Made by a program: the position numbers and the translations under genes. A stretch of DNA of 64,000 bases from Aureococcus anophagefferens (Eukaryota; Sar; Pelagophyceae; Pelagomonadales; Pelagomonadaceae). Position 1 is the first letter of the stretch. Every line of letters starts with the position of its first letter. This document shows positions 1 to 64,000 of the stretch, in pieces. The stretch spans positions 633,854 to 697,853 of the forward strand of contig NW_008705577.1 in NCBI RefSeq assembly GCF_000186865.1. Reading direction: 5' to 3'. Under the pieces are notes generated by a model. That model did not search any database. It had not been told where the DNA came from and saw nothing but the letters and a program-made list of their open reading frames with translations.

Positions 1-70
1 CCCGGCGCTCCGCGGCGCCGCGCGGCGCGCGCCGGCGGGCGGCGGGCGCCACGTCGCCGCGACCTTCGCC

Positions 71-525
71 ATGCCCGGCCGCGGCCCGCCGAAGCCGCCC
101 CGGCCGCCGGCGCCGCGCAAGAAGCCCGCCGCGCGCGAGCCGTCGCCGTCGCCGCCGCCGCCGCCCGAGCGCGAGACGCAGCCGCCCGCGGCCGCGCCGC
201 CGCCGTCGCCGTCGCCGTCGCCCGCGGACTTCGCGCCGGAGTCGCGGTCGCCGTCGCCCGCGGCGCCCGAGTCGCGGCAAGCGGCGCCGGAGCGCCTCTT
301 CGGCGGCGGCCCGGCCGCCGCGCGCCGCGAGGCGCCCGCGCCCGCGGCGCCGCCGCCGTCGCCGACGCCGGATCCGCCGACGCAGTACGAGCACGCGCAG
401 GACGCGCACCCGCCGCCGCGGCCGACGAAGCCCGCGGCGTCGTCGCCCCTCGACTTCGACTCGGAGCCGTCGCGGCGCTTCGCGGGCACGGAGGAGGAGA
501 GCCCCTGGCTCCCGGACGCGCGCGG

Positions 526-561
<36 letters not shown>

Positions 562-1720
562 GGCGAGCTACACGGACGCGTCGCTCTGGAGCGGGCTCTC
601 GGCCGTCGTCCGCGACCACGGCCGCCTGCCCAAGGCGAAGATCGTCGCCAAGTTCATGGAGGCGCGGCCGTCGAGCGGCTTCACGCCCAAAGAGATCGCC
701 GCGCGCATCGGCCGGGAGGCGACCTACGACAAGGGCCGGCGCCGCTGGGTCCTCGACCGGACGCGCGCGCCCCTCGAGGAGAGCGACGTGTCGAACCTGA
801 CGACGGACGGGTCGCCCGAGCTCGACGTCGTCGTCGTCGCGGAGTCCGACGACTCGGAGCCGCCGCCGCCGCGGTCCGCGCGGAAGCGGCTCCGCCGCGG
901 CTCGGACCGCGCCGCCGCGCCGTCGCCCGAGGACTCGTCGCCGGACGACGACTCGCCGCCGCCCGCGCCGCGGCGCCGCCGCGTCGTCGTCGTCGAGTCG
1001 TCCGCGTCGTCCGCGGAGGCGCCGCCGCCGCCGCGGCGGTCGCCGCGCGCGCGGCCGTCCCAGGCCGAGGCCCCCGCGCCGCCGCCGCCGGAGGCCGACG
1101 ACGCGCCGGAGACGGAGTGGGAGGACAGCCGCTGCGCCCTCGACGACGACGACGACGACGACGAGGACGACGCGGACTCGTACGACGCGGCGCCGGCGCC
1201 GAGCCCGCCGAGCCCGGCCGCGGCGCCGCTCGCGCCGCCGCCGCCCGCGCCGGCGTCGCGGCGCCGCTCCGTCGACGACCCCTGGCCCAAGTACCCGCCG
1301 ACGAGCCCGCCCGACGAGGAGACGCCCGCGCGGCGGCCCGCGGGCGAGCGCGGCGGCTCGACGGCGACGGTGCCCGTCGTCTCCACGGCGTCGACGCCCG
1401 CGGCGCCGGCGCACAAGCGCGCCCGCGTCGCCGCCGCCGCGCCGACGCTCCTCCCCGCCGCCGTCCTCGACGTCACGGGCTTCTCCGAGCTCGACCGCCG
1501 CCTGTCGGGCACGACCGTGCTCCGCAACGCCATCGACATCTCCGCCGCCGCGTGGACGGGAGGCAAGCAGCGCGGCGGCTGGCAGACGCTCGCCGACGCC
1601 ACGGAGCACGGCACGAACGAGGCCGCGCGCAACGTCAACCGCATGGCCGAGTCCGTCCTCATGCTCCTCGGCTACGCGGACGACATCGAGGCCGCCGTCG
1701 TCGCCCGCGCCGCCGCCTGA
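71..1720 (+). CDS. Low-complexity Pro/Ala/Asp-rich protein, function unknown
   Basis: I do not recognise this 549-residue protein. The first 130 residues are Pro/Ala/Ser/Arg rich; acidic runs lie near residues 155-163 and 357-367. Two stretches look more ordered: residues about 165-235, with alternating hydrophobic and basic residues (a possible small DNA- or protein-binding fold), and the last 80 residues (from about 470), predicted helical with conserved-looking Trp and Gly. The frame is still open upstream of the ATG to the window edge, so the true start may lie outside the window, although the ATG at 71 has an acceptable context (GCC before it). Codon use (third-position G/C) matches the other genes, which supports it being coding. 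A nuclear or scaffold role is only a guess. Confidence 0.55.
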
Positions 1721-2347
1721 GCGCGCGCGCGCGCGAATCCCCCTCGCACCCCTCCCGTTCCCCGGCTTCTACGCGTCGCCTTCGAATGTTGCGCCGGGAG
1801 GGCTCCAATACGGGCGCCCCATCTCTCCGTATACGTCGCCGAGAGGCGTCAGTTGGCGTCGACGAGCGAGCCCGTGATCGAGAGCGCGAACGCGATGCGA
1901 GGCTGGGGCTCGAGGCGCGACCACGACGCCCGCCGGAGCGCCTCCTCCCTCCCGCGATCGGGCACCGGGGGGTGCGGGCACTCTACGTCCGCCGACGGCC
2001 GGGGCGCGGATCAAGAATCGCGCGGGCGGACGAACGATCCGATGTGAAGGCGCGAGGAAGGAGGCGGGCGGTGGGCGGAGGGGGGTCGCGAGGGCGCCGG
2101 CGCACGCGAGCAGGTTTGTCGCCACTTTCGCGGGTCGCCCGATCGCTGGTGCCAGCACCACCTCTGGCTCGCGAGGTGCGGGTCAATTCACGGCGCGGCA
2201 GGCCGTGGCCCCCTGCTTGGCGCCCGGCGCACCTGGCGCCTGCGCCGGGGCCCGTGGACCACGCGCACTCAAGGCGAACGTGCGTTAGATCAATAGAGGG
2301 GTGCTGTGCAAAAAAAGGGGGGGTCGACCAACCGGCGCCGTCGCGGA
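1721..2347. other. Intergenic, 627 bp, between convergent genes
   Basis: This stretch begins with a (GC)n run just after the stop codon of the upstream gene and ends at the stop codon of the HECT ligase on the other strand. Open frames on both strands have shadow-like, Arg-rich composition and no recognisable domain. An A7/G7 tract lies at about 2308-2322. I see no RNA gene or repeat. Confidence 0.5.
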
Positions 2348-4681
2348 CTAGTCCATGGTGAAGCCCGTCGCGTCCATGGCGATGAGGACCTTGAGGCCGG
2401 CCTCGAGCTCGGCGTAGGAGGAGTAGAGGGGGAGGTCGATGCGGTTGAAGCACGTGTGCGCGCGCGGGAAGCGGAGCTCGTTGCGCGGGAGCGACTGGAT
2501 GCAGAAGCGCTGGTACTTGCCGTCGTTGCGCTGGAGCGCGCGGAAGCCGTGGCAGGGCACGCGGCTCGAGCCCGTGCAGAACTGGAGGAGCTTGGAGCGG
2601 TCGGCGTCGTCGAGCTTGGCCACGGCCTTCCAGAACCAGGCGATGACGGCGTGCCGGTCGCCGCGGCGCCGGTACTCGCCCGCGTACTCCGTGTGCTTGG
2701 CCCAGTCGGCGACGTCGATCGTCGGCGAGCCGCACATGAGCAGCTCGAGCTCGTAGGCGTCGAAGACGGCGAGCAGGTCCGGCGGGAGCACGGAGTAGAC
2801 GCCCTTGGCCAGATGCCACGTCGCGTCCTTGTGCGCCTCGAGGACGTGGTGCCGCCAGAGCGCTTCCACGTAAGTCCGCTTGTTGCGGTCCGTGACCTTG
2901 ACGTCGCGGCCGCGCTCGCAGAGCTCGCGGATGGCCACGTTCGTGTCGAGGACGTAGGACACGGCGTCGACGTCGCGCGCCTCGCCGTCGTCGTCGTCGT
3001 CGCCGAGCGCGTCCGGGTCCGCGCCCCCGAAGGGGCAGGTCCGCGGCGTCGCCACGGAGAAGTCGAGGTCCAACGCGTCGACGCCGTCATTATGTAAAAG
3101 CCAGTCGAGGTTGCGGCACAAATCCGGGTCGAGGCACTCGAGGTCGTCGTACTCCAGGGGCGCGCCGACGAGCTGCTTGTAGAGCGGCAGGCTCAGGGGC
3201 GCCGCGACCGGAATGCGCTCGACGAGGGCCTTGGCCAGCAGGCGCCCCGCGAACTCGTAGAGCTCCCGCGCGCGCGGGTGGCCGCCGAGCTTGGCCGGCA
3301 GCGACGCCGACGCGTCGAAGACGAGGCCGCCGTCGCCCGCGGCCTGGCGGAAGACGCCGACGGCGGGGTCGAAGACGGCCTCGGACGCGAGGCCGAACCA
3401 CTCGCGCTCGATGCCGCCGACGTCGATGCCCGGCTCGTCGACGAACTGGACGCGCATCCACTGGCGGAGCGACCGCGGCTCGAGGCCGAGCACCTGGTGC
3501 ACGGAGTCCTCGAGCAGGCAGTGGCGCCGGATCTCGAGGCGCACGTAGCCCTCCGACGGCGCGCAGCGTAAATCTTCCAAACGCTTCTCGAGCCAGAGGT
3601 GCTTCTCGCGGAACGGCAGGCCCGCGACGCGATCCAATTCCTCCGCGCGCTCGCGCGCCGCGGCCTCCGCGGACGTCTGCCGCGGCGCCTCCTCGTCGGC
3701 GTCCTCCTCGTCCTCCTCCTCGTCGTCGTCGTCGCCCTCGGACAGCGCGCGCGCGCGCGCGGCGCGCGCGGCGAACGCGCCGAGCCGCGGCGCGGCGTCG
3801 CCGTCGTCGTCGCTCCGCGGCGCGGCGTCCCCGCGGCGCGCCCGGCGCCGCCGGCGGCCGCCGTCGCGCGCCGCGAGCACGGCGCTCGAGACGAACTGGG
3901 CGCCGAGGTTTCCGGGCTCCTCGGGCGACGCCGCCGCGCCCTCCGCGGGGACCAAAGCCGTCGCGCCCGGCGCGCGGTCGAGCAGCGCGTGGACGACGGC
4001 GCCGACGCAGCCGCGCGCGCCGGACGGCGCCGCGCCGCCGCAGTCGCCGTCGAGGCGCCACCGGGCGACGCCATGGTCGTCCAAAGCCCGCCGCCAGCGC
4101 CGCCGCCGCGCGGCGCGGCGCTGCCGCGCGTCGAGCGCGAGGAGCGGCGCCTCCGCGTCCTCCGCGTCCTTGCGGGACCCCTTGCGCCGCGGCGACCGGC
4201 TCGGCTTCTTCGCCTCGTCCTCCTTGGCCTCGTCGGGGACACTTAAACTGCGCTCGCTCGCGTAGCCCGCGCCGAGCCGCGCCTTGGCCTCCAATTCCCG
4301 GGCGCGCGGCCCCGTGCCGACGCGCTGGCTCAGGCCGCAGACGTCGCAGGCGCCCGACGACACGCGGTTCTCGAGGGCGCAGATGGGGCACCGCCAGCCG
4401 TCGCCGTCCCGGAAGACCGCCTCCGAGTCGGCCTCGTCGAGGAGCGGCTGCGTGAGCTCCGCCGACAGGTACCGGCCGCCGTAGCCGCTGAGCCGCCGCA
4501 GGCGCCGCACGATGCACGTCGAGAAGCAGCAGCACACGAGGCAGGCGAGCACCGCGAGGAAGAGGAAGGCCTCCTCGAGCTGGGGGTCGTCGTTGCCGCC
4601 GGGGGCGCCGTCGTCCATGGCGTCGTCGGTCTGGCCAGGCTGGAGCCGGCCCCGCAGGAAGCGCGCCGCGGCGAGCGACAT
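2348..4681 (-). CDS. Membrane-anchored HECT-type E3 ubiquitin ligase with RanBP2 zinc finger
   Basis: The product (about 777 residues from the ATG at 4681) should transfer ubiquitin from an E2 to substrates through a thioester on its own cysteine. The last 375 residues form a HECT domain: an N-lobe with the VDEPGIDVGGIEREWF-type motif, then the C-lobe ending HTCFNRIDLPLY, where Cys about 744 is the catalytic residue. Near residues 36-55 there is one very hydrophobic, Cys-rich segment that should span a membrane, and near 95-120 a W-x-C-x2-C-x10-C-x2-C RanBP2-type zinc finger, which often binds ubiquitin. The middle is acidic and Arg-rich low complexity. An alternative start is the ATG at 4619, just before the membrane segment. 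The frame stays open upstream to 4852. The domain family is certain, the start is not. Confidence 0.9.
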   Translation of the reverse strand: MSLAAARFLRGRLQPGQTDDAMDDGAPGGNDDPQLEEAFLFLAVLACLVCCCFSTCIVRRLRRLSGYGGRYLSAELTQPLLDEADSEAVFRDGDGWRCPICALENRVSSGACDVCGLSQRVGTGPRARELEAKARLGAGYASERSLSVPDEAKEDEAKKPSRSPRRKGSRKDAEDAEAPLLALDARQRRAARRRRWRRALDDHGVARWRLDGDCGGAAPSGARGCVGAVVHALLDRAPGATALVPAEGAAASPEEPGNLGAQFVSSAVLAARDGGRRRRRARRGDAAPRSDDDGDAAPRLGAFAARAARARALSEGDDDDEEEDEEDADEEAPRQTSAEAAARERAEELDRVAGLPFREKHLWLEKRLEDLRCAPSEGYVRLEIRRHCLLEDSVHQVLGLEPRSLRQWMRVQFVDEPGIDVGGIEREWFGLASEAVFDPAVGVFRQAAGDGGLVFDASASLPAKLGGHPRARELYEFAGRLLAKALVERIPVAAPLSLPLYKQLVGAPLEYDDLECLDPDLCRNLDWLLHNDGVDALDLDFSVATPRTCPFGGADPDALGDDDDDGEARDVDAVSYVLDTNVAIRELCERGRDVKVTDRNKRTYVEALWRHHVLEAHKDATWHLAKGVYSVLPPDLLAVFDAYELELLMCGSPTIDVADWAKHTEYAGEYRRRGDRHAVIAWFWKAVAKLDDADRSKLLQFCTGSSRVPCHGFRALQRNDGKYQRFCIQSLPRNELRFPRAHTCFNRIDLPLYSSYAELEAGLKVLIAMDATGFTMD

Positions 4682-4977
4682 GAGTCGTCGAGCGGTCGGT
4701 TTCGGCGCGCGGCAGGTGCGCTGGGGCCTCCGACGTGTGCCCCCGCCTCGCGCTCTGCCCGACGAGCTGCCGCTCTCCTCGGTGCGCCCGACGCACCGCT
4801 CCGCCAAATGGCAACCCTGGCAAAATCCGCAACGTACCGTGCGCGAGCGCATCTGCGCGACGCGAGACGTGGGTTCTTTACTGGGATCGGGAGGGGGTTG
4901 GGTGCGGTGCGCGCGCCCGGCTTCGGGCGGCGCGCGGCGGCGCGGGCGCCCGGTGCTTGTCCGGCGCGGCCGCGGCG

Positions 4978-5547
4978 CTACGTGCCCGGCGGCCGCGGCG
5001 GCGGCGGCGGCATGCCGAGGCCCATGCCCGGCGGCGGCGGCGGGTAGCCGGGCGCGCCCGGCGGCGGCGGCATGCCGGCCATGCCCGGGGGCATGCCCCG
5101 GCCGTAGGCCTGGCCGGGCGCCTGCGCGGCCATGATCGACGCGCCCGGCCCGCCGATGCCGCGGACGGGGCCCGCGAGGCCCAGCGGCGCGGCGCCGAGG
5201 GGCGCCGTCGGGAGCCCCCGCCCCGCCGCCCGCCCCATGCCCGGCCCGCCGACGACGGCCCGGAGGTCGTCCTCGGGCGGCGGCGGCCCTTCGACGGACA
5301 GGCTCACGACCATCTCGCCCCGCAGCAGCACGAGGCCGAGCGTGCGCTTCTCCTCGCGCTCCTCGGAGATGCCCACCGTGCCCTTCTTCGCCTTAATCTT
5401 GCGGTACTCCTCGCAGTCCGCGAGCACGAGGTTCATGTGCTTGTCGAACGCGAGGAACGTTCCCACGAGCGTCCGGCTGTCGGCGATGGTCACGCGCATG
5501 CGGTAGTTGATGTAGCTCAGCATCTTGCTTGACTTGGCCATGGCCAT
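4978..5547 (-). CDS. SNRPB: Small nuclear ribonucleoprotein-associated protein SmB/SmN
   Basis: This 189-residue protein is the SmB subunit of the seven-member Sm ring that assembles on U1, U2, U4 and U5 snRNAs in the spliceosome. The Sm1 motif covers residues about 18-47 ([15 protein letters not shown], then [14 protein letters not shown]) and the Sm2 motif about 88-105 ([16 protein letters not shown]). The C-terminal half is the usual Pro/Gly/Met-rich tail with PPPPGM-like repeats. The start at 5547 gives [10 protein letters not shown]; the second ATG at 5541 is equally possible. It is transcribed away from the ShKT-hydrolase gene, with 345 bp between the two starts. A complete Sm core fits a genome that depends on many introns. 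Confidence 0.95.
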
Positions 5548-5892
5548 GGTGCCGTCGGGCGCGTCGCGCGCGCGCGGGGCGCGGCGGCGGACGGCTTGGC
5601 GGCGAGCGGCGCGCTCGCTAGTAGCGGCGGCGGCGCGCGGCGGCGAAAACGACGGTGTGCCGGCGCCTTCGCAGGCGCTCGGACGACCGCGGCGCGCGAC
5701 GAGAAGCGCGCAAGGAGGTGGTCGCGACGCGCACGGGCAAAGGCGAGGCGCGCAGTCGAGAGGGCCTCGACGACGGCGACTGTCGATCTCGGACTTTGAG
5801 CTCGCTATTTATTGATGGTGCTGTTATAGGACGATGCTGCCGCAAAGAGGAACGATGATTCTCTCGACCGATGCGGGCAGCGTCCAACGACG
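5548..5892. promoter_or_regulatory. Shared upstream region of two divergent genes
   Basis: This is 345 bp between the starts of SmB (minus strand) and the ShKT-hydrolase gene (plus strand), so it must hold both promoters and 5' untranslated regions. The right part (about 5797-5860) is AT-richer than the surroundings, with TATTTATT at 5808-5815. No known element was identified. Confidence 0.5.
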
Positions 5893-7227
5893 ATGAAGGC
5901 AGCGCTGCTCATACTGGTCTACGCCGCTGACGCCCAAAGCTCCTGCGCCGACAGCGCGTCGTGGCACAAGAGCGGCGCGCCGCAAAAGGACTGCGCCTGG
6001 GTCGCGAAGCTCGCGCCGGACCGCTGCGTGGCCAAGGCCGACGACGGCCGCCTCGGCTTCGAGGGCTGCCCCGCGAGCTGCGGGAACAACGCCGCCGCGT
6101 GCGCCGACGACGGCGCGTGGCACAAGCGCGACGACCCGTCGAAGGACTGCTTCTGGGTGAGCCGCTGGACGCCCGCGCGGTGCTGGGTCGTCGGCGCCGA
6201 CGCGACCTACGCGTTCCAGGGCTGCCGCGCGGCCTGCCGCGCCTGCGCGTCCGGCGCGTGCGCGTCGGCGTCCGACGCGACGGCCGCGCCGACGGCCGCG
6301 GCCGCGGCTTCGGTCTGGGAGGGCCTGCTCTTCCCCGCGGGCGCGCCGAACGACGGCGGCTTCGAGGGCCGCGCGGAGAACATCCGCCCGGGCGACGACG
6401 GCACGCGGCGCGCCTACAACGTCGACGCGCCGACGATCGCGTACTGGCCCGCGGCGGCGGCGGCGGCGGCCGCGGTCGTCGTCCTGCCCGGCGGCGGCTA
6501 CAAGAAGGTCGCCCTGGGCAAGGAGGGCGACCACGTCGCCGCCCGCCTCGCGTCGCGCCACGGCGTCGACTGCTTCGTCGTCAAGTACCGCGTGCCGTCG
6601 CGCGGCAGAGACGACGACGAGTGGCCGTCGGACGCGCCGCTCGCGGACGCGCAGCGCGCGCTGGCCCACGTGCGCGCCCGGGGCTACGCCGTCGTCGGCG
6701 TCGCCGGCTTCTCGGCCGGCGGCCACCTCGCGGCGCGCGTCGGCGCCGCGCGCGACCGGGCCTACGACCGCGTCGACGCCGTCGACGATTACGGCTTCGC
6801 GCCGGACTTTGTGTTTCTGGTCTACCCCCAGCGTCGAGCGACGGGGGTGCTTTTTCGCGTGAATTTCGCCTGGAGATGTGAAGAAATCCGACCCCGTCGC
6901 ACTTGGTAGGTCTACCCCTGGGAGCTCGCGGACGACAATGGCGAGGACGCCTTTAGCTTCGACCTGAACCGGGACTTCGACGACCTGTCGGGCTTCCCGC
7001 CGGCGTACCTCGCGCACGCGGCCGACGACGCGACGGCGCCCTACCTCAACTCGCTCGCGTTCTTCCACCACCTGCGCCAGGCCGGCGCCGGGCCCGCCAA
7101 GCTCGACGTCGTCCCGACGGGCGGCCACGGCTTCGGCGCGTGCTCGACGGGCGAGACGGGCGACGCGTGCGGCTGGACGGACCGCGCGTTCGCCTTCCTC
7201 CGGCGGGACGCGGGCCTGGCGGTTTAG
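5893..7227 (+). CDS. Secreted alpha/beta hydrolase with two N-terminal ShKT-like domains (one intron)
   Basis: Coding exons are 5893-6819 and 6910-7227, giving 414 residues. A signal peptide (about residues 1-17) is followed by two six-cysteine ShKT-like modules (about 18-65 and 70-115) and an alpha/beta-hydrolase domain of the BD-FAE/acetylesterase type: the oxyanion motif LPGGGY, the nucleophile elbow GFSAGG (Ser about 273) and a late TGGHGF histidine (about 382). It probably cleaves ester bonds on extracellular or cell-wall glycans. The ShKT modules may serve as protein- or carbohydrate-interaction domains; that is inference. Removing the 90-nt intron joins VFLV to YPWEL without a gap. The stop is TAG at 7225. 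The downstream gene on the other strand ends 20 bp away. Confidence 0.85.
6820..6909 (+). mobile_element. Family C introner-like intron, 90 nt, with perfect flanking duplication
   Basis: GTCTACCCC stands both at the start of the intron (6820) and at the start of the next exon (6910); with the preceding G the direct repeat is 10 bp. The intron starts with GT inside the first copy and ends TTGGTAG. Inside, GCGACGGGG near the left end and CCCCGTCGC near the right end form an imperfect inverted repeat. The last 30 bases resemble those of the first annexin intron (54749-54835), including the terminal CTTGGTAG. It contains an in-frame stop, so it has to be spliced for the C-terminal third of the hydrolase to be made. 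Confidence 0.75.
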
Positions 7228-7247
7228 GAGGAACATGCGCGGACGCC

Positions 7248-8396
7248 CTAGTCCGCCTTCTTCGACGCGCGGTTGAGCGTGACCTTGATCTTCTCGAGGA
7301 CGGCCTCGGACGTCGTCGCGCCGTCCTTGCGCACGCAGCGCATCGCCCAGTAGCCGTCCTCGTCGCAGGTCGGGAGGGTCTGGTCCAGTTCGAGGATCTC
7401 GTTGCAGGGCAGCGTCGGCATGGACGCGCGCGAGTAGACGGAGCAGAAGACGAGGTGGTCCGCGTGGATCTCCGCGTCGACCTTGAAGTTGAGCGCGTAG
7501 CCCGCGAACGTGGGCCCGTAGAGCCACTGCGTCTCCGGGTTGCCCACGGGCAGGTACTGCCAGCGCACGAAGTGCTCCGTGAAGAAGCGGCGGAAGCAGA
7601 GCAGGGGCCAGATGTAGAAGTGGAGCGCGAGGTGGTGCGCCCGCTGCGCCTTCCGGAGGTCGTAGTTGAAGGCGAGCTTGTCCTTGGAGAAGGTCGAGGG
7701 CTCCTTGTTGAGGAGCTCGCCGTCCATCCAGATCTTGGGCAGCGTCGCCTCCTTGGTGCCGTCGAAGAGGTAGGACCGGATCGCGAGCGAGAACTGCGTC
7801 GGGTACGGCGCCTTCGTCTCGACGGGGAACTCGAAGGTGTCGCCGCCGGTGGCGAGCTTGCCGCACTTGCCGATGGTGTCGCGGTTCATGTGGTTGCCGT
7901 AGGCGACGATCTGCCACGAGAAGCCCGGCGCCTTGACGTTCTCGACCGTGAGCGTCGTCTTCCGGCCCTTCGGCAGGATCGCGAGCGCGTTGACGTTCGT
8001 GTGCGTGTTCCAGCGCGGCCCGAAGAGCAGCGCGCCGACGATCGTCTTCTGCTCCATTTTGCCCTGGCCCAGCTTGAGGAAGAGCGTGTCCGTCCACTTG
8101 TCCGTCGCCAGGTTGATGCGCATCTTCGCGCCGATGGGCAGCAGCGCGCGCTGCATGCAGCAGTAGTAAAAGTAGGACAGCACGCAGAGGGGCAGCTCCA
8201 GCAGGCCCACGAGGATGGACACGCAGTCCCCGGGCTGCACGGCGTCGATGGTCGGCGGCATGGCCGCGTGGCTCGACGCCGTCAGCAGCTTGAGCAGGGG
8301 CTTCTGGACCGTGTAGAGGCCGATCCAGACGACGTAGGTCGGCAGGGCCATGCCCGCGTAGAACAGGGTCTGCCCGACGAGCAGGAGCTTCCCCAT
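7248..8396 (-). CDS. Predicted multi-pass membrane protein, family not recognised
   Basis: The product is 382 residues from the ATG at 8396 (MGKLLLVGQ); an in-frame ATG at 8468 would add 24 Ser/Pro-rich residues. Hydrophobic segments lie at about residues 5-30 (GQTLFYAGMALPTYVVWIGL), 60-85 (ILVGLLELPLCVLSYFYYCC) and 260-275 (FYIWPLLCF). The region between and after them is a mixed beta-rich domain with many Trp, Thr and charged residues that looks soluble. Dense aromatic content and good codon use show it is real. I cannot name the family. The start faces the Mpv17-family gene 122 bp away, so the two probably share a promoter region. Confidence 0.7.
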   Translation of the reverse strand: MGKLLLVGQTLFYAGMALPTYVVWIGLYTVQKPLLKLLTASSHAAMPPTIDAVQPGDCVSILVGLLELPLCVLSYFYYCCMQRALLPIGAKMRINLATDKWTDTLFLKLGQGKMEQKTIVGALLFGPRWNTHTNVNALAILPKGRKTTLTVENVKAPGFSWQIVAYGNHMNRDTIGKCGKLATGGDTFEFPVETKAPYPTQFSLAIRSYLFDGTKEATLPKIWMDGELLNKEPSTFSKDKLAFNYDLRKAQRAHHLALHFYIWPLLCFRRFFTEHFVRWQYLPVGNPETQWLYGPTFAGYALNFKVDAEIHADHLVFCSVYSRASMPTLPCNEILELDQTLPTCDEDGYWAMRCVRKDGATTSEAVLEKIKVTLNRASKKAD

Positions 8397-8518
8397 GGCG
8401 TCAATCCCGGGGACGAGGATGGACGAGGACGATGGACGAGGACTCGGTGGCTGGCCAAGGCGAGCCATCCGAAAAAGTATCTTTTCAGCTTGGACCTTGC
8501 AGTTGTCCTTACTAAAAA

Positions 8519-9148
8519 ATGGTGGGCCTGGTCCGCGTGCTCGCCGCGCTGTCGGCGTCCTGCGGCGGGGCGAACCGCCTGGACGCGTGGGCGCGGGCGC
8601 GTCCGTTGCAGACGACGGCCGCGGCGGCGACGCTCCGCGGCGCCGTCGGGGACCTCGCGGCGCAGAAGCTCGAGCTGGCGCGGTCCGGCGACAGCGACGC
8701 GTCGCTGGACCGTCGGCGCCTCGTGTTGTACACGTCGTTCACGAACCTCGTGGCCGTCGTCTACGATCGCCCGCTCTACACTGGCCTCTTCCCGCGGTGG
8801 TTTCCGAGCGTCGTCGGCGGGCGGCGCGCCTGGGGCAACGTCGCCAGGGCCACGCTCGTCGACAACCTCGTCTGCTCGCCGTTGTTGTATTTCCCGCTGT
8901 TCTACGTCTTCAAGGACGTCGTCGTCGAGCGGTCGCGGGGCCTCGGCGGCGCGCTCCGCCACTACGCGCGCGAGCTGCCCGCGCAGCTGCCCGTCTGCTG
9001 GAGCTTCTGGATCCCGCTCACGGCGACGTCGCAGGCCTTCGTGCCCGTCCACCTGCGCATCCCCTACATCTCGCTCGCCGCCTGCGCCTGGGTCGGGATC
9101 CTGTCCACGGTCACCGCGGACCTCGACCGCGCGGCCTCGCAATCCTAG
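8519..9148 (+). CDS. Mpv17/PMP22 family membrane protein
   Basis: This 209-residue protein fits the Mpv17/PMP22 family of four-helix proteins in the inner mitochondrial membrane, peroxisome or plastid envelope. The typical features are a GD...QK-like segment near residues 44-50, a VDNLVCSPLLYFPLFY stretch (family: xDQxxxxPxxxxxxF), and the signature LPAQLPVCWSFWIPLTATSQ followed by FVPVHLRIPYISLAACAWVGILS (family: WPxxQxxNFxxVPxxxRxxxxxxxxxxWxxYLS). The substitution of T-A-T-S-Q for the more usual Q-x-x-N is a mild divergence. Its stop codon overlaps that of the convergent dioxygenase gene inside a CTAG palindrome at 9145-9148. Confidence 0.8.
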   Translation: MVGLVRVLAALSASCGGANRLDAWARARPLQTTAAAATLRGAVGDLAAQKLELARSGDSDASLDRRRLVLYTSFTNLVAVVYDRPLYTGLFPRWFPSVVGGRRAWGNVARATLVDNLVCSPLLYFPLFYVFKDVVVERSRGLGGALRHYARELPAQLPVCWSFWIPLTATSQAFVPVHLRIPYISLAACAWVGILSTVTADLDRAASQS

Positions 9149-10691
9149 CTTACGCGCGGGGGCGGTTCGAACACGCTCTCGTTGTCGTCCCAGTTCTTCG
9201 GGTCGCGGAACCAGAACTCCGTGAAGTTCGCGTAGGGCACCGCGCGGACCGCGCGCCGGGACCGGTTCGGCAGGCCGAAGTGGAGCACGCGCGCGTCGAA
9301 GATGAGCGCGTCGCCGGCCGCGAGCCGCGGGCGCACGAGCGCGTCCTGGACGCGCCGCAAGAGCACGTCCCGCGGCTCGGCCTCGTCCGTGAGCCGCGCG
9401 CACGTCGCGAGGTCGTGGGACCCGGGCACGAACCTGGGCAGGACAAGGGTGATTCAACGTCGCTTCAACGTGGGTGTTCCGCGCGCGCGCGTTCCGGGAA
9501 AAGCATTCACGCTTCGAGACCGTTCCGAGAGATGATCGCTCGTCCAAAAATCAGCCGAAACGAGTGGAAAGTGGGCGAAATCGGAGCCTTTGAAGTTGGG
9601 AATTTCGCTCTCTTGTCCTGCCCGGGCACGAACGCCGTCTGCCCCGCGGCCGGGTCCGCGGCCGCGGCGCCGCCGTAGAGGAAGACGTTGAGGTAGTGCG
9701 GCGGCAGCACGCGGTCGTCGAAGAGGTGCGGCGCGTCCGCGTGCAGGGCCTGCTCCGCGGCGCCGGGCACGCTCACGACGGCGCCGACGGGCCCCGCGTC
9801 GAGCGCGCGCTTCGGCGCGTCGGGCCCGCCGAGGTCGAAGTTCCACAACCCAAAGTTGCCCCGGCGCGCCGCCGTCCGCGGGGCCTCGCTCGCGAGGCGG
9901 CAGATCTCCCGGAGCGCGCCGTTGTTTCGGAGCGCGTGTCGCCGCTCCGCTCCTTCCTCTCCCTTTAACCGCGGCGTCCCCCGGAGGTCGCAGCGCAGGT
10001 CCTCGCGCATGGCGAGCTCGCGGTAGGTCTCGACGTGCGGCGCGCCCGGGTCCATGAGGTCGACGCCGCGGTGTTCCACGAGCGCGGCGCGGCAGGCTTC
10101 GAAGTCCGCGAGCGCGTCCGCGGCGAGGCCGTCGGCGACGGCCGGGTCGAGCAGCCCCGGCAGGATGACTAAACCATGGGACCGCAACGTCCGCGCCGCG
10201 CGCGCCGCGAAGGCCGCCGCGGGCAGCGGGCCGGCCGCGCGCCGCGCCGCGACGGCGAGCCCGTGCGCGCGCTCGTGCTCCGCCTCCGACGCGGGCGGCC
10301 GCGGCGCGCAGCCGACCTCGTCCGCCGTGCACAGCCGCTTCCCGAAGACGACGGCGGCGCCGCCGCGCCAGCGCTCGACGAGCGCGGGACCGGCGCTCCT
10401 CGCCGCGGCCGCGGCCGGCCCGACGACGGCGACGGCGCCGCCGCGCGCGACGGCGGCGACGGCGTCGCCGAGCGCGTGCACGACGAGCGCGTCGCAGGCG
10501 GCGCCCGGCGACGCGACGTCGAAGCCGGCGCCGCGCGCGCGGTCCTCGTAGGCGCCGTCGACGTCCGGCGCCACGACGATGACGGGCTTCACGGCGCCGA
10601 CGGGCGGCACGAGCCGCGCGAGCTCCGCGACGACCTCGCCGACGGTGTCGCCGTCGTCCTCCTCGCTCGTCGAGCCGTCGAAGAGGTCCAT
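9145..10691 (-). CDS. Phytanoyl-CoA dioxygenase (PhyH)-like Fe(II)/2-oxoglutarate oxygenase, one introner intron
   Basis: Exons are 10691-9634 and 9433-9145, coding 448 residues. The C-terminal two thirds look like a PhyH-type double-stranded beta-helix: the iron-binding H-x-D is LHADAPHLF (His about 317, Asp about 319), the distal His is in ARVLHFGLPN (about 403), and the following NRSRR supplies the Arg that binds 2-oxoglutarate. VPGSHDL is typical of the family just before the distal His. Residues 1-150 form a separate Ala/Val-rich domain with an acidic start, of unknown role. The intron splits the codon within the QTAFVPGSH motif and its removal restores it exactly. The substrate is unknown. 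The last codons overlap the Mpv17 gene by four bases. Confidence 0.85.
9434..9633 (-). mobile_element. Introner element, family A (element 9434-9625, GT-AG intron of 200 nt)
   Basis: The terminal inverted repeats are CTGGGCAGGACAAG at 9434 and, inverted, CTTGTCCTGCCCGG ending at 9625. A perfect 8-bp duplication GCACGAAC flanks them (9426-9433 and 9626-9633). On the gene strand the intron begins with GT of the upstream copy (GTTCGTGC) and ends with the CAG of the terminal repeat, so the host codon is rebuilt exactly. The pyrimidine-rich terminal repeat doubles as the polypyrimidine tract of the acceptor. The core carries GGCTGATTTTTGGACGAGCGATC on the gene strand in two adjoining blocks, shared with the other copies. 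Confidence 0.93.
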
Positions 10692-10897
10692 TGTGGATTG
10701 CGAGTGAGGCGCTAGGTCCGAAGGTTTATAGCTCTCCCATGCCTCGCCAGTTCAACAAAAGTTCAAGAAAGCCGCGCCTCGATGCTGCCGCGGATGGTGC
10801 CGGCGCTGGGCATGGGCGTGCCGGTGCGGGCCTGGGCAGCCCGCCCCCGTTGAGCGACCTCTGAACCCCTCGATAGCCGCGCACGCCGACCCGCGCC

Positions 10898-13743
10898 ATG
10901 ACGAACCAGATCCTCCTCATCCGCAAGGAGAAGGCGAAGATGGACAAGAAAGCGGCCAAGGAGCAGAAGAAGGCCGACGCCAAGGCCGCCAAGGAGGCGA
11001 AGAAGGTCGCCAAGGCCGAGAAGGCCGCGGCGAAGAAGGAGGCCAAGGCCGCGAAGAAGCACGAGAAAGAAGTCAAAAAGATGGGCCACAGCGGCGTCCG
11101 CGAGCGCAAGGCGACGGTCGTGCCCGTCTACAGCATCGAGCACACCGGCGGCGCCTTCGAGGACCGGAAGAACCACGAGGCGGAGGCGGCGCGGCCGGGC
11201 ACGGCCGAGGAGCCCGCGGACCTGACGGCCCCGGGGGGGTCCAGCGCGCCGGGCACGCCGGCGACGCCGGGCGTCGAGGCGAAGCGGCGGACGCCCAAGG
11301 GTCGAAGCTGGGAGGAGGGCGGCCACCTCGCCGCGGCCGCGGCGAACCGCGGCGGCACGCCCGAGGAGCAGCGCGCGACGAGTGCGGAGGCGCCCGTGAA
11401 GCGGAGCTTCTTCTTCGGGCGCCGCGCGAAGACGCCCGCGGCGCCGCCGGGCGTCACCGTCGAGGAGGCGTCCCAAAAGATCATGGGCCACAAGCCGGGC
11501 CAGGACATCCGCGCGGACTGGAAGGCCGAGGACAAGGACAAGAAGCCGGGCATGCTGCGGCGCCTCTGGCTCTGGGTCTACGACTACGCGAAGCGCACGT
11601 ACCAGAAGCGCGTCGTCGGCATCGACGTCTACGAGGGCATCGACTACAGCATGTACGAGCCCCACATGAAGGACTTCTTCTACCTGGGGTTGAAGAAGCG
11701 CGACGTCGTGCGCCTGTTGAACGTCTTCCTCGAGGTCGACATGGACCGGAGCGGCCTCGTGGACGACCTCGAGTTCCTCACGTTCATCGACGTCGAGCGG
11801 ACGCCGTTCGCGCGCAAGGTCTTCGACATCTTCGACAACGACGCCTCCAACGAGATCGACTTCGTCGAGTTCGTCAGCGCCATCTGGAACTTCTGCAGCC
11901 AGGACCAGAACGACGTCATGGCGTTCGCGTTCGAGTGCTTCGGCGAGTACAACAAGCCGACGCGGTCCCACGTCATGCGCGACCCGACGTTCCTCATGGA
12001 CTCCATCTTCGACCGGGAGACGCGCGAGCGCAAGGAGCGGCAGAAGTTCTTCGACGAGCTCATCTACCGCAACGGCCACGTGACCTTCGAGGACTGGATG
12101 AAGTGGTGCACGCACAACCGCCGGTCCGTGCGGCCGCTCGTGCAGATCCAGTACCTCATGCGCAAGGCCTGCCTCGGGTCGCGCTTCTGGAAGCGCCAGA
12201 CGCGCAACCGCAAGCGCATCTTCGGCAAGATGCCCTTCCACGAGATCGAGAAGACGATCAACTCGCAGCGGCGGCGCATGCCCAAGCGGGCGAAGCGCAA
12301 GCCCGTCGTCGTGCCCAAGTCCGAGCCCGTGCTCGTCTGGGAGGAGCCCGCGGAGGTGCCCGTCGCCTGGGACGACCCGGGCCCGAAGCCGCGACGCAAG
12401 GTCAAGAAGAAGAAGTACCGCACGGTCATGGCCCACGGCTACGAGCAGTCCATCCTCTGCGACGACGACGGCGACGCGCCGTCGCGGCCCGACCCGCCGT
12501 CGCTCGACGCGCCCATCGTCATCAAGCAGAAGGCCCTCATCACGGAGAAGCGCACGCGCCAGGAGGCCATCGCCGTGCTCCAGTCGCTGCGCAACAAGCA
12601 CCACCGCCTCGCGGAGGAGCGGAAGCACAAGCGGCGCAAGGCGCGCGACGACACCAAGGGCATGGACGCGGCCTGGGAGCAGTCCCACGCGGGCATCCCG
12701 GACCTCATGGCCAAGCAGCACGGCGCCCAGGCGTTCCTCGCCGTCTCCCGCGCGACCCCGCGTCCCCATGGCGATTTCGACCGGACAAACGATCGCCGCG
12801 CGTCGCAGGCATGAACGCGTCCGCGGCGCGCAAGGTCGCGCGCGGCATCAAGGACGGCGGCCCGTCGAACGAGCGCTTCCCCATCGCCAAGTACCCGTGC
12901 GTCTACGAGCCGAGCCACCTCGAGCGGAGCATCGGCATCTACACGCTGAGCGGCATGATCCCGACGGGCTCCGAGGCGCCGCGGCTCCTGCCCGAGCCCG
13001 AGGGCGACGAGGAGCCGCGGCCGCGGACGCCCGGGGAGGACCGGCTCGTGCGCGTGCGCACGCCCGACGAGGCCGGCGGCCGGCCGAAGACGCCGAAGAC
13101 GCCCGAGGAGGAGGAGCGGGAGCGGAAGCGGCGCGAGCTCGTCGCGGGCGTCGACTACTGGACGCGGCCCGCGACGCCCGAGAGCCGCCCGGCCACGCCG
13201 TCGTCGCGGCCGGGGACGCCCCAGGCCTACGGCCCGGCCTACGAGGCGCCCAAGGGCGAGATGGCCAAGTCCATGGGCCGCTCGGACGCGCGGCCGCGGA
13301 CGCCCGACGGCGCGGGCGCGGTGCGGCTCCGGCCCGCGACGCCCGACTCGGACACGAAACCGTCGCCGAACGCCAAGCCCAAGGGCCGCTTCTTCCGGGG
13401 CTCCATCTTCGGCAACAAGCGCGAGGAGACGAAGCAGCGCGGCGTCTTCGACTCGCCCGCGGACGAGGTCGAGAGCCGCGACCGCGGCCGCGCGGCCGCG
13501 GGCAAGCGGGGCTTCTCCTTCGTGCGGCCGAAGAAGCGGCCCAAGACGCCCGACGTGGTCGAGGAGTCCATCTACGACGACCAGGTCTGGAACGCCGCGG
13601 ACGACGCGCCCGACGTCGTCGCCGAGAAGCCGCGGTCGCGGACGGGCTTCCGGCGCGCGAAGAAGGAGAAGATCGCCGCAAAGACGCCGCCGTCGTCGCC
13701 GCCGGGCAGCCCGCCGGGCAGCCCCGCGAAGGCGGGGCGATAG
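10898..13743 (+). CDS. EF-hand protein with charged N-terminal coiled coil and TP-rich tail (one inferred intron)
   Basis: The model joins 10898-12742 and 12835-13743 (917 residues). Residues 1-60 are a Lys/Ala/Glu coiled coil. Two EF-hand-like helices-loop-helices lie at about residues 276-296 (loop DMDRSGLVDDLEF) and 308-328 (loop DNDASNEIDFVEF), embedded in a conserved, aromatic-rich region (about 235-430), so Ca2+ binding is likely. The remainder is basic and rich in RPxTP repeats, possible phosphorylation sites. The first frame ends at 12814 and the second offers an ATG at 12811 overlapping it (ATGA); since eukaryotic genes are not translated that way, I prefer a 92-nt GT-AG intron that fuses the frames as FLAVARGIKDGG. 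Two separate genes remain possible. Confidence 0.7.
12743..12834 (+). other. Inferred 92-nt GT-AG intron in the EF-hand gene
   Basis: The intron starts GTCTCCCG and ends CGCAAG before GTCGCGCG. It restores one frame across the two open frames (phase 0). The first eight bases and the first eight bases of the next exon agree at six of eight positions, a weak hint of an old target duplication. A 47-nt intron ending at 12809 also restores the frame. Confidence 0.45.
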
Positions 13744-13793
13744 TAGTTTCTGTGCGTTCGCTCCGTGTCCGTCGACCGATACCATGGGAGGGG

Positions 13794-14102
13794 ATGGCGA
13801 ACGGCGCCGGCGCAGGACGCCCGCCCCCTTCATTGAGCTGCGAGCTTCAGCACTGGTCACGCGTTGAATCCGCTGCTGATTTCGTGATCCGCGGGTGGCG
13901 CGAGTTCTTCCAGCACATGAATTTCTTCCATACTGGCTTCGATGATTTCGCAGACGAGTACGTGGATCGGTGGACGGACCGCCGCGCCGCGAGCGTTTTC
14001 GCCCGGATCTTGCGAGATGAACAGGCGCTCATAGATCGCGGTGGCGGACGCGTGATGGATGACGATAGATCGCGGTGGCAGAGGGAACTGGACAAGGAGT
14101 GA
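13794..14102 (+). CDS. Small hypothetical protein, 102 residues
   Basis: The frame codes a Trp/Phe/Asp-rich peptide (for example WREFFQHMNFFH and DDFADEYVDRWTDRR) that looks more like folded protein than a shadow frame. The DNA is noticeably less GC-rich than the neighbouring genes, which is odd for a coding region here. A 16-bp direct repeat (ATAGATCGCGGTGGC) occurs at about 14031 and 14064. It begins 51 bp after the EF-hand gene and could also be part of that transcript's 3' region. I do not recognise a family. Confidence 0.35.
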   Translation: MANGAGAGRPPPSLSCELQHWSRVESAADFVIRGWREFFQHMNFFHTGFDDFADEYVDRWTDRRAASVFARILRDEQALIDRGGGRVMDDDRSRWQRELDKE

Positions 14103-14135
14103 AGGGAGGACAGTACTAGTAGTTAAAAAAAGAAA

Positions 14136-15239
14136 TTACGCGCCCCGCTTCTTCTTCTTCGCGGGCTTGACGTCGACGAGCGGCGGGCCCCCGGGCTCGC
14201 CCTGGAAGAGGACGACGGCGTCGGGCGCGTCGCCGGGGAGCTCGGCGACGCGGAGCGCGATCTTCGTCGCCATGTCGCCGGCCTGGAAGGCCCAGGCGCG
14301 CGGCGCCGCGGCCGCCGTGTCGACCGGGAGCGCGCGGAGCCGGCGCTCGCGCGAGAAGTCGAGCGCCGGCAGCCGCGCGGCCGACAGCGTCTTTCGGACG
14401 GCGGCGGGCAGCACGTCGGCGTCGTCGGGCTTCCAGTCGAGCCAGACGTTGACGAGGAGCGTCACGCGGTCGCCGGCGGACGACGCGTCGTCGCCGTAGA
14501 CGCCGTCGGGCGCCGCGTGCAGGAACCGCCCGTCGAAGGACATGTGCTTGCCCGCGACGGGCCGGCACGCGAAGCACTCGCCGCCGGCGCCGGCGACGGG
14601 CTTCTCCGCGTCGCTCGGGCTCACGAGGGGCACGACGACGGTCGGCGCGCCGCCGTCGGCGAGGTACGTCACCGTCGCGACGTGCGGCGACAGGTTGACG
14701 TCGCCCTCCAAGCTGTAGTCGCGGTCGAAGTGCCACGCGACGCTGCCGCCGTCGCGCTCCATGGCGAGCGTCCACCACTCCGCGCCGGATCGCGCGCGGT
14801 CGAAGCTCGCTTTTCGCGCGTGGAGCTCGAAGACGTCGAGCGCCGCGCGCTCGACCGCGCAGAGCCCGGCGCGGTCCGCGGACGCCGGCACCCAGTACGT
14901 GCTCCCGGACGAGTAGGCCTCGTCGCCCTTCTTCGACCGCGCCGAGAAGGCCGACGCGCAGTCCTTTTTTAGGGTTTTGAGCGATTTTTCATCGGCGACG
15001 CCGTCGAACGCGCGGTAGCCGTAGTCGAGCTCGTCGGCTCCCGCGACGGCGACGCGGCCGTGCGCGTCGAGCGCGAGCTCGCCGTTCGGTAAGGGTTCTG
15101 CGGGCGGCGGCGGCGGCATGGGCTTGGCTGCTTCCTCCGCGGGCATGGCTTTGGCCGCTTCCTCGGTCATCTCGATCGGAGAGAAGACCGGCGTGCCGCA
15201 GCGCATGAGCCGGTTCTTGCGGCGGCGGGCGCAGACCAT
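14136..15239 (-). CDS. 2OG-Fe(II) oxygenase-like protein
   Basis: The protein has 367 residues from the ATG at 15239; ATGs at 15206 and 15170 (MTEEAAKAMP) are alternative starts. After a short Pro/Glu-rich leader comes a domain with the hallmarks of a double-stranded beta-helix oxygenase: AWHFDRDYS gives the iron-binding H-x-D (His about 168, Asp about 170), then VATVTYLADGGAPTVV, and FLHAAPDGVYG supplies the distal His (about 239), followed by Arg in DRVTLLVNVWLDW. The sequence between the iron ligands matches prolyl-hydroxylase-like folds in outline only, so the substrate cannot be given. The C-terminus is a Lys-rich tail. It is convergent with the small frame at 13794-14102. Confidence 0.65.
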   Translation of the reverse strand: MVCARRRKNRLMRCGTPVFSPIEMTEEAAKAMPAEEAAKPMPPPPPAEPLPNGELALDAHGRVAVAGADELDYGYRAFDGVADEKSLKTLKKDCASAFSARSKKGDEAYSSGSTYWVPASADRAGLCAVERAALDVFELHARKASFDRARSGAEWWTLAMERDGGSVAWHFDRDYSLEGDVNLSPHVATVTYLADGGAPTVVVPLVSPSDAEKPVAGAGGECFACRPVAGKHMSFDGRFLHAAPDGVYGDDASSAGDRVTLLVNVWLDWKPDDADVLPAAVRKTLSAARLPALDFSRERRLRALPVDTAAAAPRAWAFQAGDMATKIALRVAELPGDAPDAVVLFQGEPGGPPLVDVKPAKKKKRGA

Positions 15240-15856
15240 TGCTGTGGTCTTGTCGCTGAAAATATTGCAATTCGGTCGTCCGAAGCGGAGCTGTGGCAGC
15301 GGACGAGGTGTCTGGCGACACACGCAGCCGAAGGTGAGCAGCTTCGGCTCGGCCGCTCTCTGGAGCGGCGCGCGAGCGAGCCGCGGATCCAGCGTCCGGG
15401 ACACGATCGCCGTCTCAAAACTCGCTGCTCCTCGAGCCCTGTCGCCCGCCGGCGTCCGATGCCCACAGGGCCCACTTTTTGGCTCACTTACGCGCGAGAG
15501 GGCACGAGAGAGGTGATGGACGTGCGCGAATGCGGCGGCGAGCGAAGTTTCGGCGAGTTCGGCCGCCGCTGCCACCTCATGGCCTCCAAGAGGGCACGAG
15601 GTGGCACGCGCGCGCTCCCGGGCCGGGCGGGCCGCGGGCGCCGCCCACCCGCCCGCGCCGCACCTCCGACGGCCGCCGGAGTTGCGCTGCACCGCTCTGA
15701 GAGATCACGGGGCTGGAAAACACCGCGCGCGCCCGCTCGACGCGCCCGAAGCGCTCTCCCGCTCGACGCTCCCCGCCTCATAGGTTCTGTTCCGCTAGAC
15801 GGCTATACTTCCCCCATCCACGGTTGCAGCGCGCGCCCTGTCAACCACCTGAGACC
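15240..15856. promoter_or_regulatory. Shared upstream region of the oxygenase and eS10 genes
   Basis: This 617-bp region lies between divergent starts. It contains an AT-rich stretch at about 15258-15276 (AAAATATTGCAATTCG) near the oxygenase start and GGCTATACTT at 15801-15810, about 50 bp before the eS10 ATG, which could be a TATA-like or initiator element. Frames on both strands are Arg/Ala-rich shadows. Confidence 0.45.
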
Positions 15857-16323
15857 ATGTTCATCCCGAAGAAGAACCGCCTCGAGGTCTACTCGTACCT
15901 GTTCAAGGAGGGCGTCCTCGTCGCCAAGAAGGACAACTTCAAGCCCAAGCACGACGAGATCGACGTGCCCAACCTCGAGGTCATGAACCTCATGAAGTCG
16001 CTCAAGTCCCGCGGCTACGTCCGCGAGACGTTCAACTGGCAGTACTACTACTGGTACCTGACCAACGAGGGCATCGAGTACCTCCGCGAGTACCTCCACC
16101 TCCCCGCCGAGATCGTCCCCGCGACGCTCAAGAAGGCGTCGGCCCGCCCCGTGGCCGCCGGCGCCCGCGCGCCGCCCCCGGGCGCCGAGCGCGTCCGGGA
16201 AGGCGGCGAGCGCCCCGAGGGCGGCGGCTTCGGCCGCGGCTTCGGCCGCGGCGGCGGCGCCGGCTCGGCCGCGGCGGCGGCTTCGGCCGCGGCGGCGGCG
16301 CGCCGGTCGAGGCCAGCGCCTAG
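15857..16323 (+). CDS. RPS10: 40S ribosomal protein eS10 (apparent one-base deletion near the 3' end)
   Basis: The first 100 residues are a clear eS10: [16 protein letters not shown], then [27 protein letters not shown] and [16 protein letters not shown]. This protein sits in the small ribosomal subunit beak near the mRNA entry. The Gly/Arg/Phe-rich tail starts in frame, but at 16261-16270 the DNA reads GGCTCGGCC where the neighbouring repeats read GGCTTCGGCC. With one more T the frame continues as [11 protein letters not shown] and ends APVEASA at the TAG at 16321, a normal eS10 ending. As written, the frame instead runs into poly-Ala and then the N gap. I take this as an assembly or sequencing deletion rather than a real change. 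Confidence 0.9.
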
Positions 16324-16353
16324 GCGGGCCACGCCCCCGGCGGCGGTTTTTTT

Positions 16354-16403
16354 NNNNNNNNNNNNNNNNNNNNNNNNNNNNNNNNNNNNNNNNNNNNNNN
16401 NNN
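16354..16403. other. Assembly gap (50 N)
   Basis: Fifty undetermined bases follow a T7 run just after the eS10 gene. The true length is unknown. Confidence 1.
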
Positions 16404-16709
16404 AACCCGCCGCCTCCGCCGTGACGGCGGCCGCGAGGCCGCCCGCCGCGGCGAGACCGACACCGAGGGCCCGGGCGGGGCCCCAGGATCGCGACGTAGA
16501 GTCCGCTGTGCGTCCCTACCCACGCTTCTTTGGGGGCGGTGCGCGTCGTCTGGTCGGTCGCGACGTCGTCCGCCGGCCGCGGCCGCTAGGCTAGCGGCGC
16601 TAGCCGCTCCCTACTATGGCGCTGCTCCGGGGCCACGGCCCAGGCTCTCGAGCCGCGGCTAGCCGCTCTCTCGGTCGCCGCCCAGCGACTTCGCTAAAAC
16701 AGCCGGACC
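16404..16709. other. Intergenic after the gap, 306 bp
   Basis: This is a GC-rich spacer between the gap and the stop codon of the hydrolase on the other strand. It contains GCTAGCGGCGCTAGCCGCT-like imperfect palindromes around 16589-16610 and a further GCTAGCCGCT at about 16658. I see no gene. Confidence 0.4.
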
Positions 16710-17618
16710 TTACTTCGCCTTGGACTTGCGGGGCTTGGGCTTCTTGCCCTTGTCCTTCGCGTCCTCCGCCGGCGGCGCGGGCGGCGCGGGCGCCTTGGGC
16801 GGCAGGGCGAAGGGCTTCGGCGGGCTCGGCGGCGGCTCGAGGGTCCGGGGCGGCAGCGTCGGCGCGTTCTTCTTGAACCAGGCGAGCGTCTTATCGTTGA
16901 GGAACTTGAGGTGCTCCTTCGACCGGAAGTAGTGCCCCAACGTCGCGTCGAGCGTCGCCACGGACGCCTTCTCCTTGGGCTCGGGCATGGAGGCGTAGAC
17001 GTCTCGCATGACCTTTTTCCCCGCGAAGACGTCGACGTCGCCCCAGAGGAAGAGCTTGGGCTTCGCGCACCGCGCGTGGTTCAGGTACGTCTCCCCCTGG
17101 AGGTTGCAGCAGTACCAGAGGTAGCTCGCGGGGTAGGACACGGCCACGTAGCCCGCGAACTCGTCGAAGAGCCCCGCGGCCGCGGCGCCGATGGCGCTGC
17201 CGTAGGACACGCCGAGGATCCACACGGACTCGAGCGGCGGCAGGCCGTGGTGCTTCCGCGACGCGTGGAGCCAACGCGCGACGTCGCGCACGTCCTCGCA
17301 CTCGCGCAGCGGGCTCCGGAAGTACGTCGCGCCCTCGGACGCGCCGACGCCGCGGAAGTTGAAGCGCACGGTGCAGTAGCCCGCGAGCGCGAGCTTCGCC
17401 TGCGTGACGCCGATCTCGGGCACGTAGCAGTTGCCGTTGGGCGGCAGCGGCGGGCACATGACGACGGCGACGGAGCCGCCCTTGAGGTTCGCCGTGCGCG
17501 CCTCGAGCTTCGTGCCGTCCTTAGTGGTGATCCGGCACTCGAGCTCTTTCTCCGCCATCTTGCAGAGCAGGTCGACGTTCATCGGCTTGTCGCGCTTCTT
17601 CTTCTCCGGCGGCGGCAT
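16710..17618 (-). CDS. Alpha/beta-hydrolase superfamily protein (COG2945-like)
   Basis: The ATG at 17618 gives 302 residues; no ATG exists further upstream in this frame. The fold signature is clear: ALAGYCTVRFNFRGVGASEG, then the nucleophile elbow ILGVSYGSAIG (Ser about 139), an acidic residue in LWGDVDVFAG and the His in TLGHYFRSKEH. This pattern fits small uncharacterised hydrolases that act on esters or peptides. The C-terminal 60 residues are a Pro/Lys-rich, basic tail not found in bacterial relatives. The 5' leader (17620-17690) has a short tandem repeat. It is divergent from the gene at 17803. Confidence 0.8.
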   Translation of the reverse strand: MPPPEKKKRDKPMNVDLLCKMAEKELECRITTKDGTKLEARTANLKGGSVAVVMCPPLPPNGNCYVPEIGVTQAKLALAGYCTVRFNFRGVGASEGATYFRSPLRECEDVRDVARWLHASRKHHGLPPLESVWILGVSYGSAIGAAAAGLFDEFAGYVAVSYPASYLWYCCNLQGETYLNHARCAKPKLFLWGDVDVFAGKKVMRDVYASMPEPKEKASVATLDATLGHYFRSKEHLKFLNDKTLAWFKKNAPTLPPRTLEPPPSPPKPFALPPKAPAPPAPPAEDAKDKGKKPKPRKSKAK

Positions 17619-17620
17619 TT

Positions 17621-17690
17621 TCGCGTTTCGGGATGACGCGTTTCGGGATGATGACGCGTTTCGGGATGGCGTTTCGCGTCGAGCGGGATG
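17621..17690. repeat. Short tandem repeat in a divergent promoter
   Basis: CGCGTTTCGGGATGA is present three times (from about 17622, 17637 and 17655) followed by two degenerate copies (GGCGTTTCGCG, GCGGGATGGCG). The unit is 15-18 bp. It lies directly upstream of the hydrolase start and within the 184 bp shared with the divergent gene. Confidence 0.75.
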
Positions 17691-17754
17691 GCGTCGCGCC
17701 CACACCTCAGCTGATCAGCTGCGAGGAGGCACTCTGACGGCAAAGAGCTGATCT

Positions 17755-17762
17755 TGTGGCAA
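17755..17762 (+). promoter_or_regulatory. TGTGGCAA motif upstream of a start codon
   Basis: TGTGGCAA lies 41 bp before the ATG at 17803. The same octamer is found 56 bp before the start at 26347 (26284-26291), 15 bp before the start at 51808 (51786-51793), and in inverse orientation (29154-29161) 37 bp before the start at 29198. It may be a core promoter or initiator element of this genome. Confidence 0.35.
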
Positions 17763-17802
17763 ACAGCGACTCTTTGCCTCGGCAGGCGCCGACTCGAGGC
17801 CG

Positions 17803-18834
17803 ATGCGAGCGTCTTCAAGCGCTGCGTGCGCCGCGATCGGTGCGCTGCTCGCGTGCGGCAATGCGCTCGTACCGTCGCATCGCTGCGTCCTCGCGCGCGT
17901 CGCGCGTCGCGCCGCAGATGTTGATGCAGAGGCGCCGGTGACCGCAGACGATGCCACAGCGCCAGCCGCAGCCGGTGCCACACCGCCGGCCGCCGGCGAT
18001 GCCGCAGCTCCAGCTGCCGACGAGACCGCATCGGCCGACGCCGAGGAGGCGCCGCAAGCGAGCGCGCCGATCGCGACGACGGCCTCCTGGCGCCTGGCGC
18101 TCAACGTCGGCCGCGAATCCGGCACGTGGATGCCCGACGACTGGGCCGCGAGCGGCGCGCGGCTGCTGCTGCCCGTGTCGTGCGAGTTCACGGCCGACCA
18201 GTACCTGGGCGAGCCCGAGCCCCTCGTCGGCAGGACATGCTTCCGCGTCCGGCCCCTCGGCGAATCGACCTTCGTCGGCGCGGGCGGCACGGTGAACGTG
18301 AAGGTAAAAGGCGGCGCGTGGAGCGTCGCGCCGCCGAAGCCCGGCGAGCGGCCCGCGCGGCTGCGGTTCTGGCTCGAGTTCCCGGAGGCCTGCGCGCGCA
18401 ACGACGTCGAGCTCCCCGCGGGCCGCGTCTTCTTCAACGCGCCCGTCTGGCAGCGGCCCGAGCTGGACGCGGGCGCCGACACGCTCGCGGACGCGGAGGC
18501 GCTGCTCAAGACGCGGCAGGCGGCGCTCGACGCGCACTTCGACGAGCACGGCGACGACCTGACGCCCTTCGGCGCGCCGCTGCGCTTCCGCAAGCGCGTG
18601 GACCTCGTCGACGCGCGCGACGTCGCGCTGCGCCGCGTGAAATTCGTCAAGCGCCTCATGCCCGACGGCGCCGTCGTGCCCGGGCCCTGGCCGGGCGTCG
18701 CGGCCGACTCGGCGCTGAACGTCGGCGCCGGCGGCCTCGTCGTCAAGCGCCGCGGGCGCATCGGCGTCGGCGTCGAGTACCACATCCTCGGCAAGTTCGC
18801 GTGCGCGCCCCTCGGCGACGGCGCGGGCGCGTAA
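17803..18834 (+). CDS. Hypothetical protein with possible plastid-targeting leader
   Basis: The product has 343 residues. Residues 1-21 resemble a signal peptide (SSAACAAIGALLACGNA) followed by an Arg/Ser-rich stretch (LVPSHRCVLARVARR), the order seen in bipartite plastid-targeting leaders of secondary algae; the classical Phe at the cleavage site is replaced by Leu. Residues 35-90 are Ala/Asp/Pro low complexity. From about 95 on there is a folded domain beginning WRLALNVGRESGTWMPDDWAA, typical of algal plastid proteins of unknown function, with several aromatic beta strands and a final GRIGVGVEYHILGKF. I do not know its role. Confidence 0.65.
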   Translation: MRASSSAACAAIGALLACGNALVPSHRCVLARVARRAADVDAEAPVTADDATAPAAAGATPPAAGDAAAPAADETASADAEEAPQASAPIATTASWRLALNVGRESGTWMPDDWAASGARLLLPVSCEFTADQYLGEPEPLVGRTCFRVRPLGESTFVGAGGTVNVKVKGGAWSVAPPKPGERPARLRFWLEFPEACARNDVELPAGRVFFNAPVWQRPELDAGADTLADAEALLKTRQAALDAHFDEHGDDLTPFGAPLRFRKRVDLVDARDVALRRVKFVKRLMPDGAVVPGPWPGVAADSALNVGAGGLVVKRRGRIGVGVEYHILGKFACAPLGDGAGA

Positions 18835-18970
18835 GGCTCATGGTCGGTACGTTTCTCGGGATGATCTACTAGATCATCTAGGGGAGGTCGACGGATTGTC
18901 GAAGGCAACACCACTTCAATCGACTTTTTCGAACCAGGCCGATGGCTGGCTCGAGAATCCTGACTAAACG

Positions 18971-20443
18971 ATGTGGGTTTGTGCCCTCTGTACTCTCCAG
19001 AATGGCAACGACGAGTGGCTAGCGTGCGACGCGTGCGGCACGCCGAAGGCGGGTCCGCTACCGAGCGCTGCGCCGAGCACTGCGTCATCCAGTGCTCCTC
19101 CGACTGCGCCACCTGCGCCCGAGGCCGCGGCGCCGACGAGCGCTGCGTCATCCACCGCGCCTCCGGCTGCGCCGCCCGCGGCCGCGGCACCCGCGCCGCC
19201 GACGGCGAAGCCGCTGGCGGGCATCTTCCTGCCGAAGAAGCGCGCGTCGACGGCCGCGGACGCGCCCGCCGCGAAGAAGCGCGCGTCGACGGCCGCGGGC
19301 GCGCCCGCCGCGAAGAAGCCCGCGGCGACGCCCGCGGCGCCCGCGCCGCGCCGCGGCGGGCCGCGGCGCGCGACGGAGTGGTGCATCAAGGCGGCGCGGA
19401 CCTACCGGCTCCACTTCGCCTGTTCCCGCGACGCCGCCGGCGCGCTCTCGGCGACGCTGGCCGTCGGCCCGACGGCGCCGCCCGCCGCCGGCGCGGCGCG
19501 TCTCTACGAGGGCTCGCGGCCGACGAAGCTCGCGCTGGGCCCCGACGACGCGTCGCCCGCGGCCGAGTGCGTCGTGACCCTGACCCTCGACGCGCCCGCC
19601 GGCGCCGCGGCGCCGCCGCCGTGGGCGCCGCCCTACGCCGACTACGACGGCCGCCGCGACTGCGGCGCGATCACGCTCCTCCAGTCGCACCTCCAGAAGT
19701 GCGTCCGCCGGGGCCGCGCGGGCCTCGCCGCGCGGAGCGCGCGCGCGCTCGCGTGCGTCGCCTTCGGGCCGGCGAACCTCGTCGGCCTCGCCGCGCTCCT
19801 GCGGCGGCTGCCGATCATCGCCGTCGAGGATAGCGCGCCGCTGCCGGCCGCGGTGCTGCCGGTGGTCTGGCTCATGGCCGCGACGGGCGCCAAGCCCCGG
19901 GACACGGACTACCGCGCGACGGCGCCGGACGTCGCCTTCGCGTGCGCCGCCGCGGCCGCGCTCGCGAAACACCCGCGCCGCGGCGGACGGGACGGGCGGC
20001 GGAGCGCGGGCGAGCTGCCGCGCGACGCGCTGAGCCTCGCGCTCCTCGTGCGCAAGGCCTACGGGGGCATGGCGGGCGACGGGGCCATGCTCGCGGCCTA
20101 CGCGTACGGCGACGGCGACGACGACGACGACGCGGTGCGGGGCCTCGGCCCCCAGCCGCCGCTCCGGCCCGAGGACTGGATCGCGGAGGGCGTCGACTTC
20201 CACTGCAAAAACGGCGAGATCCTCGCGCGCATGCGCGCGGCGACCCCCGCGCTCGCCGCCGTCGACGACGGCGCGCTGAAGGCGTGGATGTGGCGGACGC
20301 GGTCATCAGTGAACGTCCGCGACGGCGCGGGCGCGGGCTTCGGCCGGGCCCGGCCGCCGCCCGCGTGGCAGGACGCGGCCGCGCGCGCGGCCGACGACGC
20401 GGCGCGCGCCATGATCCGCCGCGCGTGGCGCGGCGCGTCGTAA
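18971..20443 (+). CDS. RanBP2-type zinc-finger protein, otherwise unknown
   Basis: The 490-residue protein opens with a RanBP2 zinc finger (W-V-C-x2-C-x10-C-x2-C, residues 2-25), a fold that binds ubiquitin or single-stranded RNA. Residues 30-135 are Ala/Pro/Lys low complexity with two repeats of PKKRASTAA. The C-terminal 350 residues are ordered: ITLLQSHLQKCVRRGR, then RRLPIIAVED and LPVVWLMAATG suggest an alpha-helical domain of a family I cannot name, followed by an acidic loop and VDFHCKNGEILARM. A nuclear RNA- or ubiquitin-related role is inference from the finger alone. It ends 34 bp from the stop codon of the C2/EF-hand gene on the other strand. Confidence 0.7.
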   Translation: MWVCALCTLQNGNDEWLACDACGTPKAGPLPSAAPSTASSSAPPTAPPAPEAAAPTSAASSTAPPAAPPAAAAPAPPTAKPLAGIFLPKKRASTAADAPAAKKRASTAAGAPAAKKPAATPAAPAPRRGGPRRATEWCIKAARTYRLHFACSRDAAGALSATLAVGPTAPPAAGAARLYEGSRPTKLALGPDDASPAAECVVTLTLDAPAGAAAPPPWAPPYADYDGRRDCGAITLLQSHLQKCVRRGRAGLAARSARALACVAFGPANLVGLAALLRRLPIIAVEDSAPLPAAVLPVVWLMAATGAKPRDTDYRATAPDVAFACAAAAALAKHPRRGGRDGRRSAGELPRDALSLALLVRKAYGGMAGDGAMLAAYAYGDGDDDDDAVRGLGPQPPLRPEDWIAEGVDFHCKNGEILARMRAATPALAAVDDGALKAWMWRTRSSVNVRDGAGAGFGRARPPPAWQDAAARAADDAARAMIRRAWRGAS

Positions 20444-20477
20444 AGGGGGCGTTACGAGTGACGGGGGGCTCGGGTCT

Positions 20478-23367
20478 TCACTCGTCCTCGCCGAAGGACT
20501 CCATGCGCGCGTCGACGGGGCTCGCGGGGTCGTCGTCGTCGCCCGGGGGCGGCTGCTCGATGATGGCGTCGATGTCCGCGAGCTGGTTCGGGTCGAGGGA
20601 CAGGTCCGTGCCGCGGCGCAGGGCCTGGACGTTCTTCGGCAGGGGCAGGGGCACGCCCGTGCAGGCGAGCGTGAGGAGGTCGACGAGCGGGTCGCGGAAG
20701 AGCGGGCTCACCTCGAAGAGCAACGGCTGCGAGAGCCCCGGCGCGTGCACCGCGACGCGGTTGAGCTTGGCCGCGTCGGGCTCGACCTTGGTGATGCCCG
20801 TCACGGAGACCTTGTCGCCCTTGCGCTTCGCGTAGGCCAGGTCGTGGACGAGGTAGCCGCCGCCGTTGGGCTCGGGCTTGTCGGGCGCGGGGAAGAGCGT
20901 GAGCGCCGTCGCGTGGCTCCGCGCGCTGTTGAAGGCGAGCGCCTTGGACGTGGGCAGCTTGACGCACTGGAGGCCGCCGTCGCTGTGGAGCTGGCGGCTC
21001 AGCTCGTCCTGCGTCAGCACCTCGACGCAGCCCGTCTTGCGGACGATCTCCGTGAACTCGGCCTTGTCGATCTCCCCGTCGCCGTTGACGTCGAACTTGG
21101 CCACGAGGCGCTCGACGACGCGCGCGACGGCCGTCGGGCAGCCGCCGAACATGGCCTGGGCCCGCGGCGACGCGTTGGGCATCGCGCCGACGATGAAGTC
21201 CGTGAGCTCCTTGCCGTCGACGGAGCCGGAACCGTCCTCGTCGAGGCGGCTGAAGATGCCCGTGACCACGGTCTTGATGAGGCGCTTGTTGTGGCTCTTG
21301 CCGAAGCCCGGCAGCGTCGACCGGCTCAGCTCCGCGAGCACGGGCCGGTCCGTCGGGTGCGCCAACACCGAGATCGCGCCCCGGTCGCCCGTGCCCAACT
21401 TCAACTTCCGCAGCTCGACGTAGCGGCTCCGCGCCTTGGCGCCCTTGGCCGCGACGCGCTCCAGCGCCTTGAGCTTCTCCGTGAGCACGAAGAAGGCGCC
21501 GCAGACCGCGGGCACGAAGAACATCCACAGCGGCGTCACGTAGTGGAACAGGACCATGAAGACGTTGCCCGCCAAAATGGGCAGCGTCTTCTTCGGCTCC
21601 TTCCACTCGAACAAGTCGCGGACCTCGGCGACGTCCTTGGCCGTGGCCCCGAGCTGGCGCATCGCGAGCGCGGGGCCCGACCCCGCCTTCTTGCCTGTGT
21701 GGAAATCGACCGCTGGTTCGGGACGTCCCGACCAAACTTTGACATTCTCTAGCTCGGTCACATCGAAGTCGATTCGGCTGATTTTTGGACGGATCGATCG
21801 CTCTCGTCGAGTCCTCGAAGCACAGCGAAAGTTCCTGTGTCAAAACATTCGAATACGCACACATTGAAGTCGGGTTGAAGATTTGATTTCCACGCGCCTT
21901 CTTGCCGGCGAGGTTGATCATCTTCTTCGCGATGCCCGACACGGGCCCCTTGTGGTCCTCCTTCCTGTCGCCGTCGTCCTTGGGCTTCCGGAAGCTCAGC
22001 GACCGCTTCTTCTTCTCGCCCCCGGCCGCGCCCGCGAGCAGCGCCGCGGCCTCGGGGTCCTCGGGCTCGTCGTCGACCTCCTCCTCGGCCTCCTCCTCGG
22101 CCTTGTCGAAGCCCATGATCGACGGCGAGTCGATGCACAGCTGCGTGAACTCGTCGAGATCCAGCTCGCCGCCGCCGTCCTCGTCGGCCTTCTTGAAGAG
22201 CGCGTCGATCTCGTCGTCCGGCGGCGGCGGCCGCGCGTTCTTCGTCGCGAGCTCCGCCATCGCCAGACCGATCTCGGACCGGTCGAGGGACCCGCCGCCG
22301 TCGGCGTCGATGCGCTGGAAGCAGGCGGCGGCCTCCGCGCGGATCACGTCGAGCTTCTTCTTCTCGAAGTAGTTGTGGACGAGGAGCGCGACGATGGCCA
22401 AATGCAGCATCTCCCAGAAGTACTCGATGAAGAACGCGACGAAGAGGCAGATCGCGAGCCACGTGCGCGACTTGCGCTCGTCCTTCCAGGTCACGATCTT
22501 CTCCGCCGCCGTCGCCACGTCCAGGTAGGGCTTCATCTCCTTGTTCAGCGCCATGCCGTTCGTGTAGAGGAGGTTGATGTCGAACTTCGTCGCGTCCTTC
22601 GTCTTCCGCTGCTCGGCCCAGAGCATGGACGACGCCTCGCCGAGCGCGCTCACCTCGTACTCGAGGTGGAGGTGCACGGCCGCCGACGCCGCCGTGAAGC
22701 CCTCGGCGATCTCGAGGGGCACCCAGCGCTTCACGAGCCCGAGGAAGCTCAGGTCCCTGATCGGGATCTCGACGGACCCCAGGAGGTCGTCCGCGGACGA
22801 CACGTCGAGGTCGTAGATCTCGACGCGGAGCACGGCGTCGTAGCGCGGCACGAAGAACTCGCACTGCTCGTGCCAGCCCGGGTTCAACGACTTCTTCACG
22901 GTCGCGCTCTGCCACGTCTGCCGCTTCTCCTCGGTCCACTCGTTGCCGTACTTGTTCTTGCCCGTGATGATGAGCCGCGCGTAGGGGTCCGACTTGCCGC
23001 CGAGGTCCGCCGCGGGCAGGTTCGCCGCCTCGATGAGCTTGACCTTGAGCTTGCCGATGCGGAGCCGCTGCTGGTACGCGGGGCCCATGACGACCGCGAG
23101 CTTGAAGCGCTTCTTCGCCTCGTCGCTCAGGTAGTCCTCGTAGACGTTGTCCTCGTGGTCCTTGCGCGCCTCGGACGCGACGAACTCGACGACCTCCTTC
23201 GTCGTCATCTTCTCCCCCTTGACGTTCGTCGCCGCGCTCTTGCCCTTGGCCGGCGACGGGCTGCCGCCCTTGCCGCGCAGGAACCCGCGCGCCTTCTTCT
23301 CACTCGACGGCGGCGACGCCGCCGCCGGGGCGTCCCGGGCCTCGGCACCGGGCGCCGCCGCCGTCAT
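20478..23367 (-). CDS. C2-domain, EF-hand, multi-pass membrane protein (one introner intron)
   Basis: Exons 23367-21906 and 21694-20478 code 892 residues. A C2 domain covers about residues 100-235 (LKVKLIEAANLP, KSDPYARLIITGK, YDLDVSSADDLLG), expected to bind membrane lipids with Ca2+. Two hydrophobic stretches near 305-340 are followed by an EF-hand pair (FQRIDADGGGSLDRSE and FKKADEDGGGELDLDE, about 350-415). After an acidic linker the intron position falls in INLAGKKAG. The second half has another hydrophobic pair (GNVFMVLFHYVTPLWMFFVPAVCGAFFVL, two blocks) and two more EF-hands (FSRLDEDGSGSVDGKE, FDVNGDGEIDKAE). The layout recalls multiple-C2/transmembrane proteins at ER contact sites, with EF-hands added. 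It is a probable Ca2+-sensing tether. Confidence 0.85.
21695..21905 (-). mobile_element. Introner element, family B (element 21695-21897, GC-AG intron of 211 nt)
   Basis: Terminal repeats are CTGTGTGGAAATC on the left and, inverted, GATTTCCACGCGC on the right. A perfect 8-bp duplication CTTCTTGC lies at 21687-21694 and 21898-21905. On the gene strand the intron starts GCAAGAAG, a good match to U1 apart from the C, and ends CCACACAG. Splicing restores INLAGKKAGSG. The element is reversed relative to the copies in the CLC gene, when both are read on the gene strand, so the family can act as an intron in either direction. Confidence 0.93.
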
Positions 23368-23525
23368 CAGCCCGGGATCCGCAGAGGGCAGCCCTCAGAG
23401 GCGATCGACGGCCACCTCGCAGATTGGATTTCGGGACATGATGCTTGGTCAATTTCACTGCATTGTTGATCTATTGTTGCCTTCGGGCAGCCTTCTGCTA
23501 TCAGAGTCTGGGAGAGAGATTCGGA
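23368..23525. promoter_or_regulatory. Short divergent promoter, 158 bp
   Basis: The region separates the starts of the C2/EF-hand gene (minus) and the PGYPPQ/glycosyltransferase gene (plus). Its right half (23430-23520) is clearly AT-richer than coding DNA, as expected of a promoter or leader. Confidence 0.5.
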
Positions 23526-26124
23526 ATGCGACCGCCGGCCTACAACCCGGCCTACTCTGCACCCCAGGGCCAGCAGATGATGTCCGTGACCTGCCCCGGG
23601 AACGCCGGGCCCGGCGCGAGGCTCACGATCCAGGCGCCCGACGGCCAGCGGCTCCAGGTCATCGTCCCGCAGGGCGTGCGCCCGGGCATGCAGTTCCGCG
23701 TGCCGCTCCCGGCGCCCCAGCAGGCCGCCGTCGCCGTCGCCACGGCTGTCCCGGTACGCGCCGGCGGCGCCGGTCCGGCCTTGGCGGCCCAGCCTCAACA
23801 ACAGTACGCGCCGCCGCCGGCATACGGCCAGCCTGCGCCCCCGTACGCCCGGCCGCCGCCGGCCTACGGTCAGCCCCAATATGGCGCGCCCCAGCAAGGC
23901 TACCCGCCGCAGCAGGGCTATCCGCCGCCGCAGGGCTACGCGCCGCAGCAGGGCTATCCGCCGCCGCAGGGCTACCCGCCGCAGCAGGGCAACCCGCCGC
24001 AGCCGAGCTACCCGCCGCAGCAGGGCTACCCGCCGCAGCCGGGCTACCCGCCGCAGCAGGGCTACCCGCCGCAGCAGGGCTACCCGCCGCAGCCGGGCTA
24101 TCCGCCGCAGCCGGGCTATCCGCCGCAGCCGGGCTATCCGCCGCAAGGCTATCCGCCGCAGCAGCAAGGCTATCCGCCGCAGCAGCCCCAGCCCTACGGC
24201 CAGCGGCCGCCCCGCGGCTCGCCGGGCGGCTCGCGGCCGCCGCAGGGCCAGCAGCCGATCGTCATCAACAATTATCAGCAACCGCCGCAACAGCAGCCGC
24301 ACTATCAGACGAACCAGCAGCACGGCGCGGGCTACGGCGGCTACGCGGCGGCCGCGGGCGTGGGGGCGCTCGTGGGGGGGCTCGGCGCGATCTCCCTCGC
24401 GGGCCGGCCCCGGCGCAACTACTACGGCGACGACGGATACTACTACTACTACGACCCGTGGGAGTGTCGGCGTTATCGATACTGGCACGGCGGCGCGTCG
24501 CCGGCGTTTTCATTTTTCCCGGGGCGTTCCCGTCGGGACGCGCGCGGTCTTCGTAGGCGACTACGGCTTCCATTCTCGCCACCACTTCCACGATCACCAC
24601 CATCACCATCACCACCACGACCACGGCGGGGAGCCCGTCGCCGACGACTTCCAAGAACCGGAACCGGCGCCCGACGCGCCGCCCGAGGCCGACATCCCGC
24701 AGCCGCCGCCCGACGGGCCGCCGCCCGACGGCGGCTACGACCCGAACGCGCCGCCGCCGGAAGCCTACGCCGTCGACGGCGGCTACGACCCCGGCGCGAC
24801 GCCGCCGGACGGCGGCTTCGACCCGAACGCGCCGCCGCCGGAAGCCTACGCCGTCGACGGCGGGTACGACCCGACCGCGCCGCCGCCGCCGGACGGCGGC
24901 TACGATCCGAGCGCGCCGCCGCCGCCGGACGGCGGCTACGAGGCGCCGCCGGATTTCCCGGTCGACGCGTACGCCGGGTGCCCCCAGGACCTCTGGGACG
25001 GCGACGGCGGGGCCGGCGGCGCCGCGCCGGCCGTCGCGAGCGGCCGGCGGCGCCGGTGGCGCGACGTCGCCGGGGTCGCGGCGCACGCCGCCGCGGCCGA
25101 CTGGCCCGTGCCCCGCGCGCTCGAGACTCTGGTCCCGTCGCCGCGGCGGCGGCCCCGCGACACCGTGACCGTCGCGACGCAGTGCTCCGCGGACCGGCTG
25201 CCGCGGCTCGCAGCCCTCGCCGCGGCCTGGGGCGGGACGACGTGCTGCGCCGTGCTCGTCCGGGGCGACGGCGACGCGGCCGCGGCCGTCGCGGCCGCGC
25301 GCGGCGCCGAGGCCGCAAACCCCGCCGCGGCCGTCGACCTCGTCCTCTACCGCGAGGACGCGGGCCGCGCGGCGGGCTACCCCGTCAACGCGCTCCGCAA
25401 CGCGGCGCTGGCCGCGGTGGCGACGGAGAAGGCGCTCCTCCTCGACGTCGACTTCCTGCCGTCGCGGCGCGCGCGAGACGTCCTCGAGCGGCGCCGCGTC
25501 GGCGCGCGCGACGCACTGGTCGTGCCCGCGTTCGAGAGCCGCGCCGGCGCCGCGCCGCCCGTCGCGTCCAAGGCCGGCCTCCGCGCGGCCGTCGACGCCG
25601 GCGACGCGGAGCCCTTCCACGCGACGCGCTTCGGCCGCGGCGGCTACGCGGCGGGCCACGGGCCGACGGATTCGCGGCGCTGGTTCGCGGCGCGCGAAAC
25701 CTACGAGGCGCGCTACGCCGAGGGCTTCGAGCCCTACGTCCTCGTCCGCGCCGCGACGTGCCCGCGCTTCGACGCGCGCTTCCGCGGCTACGGGCTCAAC
25801 AAGGTCCAGCACGCCTTCGCGCTGCACGCCCGCGGCTTCGCGTTCGTCGTCGAGCCCGACGCCTGGGTCGTCGCGGGCGAGCACGCCGCGTCCCGCGACT
25901 GGCGCGCCGCCTACGACCCGCGCGCGCCGGGCTACGACGCCGCGCGGCGCCTCAAGCTCCAGGCGCTCTACGACACGTTCAAGCGCGAGACGCGCCGCGC
26001 GCGGCGGCGCCGCGCGGCGCGGGAGCCGCGGAAGCGCCGCGGCGACGCGGCCCTGCCGGCGGCCGCGGCCCTCGCGGCGACGGCCGGCGCCGTCGCGCTC
26101 GCCTCGCGCCTCCTGTTCGCCTAA
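23526..26124 (+). CDS. PGYPPQ-repeat protein fused to a glycosyltransferase-like domain and a C-terminal membrane anchor
   Basis: The ATG at 23526 begins [17 protein letters not shown]. Residues 15-60 carry a small motif ([18 protein letters not shown], then [13 protein letters not shown]) also found at the annexin C-terminus. About 25 [12 protein letters not shown]-type repeats follow (23880-24190). Near 24427-24556 an intron must shift the frame. The second part has an eight-His run, three [20 protein letters not shown] repeats and then a glycosyltransferase of the LARGE/GT49-like type: [10 protein letters not shown] (metal-binding DxD), [18 protein letters not shown] and [10 protein letters not shown], with a C-terminal hydrophobic anchor. 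The second part has no Met of its own, which supports one fused gene. The exact splice site is unresolved. Confidence 0.65.
23880..24195 (+). repeat. Coding tandem repeat (PQQGYPP / PQPGYPP)
   Basis: CCGCAGCAGGGCTAC and CCGCAGCCGGGCTAT variants repeat about every 18 bases and code PGYPPQ-type hexapeptides, like the flexible tails of annexin A7/A11, rhodopsins and synexins. Such tails often drive condensation or peripheral membrane association. Confidence 0.85.
24427..24556 (+). other. Inferred intron joining the two parts of the glycosyltransferase fusion
   Basis: The frame has to change between 24426 and 24557, and TTCGTAG before GCGACTAC is the probable acceptor. Two donors give the correct phase: GC at 24427 (130 nt; GCGACGAC against GCGACTAC is a 7/8 flanking repeat, as in introners) and GT at 24466 (91 nt). 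I cannot decide between them. Confidence 0.45.
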
Positions 26125-26346
26125 CTTGGGGCCGCGGGTATGCGGGCCGGCGCCGTCGCGCTGCGCCTCCTCTTTGCGTACGTCGTCTTCGCGGGTAAGT
26201 GGGCCGACCGTGCCGTCAACGTGCATCGATGAAGCTTGGTAGCCTCTTGGACTTTCTTGGACTTCCTCTTGGTTGCATTTGCCTGTGGCAATTCCGGAAA
26301 ATTCAGTGGCATCCAATCCACCCCGCATCGGCAGCTGCATTCGGCA

Positions 26347-27210
26347 ATGCTTGCACGCCTGCTCTGCGCGCTCGCACTTGCGAGCGCGGCCGCCGCGCCG
26401 GAGGCCCCGTGCCCCGTCAAGGTCCTCGGCGCCGGCTTCGGGAGAACGGGAACGTATTCCTTGAAGACGGCCCTGGAGACTTTGGGCCTGCGCAGCTACC
26501 ACATGGACGAGGTCCTCAGCACCGGGTGGGCGCACATCAAGGCCTGGGACGACCACGTCCACGGCGTGGAGCCCCTCGACTTTGACGCCATCCTCGACGG
26601 CTACGACGCGGCCGTCGACTTCCCCGTCGGCGCGACGCAAATCTGGAGCGCGCTGTTCCGGGAGCGGTGTCCGCGGACCAAGGTGATCCTCACGGAGCGC
26701 GACAGCCCGGAGGTCTGGGCCGACTCCTACCTCGCGACCATCGGCACGTTGTACGACCGCTTCCCCTTTTCGCTGCTGAAGAGCGTCGTGCCGGCGCTCG
26801 GGCGCCACGAGCGCATGTGGCTCAAGCTCGTGGCGGACCTCGTCGGCTACGACACCGTCCGGCCGACGAGGGCCGACGACCGCGGCGCGCTGGTCGCCGC
26901 GTACGAGCGCAACTCGGCGCTCGCGCGCGAACTCGTGCCCGCGGATCGGCTCCTCGTCTTCAACGTGAAGCAGGGCTGGGCGCCCCTCTGCGCCTTCCTG
27001 GGCGACGTCGTCGAGGGGCCCTGCCCGGAGGGGCCATTCCCGCGGACGAACGACCGGTCCGAGTTCAAGTACCTCCTCGCCAAGGCCACCGGGGGCCTCG
27101 TCGTCGCCCCGCTCCTCGGGCTCCTCGGCCTCCTCTACGCCGCGACGCTCCACGTGCCGCGGCTGCTCCGGCCGAAGCCGCGCCGGCCCGCCGCCAAGAA
27201 GCGCGCGTGA
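26347..27210 (+). CDS. Sulfotransferase-family P-loop protein, secretory or membrane-anchored
   Basis: The 287-residue product begins with a signal peptide (MLARLLCALALASAAAA) and then a P-loop of the sulfotransferase-4 family: VLGAGFGRTGTYSLKTALETLG, which would bind the phosphate of PAPS. TKVILTERDSPEVWADSY is the matching second PAPS-contact region, and LLVFNVKQGWAPLCAFLG is characteristic of the family near the C-terminus. A hydrophobic segment (GGLVVAPLLGLLGLLYAA) and a basic tail close the protein, suggesting a membrane anchor in the secretory pathway. The acceptor is unknown. A TGTGGCAA motif lies 56 bp upstream of the ATG. AT-rich leader sequence (26225-26340) contrasts with the coding region. 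Confidence 0.75.
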   Translation: MLARLLCALALASAAAAPEAPCPVKVLGAGFGRTGTYSLKTALETLGLRSYHMDEVLSTGWAHIKAWDDHVHGVEPLDFDAILDGYDAAVDFPVGATQIWSALFRERCPRTKVILTERDSPEVWADSYLATIGTLYDRFPFSLLKSVVPALGRHERMWLKLVADLVGYDTVRPTRADDRGALVAAYERNSALARELVPADRLLVFNVKQGWAPLCAFLGDVVEGPCPEGPFPRTNDRSEFKYLLAKATGGLVVAPLLGLLGLLYAATLHVPRLLRPKPRRPAAKKRA

Positions 27211-27285
27211 GGCGCGCGAAATGGCCGACGTCCGAGGCGGCGGAGGAACGCCGCGCGCGAGATGCGAGCGTTACCCCCGCGCGGC

Positions 27286-27672
27286 CTACTCGGCGTCCTC
27301 GGCCTCCTCGTCCTCCGGGGGCAGGTTCGCTCGTCGCTCGTCGTCGAGGACCTTGAGCTCGGCGGCCTTGGCCTTGAGCGCGGCGACCTCGTCCCGGAGC
27401 GCCGCGTTCTGCCGCTTGTAGCTGTCGATGTGGAGGTAGGTGGAGAGCCAGGCCCGCGGGTCCGCGGGCCGTTTCACGGCGCCCTGGTCGAGCTCGACGG
27501 CCTCCTCGAGCTTCGTGAGCACCTCGAGGAGCAGCGGCTTGAGGAAGGCGTCGAAGGTCTCCGCGTAGGCGGCGCCCTTGGCACCGAAGTCCTGGGGGGG
27601 CACGACGACGGCCTCCTCCTCCGCCGCCGCGGGCACGGCCTGCTTGCTCGCCTTCATGGACTTGCGCGACAT
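27286..27672 (-). CDS. Small coiled-coil protein with Dpy-30/RII-like motif
   Basis: The product is 128 residues from the ATG at 27672 (MSRKSMKASKQ). After a Lys/Ala/Glu leader, residues about 35-85 hold FDAFLKPLLLEVLTKLEEAVEL and then RPADPRAWLSTYLHI, which resembles the Pro-x2-x-Leu-x2-Tyr-Leu pattern of Dpy-30/RIIa docking domains found in axonemal and PKA-anchoring proteins. The C-terminal part is a coiled coil ending in an acidic DEEAEDAE tail. The match to Dpy-30 is short and not certain. It shares a 108-bp divergent promoter with the tRNase Z gene. Confidence 0.6.
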   Translation of the reverse strand: MSRKSMKASKQAVPAAAEEEAVVVPPQDFGAKGAAYAETFDAFLKPLLLEVLTKLEEAVELDQGAVKRPADPRAWLSTYLHIDSYKRQNAALRDEVAALKAKAAELKVLDDERRANLPPEDEEAEDAE

Positions 27673-27780
27673 GGCCGCGGCGGCGCGGGCGTCGTAACGC
27701 GCAGGTGTTGGCAGCCCCACCTCCGTTGCTCCCCAGGTAAAGGAGGCGACATGTTGACGCCAGCTTGAGGCTCATCGCAC

Positions 27781-29022
27781 ATGAGCATGTTGCTGCGCTC
27801 TCGCGCTCTCGCCTCACGGCGCCTCGCGCCGTGTCCACCGTTGGCGCGGTGCTTCGAGCACTACTCCTGCGACGACTTCCAGGACCGGCGGCGGCGGCCG
27901 CAGCACCGGGCGCCGCGCGAGTTCAGCGGCATGGAGCTCGTCTTCCTGGGCACGTCCGCCGGCGGGCCGACGCTCGCGCGGTCCGCTTCCGCCGTCGCTT
28001 TGCGGCTCGGCGCCCACGCGAAGCGCGGCTCGACGTGGCTCTTCGACTGCGGCGAGGGCACCTACCGCCAGCTGCTGGCGACGCCGGTGAGCCACGCCGC
28101 CGTCGACCGCATCTTCGTGAGCCACCTCCACGGGGACCATTTGTGGGGCCTGCCCGGCGTCGTCGTGAGCGCCTTACTCGAGCAGCGCGGCCGGCGCCAC
28201 CTCCACGTCTACGGGCCCGAGGGCTTGCACGAGTACCTGTCGACGACGCTGTCGATCTCGCGGTTCGCGCCGCCGAAATCCGGGAGCAGGTGCATCGTCA
28301 CGGAGCTGCCGTCGACGCTGCGGCGGCCGCCGCCGCGGCCGCTCAAGCCGCGGAGCCACCCGGCCGTCGAGTACCGCGCCGCCGAGCATGTCGACGGCGG
28401 AGCGTCGTCGACGATCGTCGACGACGGCGCGCGCGTCGTCACGGCGACGCCGATCCGCCACACGCCGGCCGTGGACTGCTTCGCCTTCGTCGTCACGGAG
28501 AAGGCGGGCAAGCGGCGCGTCGACGCGGCCAAAGCGACGGCGCTCGGGCTGCCCCCCGGCGACGCGTACCAGCGGCTCCAGGACGGCGACGACGTACCGC
28601 TGGGCGACGGGCGCGTCGTCCGCGCGGCGGACTGCACTTTTCCGCCGCCGCGGCCGCGGCGCGTGGCCATCCTGGGCGACACCTACGACGCGTCGGCGGC
28701 CGTCGACGCCGCGCGCGGCGCGGACGTCGTCGTCCACGAGGCGACGATGGCCGACGGCGACGCCGCGGTCGCGCGCGCGCACGGCCACGCGACGGGCGCC
28801 GTCGCGGGAGCCTTCGCGCGCGCCGCCGGCGCGTCGGCCCTCGTCCTCACGCACTTCTCGGCCAAGTTCCGCCTCGGGGGCCGCGGCGGGCCGCCCGCGG
28901 GCACGACGGACGTCCTCGTCGACGAGGCGCGGCGCGCCTTCGGCGGCGACCGCGTCCTCGCGGCCTACGACTACATGACCGTCGCCATCCCCCGCGGCGG
29001 CTACCCCCGCGACCCGCGATAG
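27781..29022 (+). CDS. Ribonuclease Z (tRNase Z, short form), probably organellar
   Basis: The 413-residue enzyme removes 3' trailers from precursor tRNAs so that CCA can be added. The metallo-beta-lactamase core starts MELVFLGTSAGGPT (about residue 50); the zinc motif is SHLHGDHLWGLPG (about 110-122), followed by HVYGPEGLHEYL, the His in IRHTPAVDCFAF, ILGDTYDAS and the late THFSAKF with its His ligand. The first 45 residues are Arg/Ser/Ala-rich with no acidic residues until about 26, as expected of a mitochondrial or plastid targeting peptide. The typical acidic exosite arm is replaced by a short loop, as in the short-form enzymes. No introns. Confidence 0.9.
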   Translation: MSMLLRSRALASRRLAPCPPLARCFEHYSCDDFQDRRRRPQHRAPREFSGMELVFLGTSAGGPTLARSASAVALRLGAHAKRGSTWLFDCGEGTYRQLLATPVSHAAVDRIFVSHLHGDHLWGLPGVVVSALLEQRGRRHLHVYGPEGLHEYLSTTLSISRFAPPKSGSRCIVTELPSTLRRPPPRPLKPRSHPAVEYRAAEHVDGGASSTIVDDGARVVTATPIRHTPAVDCFAFVVTEKAGKRRVDAAKATALGLPPGDAYQRLQDGDDVPLGDGRVVRAADCTFPPPRPRRVAILGDTYDASAAVDAARGADVVVHEATMADGDAAVARAHGHATGAVAGAFARAAGASALVLTHFSAKFRLGGRGGPPAGTTDVLVDEARRAFGGDRVLAAYDYMTVAIPRGGYPRDPR

Positions 29023-29153
29023 CGCCCAGTTTTCGCCTCCCGCGCCATAAAAAAGCAACGGCCCCCCGGGGCGGCCTTGGGCGCACGCGAGGCCTCACGC
29101 GGTCGCGGCGCCGCGCGTGTTGCACTGCAAGTCTCGCTGTTTGCCGCAAGATT

Positions 29154-29161
29154 TTGCCACA
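29154..29161 (-). promoter_or_regulatory. TGTGGCAA motif (inverse) upstream of the thiolase start
   Basis: TTGCCACA, the reverse complement of TGTGGCAA, lies 37 bp before the ATG at 29198, in an AT-richer leader. Confidence 0.3.
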
Positions 29162-29197
29162 CGGAAATCGAGCTCCGAGCCTCCGCGATCTCAGAGC

Positions 29198-30397
29198 ATG
29201 TCGTCGCGCGGCCTCCTCGCCCTGGGCGAGCTGACGCCGGTCATCGTGTCCTACGCGCGGACGCCCATCGGCGGCTTCAACGGCGCCCTGAGCTCGCTGA
29301 GCGCGCCGGAGTTGGGCGCCGTGGCCATCAAGGCCGCGCTCGCCCGCGCCGGCGGCCTCGGCGCGGCGGACGTCGACGAGGTGCTCATGGGCAACGTCGT
29401 CAGCGCGAACATCGGCCAGGCGCCGGCGACGCAGGCGGCCATCTTCGCGGGCCTGGGCGAGGCGATCCCGTCGACGACGGTCAACAAGGTCTGCGCGAGC
29501 GGCATGAAAACCGCGATGCTCGCCGCCACGGAGATCGCGCTGGGCCTGCGGGACGTCGTCGTCTGCGGCGGCATGGAGTCCATGAGCAACATCCCCTACT
29601 ACCTGCCCGGGGGCCGCAACGGCATGCGCCTCGGCGACGGCAAGGTCGTCGACGGCGCCGTCAAGGACGGCCTGTGGGACCCCTACGGCGACCAGCACAT
29701 GGGCATGTGCGCGGAGAAGTGCGCGTCCGACTTCGGCATCGGCCGCGAGGCCCAGGACGCCTACGCCGAGGAGTCCTACGCGCGCGCGCGCGCGGCCGCG
29801 GCCGCCATCGCGGAGGAGATCGCGCCCGTGGACGTGAAGACGCGCAAGGGTATTACTACGGTGTCCGAGGACGAGGAGCCGGCCAAGGACACGAGCAAGC
29901 TGCGGTCCCTGCGGAGCGCCTTCAAGAAGGACGGCACCGTGACCGCGGCGAACGCGTCGAAGCTCAACGACGGCGCCGCGGCGCTCGTCGTCACGTCGCT
30001 GAGATTCGCGAAAGCAAACGGCCTCGAGCCGATCTGCGCCATCGCGGGCTTCGCCGACGCGCAGACGGCGCCCGTCGACTTCACCGTGGCCCCGGCCCTC
30101 GCCGTGCCCAAGGCGCTCGCCCACGCGGGCGTCGCGCCGGGCGCCGTCGACGCGCACGAGATCAACGAGGCCTTCTCCGTCGTCGCGCTCGCGAACGCGA
30201 AGCTCCTCGGCGCGGACCTATCCAAGGTCAACGCGCGCGGCGGCGCCGTGTCCCTCGGCCACCCGATCGGCTGCTCCGGCGCGCGCATCGTCGGCGCCCT
30301 CGCCCTGGGCCTCGCCCGGGACGGCCAGTCCACGGGCGTCGCGTCCATCTGCAACGGCGGCGGCGGCGCGTCGGCCATCGTCCTCCAGCGCCTCTAG
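29198..30397 (+). CDS. Acetyl-CoA C-acetyltransferase (thiolase)
   Basis: This 399-residue enzyme condenses two acetyl-CoA to acetoacetyl-CoA or runs the reverse cleavage. All thiolase signatures are present: PIGGFNGALSSL, the active-site Cys in NKVCASGMK (about 98), GGMESMSNIPYYLPGGRNGMR, NEAFSVVALAN with its His/Asn region, and the second catalytic Cys in GGAVSLGHPIGCSGARI (about 358). The pairing of MGMCAEKCASDFGI and the NPYY loop fits the biosynthetic class (acetoacetyl-CoA thiolase of the mevalonate or ketone pathway). The C-terminus (LQRL) is not a peroxisomal PTS1, so a cytosolic or mitochondrial location is more likely. The start at 29198 is the first ATG in frame. Confidence 0.95.
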   Translation: MSSRGLLALGELTPVIVSYARTPIGGFNGALSSLSAPELGAVAIKAALARAGGLGAADVDEVLMGNVVSANIGQAPATQAAIFAGLGEAIPSTTVNKVCASGMKTAMLAATEIALGLRDVVVCGGMESMSNIPYYLPGGRNGMRLGDGKVVDGAVKDGLWDPYGDQHMGMCAEKCASDFGIGREAQDAYAEESYARARAAAAAIAEEIAPVDVKTRKGITTVSEDEEPAKDTSKLRSLRSAFKKDGTVTAANASKLNDGAAALVVTSLRFAKANGLEPICAIAGFADAQTAPVDFTVAPALAVPKALAHAGVAPGAVDAHEINEAFSVVALANAKLLGADLSKVNARGGAVSLGHPIGCSGARIVGALALGLARDGQSTGVASICNGGGGASAIVLQRL

Positions 30398-30456
30398 GCC
30401 CCCCGCGGGACGACTGGTCGGGGCGCCGCGCTTTACGACCCGCTTAGGTGGGCGCC

Positions 30457-31077
30457 TCAGGACTTGGCCTTGCGCGCGGCCTTCTTGAAGACGGGGTTCG
30501 CGTCGAGCTGGTCGAGGTTGCGCTTCTTCCACGTGTCGACGTTGTTCGTCGCCGCGTAGCCGGCGTCGAAGAGCGCGCGCTCTTCTGTCGTGAGCTTCTC
30601 CGTCAACTCGCTCACGTCGCGGTCGCCGCTGTTCGTCGACCAGTCGAAGAGCTTGGCGTAGCGCTCGCCGCTCAGGCCCGCGCGGAGCTCCCTCCGGAGC
30701 GCGTCGTCGCCCTTGGCCCGCGCGAGGTCGAGGCCGACGGTGAAGTAGTGCTGCGAGTAGAGCCGCAGGTTCACGGACGCCGCGCCGGCCTCGAGCTCGT
30801 CGCGGCACCGCTTGTTGTAGTGCTCCGGGTACTCGAGCTCGACCATGTTCTTCTTGTGGAGCGCGAGCGCGAGCCAGAGCGGCGCCTGGATCCGCGCGCC
30901 CTTGGCGAGGTCCGCGCCGTGGTTGCCCGGCTGGAGGTGGCCGATGCCGACGCCTGCGGGGGGGGCGGCGGGTCGCGTCGGCGCGCGCGGAATTCCGTCG
31001 CGCGGGCCCGCGCCGGCGATCTTCATCTTGCAGGGGATGAGCTCCTCCTCCGCGAGCAGCCTGTCGACCTCGTCCAT
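30457..31077 (-). CDS. PSF3: GINS complex subunit Psf3
   Basis: Psf3 is one of four GINS subunits; with Cdc45 and MCM2-7 it forms the CMG replicative helicase. The sequence starts [20 protein letters not shown] and continues GIGHLQPGN, then [28 protein letters not shown] and [14 protein letters not shown], which follow the Psf3 order. An insert of about 20 residues (from GAGPRDG to PAAPPAG) interrupts the well-conserved [13 protein letters not shown] motif; it is likely a retained-looking 60-nt intron (30954-31013) and not protein. Without it the product is 186 residues, close to the usual length. The gene is divergent from Rpt6, 303 bp away. Confidence 0.85.
30954..31013 (-). other. Inferred 60-nt GC-AG intron in Psf3
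   Basis: On the gene strand the intron would begin GCGCGGGC and end CCCGCAG before GCGTCGGC; removal gives [12 protein letters not shown], the expected Psf3 sequence. Its length is a multiple of three and it has no stop, so it is easily mistaken for coding. The first eight intron bases and the first eight exon bases match at six of eight. Confidence 0.55.
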
Positions 31078-31380
31078 GGCGCCTCGCGCGGCGCCGCGCC
31101 GGCGTGCGCGGGTGTTTGCGGAACGCGCGCGACTGTTGGCGGTCGCCTCGCGGGTGGTGTGCACGCGGTCGGCGCGGCAGCGCGACGCGCGATACGAACG
31201 ACGGCGGGCGCCAACGAGTCGAGCCGCTTGCGGCGGGCCGAGCTCGAGCGTCGAGCGCCGTCGCGGACAGCACCACTTCGACGGTCGCGCGCGCCGCCGC
31301 CGCACACCGCTGCGCGCGAGCCCAGCGTCTCGCGGGCGATCGTCGTCGAGGGCCGCGCGCCGCGCCCCGCGGCGTTCGCC
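31078..31380. promoter_or_regulatory. Divergent promoter of Psf3 and Rpt6
   Basis: The 303 bp separate the two start codons. It is GC-rich and rich in CGCG; no TATA-like sequence is visible. Both genes are housekeeping, consistent with a CpG-type bidirectional promoter. Confidence 0.5.
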
Positions 31381-32666
31381 ATGGCCGTGGAGAAGGAGGA
31401 CGAGAACATGGAGGTCGACGGCGGGTCGACGAGCAAGGGCATGACGTCCTACTACGCGACGAAGATCGGCGGCCTCGAGCGCGAGACGCGCGAGAAGACC
31501 CTCAACCTCCAGCGGCTGACGGCGCAGCGCAACGAGCTCAACATGCGCGTGCGCGCGCTCCGCGCGTCGCGCCGCGTCCGCGTTTTCGCCGCGGCCCCGA
31601 GAGACGCACGCGCGCGCGCGCAGGCGAGGAGCTGCACGAGCTCCAGGAGCCCGGGTCCTACGTCGGCGAGGTCGTCAAGGCCATGTCGCAGACGAAGATC
31701 CTCGTCAAGGTGAACCCCGAGGGCAAGTACGTCGTCGACCTCGGCAAGGGCATCGACGTCGGCAAGTGCACGCCGAACACGCGCGTCGCGCTCCGCAACG
31801 ACTCCTACGAGCTCCACAAGATCCTGCCGACGAAGGTCGACCCCCTCGTGAGCCTCATGAAGGTCGAGAAGGTGCCCGACAGCACCTACGACATGGTCGG
31901 CGGCCTCGAGAAGCAGATCCGGGAGATCAAGGAGGTCATCGAGCTGCCCATCAAGCACCCCGAGCTCTTCGACGCGCTGGGCGTCGCCCAGCCCAAGGGC
32001 GTGCTCCTCTACGGCCCGCCGGGCACGGGCAAGACGCTCCTCGCGCGCGCCGTCGCGCACCACACGGACTGCACGTTCGTCCGCGTCTCGGGCGCGGAGC
32101 TCGTGCAGAAGTACATCGGCGAGGGGTCGCGCATGGTCCGCGAGCTCTTCGTCATGGCCCGCGAGGCGGCGCCGTCCATCATCTTCATGGACGAGGTCGA
32201 CTCCATCGGGTCGAGCCGCGGCGAGGGCGGCGAGGGCGGCGACTCCGAGGTCGGCCGGACGATGCTCGAGCTCCTCAACCAGCTCGACGGCTTCGAGCCG
32301 ACGCAGTCCATCAAGGTCATCATGGCGACGAACCGCATCGACATCCTCGACAGCGCGCTGCTCCGGCCGGGCCGCATCGACCGCAAGATCGAGTTCCCGA
32401 ACCCGACGTCCGCGTCGCGCGTCGACATCATGACGATCCACAGCCGCAAGATGAATCTGCTCCGGGGCATCGACCTCCACAAGATCGCCGACAAGATGAT
32501 GAACGCGTCGGGCGCCGAGTGCAAGGGCGTCTGCTCCGAGGCCGGCATGTTCGCGCTCCGCGAGCGCCGCATCCACGTCACGCAGGAGGACTTCGAGATG
32601 GCCGTCGCCAAGGTCATGAAGAAGGACATGGAGGGCGACGTCTCCCTCAAGAAGCTCTGGAAGTAG
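31381..32666 (+). CDS. RPT6: 26S proteasome regulatory ATPase Rpt6 (PSMC5), one intron
   Basis: The gene codes one of six AAA+ ATPases that unfold substrates in the proteasome base. Exons 31381-31561 and 31624-32666 give 407 residues, the normal length. The N-terminal coiled coil ([20 protein letters not shown]) leads to the OB domain (GSYVGEVVK to [14 protein letters not shown]), then the AAA core: Walker A GPPGTGKT, Walker [14 protein letters not shown], second-region-of-homology [21 protein letters not shown], and the C-terminal LKKLWK resembling the HbYX-lacking Rpt6 tail. Assignment to Rpt6 rather than other Rpts rests on [18 protein letters not shown] and [17 protein letters not shown]. 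The ATG at 31381 is the first in frame. Confidence 0.97.
31562..31623 (+). other. Inferred 62-nt GC-AG intron in Rpt6
   Basis: The acceptor is GCGCAG at 31618-31623. The donor giving the conserved LREELHELQ is GC at 31562 (GCGCGTCG). GT donors nearby give a shift or lose the conserved VRAL residues. The intron holds GTTTTCGCC near its centre. Confidence 0.7.
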
Positions 32667-32763
32667 GGGCCCCCGCTCCCCGCGCCGTGCGTTCCTATAA
32701 AACCCGCCGTCGTTTAGAGCCGGCGCCGCCTCGAGGCTCGAAGCGGGCGGGTTCGGCGCGCGC

Positions 32764-32842
32764 CTCACAGGACGGCTGACGGTCCTCCGCAGCTCACAGG
32801 ACGCCCGACGCGTCCTCCTCACAGGACGGCCGACACGTCCTC
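32764..32842. repeat. Three-copy tandem repeat at the 3' end of the Kelch gene
   Basis: CTCACAGGACG followed by CYGAC and GTCCTC occurs from 32764, 32793 and 32818 (spacing 29 and 25 bp). Each unit can fold as AGGACG against CGTCCT. The third unit contains the stop codon and last residues of the Kelch protein, so the other two are its degenerate 3' duplicates between two convergent genes. Confidence 0.8.
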
Positions 32843-34286
32843 GCCGTCCGGCAGCTCGACCTCGCCCTTGATCGGGAGCGCGTCCTCGGACGACGGCGCC
32901 GGCGTGCCGCAGGCCTTGAAGAGCGCGGCGCCGGCGACGGCGAGGAGCAGGACCGCGGCGACGGCGACGGCGGTCGCGAAGGCGACGGAGTCCGTGAAGT
33001 CGTCGTCGTCGCCGTCGTCGCTCCCTTCGTCGTCGTGCGAGTGGATCGACAGGCGCCAGACGTGGTCCGTGACGGGGAAGCAGTACGCGAAGCCCTCGCA
33101 GGACCTGTGTGGAAATCAAATCTTCAACCCTACTTCAATGTGTGCGTATGCGACAGTTTCGACGCAAGCTTTTCGGCTGTGCTTCGAGAACCCGACGAGA
33201 GCAATCGATTCGTCCAAAAATCAGCCAAATCGACTTCGATTTGACCGAGATAGAGAGGTTTGAAGTTTTTGCTGGACAGGGCGTTCCACTGGTTGATTTC
33301 CACACAGCGCGAGACGTCGCCTCCTCCGCCTGGCCGCCGAAGACGTAGAGGTAGTCGCCGACGGCCGCCGCCGCGGTGCGGAAGCGCTCCTCGGGGATGT
33401 CGGCCTCGACGGACCACGCCGCGGCGCCGTCCCCGAGCGCCTCGACGTCGTCGACGGGCGCGCTGCCCGTCGCGCAGCCGTTGTTGTGCTCGCCGCCGAC
33501 GACGTAGAGCGCCTCGCCCGTCGCGGCGAGGGCCTTGTCGCCGCGCGCGACGGCCAGCGGCGCCGCGGCGCCGAACGCCGCGCCGTCCGCGGCGAGGTCG
33601 AGCGCCTCGACGGACGCGAGGGGCGCGCACCAGTCCTCGTGGCTCCAGCCGCCGACGGCGTACGCCACGTCGCCCAGGAGCGCGAAGCCGAAGTCGCCGC
33701 GCGCCTCGAGGAGCGGCGGCCCGGCCGCCACCGCCCCCGAGGCGACGTCGACGCGGAGCGTCGTCGCGTAGGCCGTGTAGTTGAGGTCGTAGCCGCCGGC
33801 GACGAGGAGCGCGCCGCCGTGGACGACGGCGCCTAGGTCCGACCGCGCCACGGCGACGCCCGGGAGCGTCGTCCAGGCGTCGGCCGCGACGTCGTAGACG
33901 TCGACGGCCTCGACGAGGCCGTCGTCGACGTCGCGGCCGCCGACGACGTAGACCAGGTTGTTCTCCGCGTCGTAGGCTGCGGCGTGGCGGTAGCGCGGCC
34001 GCGGCGGCGCCGCGAGGTCGACCCACGCGTCCGCGGCGACGTCGAACGCGCGCGCGGCCGCGGCGACGGACGGGCAGTAGGAACAGCCGTCCCACCAGTC
34101 GCAGCTCACCTGGTGGTCGTCGCAGCCGCCGACGACGACGACCACGTCGTCGCCGTCGGCACTCGTCGCCGGCGTCGCCGTGAAGTCGGAGAGCGCGACG
34201 GGCATGGGCTCCACGGCCCTCCACGCGCCGTGGGCGGCGGCGCGGGGGACTACGAGTGCGAGGCAGGCGACGAGGGCGGACGACAT
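32819..34286 (-). CDS. Kelch-repeat type I membrane protein (one introner intron)
   Basis: Exons 34286-33316 and 33104-32819 give 418 residues. The start at 34286 provides a signal peptide (MSSALVACLALVVPRAAAHG). The body is a beta-propeller of Kelch-like blades, each with a GG pair and spaced Tyr and Trp: VVVVVGGCDD, LVYVVGGRDVDDG, LLVAGGYDLN, VAYAVGGWSHED, ALYVVGGEHNN and YLYVFGGQAEE. The intron follows the last blade. The second exon adds a short Cys-containing ectodomain, an acidic stretch, one transmembrane segment (FATAVAVAAVLLLAVAGAALF) and a cytoplasmic tail. It is likely a cell-surface or endomembrane adhesion or binding protein. An ATG further upstream exists in frame at 34478 but would bury the signal peptide. 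Confidence 0.85.
33105..33315 (-). mobile_element. Introner element, family B (element 33105-33307, GT-AG intron of 211 nt)
   Basis: The terminal repeats CTGTGTGGAAATCAA and TTGATTTCCACACAG are perfect inverted copies. The flanking duplication is CGCAGGAC (33097-33104) against CGCGAGAC (33308-33315), 6/8 with both differences transitions. The gene-strand intron is GTCTCGCG ... CCACACAG. The interior belongs to subfamily B2 (CGCCCTGTCCAGCAAAA near the 5' end), shared with the copy at 35867. Without splicing, the protein would lose its transmembrane segment. Confidence 0.92.
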
Positions 34287-34725
34287 TCTCGTGTGATCAA
34301 TGCCTCCAAAAGAATGTCGAAGGAGAGGCAAGGTGGCGCGGCGATGTCGAGCGGTGCCAATGGCAAGCGGCGGAGCAGCGGCAGAATCCGGCGAGGCGAG
34401 GGATCCGCGCCGCGAAGCGGGCTGCCTCTGAACATGTTGAGTGCACCTCCCCTGAAAGATCATTTCAAACTTCTCCAAGTAGTCCGCTGCAAAGGGCTGC
34501 CCCGCCCTACAGACAGACCTCCAGCGCGGCGTCGCGTTGGCGTTGGCCAGCGATACGCCTCTGCGTCGCAGACGCCCGGCGGCGGCGCCGTCGAACGCAG
34601 CCCGCCGCCGCGCGGCTCAGAGCACCGGCGCGCCTCGCCGAGCGCGAACCGCTCCAGCTCCAGCCCTGGCGGCGCGCTGAGCGCGGCGCCGCCGTGACGC
34701 CGCATCGCGGCCCGCGCGACGAGCC
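34287..34725. promoter_or_regulatory. Divergent promoter of the Kelch and J-domain genes
   Basis: This 439-bp region lies between two start codons. An AT-richer part (34287-34320 and 34440-34490) is next to the Kelch start. No RNA gene or repeat was found. Confidence 0.45.
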
Positions 34726-36996
34726 ATGAACATCGAGGTCGTGCCGTCGGCCAAGGTGCGCGAGGCCGAGGCCCTGCTGCGCAAGGGCGACGGCGACTCG
34801 CTGCGGAGCGGCGCGTCGTCGCTGCTCCACTGCGTCGGCGGCGACCACGGCGGCGTCCCGACGGAGAACGGCGCGCCCGCGCTCAACAGGCTGCTGCGCG
34901 CGCTGACGGAGGACCCCTACCGGTGCCTCGGCCTCGAGCGCGGCTGCGACGGCGGCGCGATCAAGAAGGCCTACCGGAAGCTGGCCCTGCGGCACCATCC
35001 GGACAAGAACGCGAACAAGACGACGGTGCTCTTCGCGGCGGTCCAGGCGGCCTACGTGCTCCTCAGCGACGAGTCGAAGCGCAAGGGTTATGATTTGCGC
35101 AGCGAGCGGCGCGACGCCCAGAACGAGAAGCTGCGGCGGCGCAAGGCCGAGGAGGACGCGGCGAAGCGCAACGGCCAGTCGAGCAAGGGCATGCGGCGGC
35201 CGCCGTCGACGAACTCCTTCCACATGCCGGNNNNNNNNNNNNNNNNNNNNNNNNNNNNNNNNNNNNNNNNNNNNNNNNNNNNNNNNNNNNNNNNNNNNNN
35301 NNNNNNNNNNNNNNNNNNNNNNNNNNNNNNNNNNNNNNNNNNNNNNNNNNNNNNNNNNNNNNNNNNNNNGGCCCCGCGCCCGCCGCGGGCGTGGCCGCCG
35401 CCGGCGCGGCGACGGCGCGGTCCCCCGGCACGTCCGGCGGCGGGAGCCCGCCGCCGCGGCCCCTGGGCCTGCGCATGGCGAGCCGCACGGACACGACGGT
35501 CACCATCGAGTGGCGGCCGGGCGAGAGCGGCGCGGGCGCGGCCGCGTCCAAGGCCTACGAGCTCCAGTGGCGCCTCCGGGGCGACGGCAAGGCCCAGGCC
35601 GGCGCCTGGGAGTCCGCGAGCCAGCTCATCCTCAACACGACGTGCCGCAAGCGGAACCTGCGGCGGCGGTCGTGCTACGAGTTTAGGGTCCGCGCCGCGT
35701 CCGTGTCCGGCTGGTCGCCCCACAGCGACCCGCTGGTCATCACGACGCTCGCCGAGGCGCCCGGCGACGCCGCGCCCGCGCGGCCCGCGACGTCCCAGGC
35801 GCCGAGCCGGGGAAACGGCGCGCAGCGGGACCGCCGGTCCGCGGGCGAGCTGCCCGCGGTCGGCCGCCGCGCGGAAATCTTCGACCCGACTTCAATGGGC
35901 GCGTCTTCGAACGGTTCGACACACGTTCTTCGGTTCTGCGTCGAGCACTCGACGAGAGCGATCGATTCGTCCAAAAATCAGCCGCATCGACTTGGAATTG
36001 ACCGAGATAGAGAGGTTTGAAGCTTTTGCTGGACAGGGCGTTCACCGGTTGATGTCCGCGCAGGTCGGCCGCCGGCCCGCGCAGGGCCGCGGGCCCTGGC
36101 AGTGCAGCGTCTGCAAGCGGAGCAACGGGCCCGGCGCGGCCAAGTGCAGCGTCTGCGGCACGAAGAAGGACTACGACTGGGCGCCCGCGGCGGGCAAGGG
36201 CGCGGCCGACGCCGCGCCGCGCGCGCGCCGCGCGTCCAAGCCCAGCGACGACGACGACGACTGGGGCCTCGACGGGGACACCTGGACCTTCTCCGAGCGC
36301 GACGTGCCGAGCAGGCCCGCGCGCGAGTCCGACGTCGACTACGGCGACGACGCGTCGGCCGCGGGCGGGCCGGCCTACGCGGCGCGGCCGACGTTCTGGC
36401 TCAACACGGCGGCGACGTGCCTCCACAACGTGCGCCGCGAGCCCATCAAGGGCAGCCCCATCGTCGGCCACCTCGTCGCCGACACGGAGGTCGAGGTCCT
36501 CGCCGAGGCGGGCAACTGGATCAAGTGCAAGTACCACCGGCCCTACAAGTCGCCCGACGGCGCGCCGCAGCCGCGGCGGCCCGACAAGGAGGGCTGGTGC
36601 CTCAAGTGGGACGACGCCTCCGGCGCCGTCTACGTCGTCGACGACGGCAACGCCTACCCGTCGTCCGGCGGCGACGAGGGCGCGGACGACGAGGTCATCT
36701 ACGAGCTCCGCGACGAGGACAACCGGCTCTACTACTTCAACTGCTACACGGGCGTGAGCATGTGGGAGCCGCCGGAGTGGACCGACAGCGTCGACCCGGC
36801 GAGCGGCGCCGTCTACTACACGCACTCCGAGACGGGCGAGACGCAGTGGGAGCGGCCCTTCGACTTCGTCCCCATCGTCCGCGAGGAGCTCTACTCGACG
36901 CCCCAGGCGCGCTTCATCAAGTCCATCCTCTCGCCCAAGCGGTCCCACCACAACATGAACCACGCCATGCCGGGCGTCGGCCTCCCGCGCGTCTGA
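34726..36996 (+). CDS. J-domain / fibronectin III / RanBP2 finger / WW protein (gap and one introner intron)
   Basis: The N-terminal 65-135 residues form a J domain (DPYRCLGLE, AIKKAYRKLALRHHPDKN with the essential HPD, AYVLLSDESKRKGYD), which stimulates Hsp70. After the 139-N gap, the frame from 35391 codes a fibronectin type III domain (PLGLRMASRTDTTVTIEW ... FRVRAASVSGWSPHSDP). The second exon (36064-36996) has a RanBP2 zinc finger (WQCSVCKRSNGPGAAKCSVC), an SH3-like stretch (REPIKGSPIVGHLVADTE) and two WW domains (YYFNCYTGVSMWEPPEW and VYYTHSETGETQWERP). The frame differs on the two sides of the gap, so its true length is not 139 modulo 3 or an intron is hidden. I know no protein with this order of domains. 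Confidence 0.8.
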   Translation: MNIEVVPSAKVREAEALLRKGDGDSLRSGASSLLHCVGGDHGGVPTENGAPALNRLLRALTEDPYRCLGLERGCDGGAIKKAYRKLALRHHPDKNANKTTVLFAAVQAAYVLLSDESKRKGYDLRSERRDAQNEKLRRRKAEEDAAKRNGQSSKGMRRPPSTNSFHMPXXXXXXXXXXXXXXXXXXXXXXXXXXXXXXXXXXXXXXXXXXXXXXXAPRPPRAWPPPARRRRGPPARPAAGARRRGPWACAWRAARTRRSPSSGGRARAARARPRPRPTSSSGASGATARPRPAPGSPRASSSSTRRAASGTCGGGRATSLGSAPRPCPAGRPTATRWSSRRSPRRPATPRPRGPRRPRRRAGETARSGTAGPRASCPRSAAARKSSTRLQWARLRTVRHTFFGSASSTRRERSIRPKISRIDLELTEIERFEAFAGQGVHRLMSAQVGRRPAQGRGPWQCSVCKRSNGPGAAKCSVCGTKKDYDWAPAAGKGAADAAPRARRASKPSDDDDDWGLDGDTWTFSERDVPSRPARESDVDYGDDASAAGGPAYAARPTFWLNTAATCLHNVRREPIKGSPIVGHLVADTEVEVLAEAGNWIKCKYHRPYKSPDGAPQPRRPDKEGWCLKWDDASGAVYVVDDGNAYPSSGGDEGADDEVIYELRDEDNRLYYFNCYTGVSMWEPPEWTDSVDPASGAVYYTHSETGETQWERPFDFVPIVREELYSTPQARFIKSILSPKRSHHNMNHAMPGVGLPRV
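35231..35369. other. Assembly gap (139 N)
   Basis: The undetermined bases lie inside the J-domain gene, between the J domain and the fibronectin III domain. GC-rich low complexity on the right side suggests the cause. Confidence 1.
35859..36063 (+). mobile_element. Introner element, family B (element 35867-36063, GT-AG intron of 205 nt)
   Basis: Terminal repeats are CCGCGCGGAAATC and, inverted, GATGTCCGCGCAG. The duplication GTCGGCCG is perfect (35859-35866 and 36064-36071). The intron starts with GT of the first copy and ends CGCGCAG; removal gives [18 protein letters not shown]. The element is reversed on the gene strand relative to the CLC copies and belongs to subfamily B2. Confidence 0.93.
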
Positions 36997-37189
36997 GCCG
37001 TAAGCGCGCGGCGAAGCTCGAGCGCGCGCGCGCGCGGCGGGGCCGCGTCGCTCGGCCCCTCGTGTGGTCGAAGCGTAGCCCGGTCCGGGGGGGCTGCCGC
37101 CGCCCGGTCCGCGTCCCCCGCTGCCGCCGCGGGTCCCCCCACGGCGCCCGGGTCCGTTACGCCGCCGGCGCGCTCGCGCCGCGCTCGCC

Positions 37190-38097
37190 CTACCAGTCCG
37201 CGGACCCCTCGAACTGGTTGCTGTTCGCCGGCGTGATGCCCTTGGTGGCGAGGAGCTCGCCCAGGGGCGAGTCGACCTTGATCTTGCCCGACATGAAGGG
37301 GTAGAACTTGCCCGGCGGGCCCGGGTTCTTCGTGAGCTCCTCCTTGACGATCTCCTCGATGACCTCGCGGCCGTGGGCGATGGAGTAGACCGTGTCGACG
37401 ACCTTGGCGGGGACGACGACGACGCCGTCCTGGTCGCCGACGACGGCGTCGCCGGGGCGGACGGCGACGCCGCCGCAGCTGATGAGGCCCTGCGCCTCCC
37501 ACGGCTGCATGACCGCCGGGCCCTGGCGCGGCGTCGTCGAGTAGGAGAAGACGGGGAAGCCGTAGGAGATGAGCTCGTCCGTGTCGCGCACGGAGCCGTC
37601 GGTGACGAGGCCGCCGATGCCGAGCTGCTTGAGGCGGAGGAACTTGATGTCGCCGCCGACCGACTCCCAGGGCCCGACGGACGCCATGACGAGGACCTCC
37701 TTGGGCCCGCAGAGCTCGAAGGCCTCGTACTCCGGCGACGCGCCCCCGGGCGGCTTGTCCGCCTGGATGTCGGGCCGCTGGGGCACGAAGTTGAGCGTCA
37801 CCGCGCGGCCCGCGCACTTTTGGCCCGGCGCGAGGCCGCGCGCGCCCTCGATGTGCGCGCCGGGCCAGCCCATGACCCAGAGGCCGTCGATCAGCGCCTG
37901 GGTCGACAGCTCGCCCAGCTTGGCGAGCATCTCGTCGCTCACGGAGCCGCCGGACGCGGGCCTAGAGGCGGAACGGTGGGTCGCGCGGCGCGCGGCGCGC
38001 GGCGATGCGCACGGACGCCGGCGCCGCGCCCCATGGCCAGCGTGCGGCGCGCATTCGTCGCGACGAGCGCGGGCAGGCGGGAGCGGAGCGCGAGCAT
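37190..38097 (-). CDS. RraA-like / HMG-aldolase family protein, probably organellar (one inferred intron)
   Basis: The conserved part resembles class II 4-hydroxy-4-methyl-2-oxoglutarate aldolase/RraA-like proteins: LSTQALIDGLW, AGRAVTLNF, GDIKFLRLKQLGIGGLVTDGSVRDTDEL (the metal/pyruvate-site region) and GDAVVGDQDGVVVVP. The enzyme would cleave or decarboxylate small oxo-acids; some relatives regulate RNase E in bacteria. The frame alone gives no ATG before DEMLAKL. An ATG at 38097 begins a leader MLALRSRLPALVATNARRTL with the look of a mitochondrial transit peptide; a 68-nt GC-AG intron (37962-38029) joins it in frame to PASGGSVSDEM. Exons would be 38097-38030 and 37961-37190, 279 residues. 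Confidence 0.75.
37962..38029 (-). other. Inferred 68-nt GC-AG intron in the RraA-like gene
   Basis: On the gene strand it begins GCGCGGCGCC and ends CCTCTAG. It is the only simple join that links the ATG at 38097 to the RraA domain in frame. An unspliced reading meets stop codons. Confidence 0.5.
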
Positions 38098-38473
38098 GGC
38101 TGGAGCGGAGTGTGTGTGTGCGTGCTCTGGTCGAAGCAGTGCGTCGTGACGAGGACTTCAGGATCGCGCTTCTTTGGCGGATTGATTTCCCTTCACCTTG
38201 AAGGTGCACGCGCGAGCGGCGACCGCCGCGACACGCCACGGAACGAGGCGCCTCGCGCTGCCTCGGCTCCGTTCGCGCGTCGTCGACGGCGCGGCGTCGA
38301 CGGCGCCGAGAGCCGCGCCTCGCGCCGCGACGCCGCGCGACGACGCGAAGCGCGGTCTCGACGCGCTACCAGGTGTACCTCTCGGCCACCGCGTCGGCGC
38401 GGCCGTCCTGGCCGCCGCGCGCGCCCCCGCGGACGCGCGCCCCTCGACCCCCCAAGCACGCGCGGCCGCCGCC
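38098..38473. promoter_or_regulatory. Region between two genes on the minus strand, 376 bp
   Basis: It holds the end of the RAP-domain transcript and the promoter of the RraA-like gene. A GTGTGTGTGTG run at 38110-38120 and an AT-richer segment at 38150-38200 are the only marked features. Confidence 0.4.
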
Positions 38474-41400
38474 TTAGCCCGGCGCGTAGTCGAGGTAGAA
38501 GCCCGTCTCGGGCAGGACGTGCTGGGGCCGGCACGCGGAGTCGGGCTCGAAGGCCGGCGCCGCGGTGTCGAGGCGCGACGCGGCGTAGCGCTGGAGCGCC
38601 GCGAAGGCGTCGGACGCCGGCGGCGGCGCGGCGCGCTCCGGGAGCACGGGCAGCGGGCCCGACGCCGTGTTGAAGACCGCGGGGACGCCGTGGCGGTCGA
38701 AGGCGGCGACGAGGCACGCGACCTTGTCGTCCGCGGCGTCCCAGTCGCGGTAGTCGACGTAGACGATGTCCCAGCCGACGAGGTCGAGGAGCCGCCGCTT
38801 GAGCTTGGACCGGCCCGTGAGCATCCACTTGGCGTTGGCGAAGTAGTGCACGGGCCCGTCGAACTCGACCGCGACCTTGAGCTCGGGCTTGGCCATGTCG
38901 AGGCTCAGGCCCGACCGCGCCTGGGCGGGACGAGAGAGATTCGACGTCGCTCCAACGCGGGTGTGCCGCGCGCGCGCGTTCCATGAAACGCATCCACGCG
39001 TCGAGACCGTTCCGAGAGATGATCGCTCGTCGAACCATCGGCCGAAACGAGCGGAACGCGGCCGAGAGCGGAGCCTTTGAAGTCGGGACGTTCGCGCGCT
39101 CGTCCCGCCCCGGACCGCGCCTCGAAGTACTCGTAGGAGTGGGCCCAGCCGAGGTGGTCGAGCGCCGCGCTCACCTCGAGCTGCGTGCGGCTCCCGAGCG
39201 CGCAGTCCGACGTCGTCAGCGCGGCCTGGAGCGCGCGCGCCCACTCGCCGTCGAGCGGCGGCACGGCGGCGACGGCGCCGTCGAGCGTGAGGCGCAGGTA
39301 GGCCTGCTGGAGCTGCGACTTGGCGACGTCGTCGAAGATCGCCGGCGTCCAGCCCCGGTCTAAAAGCACGAGCCAGAGCTCGCGGCACGGCGCCGCGTCG
39401 TCGAGGTTCGAGAACGACCAGACGAGGTTCGCGAGCTCCTGGCTGCTCAGGTCGTCGAGCACGGCCAGCGCCCGGTCCTTGAGGGCCTCGAAGAGGCCGC
39501 CGCGGTCCGTCTCGCCCACGGCCGCGAAGGCCCAGGCGACGTTCGCGACGTCGACGGGCAGCAGCTCGTCGACGATCGCGCCGCACGCGGCCGCGAGCGC
39601 GTCCATGAGCGCCGGCGCGTAGACGGCGGCCTTGGCGTAGGACCAGGCGAGCGTCGCGACCTTCTGCGGGTTCGCGAAGCCCCGGTCCAGCGCTCTCAGT
39701 CGCGGCGCCGCGTGGCGCGCCGCGGCCTCGAAGAGCGCGACGTGCTCCAAATCGTTCGACGCGAACGCCCAGAGCGTGTTCGTCACGTCCTGCGCGTTGT
39801 AGCGGCCCAACTTCGCCTGGGCCACGCGCGCGAGCTGGAGGAAGAGCACCTGGGCCCGCTCGACCAAATTCAGCTTCGCGTAGGCCCAGGCCAGGTTCGC
39901 GAGCTCCTGCGACTTGAAACCGTCGAGGAGCGGTTCCGCGACGCGCGCGAGCGCGTCGAAGAGGGCCGTGTCCCGCGACCCGGCGCGCGCGTAGGCCCAG
40001 GCGCAGTTGGCGATGTTCTGGGAGTTGAAGCCGCGGCCGCAGACTCGGACCGCCGCGCGGCTCAGCGCCGCGAACGCGGGCGTCGCAAAGTAGTCCGCGT
40101 CGGGCCCGTCCTCGAGGCGCCGCTTCACCTGGGACTTGTCGTCGCCGGCCGGCGCCACCGTGAGCCCGATCGTCGCCAGCGCCCAGGCGCTGTTGGCGAT
40201 GTCCTGGCCGCTCGGGCTCCACGCGGCCTCCTGGCGCACGATCTCGCCGCACATGGAACGGAAGAAGGCGTCGTGGCGCCGGTTCGCGAGCGCGAACGCG
40301 TAGAGCGTGTTGGAGCAGTTCTGGTTACTGAACTGGTCGATGATCGACGCCGCGAAGTCGCCGAGGACGCCGAAGAGCGCGTCGGAGCCCATGGCGACCT
40401 TGGCGAAGGACCACGCGACGTTCGACACGTTCTGCGCGCCGAAGGTCTCGGGCACGCCCTCGGCGACGAGGAAGGCGTCGACGGCGTCGAAGAGCCGGGC
40501 GTCGCGGATGTCGTTGGACGCGAAGGACCAGACCGTGTTGCTGATGTCCTGCGCGTTGCACGCGGGCAGCAGCGCGGCGACGCGCGGCGGCGCGCGCGAG
40601 AAGACGTCGGGCGCGTCGAAGCCGGACACCGTGAGCGCGTGGAGCAGGCTCGCCAGGTTCTGGGGGCTGAAGCCGTCGAGGGAGCAGGGGCCGTCGCCCG
40701 CCGCGACGTCGCAGATCTTGCGGAGGCAGTCGAAGTAGGCGACCTTCTCGTCGCCGTCGTGGACCTCGGGCCCCTCCGTGAGCCGCTTCGCGAGGGACCA
40801 GGCGACGTTGCTCAGGTTCTGCGGGTTGAAGACGCCGATGACGTCGTCGCGGGCCACGCGCGCGGCGATGGCCCGGAAGAGGCGCGCGTCGTAGTAGCCG
40901 ACCTTGGCGAAGGCCCAGCCCGTGTTGCTCAGGTTCTGCGGGTTGAAGACGTCGAGCTGGCGCACCGACGCGGCCGCGACGCCGTCGAAGAGCTCCGGCA
41001 CGACGACGCCCGCCGTCGCGAAGGCCCAGGCCGTGTTCGTCAGGTTCTGCGGGTTGAAGTCGCCGAGCTTCGCGAGCGCCGCGCGCGCGATGGCCCGGAG
41101 GAAGGGCTCCTGCGACTCCGCGCCGCACTTGGCGTAGGCCCAGACCGTGTTCGCGAGCTCCTGGGCGTTGTACTCGCCGAGGCGCCGCTCGCCCTCGGCG
41201 GCGACGTGCGCCATGAGCTCCGGCGCGCGGAGGCCCATCGTCGCGAAGGCCCAGACCGTGTTCGAGAGGCCCTGGCTCGTGAAGCTCCCGAGCTCGCGCT
41301 GCGCCGCACCGGGCAGGCGCCGGAGCGTCGCGAGGCAGTCCGCGTCGTCGCTCACCTCCGCCGTCGCGTAGGCCCAGCTCAGGTTCGCGACGTCCTGCGC

Positions 41401-42852
41401 GTTGAACTCGCCGAGCCGCGGCCCGCACGCGGTCGCGATCGCCGCGTACGCGCGCGCGTCCGTGACCTTCATCTTGCCGAGGCTGTAGGCCGTGTTGACG
41501 AGGTGGCGCGTCGTGAAGACGCCCGGCCGCGCGCCAATCTTGCCCGCGACGGACGCCACGAGCGCCTCGACGAGCGGCTCGCCGCCGCCCCGGCCGAGCC
41601 GCAGGCCCGCCTTGCTCAGCCGGTGGAGCGCCGTGACCTGGTTGAACGTGTTGAGCCGCGCCGGGCCCTCGCGCTCGACGAGCGCCAAAATGTCGGCGAC
41701 GGTCTTGCACTTGCGCAGGAGCAGCGTGTTCACCTCCTTGTCGCGCGCGGAGGGCGCCTCGTCGCCGCAGCTCAGGCCGGACGCCGCGCCCCGGCCCCGG
41801 CCCTTGCCGAAGGGCCCGCCGCGGCCGCCCCTGCCCTTGCCGCCGCCGCACTCGACGCCCTTGCCCTTGCCGCCGTCGAAGCCGCCCTTGCCCTTGCCGC
41901 CGTCGAAGCCGCCCTTGCCCTTGCCGCCGTCGAAGCCGCCCTTGCCGCCGCCGTCCCAGGCGCCCTTGCCCTTGCCGCCGTCGAAGCCGCCCTTGCCGCC
42001 GCCGTCCCAGCCGCCCTCGCCGCCGCCGTCCCAGCAGGCGCCCTTGCCGCCGCCGTCGAAGCCGCCCTGGCCGCCGCCGTCGAAGCCGCCCTGGCCGCCG
42101 CCGTCCCAGCCGCCCTTGCCGCCGCCGAATCCGCCTTTCCCGCCGCCGAAGCCCTTGCCGCCGCCGAAGCCTTTGCCGCCAAAGCCCATCCCTTTCCCGC
42201 CGTCGAATAGATTGCCGTCGAAGCCCTTGCCGCCGCCGAAGCCCTTGCCGCCGCCGAAGCCCTTGCCGCCGTCGAAGCCCTTGCCGCCGTCGAAGCCCTT
42301 GCCGCCGTCGAAGCCGTTGAAGCCGCGGCCGCGGCCGAAGCCGTCGTTGCCGCGGCCGCGGCCGCGGCCTCCGCCGCCGTCGAAGGGCGGCGGCGCGTAG
42401 CCGCCCCAGCCGCCCGGCGGCATCGCGCACTCGCCGCCCGGGAATGCGGCGCCCTTGCCATCCGGGAACGACGGCGCCGCTGGCGGCTCGTAGCCGCCCC
42501 AGCCCCCCGGCGGCATGCCATGACCGTTCGGCGGCCGCGGCGGCGACGGCGCCCGCGGCTGCGGCGGCTGCGGCGGCGGCCGCGGCGGTTGCGGTTGCGG
42601 CTGCGCCGGCGGTTGCGGCGGCGGCGGTTGCTGCTTGCTGCTGCGCTGCTCGGGCGAGGCGCCTCGCCGAGAGCTGGGTTGCTGCTTGCTGCTGCGCTGC
42701 TCGGGCGGGTTGCCTCGCCGAGACTTGTGCTGCTGCGTTTTTTTCGGCGGCTCTTCGATGCCGTAGCCGCCGCGCGCGCGCCAGCGCGACACAGCAGGAG
42801 ACGGCGATCGCGACCCGCTCCGAGCCCGCTTGCCGGAATAAGACGAGCTCAT
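38474..42852 (-). CDS. RAP-domain helical-repeat protein, probable organellar RNA-binding factor (one introner intron)
   Basis: Exons 42852-39121 and 38920-38474 give 1392 residues. The first 350 residues are low complexity: basic, then Pro/Gln, then more than 20 GGKGF/GGKGGFD units. From about 385 on, some fifteen repeats of roughly 38 residues have the pattern LGEFNAQDVANLSWAYAT or FNPQNLSNTAWAFAK, as in FASTK/OPR-type RNA-binding proteins. The end is a RAP domain (LKVAVEFDGPVHYFANAKWMLTGRSKLKRR, in two blocks, then LVGWDIVYVDYRDWD). Such proteins act on specific mitochondrial or plastid transcripts; the expected targeting peptide is not obvious before the low-complexity region. The intron lies immediately before the RAP domain. 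Confidence 0.87.
38921..39120 (-). mobile_element. Introner element, family A (element 38921-39112, GC-AG intron of 200 nt)
   Basis: Terminal repeats are CTGGGCGGGACGAG and, inverted, CTCGTCCCGCCCCG. The duplication GACCGCGC is perfect (38913-38920 and 39113-39120). On the gene strand the intron begins GCGCGGTC and ends CCGCCCAG; only the GC donor restores FEARSGLSLD, while the nearby GT donor makes an early stop. The element has gained G/C at many sites compared with the copy at 9434. Confidence 0.92.
41830..42330 (-). repeat. Coding repeat GGKGF/GGKGKGGFD in the RAP protein
   Basis: Units of 15-24 bases (for example CCGTCGAAGCCCTTGCCG on the plus strand) are repeated more than 20 times and code Gly/Lys/Phe-rich peptides. 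Near-identical neighbours suggest recent expansion. The region is likely disordered and may bind RNA. Confidence 0.85.
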
Positions 42853-42976
42853 GCTGTCAGGCGAGGGTCAACGTCAACATTGAAATTCTCAACTCCTTGG
42901 CTCGAAGGGACGGACGGCAGCCCAATCGCGACGGAGGAGCCGAGCTCCTCTGACTCTGGTGCTTCCCCCCTGGTGC
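42853..42976. promoter_or_regulatory. Compact divergent promoter of the RAP-protein and CLC genes
   Basis: Only 124 bp separate the two starts. AT-richer sequence (42870-42900, AACATTGAAATTCTCAACTC) is near the RAP start. Confidence 0.5.
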
Positions 42977-45900
42977 ATGCGCACGGCGTCGGCGTCGTCT
43001 GCGCGCGGCGACTTGGCGCTCATGAGCGTCGGCGCGTCGCTCAACGGCGACGAGCTCACCGAGGGGCTGCTCGCTGCGGACGGGCGCGGGCGGGGCCCCG
43101 CGGCGCCGCCGGGCCGGCGGCGGTCGGCGTCGGAGAGCTTCCCGGAGCGCTTGCCGTCGCGGGACGGTAGCGTGGGCACGAGCGTCGGCGCCTGGGCGGC
43201 GGGCTTCGCGCGGCGCGGGTCGCTGGACCCCTTCGCGCGGGAGGTCGTCGACGGGGAGCGCGCGGCCGCGCGGCGCGCCGCGCTCGGCGGGTCGAGCCGG
43301 GACCTCGCGGGCCTCGGCGACGTCGAGGGCGCGGCGCCCGCGGCGCCGCCCGGGAGCCCCGCGGCGCCGCCGAAGTCGCGGACGGAGGTGCAGCTGCTGT
43401 CGTCGTTCGAGGCCCTCGACTACGGGCCGTCGATGTCCGCGTACCGGCGCGCGCGGCGCCGCGACCGGCGGCGCGCCGAGGGGGACGCCCTCGTCGCCTT
43501 CGCGACCCTGCTGGCCGTCGGGTGCATCGTCGGCACCTGCGGCTTCTGCGTCGCGCGCGGGACGACGTCCTTCCAGGCGCGGCGCTGCGCGGAAATCGAC
43601 CGCCGGGTTTCGGGACGTCCCGACCAAACTTTGAAATTCTTTCGCTCGGTCACATCGAAGTCGATTCGGCTCATTTTTGGACGAATCGAGTGCTCTCGTC
43701 GAGTTCTCGAAGCACATCGGAGATTCTTTTGTGAAAACGTTCGAATACGCGAACATTGAAGTCGGATTCCGCGCAGGCGCGGCGCCTCGAGCTCGCGCGC
43801 TACGGCCCGTCGGGCGCGGTGACGCCGGGCGGCGTCGCCCGCGTGCTCGCCGCGTCCGCGGGCCTCGCCGTCGCGTCGGCGCTGCTCGTCGTCGGCGTCG
43901 AGGCCGCGGCCGCGGGCTCGGGCATCCCGGAGGCCAAGGCGTACCTCAACGGCGTCAACTACAGCCGCTACCTCGCGCTGCGCTGCGGCGCGGTCAAGGC
44001 CGTCGCCGTCGTCCTGTCCGTGGCGTCGGGCCTCGTCGTCGGGCGCGAGGGGCCCCTGATCCACGTCGGCGCGGTCGTCGGCAACGCGCTCGCGACGTGG
44101 CCCGGCGCGAACCGGCTCGCGCGGCTCCGCGGCGTGAATTGGACCTGGCAGCACCGCTTCCGCCACGACGCCTGGAAGCGCGAGTTCGTCGCCTGCGGCG
44201 CGGCCGCGGGCGTCGCCGCGGCCTTCGGGAGCCCCATCGGCGGCGTCGCGTTCGCGCTCGAGGAGGCGACGACGTTCTGGGACGCGGCGCTGACCGCGCG
44301 GGCCTTCGCGGCGACGGGCGCGGCGACGGCGACGCTCTGGACCTTCGAGGCGAAGTTCCCGCTGGGCGACGTCGACGACGGCCGGCGCCGCGTGCGGTCG
44401 TCCTTCTGGCGGCTGCTCAAGTTCGGCAGCTTCGGCGACCAGCCCGCGTACGACCTGCGGGATTTGCCCTTGATGGTCCTGGGCCTCGGCGTGCTCGGCG
44501 GCGTCGTCGGCGCGGCGTTCTGCCACTGCAACGTGCGCCTGTCGCGGTGGCGGCGCCGCCGCGTGCTCGGGCGGCCCGCGCGGCGCGTCGCGGAGGTCGG
44601 CGCCGCGGCGCTGCTCACCGCGGGCGTCATGGCGGCCCTGCCGGCGCTCGTCGGGAGCTGCCGCGCCGCGACGCCCCAGTGGGCCTGCAGCGCGACGGAG
44701 AACGGCCACTACTGCGGCGACTACTACGGCCGCGGCGCGCGCGGCGGCGCCGGCGGCAACGCGACCGCGTGCGCCTACGAGTGCTGGGACCGGTCGACCT
44801 ACGAGCGCGGCGGCTGCGGCGAGGGCTTCTTCGACGCGGCGGCGACGCTGTCCATGCGGCCGAGCGACGGTGCGATCCAGGGCAGGACAAGAGAGCGAAA
44901 TTCTCAACTTCAAAAGGCTCCGATCTCGGCCGATTTCCACTCGTTTCGGCTGATCTTTGGACAAGCGATCATCCCTTGGAGCGGTCTCGAAGCGTGGATG
45001 CTTGTTCCGGAACGCGCGCGCGCGGAACACTCACGTTGAAGCGACATTGAATCTCTCTTGTCCTGCCCAGGCGCGATCGCGGCGCTCTTCCACGACGACG
45101 ACGTCGCCTTCGGCGCCGCGGCGCTCGCCGCGTACGCGGCCGCGGCGTTCGCTCTCGCGGCGCTGACCTACGGCGTCGCGGTGCCCTCGGGGCTCTTCGT
45201 GCCGTCGATCCTCATCGGCGGCGCCCTGGGCCGCCTCGCGGGCGAAGCCTACCGGGCCCTGGACCTCGTGCCCGGCGGCGTCCACGTGCGGCCGGGCGTC
45301 TGGGCCGTCTGCGGCGCCGCGGCCGTGCTCGCGGGCGTCCGCGCGGAAATCGACCGCCGGTTCGGGACGTCCCGACCAAACTTCAGAATTCTCTAGCTCG
45401 GTCAAATCGAAGTCGATTCGGCTGACTTTTGGACGAATCGATTGCTCTCGTCGAGTTCTCGAAGCACGGCCGAAGAGCTTGCGTCGAAACTGTCGCATAT
45501 GCTCACATTGAAGTCGGGTCGAAGATTTGAATTCCGCGCAGGCGGGCGTCACGCGGCTCACGATGACGATCACGGTCATCGTCTTCGAGACGACGGGCCT
45601 CAGCGACCTCGCGCCGCCGCTCATGGGCGTCGTCTGCGTCGCCAAGACGCTGGCGGACGCGCTCGGCGGGCCGCGGTCCATCTACGACGCGCACGTCGCG
45701 CTCAAGTGCATCCCCTACCTCGACGACGAGTCCAACGGCGACGACGGCGACGCGGTCGTCGGCGACGTCATGGCGACGGCCGTGCGCTGCGTGCCCGACG
45801 TCGCGCCCCACGCCGCGGCGCTGTCCTGCCTCGAGGACACGCGGCACAACGCGTTCCCCGTGCTCGCGGCCGGCGACGGCGCGTTCGTCGGGCTCGTGTC

Positions 45901-46282
45901 GCGGCGCGAGCTCGCGGCGCTGCTGGCCCACGTCGCGGCCCTCGCGGCCGACCCGCGCCGGCCCCGGGGCCCCGCGGGGCCCGCGCCGGCCGACGCGTTC
46001 TCCTCGTCGCTCCAGAGCCGCGTCGCGCCGCTCCCGCCGCGCGCGGTCGCCGCGCTCGAGGCCGCGGCGCCCCCGCTGGACCGCCTCGACCTCCGGCCCT
46101 ACGTCGACGTCGCGCCCGTGACCGTGCCGCCCCACTGCCCCGTGCCCCGCGCCTTCCGCATCTTCAAGGCCCTCGGCGTGCGCCACCTGCCCGTGCTCGA
46201 CCCCCGGACCGGCGCCGTCGTCGGCATCCTCACGCGCAAGGACCTCCTCCTCGCCCACGGCGACGACCGGGGGAGCTCCTAA
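42977..46282 (+). CDS. CLC-family chloride channel/exchanger with CBS domains (three introner introns)
   Basis: Exons 42977-43576, 43777-44869, 45071-45330 and 45542-46282 code 897 residues. After a 150-residue Ser/Arg/Pro-rich cytoplasmic region come the CLC motifs: AAGSGIPEAKAYLNGVNY (anion site, Ser form typical of chloride rather than nitrate), VVGREGPLIHVGA with the gating Glu, AFGSPIGGVAFALEEA, GVAVPSGLFVPSILIGGALGR, and GAAAVLAGVTRLTMT then VIVFETTG. A Cys-rich extracellular loop (about 470-520) is long for the family. Two CBS domains close the protein (VVGDVMATAVRCVP and VPRAFRIFKALGVRHLPVLD). Each splice junction rebuilds a conserved motif exactly. ATG 43022 is an alternative start. 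Confidence 0.95.
43577..43776 (+). mobile_element. Introner element, family B, first in CLC (element 43585-43776, GC-AG intron of 200 nt)
   Basis: Terminal repeats CTGCGCGGAAATC and, inverted, GATTCCGCGCAG. Perfect duplication GCGCGGCG (43577-43584 and 43777-43784). The donor is GC of the first copy, after CAG; the acceptor is the element's CGCGCAG. Removal gives TTSFQARRLELARYG. Subfamily B1 (TTCGGGACGTCCCGACCAAA near the left end). Confidence 0.93.
44870..45070 (+). mobile_element. Introner element, family A, second in CLC (element 44878-45070, GT-AG intron of 201 nt)
   Basis: Terminal repeats GGGCAGGACAAGAGAG and CTCTCTTGTCCTGCCC are perfect over 16 bases. The duplication is GTGCGATC (44870-44877) against GCGCGATC (45071-45078): the single difference turns the upstream GC into GT, exactly at the donor. 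Removal gives MRPSDGAIAALFHDDD. On the gene strand it has the same direction as the two other family A copies. Confidence 0.94.
45331..45541 (+). mobile_element. Introner element, family B, third in CLC (element 45339-45541, GC-AG intron of 211 nt)
   Basis: Terminal repeats CCGCGCGGAAATC and, inverted, GAATTCCGCGCAG. Perfect duplication GCGGGCGT (45331-45338 and 45542-45549). The donor is GC after CTC, the acceptor CGCGCAG. Removal gives GAAAVLAGVTRLTMT, the expected CLC motif. Subfamily B1, same direction as the first CLC copy. Confidence 0.94.
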
Positions 46283-46501
46283 CGCGGCGCGGCGGCGACT
46301 CCGGCGCGAGCGCGCGAGGGCAGGCGGGAAGACCTCGTAGCCCCATCGTCCAGGAAGGCGTCGAGGACGTCGTCGGGGAAGTCCTCCCGGCCGGAAGGCG
46401 CCCTGTTCGCTCGCCCTAATTCTCGCCCTTCACAAAATTCCCAGTGGCAGAAATTGCGAGCTAAACCTAACGCCCTGAAACGCCCTAAACCTCGCTCGGC
46501 C

Positions 46502-47608
46502 ATGTTCCGCGCTATCCTCGACCAAGCGGCGGCGCTCCCCGGCGGCGATCCCTCGTCGAACGCCTCGCCGGCGGCGCGCGACCCCCCCGCCGGGACGGCC
46601 CCGCCACCGGTCGCCATCCCCCTCCATCTCCTCGGCGCGCCCCGCGGCGGAGGCGTTCGAACTGCGGCGGACGAGGAGGCGGGCGCGCGCGCGTCCCCCG
46701 CGTCGCCGCTGCGGCGCCGCCGCGCGCCGCCGCGCGCGCGGCCGACGGTCCGCGACGTCGTCCCGCTCCCGGGCCAGAGCATCGACGAGGCCCTCGAGGA
46801 GGCGGAGCTCCGCTACATCGAGGACTTCCCGGAGGAGTTCCAGGACGACGAGCGGGCGCCCGCCGCCGTCGACGCCCCGCGGCCGGAGCGCGCGGCGCCG
46901 CGCTCGAAGCCCGACGCCGACGGGGCCGCGCCGCCGGCCGCGGAGCCGCTCGCCGGGGCGTCGCCCCCGCGACGGCGCCGGCGCCAGGCGGTCCCGCCAC
47001 TGGCGCCGGCCGCCGCGCCGCCGCCACCGACCGGCGGCGGCGCGCCGCGCGTCGAGGACGAGGACCGCGAGCGCGTCCCGCTCGGGCCGCGCGCCGCGCG
47101 GCTCGCGGCCGCGGAGCGCCGGACCCGCGAGCTCGAGGGCCGCGCCGCGGCGAGCGCGCCGTCGCGCGGCGTCGAGCGCGGCGCCGGCAAGTACCAGAGC
47201 CGCCTCCTCGGCGACCGCCGCGACGCCGCCAAGTTCGACCGGCCGCCCGACGAACGCGCCGCGCCGCCGCCGGCCGCGCGCGCGGACGGCGCCCCGGAGC
47301 CGGGATGGGACCGGCCCCTGAACCCGCGCCAGGTCGCGCGGATCCGCAAGCGGCGCCGCGACCTCGACGTCCTGCGCTCCGTCGGCCGGCTCCCCGCGTG
47401 GCTCGACCCGCGCGAGGGCCGCCGCGTCGCGAAGCCCAAGACCGAGAGCCGCCAGAGGCACGCGAGCTCGCGGCCGCGGACTGAGAAGGGCGTCTTCATG
47501 ACCCGGGCGCAGCTCGACGCCGAGGGCTACGCCCGGGACCCCGCCACGGGAGACTGGTCCAAGCGCGGCCCCGCCGTGCGCGTCGATACGACCACCCGCC
47601 CCTCTTAG
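46502..47608 (+). CDS. Arg/Pro/Ala-rich protein of unknown function
   Basis: The ATG at 46502 gives 368 residues. Residues 5-75 are low complexity. A conserved-looking acidic helix (LPGQSIDEALEEAELRYIEDFPEEFQ, in two blocks, about 95-120) follows an Arg-rich segment. Near 285-310 there is a basic helix (NPRQVARIRKRRRDLDVLRS), then KGVFMTRAQLDAEGYARDPATGDWSKRGPA at the C-terminus, the best candidate for a functional motif. The strongly basic content suggests a nucleic-acid or chromatin partner, but I do not recognise the family. The DNA before the start (46420-46500) is AT-rich and leader-like. Confidence 0.55.
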   Translation: MFRAILDQAAALPGGDPSSNASPAARDPPAGTAPPPVAIPLHLLGAPRGGGVRTAADEEAGARASPASPLRRRRAPPRARPTVRDVVPLPGQSIDEALEEAELRYIEDFPEEFQDDERAPAAVDAPRPERAAPRSKPDADGAAPPAAEPLAGASPPRRRRRQAVPPLAPAAAPPPPTGGGAPRVEDEDRERVPLGPRAARLAAAERRTRELEGRAAASAPSRGVERGAGKYQSRLLGDRRDAAKFDRPPDERAAPPPAARADGAPEPGWDRPLNPRQVARIRKRRRDLDVLRSVGRLPAWLDPREGRRVAKPKTESRQRHASSRPRTEKGVFMTRAQLDAEGYARDPATGDWSKRGPAVRVDTTTRPS

Positions 47609-48433
47609 TCGGTGTTTTTATTGTACCCAACGCGACGGAGGTGTTCGGAGTCGACGTGAACCGCCCCGGAGCGCCCCCTGCGCCATCGTGCGACACTGGC
47701 AACACACGATGCCGACGGCCGCGTGCGCGCGTTCACCGCGGATGGCCTCCCCTAACTTACAAAGGTGACGTGTTTCTTCCTGAATACAACTCTAAGCGCA
47801 GGACTCCCGGGAGGAAGCCCAAGCTTCTCAGGTAGGGTTACATCTGTTGAACTGCAAGGAGGCCTGCAAGGAAGCCTCAAGGAGAGCCCTAAGGAGGCCC
47901 AGGCGGCTCGCCGGTCGAGGTGTGGCCAGGTGGACACAAGGCCGGCGAGCTCGAGCCGAGCCGAGTTGCGAACTCACTCATCATCTGCTCTCCTACGCGC
48001 GCTCCTGCTTCACACGACCCCATCCTCACAGCGCCGCCCCGCGTCCCGTCATGATGTCTCATAACCCCTCTCCTCGAACGTCGTGCGAAAAATTGAGCGC
48101 TCGCGACGGGTTTCGTCCCAAAACGGGCGACCCGGCGCCCGGGCGGCGGGCGAGTCAAACGGCTCCGCTACGTCTTCGAGTCCTCGGTGCACGCCGAGCG
48201 CATCCAAGCCCGGCCTCCCACCTCGCGGCCCGCCGGCGGCGTGGTCCGCGGCGGGTACCCGGAGCGTGGCGCCGTCGATGGCGGCCTCCGGGTCCAAGGG
48301 GCCGAACGCGCCGGCTCCCGGCCGTCGGCGGACGTGCCTGGAAGGTCTTCACCCCCTGATTCGCGCGCCTCGTCCGTCGATCGTCGCCGCGGAACCGCGT
48401 CGATTCCCCCGCAGGCACGATAAAGATTCAACC
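47609..48433. other. Intergenic, 825 bp, no gene recognised
   Basis: The longest gene-free stretch in the window. It is less GC-rich in 47610-47880 and contains an imperfect 11-12-bp periodicity of AAGGAGGCC/AAGGAAGCC/AAGGAGAGCC at about 47852-47905. Short open frames on both strands show no coding character. It contains the promoter of the sulfotransferase-like gene. Confidence 0.45.
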
Positions 48434-49371
48434 ATGCACGTCATCGTCCGCGTGCTCTTGCTGGCGCTCGCCCTCGGCACCGCGGCGAAAGGAAACAAAG
48501 ACAATCCTGGAGGATATGTCGTGGAACTCCACGGACAACCGAAAAGTGGCACTACTTGGTTGGAAGTAATCACCGATGACATCGTTACGGCCGGCGGCGG
48601 CAAAAAAGAAAACTCGCGGAGAGCAGATTATGGGGATGAATTGATTGGACCCATTGGTAAGCATTCAATGCCGGGCGCCAAAGGTGTGGCGAATGAGGTT
48701 CATGTCGACATAAAATCAAGTTATGAAGCGTTCTTGAAACATTGCGTCGAGCACGGCATCAAGATTTGGTCCGAGGCCTGCGTGCTGCCCGAGTACCTCG
48801 GGCCGCTCCCGAACAACACGCGCTACGTGCTCATCCTGCGGGACCCGCGCGCCGTTGTCGTCAGCTGGGCTCATTACAAAAACAAAGGACTCGTAAAAGG
48901 GAAAGTCTCCGAGGCTACGTCACTAAAACGGTGCCGCAGGTCGCCGCGGTCACGTCGGTCCGCTACTACTGGCACGACGAGTTGCTCCGGCGGACGCACC
49001 CGAGCCTGATTCTGTTCTACGAGGATCTCGTCGCAAACCCCGTCGACGAGTACTACCGGCTCGCGTCGTTCCTCGACGTCAACCTCGAGCCCGACGTCAT
49101 GTTCGGCGTCGTCGACCAGACGTCGGCCGCGTCCATGAGGAAGGACGAGAAGCACAACCTGCTCCCGGGCCCGAACAGAGCCAACTCGGACAGAGCGAAG
49201 GTGCGGTCCGCGACGCCCGACGCGTTCCGCGAGGAACTTTCGGCCCGAGCCTGGGCCAACGTGACGGCGGCGATGGCGCCGCTCCTCCACCCGGCGCTGC
49301 GGATGAAGTGGCTCTACAACGACCTCGATGTGAAGTTCCTGGGGCTCAAGGAGCACCAACGACGCCACTAG
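48434..49371 (+). pseudogene. Sulfotransferase-like gene with a frameshift near 48912
   Basis: The ATG at 48434 opens a signal peptide (MHVIVRVLLLALALGTAAKG) and a PAPS-dependent sulfotransferase: VELHGQPKSGTTWLEVI is the 5'-phosphosulfate loop and YVLILRDPRAVVVSWAHY the 3'-phosphate region. At 48911-48914 the frame changes: as written it runs on as ATSLKRCRRS, while the next frame continues GYVTKTVPQVAAVTSVRYYW ... LILFYEDLVANPVDEYYRLASF ... NLLPGPNRANSDRAK to a stop at 49371. One missing G in GAGGCTAC would repair it, so this is either a broken gene or a base error. The first 330 bases are clearly less GC-rich than the rest, unlike other genes here. Confidence 0.75.
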
Positions 49372-49732
49372 GACGCCGGCCGCTGCCTCCCCTTCGACGA
49401 CGCGTTCGACGCGGCGCCCCCCGCGCGGTCGCTCCGCGTCGAGCTCGGCCACATGTGTTACCGTAACAACTTTGCCGCTCCAGAGGCGAGTTGGTCGAGT
49501 TTGACTTTGCCGGTGATTCGCCGCCGGCGAGTTTGCCGGCGCGCCGGTTTTCCGGCGGCCGAGGCCGCCCCGGCGTCCGGCGTACGACGCGGCGCGCGGT
49601 CAGCGCGGAAACTACTGGAATGAGCGCTGCTTCATTGGCCTGGATACTACGGCGCTTCGCCGTTCCTTCTTGCAGACGGCTGGTTTGTATTGGGGGCGTA
49701 GGCCCCCGAGCGCGGCGCGCGACGACGGCTCC
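49372..49732. other. Intergenic, 361 bp, between convergent genes
   Basis: It has GTTTGCCGGCGCGCCGG-type imperfect palindromes around 49535-49555 and no coding character, except that the first 80 bases look like continued coding sequence beyond the sulfotransferase stop (GC-rich with Phe/Asp codons). Confidence 0.4.
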
Positions 49733-51232
49733 TCACGCGGGCGCCCGCCGGAGCCAGGAGTCGAAGAGGTAGAGGAGCTCCCGGGGCTTGTAGCGCGGGG
49801 CCATGTGGCCCGCGTCGCGGACCGTCGCGAACGTGAAGTTCGGGACGTAGCGCGTCGCGTAGCCCGAGACCGGCATGGTGCCCGGCGCCGTCCACGGGTG
49901 CCAGGCCTCGACCTCGGGGAGCGCCAGCGACGCGATCCAGCGCTGCGTGCCGACGTGGGGCACGCACGGGTCCGCGTCGCCCGAGTAGTGCATGACGCGG
50001 AACGCCGAAACGAGCGTCGACGCGTACTCGTCGAGGAGCGAGTGGCGCGTGAAGTTGTAGTCGAGGCCCGTGGAGAAGTCGAAGCGCTGGCGCGACACGT
50101 GGAGCGCGTCCTGCACCGCCGGCAGGTTGAGCCACACGGACGCGGCGTTCTCCTGGCCGCAGGCGTACTCGCCCGCGTCGTTCGCGTAGGCGCTGCCGCG
50201 GACGTGCCTCGCCGCGGCCGCGACCGCGGCGGCCGGCGGCGCCGCGGCCGCGCGGCGGCCGCTGTCGGCGCGGAGGAGGTCCGCGCCGCAGCTGTCGTAG
50301 AGAAAGTAGCCGCCGCCCATCTCGTAGGTGTCGCCCGCGACGGACATCGCGGGGCGGACGGGGTCCTCGAGCGCGGCGGCGCACGCCGGCGGCGGCGGCG
50401 CCTGCGGACCCGGCGGCGCGGCGACGTACCAATCCGCGCACGCGGCGTCGATGGCCCGCTTCGCCGCGTCCGGGATCATGCCGTGGCCGTGGAGGAAGTC
50501 CAGCGAGACCTGCGTGCCCGCCCAGCCGCTGTAGGGCGTGCACGTGTAGACGCGGTTCCCGGGGCAGGAGTTGCCGAGCGCGAAGCCCTCGAGCGAGTAG
50601 GGCGCCGTCGCCGCGTTCGCCGCCGTCCGCGCGGCGAGGAGTTTCAGCGCGACGGTCGGCACGAGCACGCCCGCGTACGACTCGCCGGCCATGACATAGC
50701 GGCGGCCGCGCAGCTCCGGGAAGAGGTCGCCGAAGAAGGCCTCGAGCACGGCGACGTGGAGGTCCGCCTGCGAGTCGTCGTCGTGGCCGCAGGCGCCCGG
50801 CGGCTCGCAGGAGGAGAAGCCCGTCGGCGCCGGGTGCTCGAGGAAGAGCAGCGACGCGCCGCCGGTCACGTTCTGCCAGCCGCGCGCGTTGTCGAAGACG
50901 CGCGGCGCGCCGGCGCCCGCGGCGAAGGAGTAGTCGTTGAGCGTCAGCGGGCCCATCTCCGTGTACATGCCGATGAGCGAGCTGCCGCCCGGGCCGCCCT
51001 GCTGCCACTGCACGAGCGGCGCGTCCTCGTCGGCGTGGAGCGCGAGGTAGTAGTGCGTGTGGACGACGACGCCGGGCCGCCCGGGGTAGGGCGTCGTCAC
51101 GTAGCCGCTGTAGTGCCTGCCGGGCAGCGGGCGGCCGTAGCCGGGCAAGCTCGGGCCGTCGACCTCGTCCGCGGCGACGGCGGCCGCGGCGCCGTCGAGC
51201 GTGCTCGCAAGGAGCAGGAGGGCGAGTTTCAT
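49733..51232 (-). CDS. Serine carboxypeptidase (family S10), secreted or vacuolar
   Basis: The 499-residue enzyme removes C-terminal residues from peptides in an acidic compartment. A signal peptide (MKLALLLLASTLDGAAAAVA) is followed by GRHYSGYVTTPYPG, the substrate-binding WQQGGPGGSS (usually WLNGGPGCSS), and the nucleophile motif YVMAGESYAGVLVP (Ser about 185). The catalytic Asp is in HYSGDADPCVPHVGTQRW and His in TVRDAGHMAPRYKPRELL. The order and spacing are complete. In WQQGGPGGSS the usual Cys is Gly, so one conserved disulphide is lost. It faces the TsaE gene across 575 bp. Confidence 0.92.
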   Translation of the reverse strand: MKLALLLLASTLDGAAAAVAADEVDGPSLPGYGRPLPGRHYSGYVTTPYPGRPGVVVHTHYYLALHADEDAPLVQWQQGGPGGSSLIGMYTEMGPLTLNDYSFAAGAGAPRVFDNARGWQNVTGGASLLFLEHPAPTGFSSCEPPGACGHDDDSQADLHVAVLEAFFGDLFPELRGRRYVMAGESYAGVLVPTVALKLLAARTAANAATAPYSLEGFALGNSCPGNRVYTCTPYSGWAGTQVSLDFLHGHGMIPDAAKRAIDAACADWYVAAPPGPQAPPPPACAAALEDPVRPAMSVAGDTYEMGGGYFLYDSCGADLLRADSGRRAAAAPPAAAVAAAARHVRGSAYANDAGEYACGQENAASVWLNLPAVQDALHVSRQRFDFSTGLDYNFTRHSLLDEYASTLVSAFRVMHYSGDADPCVPHVGTQRWIASLALPEVEAWHPWTAPGTMPVSGYATRYVPNFTFATVRDAGHMAPRYKPRELLYLFDSWLRRAPA

Positions 51233-51807
51233 GGGTCTAGCGTTCCTACAACACGACGAACATCGGGCTCTGGCACGAGCCACCCACGGACAAAAGATTC
51301 GAACCTCATGGCGAGGTGCACGTGGGTGGGTGGGTCCGGAGGCCTGGTTTGGAAAATCTACAGTGTACTGATGGGTACTTGTAACGCGCGCGCGCGCGCG
51401 CGGTCATGACCCGCGGTGCCGCGGCTGACGGTCGCGCGGCGCCTCGGCGACGTGTCTTCACGCCGCTATCGTCGTCTCTGGGCAAGCGCCGCTTCTCGCC
51501 GCGGCGAGTCGAGCGGCGCGGGTGCCCGTTCTCATCGCAAAGCGGAGATTGGACCGCGCAGCTCCGCGACACGAGAGAGCGCGCGCGCGGAATCGCGCGC
51601 GCGTTGTGGCGATTTTGCGAGCGGCAACTTGAAGGCAACTAACGAAACGGAGGTCCCTGATTGGCCAGGAGGTGGGTGGGTGGGTGCCGGGCCCGCGATC
51701 GAAGAATCCGGCATGAGGTACCGCGGGATTTATCCCGGGCGGCTCTTGGCTCTGGCACAAAAAAGCGATTACAATTGTTGAACCTTGTGGCAAGAAAGCT
51801 CTGCCCT
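51233..51807. promoter_or_regulatory. Divergent upstream region of carboxypeptidase and TsaE genes
   Basis: The 575 bp contain two GGGTGGGTGGG tracts (51324-51334 and 51674-51684), the second followed by another GGG and thus a possible four-run quadruplex, a (GC)n run at about 51387-51402 and a TGTGGCAA motif at 51786-51793, 15 bp before the TsaE ATG. The right end (51765-51800) is AT-rich. Frames on both strands are shadows. Confidence 0.5.
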
Positions 51808-52389
51808 ATGCGCCGAGCCCTCAGCCTCGCCGCGGTGCTCGCGGCGCGGCGCTCGCGGGCGCTGTCGCTGTCGCGCGGACCCGTGACGATCCGCGTCGCC
51901 GACGAGGCGCGCATGGAGCAGCTCGGCGCGGCCTTTGGCGCCCACGCGGCGCCGGGCAAGACCATCTGCCTCTCCGGCGACCTCGGCGCGGGCAAGACCG
52001 TCTTCTCGCGGGGCTTCGTCCGCGCGGCCGCCGGCGACGCGCGGCTCCGCGTGACGTCGCCGACGTACCTGCTCGACAACGCCTACGACGACCGCGACGG
52101 CCTGCCGGAGGGCCTCGTCGTCCGCCACATGGACCTCTACCGCCTCGCCGCCGTCGAGGCGTCCGCGCCGGTCTACATGCTCGACCTGCCGGACGCGCTC
52201 GCCACCGCCTGCTGCCTCATCGAGTGGCCCGACCGCCTCGGCGCGCTCCCGGAGCCCCGGCTCGACGTCGTCATCCGCGCGCCCGGCGGCGGCGACCGCG
52301 CCGTGACCTTCGACGCGGCGCCGCTCGGCGACGCGCACCCGCCCTGGCTGGCGGCCATCGCGGCCCTCGCCGACGAAGGCCCGGCGTAA
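51808..52389 (+). CDS. tsaE: tRNA threonylcarbamoyladenosine synthesis ATPase TsaE, organellar
   Basis: TsaE is the ATPase of the bacterial-type complex (TsaB-TsaD-TsaE) that puts the t6A modification on ANN-decoding tRNAs; in algae it is expected in mitochondria or plastids. The 193-residue product has an Arg/Ala-rich leader of about 25 residues fitting organelle import. Then come the Walker A loop ICLSGDLGAGKTVFSRGF, the switch region VTSPTYLLDNAY, the HMDLYRL motif and CLIEWPDRLGALPEPRLDV, all classical TsaE signatures. The start at 51808 is 15 bp after TGTGGCAA. Confidence 0.93.
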   Translation: MRRALSLAAVLAARRSRALSLSRGPVTIRVADEARMEQLGAAFGAHAAPGKTICLSGDLGAGKTVFSRGFVRAAAGDARLRVTSPTYLLDNAYDDRDGLPEGLVVRHMDLYRLAAVEASAPVYMLDLPDALATACCLIEWPDRLGALPEPRLDVVIRAPGGGDRAVTFDAAPLGDAHPPWLAAIAALADEGPA

Positions 52390-52493
52390 GTCGCGCGGCG
52401 GGGACTCGCGTGGAGGGGGACCTCGCCCAGAAGGGCGGCGGCGGCGGCGGCGCGGTCCGCGGAGGGAGGCGGGGACTTACGTGGAGGGCTTCC

Positions 52494-55231
52494 TCAGAAG
52501 GGGCGGTGGCGGTGGCGGTGCTTGTGCTTGTGGCGGCCGCCGCCCACGCGGATGTTGTAGACGACCTGGGGCTGGGGCGGCGGCGGGAGCGGCACGGCGA
52601 ACTGCATGCCCGGGCCGACGCCCTGGGGCACGATGACGCCGACGCGCGCGCCGGACGGCGCCTGGACGACGATCTGCATGCCCGGAAACACGCCCGCGGG
52701 GACCTGCACGAGCATGGTCCCCGGCGGCGCGACGGGCGCGACGGGCGTCGCGACGGCGACGGGCCGCGGCGGCGGCACGTAGGGCGGCGGCGGCGGCGGC
52801 GCCGGGGGCGGCACGTAGGGCGGCGGCGGCGACGGCGGCGGCGTCGGCGGCTCCGGCGGCGGCGGGTGCGCCTCGGGCTCGTCGGGCTCGTCCGGCGGGA
52901 TCTCGACGGGCTCGTCCGGGTCCGCGAGCGCGTCGGGCATGGTGACCCAGGCTTGAGCCAGGCGCTTGTAGTTGCCCGAGCACTCGGCCTTCAGATCATC
53001 CTTCAAAGGGGTCCCGTACTTGCGCTCGTAGGCGGCGGCGATCTCCCGCACGTCGGCCTTGTCGTGGCCGCCGAGCACGCGGCAGACGACCGCGTCCGAC
53101 GTGCCCAGGCCCCGGAAGGCGTCCTTCAACCGCTTCGCGTAGTAGTCCGCCGGCGGCAGGAGCAGCGCGCCGAGGCACTTGGCGAGGTTGCCCGACATCT
53201 CGCTCTCGATGAGCGACTCGAGCGACTTGCCGTGCTTGTTTTCGTACGCGGTCCGCACGGCGTAGTTCGTCTCCGGCGAGTTCTTCGCCAGCACTTCGAT
53301 GAACGCCTGCTCGTCCGTGCCCCACCCCGCGGCGCCCGCGGCGAGCTTGTCCGCGAGCGCCTCGGCCTCGGCCTCGTCGGCCTCGCCGAGCTCGTCGCGC
53401 TCGCCCTTGAGCAGCTGCAGCGCCAGCGTCTCGTTCGCGCCGTGGAGCTCCGAGGCGACTCGGTCCACCAAGCTCGCGTCGTGGCGGCCCTCCCACTTGG
53501 CCTTGGCCGCGCGGACGCGCGCCTGGCTGTTGCCGACGAGGAACTCGACGAGCGCGACGCCGTCCGCGCCGAGGCCGTCCATGGCCGCGTCGAGCTGGCG
53601 CACGTCGGCCTCTTCCGGCGACGCGACGAGGTACGTCAGGAGGAGCTTGTACCAGCCCGACGTCTCCTCGCGGATGCGCCCGACCATGGGCTTGTCGCGC
53701 TGGTCGTAGTACGCGGCCGCGACGGCCTGGAGGTGGGGCTTGGAGCGCGACGCTAAGAGAGCGATCAGCTTCCCGTCGGACGTGCCGAAGCCGTGGCAGC
53801 AGTTGTAGACCTCCTGGGCGTCGATGGACGCCATCATCTGGTTCACGGACGCGTTCTCGACGACGAGCGCGTCCAGGAGCGCCTCCAGGTCGTCGCAGGC
53901 CTCGACGTCGCGGGCCGTCGTCGCCTCGAAGGCCTGCGACGGGTCCTCCAGGGCCGAGATCCACGCCAACGACGCCCGCAGGAAGTCGCCGCTGATCTCC
54001 GACTTCAGCGCCTCCTTGAGCGTGCGCCCGTATTTCCGCTCGTAGGCCGCGACGACGGCGGGCATCGACGGCCGGCTCGCGTGGTCGAGGCCGCCGAGCA
54101 AGCGCACCAATATGGCCTCGTTCGTGCCGAAGCCCTTCATGGCCTTCTCCAGGCGCATGGCGACGAACTCCTCGGGCGTCACCTACCGAGAAGGCGGCGA
54201 TGAGAGCACCGGTTCCACGGCCCAAAGTCTCTCGAAGGTCGTCGCGGCCGCGGGACGCCGGGCGCCACCAGCAGCGCCGACAGTCCGAGCGCGAACTTCT
54301 TGCCGCACTTGGCCTCGAGCGCGCTCTTGAGCGACTTGCCGTGCGCCTTCTCGTAGAGGTCCGCGCAGAGCGCCGCCTCCGCCGGCGGGCAGCCCGCGAG
54401 CCAGTTCACGACCTTGTCCTCCTTGAAGTCCTGCATCATGCCCTTGGCGCACTCCTTGTGGAGCTTCTCGACGTGCTGCGCCGCGCGCGCGTCGTCGACG
54501 GCCTCGTCCCAGGGCCGCTCGCCCTTGAGGATCTTCAGCAGCAGGATGTTGAGGTGGCGGTACTCGTGGCCGAGCTCCTTCGTCACGTAGTCGAAGAGGG
54601 ACGCGTCGTTGCGGCCCTCCCAGCAGGCCTTGCCCGCCAGGAGCTGCTCGGGCGTCCGCGTGCAGCAGACCTCGATGAGCGCCTCCTCGTCGCAGCCCAG
54701 GCCCTTGCAGGCCTTGTCGATGACGTCGGCGACGTAGACCTCGGGCGCCTACCAAGCGCGTCGGTGACGATCTTTTCAAAGTTTCCCGGTCAAAAGCTCT
54801 CGAACATCGTCGTGGCGGCAGACGCGGTCAGGTGCCGACATGGCGTAGGCCATCATGCGGCCGTAGTCGCTCGACGTCTCGCCCTTGACCTCCTTGGCCA
54901 GATCCTTGTCGTACTTTTCCCGGTAGGCCGCCGCGGTGCGCGCGAGCGCGGCCTTGGTCCGCGTGCAGAGCGTCGCGACGAGCCGCTTGTCGTCGCAGCC
55001 GATGCCCGTGAGCCCGCCCTTCATCGCCTCGTGGCACGCCTCGGCGTCGGCCTCGGCGACGCGCGCCTTGAGCATGCCGTTGATTTTCTGGAGCCGCGCG
55101 CAGCACTCCTTGAGCACCGCCGGGTCGTCGAGCTCGCCCCGGGCCTCGACGATGCGGGAAACGGTCGTGTTGGCGAGCCGCGTGTTCTCATCGGCGAGCA
55201 CGCTCGTCGTCGCGGCGACGACGGCAGCCAT
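52494..55231 (-). CDS. Multi-repeat annexin with proline-rich C-terminal extension (two family C introns)
   Basis: Exons 55231-54836, 54748-54269 and 54182-52494 give 854 residues. Annexin repeats bind Ca2+ and acidic phospholipid; six to eight are visible, e.g. GIGCDDKRLVATLCTRTKAAL, GLGCDEEALIEVCCTRT, GFGTNEAILVRLLGG, GFGTSDGKLIALLASR, GWGTDEQAFIEVLAKNS and GLGTSDAVVCRVLGGHD, the [GxGTD]-type loops being well kept in the later ones. A long Pro-rich linker follows (about 700-770), then the motif VFPGMQIVVQAPSG, VIVPQGVGPGMQFAVPLP, also in the gene at 23526, and a His/Arg/Lys tail. An annexin with this extension on the C-terminal side is unusual, since variable tails are normally N-terminal. 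Confidence 0.9.
54183..54268 (-). mobile_element. Family C introner-like intron, second in annexin (GT-AG, 86 nt)
   Basis: On the gene strand the intron begins GTGGCGCC and ends CTCGGTAG before GTGACGCC; the flanking 8-mers match at 7/8 (one transition). Removal gives LSALLVTPEEFVAMRL. Its middle (CGACGACCTTCGAGAGACTT) is close to that of the first annexin intron (ACGACGATGTTCGAGAGCTT). Confidence 0.8.
54749..54835 (-). mobile_element. Family C introner-like intron, first in annexin (GC-AG, 87 nt)
   Basis: On the gene strand it begins GCACCTGA and ends CTTGGTAG before GCGCCCGA; the flanking 8-mers match at 6/8 and both differences are CpG-type transitions. Removal gives MMAYAMSAPEVYVADV. The 3' end is nearly the same as that of the intron at 6820-6909. 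Confidence 0.75.
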
Positions 55232-55325
55232 TGGATTGAGATTCGCGTGTTCTGCGGCGCTCGATCGTGCGGACTGCACCACGCTCGATTTAAGGTCGAC
55301 GCCCCCGCCTACGCCTCGACCGCCA

Positions 55326-57851
55326 TCATCGCCTACTCCTCGCCCGCCGCTCGGCGTCGGCGTCGGCGCGCGCGCGCGCCGCGCGGTCGAGGAAGGCGGC
55401 GTAGGCGTCGACGGCGTCGCGCTGCTTCTTCGACGGCGCGTCGGCGTCGGCCTGGCAGCCGCAGTCGCCGGCCGGCTCGCCGAGGCCCGCGACGAAGGCG
55501 CCGGGCACGAGGGCGAAGGTCGCGGCGCCGTCGTGCGCCGCGATGGACCGGTGCAGCAGCCCGTCGAAGCAGCGGGGCCGCCGCGCCTCCTCGAGGTCGC
55601 GCGCGAGGCGCCGGTCGCCGCGGGAGTCGACGGCGTCGACCGCGAGCGCCGCGCCCGGCGCCGCGGAGTCGAGGCCGCCGGCCGGGAAGACGGCCGCGGC
55701 GCCGCCGGCGACGGCGCCGCCGGCGAGCCACGCGGCGACGGCCGCGGGGGCCGCGGCGCCGGGCCCGCCGCGCGCGCAGCCGTCCGCGGCGCCCGGCGCC
55801 GCGGCGCCGCCGTCGACCGCGGCCCGGAGCGCGCCGAGGCTTTCGAGGGCCGCCGCGTCGTCCACGCGGAACTGGGGCAGGACCAGCGTCGCGCCCGGCG
55901 CGGCGCCCGCGGCCGCGGCGGCGACGGCGTCCGCGGCCCCCGCCGAGAGCCGCGCGGCCGCGGGCGCGACGACGTCGCGGCGCGCGGGCGAGTTGTCGAG
56001 GCCCACGTTTTTGAGCGCGCGGAGGGCGTCGCCGGAGCCGTCGACGAGCGCGAGGACGAGCGTCGAGAAATCCGCGCGCGGCGCGCAGTGCGCCCACGCG
56101 GCCGCGAGCGATCCGACGAGCGCGTCGAACGCGGCGCCGCGCGCGACGGCGGCGGCGAGCACGAGGGGCCCGGTCCAGCCGCAGCCGTTGGCCTCGATTG
56201 CTTCCAGCGTGTCCTGGGCGCCGTCGTCGAGGAACGACGCGGCGACGACGAGCGCCGGCCGGTGCTCCGGCGCGCGGTGCGCCGCGAAGGGACCGTCGCC
56301 CGCGCGGAGGTCGCCGTCGCCGGGCCCCGCGTAGGCCCAGAGCAGGTCGTCGCGGGCGAAGGCGGGCCGCGCGTCGCCGCAGGCCTTGAACGCGCAGTAC
56401 TCGAGCGCCCGCGCGGCCGCGAGGCGGTCGTCGACCGCGGCGGCCGCGCCGCCGGGCTCGAGCGGCGGCACGGGGACGACGCCGTACCGCGTCGCCAGCA
56501 GCGCGCCCGGGAGCCCGCCGTGGCCGTGGCCGCTGAAGGACTTCCACTTCTTCTTCCACTCCTGGAAGTGGAAGAACGCGGCCGCGGCGAAGCCGCCGTC
56601 CTGTCGCGCGTAGGGGTCGCGCGGGAGCGTCGACCGCGCGTAGCGCCCGGCGCCGTCGAGCACGATCGTGTCGAGGGCGCCGTAGTCGCCGCCGGCGAGG
56701 CAGTTCTGGTAGGCCGGGTTCACCCAGCTCATGCACCGCTTCGCGGCCGCGTCCAGCTTTTCGACGGGCCGCCACGGCGACCCGCGCGCGGCGGCCGCCG
56801 CGCGCGCGGCGACGGCGCCGTCGCGCGGCGCCAGGGGCCGGCACGGCGCGCCGCCCCCGAGGCACCGGCGCACCTGGCCGTCGGCCGTGACCCAGGCCGC
56901 GTCGCGGTCGCCCTTCTGCGCCGCGTCCGTGAAGTGCTTGACGACGAACTTCGTCCGCAGCCGCGCCGCGGCGACGGCCGTGCTGTAGCAGCCCTCGCAG
57001 GACTCGTAGTGGGCCTTGTCCTCGAGGCGCTTGCGGAGCCGCGGCCCGAGGAAGGTGCAGCGCAGGTACGCGACGTTGACGTCCGCGGCGTTGCGGTGCA
57101 TCGTCCACTGGCCCCGCGTGTACGCGCGCCACTGGTCGCCGAAGGAGTAGGCGACGACGTCGAAGTCGTCCCACTCGTCGCCGTCGACGAACGCCTCGAC
57201 GTCGCCCATCAGCACGTCCAAATCGCCGAACGCCCAGTGGCTGTAGGGCTCGAGGTACTCGCGGAAGACGACGCCGATGGCCGGCTTGAACTCGACGAGG
57301 TGCCGCGGGTTCCGTTGGAAGGTCCCCGCGATGACCGCCGCGAGCGACCCGGGCTCCAGCTCGGCGTCGTCGGGGAAGGGGTCCCCGAAGGACGCGGCGC
57401 CCGCCGGGATCCGCGCGTGGAGCCGCGCGAACCGGTTGACGCCGACGGCCTCGAACCTGACGTTGCCCGGGAGCCAGGGCGGCGCGTCGCCGCGCCCGGC
57501 GAGGAAGTCGCGCGCGTCCTTCGGGATCGCCGCCGGGTCGCTCACGAGCACGAGGTAGTCGGCGACGCGCGACGACGCGCGGCAGCTCGAGGCGAAGAGC
57601 TTGAAGTAGGACGGCAGCCGCGACCCGACGTAGGGCACGACCATGGCGAGGCGCCGGTCCGCGCGCGGCGGCGGCGGCGGCGCCGCGCGCGGCTCGCGCG
57701 CGCCGGCGGCGCCGCGTAGCTGCTTGGGCGCCGCGGCGCCGGAGATGTGGAAGAGGTAGGCCGGCAGCAACGCGCAGACGACGAAGAGCGCCGCGAAGAC
57801 GCAGACGACGCTCCAGCGCCGCGGCCGGCGGCGGCCGCGCGGCGGCCTCAT
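55326..57851 (-). CDS. Type II membrane glycosyltransferase-like protein
   Basis: The 841-residue protein has a short basic N-terminus, one membrane anchor (VVCVFAALFVVCALLPAYLF, about 15-34) and a luminal catalytic part. RLAMVVPYVGSRLPSYFKLF, then LVEFKPAIGVVFREYLEPYSHWAFGDLDVLMGD (in two blocks; DLDVLMGD is the metal-binding DxD) are typical of a small eukaryotic/viral glycosyltransferase family of the DUF6625 type. FVVKHFTDAAQ and FFHFQEWKK continue that pattern. The last 350 residues are Ala-rich with a second possible domain (PALVVAASFLDDGAQDT). It probably works in the Golgi; donor and acceptor sugars are unknown. Its stop codon is 95 bp from the annexin start. Confidence 0.8.
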   Translation of the reverse strand: MRPPRGRRRPRRWSVVCVFAALFVVCALLPAYLFHISGAAAPKQLRGAAGAREPRAAPPPPPRADRRLAMVVPYVGSRLPSYFKLFASSCRASSRVADYLVLVSDPAAIPKDARDFLAGRGDAPPWLPGNVRFEAVGVNRFARLHARIPAGAASFGDPFPDDAELEPGSLAAVIAGTFQRNPRHLVEFKPAIGVVFREYLEPYSHWAFGDLDVLMGDVEAFVDGDEWDDFDVVAYSFGDQWRAYTRGQWTMHRNAADVNVAYLRCTFLGPRLRKRLEDKAHYESCEGCYSTAVAAARLRTKFVVKHFTDAAQKGDRDAAWVTADGQVRRCLGGGAPCRPLAPRDGAVAARAAAAARGSPWRPVEKLDAAAKRCMSWVNPAYQNCLAGGDYGALDTIVLDGAGRYARSTLPRDPYARQDGGFAAAAFFHFQEWKKKWKSFSGHGHGGLPGALLATRYGVVPVPPLEPGGAAAAVDDRLAAARALEYCAFKACGDARPAFARDDLLWAYAGPGDGDLRAGDGPFAAHRAPEHRPALVVAASFLDDGAQDTLEAIEANGCGWTGPLVLAAAVARGAAFDALVGSLAAAWAHCAPRADFSTLVLALVDGSGDALRALKNVGLDNSPARRDVVAPAAARLSAGAADAVAAAAAGAAPGATLVLPQFRVDDAAALESLGALRAAVDGGAAAPGAADGCARGGPGAAAPAAVAAWLAGGAVAGGAAAVFPAGGLDSAAPGAALAVDAVDSRGDRRLARDLEEARRPRCFDGLLHRSIAAHDGAATFALVPGAFVAGLGEPAGDCGCQADADAPSKKQRDAVDAYAAFLDRAARARADADAERRARSRR

Positions 57852-58062
57852 GGGCGCGTCGGTGCGCTCAAGGCGCCAACACCAAAAAAGCTCGACTCAT
57901 CGCACAATGCGCGGGCTGTTGCACTGCACTTGCAGGGAGGTTGATGCCAACCGGATCTTGAGGACCCCCCATGGTCCCAGGGCAGCTCGCGGGGCCGACC
58001 TCTTACGGGGGCGGGCGGGTGTCGGTCGGGGTGCGGGCCCCCTACTACCAAACCGGGGCGTG

Positions 58063-61000
58063 TCACTTGGCCCAGTTCTCGAGGAACTTTTCGACCTCGT
58101 CCTTCTTGAGCAGCGTGAGCTTGTCGAGGGAGATGGGCTGGGACGTGACGGGGTCGAGGACGTCGAGCTGGCCCTTCTCCGGCGCGCCCTTGGCCTCGTT
58201 CTTCATGGCCTGGTCGCGCGCGGCCTTCATCTCGGCCTTGATGTACTTGGCGTACTCGCTGTGGAGCGCGGGCATCTTCGAGTTCGGGCAGACGCACCAG
58301 TCGTCCTTCTCCATATGCCTGCCCGTGACGACGCACATGGGGATCTCCTCCTTGGTCGTCGGGCACTCGAGCTCCGTGCGGGGGATCATGACGCCGCTGA
58401 TGGGGCAGGGCGACAGGAGCTCGGGCTCCTCCTCGAGGTTCGGCCGCCGGATCATCTGCTCGATCTTCCGCTTGAACTTGGGGTCGATCTTCCCGCGGAG
58501 CTCGGGCCGCATGAGCTGCGTCGCGTACTCGTGGGCCGACGCCTTGAGCCCCGCGCGCTGGCACTCGATGACCGTCGACGTGAGGATTGGCGCGCCGTGG
58601 CTCGGGAACTTGGAGATGGACTTGGCGACGCGGAGGAGCATGCGCGCGGCCGCGTCGTGGTCCCCGGCCTTGATCAGCTTCTTCACGAGGAGGTAGGAGT
58701 GGAGCAGGATGAAGGGCTTCCGCAAATTCTGGGGCACGTGGACCTCCTGCGCCTCGAGCTGGATCGTCGTCTCGTAGAGGATCGCGTGCGCGGCCTTGTA
58801 GGACCCCAAATCCTGCTCCTGGCGCGCGATGATCACCGCCGTCTTCGCCGCCTGGGGGAAGTTGCCCAGCGCGAGGTAGAGGCGGTAGATGTAGTTCGGG
58901 TCCTTGGGCACGCCGTCGGGCTCGCCCATGAGGAAGTCGATGAGCGTGTGCGTGAGCGAGTCGCTCCGCGCCTTGCCGACGATCTCGATGGCGCGGTGCA
59001 CCTCCTTCTCGCCGCACTGGATGAAGAGCTTGAGGGCCCGCGGGTACTGGCCGCAGAGCGCGTAGAACTGGCCCGCGAGGCCGAGCTCGTGCACGGCCTC
59101 GTAGTGCTGCGCGACGCTCAGCGCGTCGTCGGGCGCGATGGCGTCGCCTAAAACCGCCGTGTAGACGTCCATCTGGCTGTGGAGCTTGGACAAATTAAAA
59201 GCCTCGTCGCTCCGCTTCGCCATGAGCAGGAACTCGATCGCGCCGCGGAAGTCGCCCTGCTGCTGGCAGAACCGCGCGACGAGCTGGGCGCCGTCGCTGC
59301 TCTCCGTCTTGCGCACGATCTCGAAGGCGCGCTCCGGCTGGTTCAGGTTGCCCAGGTAGAGGCGCACGACCGAGTCCATGTCGTGCGCGACCTCGTAGGC
59401 CTTGACCGCGTCGCCGAGCTTGCCCGCGGCCTCGCAGGCCTTGGCGTACTGGGCGTGGAGTTTCGGTAAAGCGACCTTGTGCATGATGGCCGCGGCCTGC
59501 GTGAAGTTCAGCTTGCGGATGTAGATCGCCGCGGCCTTCTCGAAGTGCTCCGCGAGCTCGAAGAGCGACGCGGCCTCCGAGTGCTGGTTCATGCCCTCGA
59601 GGATCGCCGCGCAGTCGCGGCAGAGGCCCTTGTCGGAGGATTCTTTGACGTACTGGATGCCCCGGCGCAGGTCGCCCATGCGCAGCGTGCACCGCGCGAC
59701 GCCCGCGAGGCACACGGGCCGCGTCGACGCGGACGACGCGGGCAGCGCGCCGCCCGGCGCGGCCGTCGGCGGCGGCCCGTCGCCGAAGCCGTCCTTGGAC
59801 TCGCCCACGTCCCCCCGGTCGTCGCAGGCGCGCAGCGCCGCCTCGAACATGCGGAGCGCGGTCTCGTACTCGCCCTTGAATTCCAATTGCTGCGCGTACG
59901 CGACGGAGATGTAGGGCACCTGGGACGGGTCGAGCGTGTGGGCGAGCTTGAGGGCCTGGTCCCAGTGGAGCAGGTCGCGGCGCATCTCGAGGGCGCAGGA
60001 CGGCTTCGAACTCGAGAGGAAGAGGTCCTGCGCGGCGTTGTAGTTGCTGAAGAGCAGCAGCACGTGGCCCGCGAGCAGGTTCTTGTCCTCGAGGTGGGCG
60101 ATGCGCTCGAGGCCCATGACCATGCCCGCGTCGCCGAGCTGGCGGTAGACGCGGATCGCCAGGTCGATGTCCATGATCTCCATGGCCTTGCCGCTGAGCG
60201 CGAGCCAGTACGCGCGGTTCTTTAAAGCCAGCGCGGCGTTCCAGGCGTCCTTGAGGCGCAGCAAGGCTAAATTCTGGCAGAAGACGAGCTGGTGCGGCGC
60301 GCCGGCCTCCTTGTGCTCGTACTGGGGGCACGTGATGGACGTGATGCTCCCCGTCGCGACCTGGCACGTGATCGTGCCCTCGCGACTGCAGATCGGGTAG
60401 AGCCCCTGCTGCACGGGCGTCGCCTTCTGGATCATGGTCACCTCGCCGTCGGCGGAGATGTCCACGGGCCCGAGCTTCGCCGCCATGGGGCCCTTGATCG
60501 TCGTGTGCGCGTAGACGTACGTGTGGAGCTCCTTGCCGTCGGCGACGAGGAGCACGTTCCGGTCGCGCGCGTCCCACATGACGCACTGCACCGACGGCGG
60601 GAAGGACGGGATGGACGTGAGCTCCGCGGACACGGGGTTGTAGATGAAGCCCTGGTGCTGCGCGTCGACGACGACGACGCGCGTGCCCGCGGCGTTCGGG
60701 TGCAAGGACGCGACGGCGTGCGCGTGGCGCAGCTCGACGCCCGGCAGCATGGTCCACTCGTCCGGGTGCACGGCGAAGAACTCGACCGTGCCCGCCTGCG
60801 TGCCGTAGATGAGGAAGTCGCGCGTGAGCGCGATGGCCGTCGCGCAGACGAAGTGCTCGTCCTCGCGGACCGGGAACGTCTTCCGCTGCGTGCCCGCGCC
60901 GGCCTGGGCCTCGATCTCGTGGAGCGTGACGCGCGTGCCGCTGAGCACGGCCGCGTGCGCGCCGTTCAGGCAGATCTTGTCGACCTTGCCCAGGTACTCC

Positions 61001-62343
61001 TGCTCGTTGACCTTGGGCCTTTTAGGGTCGACGTACGCGTAGTACATGACGACGTTGTTCATGCCCACGGCGACGTGCGTGGGCCCGACGGCGACGAAGG
61101 ACGGCTCCAAGCCCACGGGGAAGACGACGGGCCGCGGCTGGTCCGGCGGCGGGCTCGATGCGCCGCCGGGGCCAGTAGCGGCCGGTGGCGGCGGCGCGGC
61201 GATGACCGTGATCTCGCGGAGCGACGACAGGTAGGCCACCGTCGTCCCGTGGGCGTTGTGGACGATGGGCATGCGCGCGAGGAAGGCGTGGACGCCGCCG
61301 CCCTCCGTCGCCGCCGTCAGGATGTGGCCGTCGGGGCTCCACTCGATCTTCTCGATGGACCCGTCCGTCGCGTCGAGGCCGATGGACTCGCGCTTGAGGT
61401 CCTTGAAGTGGGTCATCTCGACGAGCTTGACGCCCGTGTCGCCGGCGACGGCGGCGTACTTCAGCGTCGGCGAGTAGGCGATGTCGTAGAGCGCCTTGTG
61501 GTGGAACCGGCCCGAGAAGAGCTCCTCGCCGATCTCCGAGATGTGCGTCGAGATGACCACCAGAAACCCCTCGGAGAAGCCGAGCATCATGAAGCCGTCG
61601 CCGAACCACTGGTGGGCGACGATGGACCCGTAGCGCTGCTGGAAGGCGAGCTCGAGGGGGTTGTCCGGGTCGTTGAGGTCGTACAGGAGCAGCGACTGGC
61701 CGCCCATGTTGATCGACAGGTGGCTCTCGGGCGTCGCGGCGCCGTCGCGCGCGTTGCCGTTCGTTTTTTGGGTCGCGAAGACCATCTCCCGGGGCGCGTG
61801 CTTGAGCTCCGTCTGCTCCATGGTGTCGCCCTGCTCGTTGCTCAGCGTCAGCGTGCAGTCGTCGGAGCCGAGCGCGAGCCGGTTGTCCTTGGACCACGCG
61901 CCGCAGGAGATGCGCCGCGGGTGCTTGCCCAGCACGTTGACCTTCTTGCGGCTGTGGCGGTTGTAGACCATGACGTTGCCCTTGGCCGTGCCGATGACGA
62001 GCTGGGGGCCGCTCCGGCTCCACTTCATGTAACTCGGGTCCTTGAGCGCCGTATCTAAACGCGTGACCTCGCGGTACTGCATGTCCCAGATGGGGATGAG
62101 GCCCTGGCCCTCCTGGAGGATGGCGAGGCAGTCGCCGTCCTTGTCCCACTCGAGGGCCGACACGGGGCTCGTCGTCGTCAGCGAGATCTCGTAGCAGTGC
62201 TCGCCGTGGCGGTCCCAGACGTGCACGACGCCCGAGCCGCCGCCCGTCGCGAGGAAGTTGCCCTTGGGCTCCCAGGAGAAGACGGCCGGGGCCTTGGTCT
62301 CGCCGCGGCCGTCGCTCGACGTCAGCTTGAAGAGCTGGCGCAT
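58063..62343 (-). CDS. WDR19: Intraflagellar transport protein IFT144 / WDR19
   Basis: This single-exon gene codes 1426 residues, the normal length for IFT144, a core IFT-A subunit that supports retrograde ciliary transport and entry of membrane proteins. The N-terminal half holds two WD40 propellers (VFSWEPKGNFLATGGGSGVVHVWD, LEWDKDGDCLAILQEGQGLIPIWD, WSPDGHILTAATEGGGVHAFL). The C-terminal half is a TPR-like solenoid (NAALALKNRAYWLALSGKAMEIMDIDLAIRVYRQLGDAGMV in two blocks; ALRMFEAALRAC; AAAIYIRKLNFTQAAAIM). It ends with paired Cys motifs (CPISGVMIP, CPTTKEEIPMC, CVCPNSKMPAL) as in WDR19. The protein is complete with no frameshift, so it should be under selection. Confidence 0.96.
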   Translation of the reverse strand: MRQLFKLTSSDGRGETKAPAVFSWEPKGNFLATGGGSGVVHVWDRHGEHCYEISLTTTSPVSALEWDKDGDCLAILQEGQGLIPIWDMQYREVTRLDTALKDPSYMKWSRSGPQLVIGTAKGNVMVYNRHSRKKVNVLGKHPRRISCGAWSKDNRLALGSDDCTLTLSNEQGDTMEQTELKHAPREMVFATQKTNGNARDGAATPESHLSINMGGQSLLLYDLNDPDNPLELAFQQRYGSIVAHQWFGDGFMMLGFSEGFLVVISTHISEIGEELFSGRFHHKALYDIAYSPTLKYAAVAGDTGVKLVEMTHFKDLKRESIGLDATDGSIEKIEWSPDGHILTAATEGGGVHAFLARMPIVHNAHGTTVAYLSSLREITVIAAPPPPAATGPGGASSPPPDQPRPVVFPVGLEPSFVAVGPTHVAVGMNNVVMYYAYVDPKRPKVNEQEYLGKVDKICLNGAHAAVLSGTRVTLHEIEAQAGAGTQRKTFPVREDEHFVCATAIALTRDFLIYGTQAGTVEFFAVHPDEWTMLPGVELRHAHAVASLHPNAAGTRVVVVDAQHQGFIYNPVSAELTSIPSFPPSVQCVMWDARDRNVLLVADGKELHTYVYAHTTIKGPMAAKLGPVDISADGEVTMIQKATPVQQGLYPICSREGTITCQVATGSITSITCPQYEHKEAGAPHQLVFCQNLALLRLKDAWNAALALKNRAYWLALSGKAMEIMDIDLAIRVYRQLGDAGMVMGLERIAHLEDKNLLAGHVLLLFSNYNAAQDLFLSSSKPSCALEMRRDLLHWDQALKLAHTLDPSQVPYISVAYAQQLEFKGEYETALRMFEAALRACDDRGDVGESKDGFGDGPPPTAAPGGALPASSASTRPVCLAGVARCTLRMGDLRRGIQYVKESSDKGLCRDCAAILEGMNQHSEAASLFELAEHFEKAAAIYIRKLNFTQAAAIMHKVALPKLHAQYAKACEAAGKLGDAVKAYEVAHDMDSVVRLYLGNLNQPERAFEIVRKTESSDGAQLVARFCQQQGDFRGAIEFLLMAKRSDEAFNLSKLHSQMDVYTAVLGDAIAPDDALSVAQHYEAVHELGLAGQFYALCGQYPRALKLFIQCGEKEVHRAIEIVGKARSDSLTHTLIDFLMGEPDGVPKDPNYIYRLYLALGNFPQAAKTAVIIARQEQDLGSYKAAHAILYETTIQLEAQEVHVPQNLRKPFILLHSYLLVKKLIKAGDHDAAARMLLRVAKSISKFPSHGAPILTSTVIECQRAGLKASAHEYATQLMRPELRGKIDPKFKRKIEQMIRRPNLEEEPELLSPCPISGVMIPRTELECPTTKEEIPMCVVTGRHMEKDDWCVCPNSKMPALHSEYAKYIKAEMKAARDQAMKNEAKGAPEKGQLDVLDPVTSQPISLDKLTLLKKDEVEKFLENWAK

Positions 62344-62967
62344 GGTCCTCTAGATGGGCGCGGCGCCGGCGCGCCGCGTCCGCCCCTGCGATGCCGCGCC
62401 GCCGCGGCCTCGAACGATCCGCGCACCGCTTCGCGCGCGCGTCGCCGTCGACCGGCGCGCCGGCCGAGCCCGTCGGGAGAAATCGACCCGGGTCGCGCCG
62501 CCCGCGGTCTACCGCCGCCGCTGCGTGCGGCCCGATGCGCGACGGGCAGCCCGCTTTCAAACCCCACCGGCTGAAGCAAGGGCAAACTATATCTCTACTG
62601 GTTGCGTACTTCATTGAGGCCATGGAAGCGGCGGAGAAGCAGCTCCTCGGCGGCGTCTGGCGCGCCGATGGCGGTGTCAAGAACTTGCCTCTGAGGCCTG
62701 GCAGGGCGGGCGCTCCCCCGCCGTAGTCTCCCCCCGGGAGGCGGGCGACGTCCCCTGGCGCGCTGTGTCCCTCGCCGACCCCCCACGGGGTGGCCCCCCG
62801 GGCCCCCGGGATGACTGAGCGGGGCGCGCTCCCGGCGGGTTCCGCGCCCCTCGTCGCGGGCGCCTACGGCCACGCGTGCGACGTACCCGCCGGCGACGTT
62901 CCCCCGGGCCGGCGGCGTGCTGAGCGCCGCGCCGCCGCTCGCGGCGTGCTACTTTTACGCGCCGGCG
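62344..62967. promoter_or_regulatory. Upstream region of IFT144 and the last gene, 624 bp
   Basis: This region lies between two divergent genes. An AT-richer segment (62575-62625, AACTATATCTCTACTGG) may mark a promoter. Frame evidence from 62810-62967 is mixed, and some of it may be a first exon of the downstream gene. Confidence 0.4.
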
Positions 62968-63920
62968 ATGTCCCCGCCGCCGCCGCCGCCGGCCGCGGCG
63001 ACGCCGCCGGCGGCGGCGCCCAAGGTCCTGACGCCCCTCGCCCCGGGGTCGCCGCCGCCGCCGAGCTTCAAGCCCCCCCCGGCGGCGCCGCCGCCCCTCG
63101 CCGCGGCGCCCCGGCCGCCGCCCGCGGTCCGGCCGCCGCCGCCGCCGCCGCCCGCGCCGCCGCCGGAGTCGGGCCCCGGCGCCGTCGAGCGCCTCGAGCG
63201 GTCGGCGCGATGCCCCGGCTCTGCTTCGTGGGCCACCAGCCCGACGGCGGCTACGCCATCTCGCGGCGCCGCCCGGGCGACGCGCCCGTGCTCAGCGCCG
63301 CGCCCGTGCTCGCGCCGCAGCTCGCGGCCCGGCCGCCGATCCTCGGGCGGCCGACGGTGCTCCTCCGGCCGCTGCCGCCGGGGTCGCCGCCGCCGCCGTC
63401 CATGCGCACGCGCCTCACGCAGACGCTCCACAACCACCCGGCGCCGCGGCCGGCCCCGCGGCCGGCGAAGCCGCCGCGCGAGGACGACGCGGCCGCCGCG
63501 GCCGCCGCCGCGGCCGCGCCGCGGCCGCCGTCGCCGCGCGCGCCGTCGAGCGCCGCGAGCTCGAGCGTCGCGAGCTCGGCGAACTCGTCGCTCAACATCG
63601 ACGACTTCGCCGCCGCGCGCGAGGACGCGCGCGCGGCCGCGGCCGCGCCGCCGCCGGACCGGCTCGACGAGGAGCCCGCGTCCTACGAGGACATCTTCGC
63701 GGCGCAGTGCGGCCTCGACCCGTCGGCCGTGCCCTTCTCCTGCCCCGTCTGGGCCGCCGCCGCGTCGAAGAAGCGGCCCTGGGGCGCCGGCGCCGCGCAC
63801 GCCGCGACGGTCACGCCCGAGCACCGCGCGGTCGACGACGACGGCGACGCCGGCGACGAGCTCCTCGCGTCGACCATCATCCTCGACCAGCTCGCCGACG
63901 TCCTCCCGCCCCCGGCCTGA
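62968..63920 (+). CDS. Proline/alanine-rich protein of unknown function, 5' structure unresolved
   Basis: Two frames look coding: from the ATG at 62968 (MSPPPPPPAAATPPAAAPKV ... VRPPPPPPPAPPPES) and, one frame on, from the ATG at 63210 (MPRLCFVGHQPDGGYAISRR) to the stop at 63918-63920. The second part ends with an ordered acidic stretch: SLNIDDFAAARED, DEEPASYEDIFAAQCGLDPS and ELLASTIILDQLADVL. A frame change near 63180-63210 must be an intron, a base error or the border of two genes. The Pro-rich part could bind SH3, WW or EVH1 domains. I do not recognise the family. Confidence 0.5.
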
Positions 63921-64000
63921 AGGGCCGCGCGGACCCGCGAGACGACGAGCCGCCGCGACCGGCCTCCCCCGCTCCCCGCCCCGGGCCGCGTCNCGAGGGG

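Follow-up and report, generated by a model that had tools for sequence, protein, structure and literature searches.

Introners of Micromonas pusilla bring one splice site with the element, and the other is given by the target duplication. In Aureococcus anophagefferens, the mechanism considered here is already known, having reportedly been described by Huff, Zilberman and Roy in 2016. The consulted parts of PMC9860276, PMC7789003, PMC9481584 and PMC10228655 agree with that mechanism, and with the original prediction that introners of this kind are known in Micromonas and Aureococcus; a characteristic intron length of ~210 bp is also given (PMC9481584). As far as those parts go, our elements resemble the published A. 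anophagefferens introners in species, intron length (~200-211 bp), target duplication with terminal inverted repeats, co-opted splice site and occurrence in both orientations, and no difference was established, our families A and B being matched by general description rather than family by family. The Micromonas introners likewise carry one splice site and take the other from the duplication, but they belong to another lineage and, in the portion of PMC9860276 consulted, comprise families with and without duplications and inverted repeats. Family 4 of Aureococcus sp. (PMC9860276 Fig. 2F, same portion) shares the genus and the 8-bp duplication, whereas it carries both splice sites and adds 12 bp to the mRNA, to which the present elements would add nothing. 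The same parts of the four papers make no mention of the inverted interior of family A, the coding-only statistics or the transposase result described below.

The window, i.e. the whole stretch of 64,000 nucleotides that we analysed, was predicted to hold eight elements of 192-203 bp with inverted ends and a shared core, all inside coding exons. We found all eight in place, and each falls in a domain-bearing gene once the putative intron is removed:

9434..9633, minus strand: putative introner of family A, element 9434-9625, host a phytanoyl-CoA dioxygenase-like gene; duplication copies 9626-9633 (intronic, donor, GTTCGTGC) and 9426-9433 (exonic)
21695..21905, minus strand: putative introner of family B, element 21695-21897, host a C2/EF-hand gene; duplication copies 21898-21905 (donor, GCAAGAAG) and 21687-21694 (exonic)
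33105..33315, minus strand: putative introner of family B, element 33105-33307, host a Kelch-repeat gene; duplication copies 33308-33315 (donor, GTCTCGCG) and 33097-33104 (exonic, 2 mismatches)
35859..36063, plus strand: putative introner of family B, element 35867-36063, host an fn3/WW-domain gene; duplication copies 35859-35866 (donor, GTCGGCCG) and 36064-36071 (exonic)
38921..39120, minus strand: putative introner of family A, element 38921-39112, host a FAST_1/RAP-domain gene; duplication copies 39113-39120 (donor, GCGCGGTC) and 38913-38920 (exonic)
42884..46279, plus strand: CLC chloride-channel gene region, a 928-aa single open frame with GC3 0.98 after removal of three putative introners
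43577..43776, plus strand: putative introner of family B, element 43585-43776, host the CLC gene; duplication copies 43577-43584 (donor, GCGCGGCG) and 43777-43784 (exonic)
44870..45070, plus strand: putative introner of family A, element 44878-45070, host again the CLC gene; duplication copies 44870-44877 (donor, GTGCGATC) and 45071-45078 (exonic, GCGCGATC)
45331..45541, plus strand: putative introner of family B, element 45339-45541, host again the CLC gene, whose AGVTRLT stretch it splits; duplication copies 45331-45338 (donor, GCGGGCGT) and 45542-45549 (exonic)

The elements measure 192, 203, 203, 197, 192, 192, 193 and 203 bp in site order. Families A (9434, 38921, 44870) and B (21695, 33105, 35859, 43577, 45331) have a common core, and the profile of each weakly matches the copies of the other. 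The predicted 8-bp duplication is present at all eight sites, but it is exact at only six, with one mismatch at 44870 and two at 33105 (GTCTCGCG/GTCCTGCG on the sense strand). A sensitive profile scan of the window revealed no further element with E < 0.5.

With at most one mismatch, the core GTCCAAAAATCAGCC matches the 49-Mb genome 3567 times (1801 + 1766), against one match for the reversed pattern. Of the 112 element hits in the genome, 24 lacked a clean duplication and 3 were duplicate rows; the remaining 85 are the clean copies, defined by clean ends and a duplication with at most one mismatch. Seven of the eight window copies are among them, 33105 being excluded for its two mismatches; copy L026 was assigned no clean duplication. 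Absence of the 8-bp duplication from most genomic copies had been set beforehand as the condition against the original prediction, and the duplication proved clean in 85 of the 112 hits. Many near-identical putative introns thus lie at unrelated sites with target-site duplications and terminal inverted repeats, the features by which introners are recognised. We conclude, with a probability of roughly 95%, that the elements are introners of A. anophagefferens, namely short (192-203 bp), non-autonomous, MITE-like cut-and-paste DNA transposons.

We infer that a transposase supplied elsewhere would insert the element into a coding exon, duplicating 8 bp of target. Where these begin with GC or GT on the sense strand of the gene, the upstream copy would serve as the donor, and the terminal repeat ending in AG as the acceptor. 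The spliceosome would then excise duplication and element together, and the second copy of the duplication would keep the mRNA unchanged. Once the element and its upstream duplication are taken out, the host genes in the window are again long, rich in GC3 and domain-bearing. The original prediction held that the frame is restored by this interval only; the frame is indeed restored, but shifting an interval of equal length within the duplication has the same effect, and therefore frame restoration alone cannot fix the splice sites. They are fixed by the GY...AG pattern, conserved protein motifs and insertion-free alleles. As for the claim that a one-step origin of introns is "shown directly", the sequence supports the mechanism, but "directly" is an overstatement that would need RNA.

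Among the clean copies, 84 of 85 have GY at the start of the duplication and AG at the end of the element on at least one strand. A codon model blind to the duplications selects the GY...AG strand in all 72 high-confidence unambiguous copies, and the one disagreement is a low-confidence copy (L032 at 300) with an unreliable flank score. The predicted donor (GC or GT starting the upstream duplication) and acceptor (AG ending the element) occur at 8/8 window sites and in 78/78 copies with an independently called coding strand. GC accounts for 47 of these donors and GT for 31, the latter being over-used relative to its background share of 23%.

Since only GY targets were seen (78/78), the GY start could also reflect a target preference of the transposase instead of a splicing filter. 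Some targeting is suggested by the shortage of non-coding copies: they number 2 of 84 clean copies, and at most 8 of 109 when doubtful ones are counted, against the 59-63% expected from a model of random insertion in which only GY-flanked, spliceable genic copies survive. Nevertheless, GY lies on the coding strand, and at the opposite end of the duplication the mirror dinucleotide, RC, occurs at a background rate (19/78 against 16.6 expected), implying that the GY start is not a symmetric target preference. We consider this explanation improbable.

The orientation and arms of the elements bear on a second alternative, that introns were copied through RNA, by reverse splicing followed by reverse transcription, and that the direct repeats arose by chance or from splice-site preference. 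Placement of the copies mostly in coding sequence would suit this route, but the locus-specific 8-bp duplications, clean-ended in 85 of 112 hits, the inverted terminal repeats and the near-palindromic elements would not. Nor should it yield both orientations relative to the gene, which family B displays (25 reverse, 20 forward); we regard it as very unlikely. That the elements are unspliced MITEs in exons of broken host genes is less probable still: the support for splicing comes here from sequence, yet the 72/72 strand agreement, the AG kept on one side only, the conserved domains spanning the junctions and the ~3500 core matches in one compact genome all argue against it.

The one-sidedness is seen in family B: all 48 acceptor-side arms have T at position 2, against 30 of 48 donor-side arms (p 1e-6), with no difference at mirror positions 4 and 6, which served as control. 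Selection to unpair AG through the donor-side T change need not be invoked for family B, as position 2 varies in the same way as positions 4 and 6. Because both element ends read CT...AG, family B would splice in either orientation. In family A, the interior is inverted in 14 of 59 copies while the splice-relevant ends are unchanged. On the tree, 4 changes are required (bootstrap 4-5, ~13 for shuffles), but the AU test does not reject a single clade (p 0.131), and we therefore make no claim that inversion was repeated.

Insertion-free relatives, as expected of recent insertions, were found at the protein level for two of the three genes searched. The metagenome protein P0107 (97% identical, 448 aa, 12 members) runs through the 9434 site of the phytanoyl-CoA dioxygenase-like gene, and P0137 (96% identical, 418 aa, 16 members) through the 33105 site of the Kelch-repeat gene; P0109 enters family B sequence elsewhere in the former gene. 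The CLC gene, the third one searched, gave no close insertion-free protein. Its 45331 junction aligns without gaps to solved CLC-7, and the CLC match resumes at 45542 in a six-frame search. Splicing gains indirect support from P0107, P0137 and the CLC alignment. On the opposing side, NCBI gene models of A. anophagefferens choose other boundaries: P0001 adds AG within LAGAGVTR and 10 aa at 43577, and in P0108, P0110 and P0111 the family A sequence at the 9434 site is translated. Predictors may avoid GC donors, an explanation that leaves out the 9434 site with its GT donor.

Five transposase families were searched in the genome, and only a broken P-element-like one was found. The P-like RNase H domain PF21787 has one genome match, with 3 in-frame TAG; two remote P-like matches (27%) have 563-aa open frames, and the one that was scored reached 17.6 bits, below the 24.6 cut-off. 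The genome has no match to the hAT dimerisation domain PF05699 or KDZ PF18758, for which the controls also lacked matches, nor to the Merlin/MULE domains PF12762 and PF10551, for which 1 and 3 of 14 control genomes gave matches (those named being bacteria and archaea). The P-like fragment had no relative in the viral contigs and no match among solved structures up to E 1. An 8-bp duplication is typical of the P-element superfamily. Our elements share this length, and a P-like RNase H fragment is present in the genome, but the link is only a candidate one, the P-like copy being known here from that domain fragment.

Other searches gave little. RNA folding of two introns was not unusual (z -0.6 and -1.1), and no other repeated low-GC 16-mer was present in 4 or more sequences of the masked window and loci. 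When a core extension of 18 bases was sought in viral contigs, the only match lay in a contig of 39% GC that neither of the element profiles matches, and it was attributed to chance.

It is conceivable, though we hold it as doubtful, that the elements target protein-coding and probably transcribed DNA, that a P-superfamily transposase drives their insertion, and that the near-palindromic element can invert its interior with fixed ends, so that a source locus changes orientation yet keeps its acceptor AG. The scarcity of non-coding copies makes targeted insertion versus removal of intergenic copies a testable question.

For those using the public gene models of A. anophagefferens, the results are a warning that they contain translated introners. 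According to the part of PMC3033335 consulted, GC-AG introns make up 39.6% of the introns of this species and were termed "an enigma" in 2011. The introners bear on this oddity, as GC predominates among donors copied from a GC-rich gene, and they offer a clean case of one-step intron creation by a transposon.

Elements of 192-203 bp with inverted, imperfect ends are present at all eight places named by the original prediction, in a window with 72% GC from a genome of 49.05 Mb and 86 contigs. The predicted 8-bp duplication is exact at six of the eight; there is one mismatch at 44870 and there are two at 33105. The elements, named by their window start, belong to two families.

Family A: 9434, 38921, 44870; terminal repeats of CTGGGCAGG type
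Family B: 21695, 33105, 35859, 43577, 45331; terminal repeats of CTGTGTGG type

The profile of each family matches copies of the other only weakly. Window copies of both families give profile matches on both strands, mostly near full length, and are therefore near-palindromes. A sensitive profile scan of the window revealed no further copy with E < 0.5 beyond the eight. The two duplication copies at 44870-45078 differ, with GT in the donor copy and GC in the exonic one, and donor improvement after insertion is possible. The window also contains tandem repeats at 23797-24228 and 41791-42402 (an 18-bp unit and units of ~24-27 bp), a single tRNA-Ala (anticodon cgc, 28384-28466, minus strand) and N runs at 16354-16403 and 35231-35369.

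As predicted, removal of the duplication together with the element restores a long open frame of high GC3 (0.88-0.99) at each site. The spliced products contain the Pfam domains PhyH, C2/EF-hand, Kelch, fn3/WW and CLC/CBS, and a stretch of 1040 aa from the 38921 product contains FAST_1/RAP; the 35859 protein was searched from an N run onward. When the intron is kept in, an in-frame stop lies inside six of the eight; the stop falls just beyond the intron at 38921, and the 21695 intron, whose length of 211 is not divisible by 3, encounters none within the stretch tested. The CLC gene yields 928 aa with its three introners removed. One of these, at 45331, interrupts 'AGVTRLT', and the rejoined stretch aligns gap-free to the solved CLC-7. 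In an independent six-frame Pfam search, CLC was matched at window 43867-45339 and again at 45542-45655, where the match begins at the base directly after the AG of the intron. The closest relative of this protein, 'chloride channel [Aureococcus anophagefferens]', is identical at 735 of 750 ungapped positions, with gene-model differences in addition. We take the genome as that of A. anophagefferens or a very near strain. In the public gene models P0001, P0108, P0110 and P0111, introners are mis-spliced or translated (43577-45541, 9434-9633).

The core common to both families, with at most one mismatch, has 3567 matches in the genome versus 1 for the reversed control. Our sample comprised 77 sequences, the window and 76 loci. 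The loci were selected because they resembled window copies or matched the core exactly, or were among eight 10-kb stretches taken arbitrarily. Among its 112 element hits, 24 without a clean duplication (including 33105) and three duplicate rows were set aside, leaving 85 clean copies. Boundary placement gave the same bonus to a left-end CT as to a right-end AG and took no account of the letters that open the duplication. A duplication starting with GY (GC or GT) and an element ending in AG occur on at least one strand in 84 of the 85 copies (plus 29, minus 48, both 7), suggesting at the sequence level that the duplication would supply the donor, and the terminal repeat the acceptor AG, in these copies.

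The coding strand was called for 83 of the 85 copies by a codon model whose training excluded the duplications; the other two copies had short flanks. The call agrees with the splice-site strand in all 72 high-confidence unambiguous copies, and six high-confidence copies fit both strands. Among the remaining five, two low-confidence copies agree, one disagrees, one fits both strands, and one (locus L026) fits neither. Donors in the 78 copies with a confident strand are GC in 47 and GT in 31; intron phases 0/1/2 number 31/19/28, with a single GT donor in phase 1. Each of 29 further family A copies fits exactly one strand by splice-site fit, apart from any coding-strand call. On contig C1, the core matches listed at 0.2-3.0 Mb are on the plus strand only, which is probably an effect of the listing since further searches show both strands there.

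Is the GY start a target preference? GY opens the duplication in 78 of 78 copies versus a frequency of 0.197 in flanking exons, and its mirror dinucleotide closes the duplication in 19 of 78, versus 16.6 expected. The two arms of family B provide a control within the element for the acceptor constraint: T at position 2 from the end, which is the A of AG on the acceptor side, is present in 48/48 acceptor-side arms versus 30/48 donor-side arms, and no such difference between arms is seen at mirror positions 4 and 6. As read from these comparisons, the GY start is very probably a splicing filter rather than a target preference.

In 2016, Huff et al. reportedly described for A. anophagefferens how one splice site is co-opted from the duplication, and the mechanism is therefore already known. 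Passages in published accounts agree with the co-opted site (PMC9860276, PMC7789003, PMC9481584, PMC10228655), and the prediction that such elements are known in Aureococcus is borne out by them, e.g. PMC9860276. In the portions of the literature searched (including PMC3033335 and PMC12768974), neither an interior inversion nor coding-only statistics were met for this species.

The interior (bases 3-190) is inverted in 14 of 59 family A copies, with up to 97% identity (loci L006, L010, L022, L041, L059, L061, L084, L089, L091, L094 and L099-L102). In gene sense, their donor end is CA in 13 and CC in one, and the AG of the acceptor end is kept. The inversion may reflect flipping between short identical arms, or there may be two source lineages; the family A tree prefers four changes and does not reject a single origin.

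Insertion-free relatives were sought among database proteins (P numbers). Of five PhyH relatives at ≥82% aligned, P0107 (ENA, 97%, 448 aa, 12 members) runs gap-free through the site, and P0109 (ENA, 96%) enters family B sequence 12 bp beyond the site of the family A insertion, its 15-residue tail matching family B copies. If it shares the codons of the window, its duplication would read GTCCCACG, which also starts with GT. At window 9426-9633, the PhyH gene has thus received two separate insertions at nearly one spot, family A here and family B in the metagenome protein P0109. The NCBI models P0108, P0110 and P0111 contain a family A translation at the 9434 site (the tail was tested for P0110), and the named A. 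anophagefferens assemblies therefore carry this insertion. In the Kelch alignment, which left out the shorter matches P0152 and P0154, P0137 (ENA, 96%, 418 aa, 16 members) is continuous across the site, and P0138 (91%) departs at the same site as 33105 into sequence that matches none of the A or B copies collected here. This insert in a metagenome protein (window 33097-33315) is perhaps a third family. Since P0109 and P0138 read into their inserts, their source seems not to splice, and P0107 and P0137 are therefore probably insertion-free in DNA.

P elements make 8-bp duplications. Five transposase families were searched in the genome; Merlin and MULE domains gave no match there while their controls matched, and hAT and KDZ domains gave none, their controls likewise remaining without match. 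A check search with CLC recovered the CLC genes of this genome. One P-element-type RNase H domain was found, at C25:178372-178818 (L106), with three in-frame TAG, a broken P-element-like transposase fragment. Two remote relatives (27%), each with an open frame of 563 aa, lie close to contig ends, on C2 (L107) and C11; they score equally, perhaps through subtelomeric duplication. A distant P-element relative in A. anophagefferens is mentioned in a 2014 account (PMC3985635).

Judged by codon score, a random position looks coding in 78% of cases; when a stop-free frame is also required, the share is 75% with 60-base flanks, 70% with 120 bases and 61% with 240. For the same flanks and without L026, introner sites are coding by score in 82/84, 79/80 and 78/80 and stop-free in 81/84, 78/80 and 67/80. 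Among the 24 dropped hits and L026, both flanks look coding on a single strand in 15 of 25, the sole testable flank does so in four, and six, including several short weak hits, are doubtful. At most 8 of 109 copies look non-coding, and a model of random insertion, with genic survival only with GY and neutral non-coding copies, leads to an expectation of 59-63% non-coding survivors. Our sample is short of old, decayed copies, and we doubt that this causes the shortage because the most alike, presumably youngest, copies are also coding. Introner enrichment in genes is a general observation, noted for 161 of 175 genomes in PMC9860276. The shortage of non-coding copies may reflect targeted insertion, or intergenic copies may be lost rapidly.
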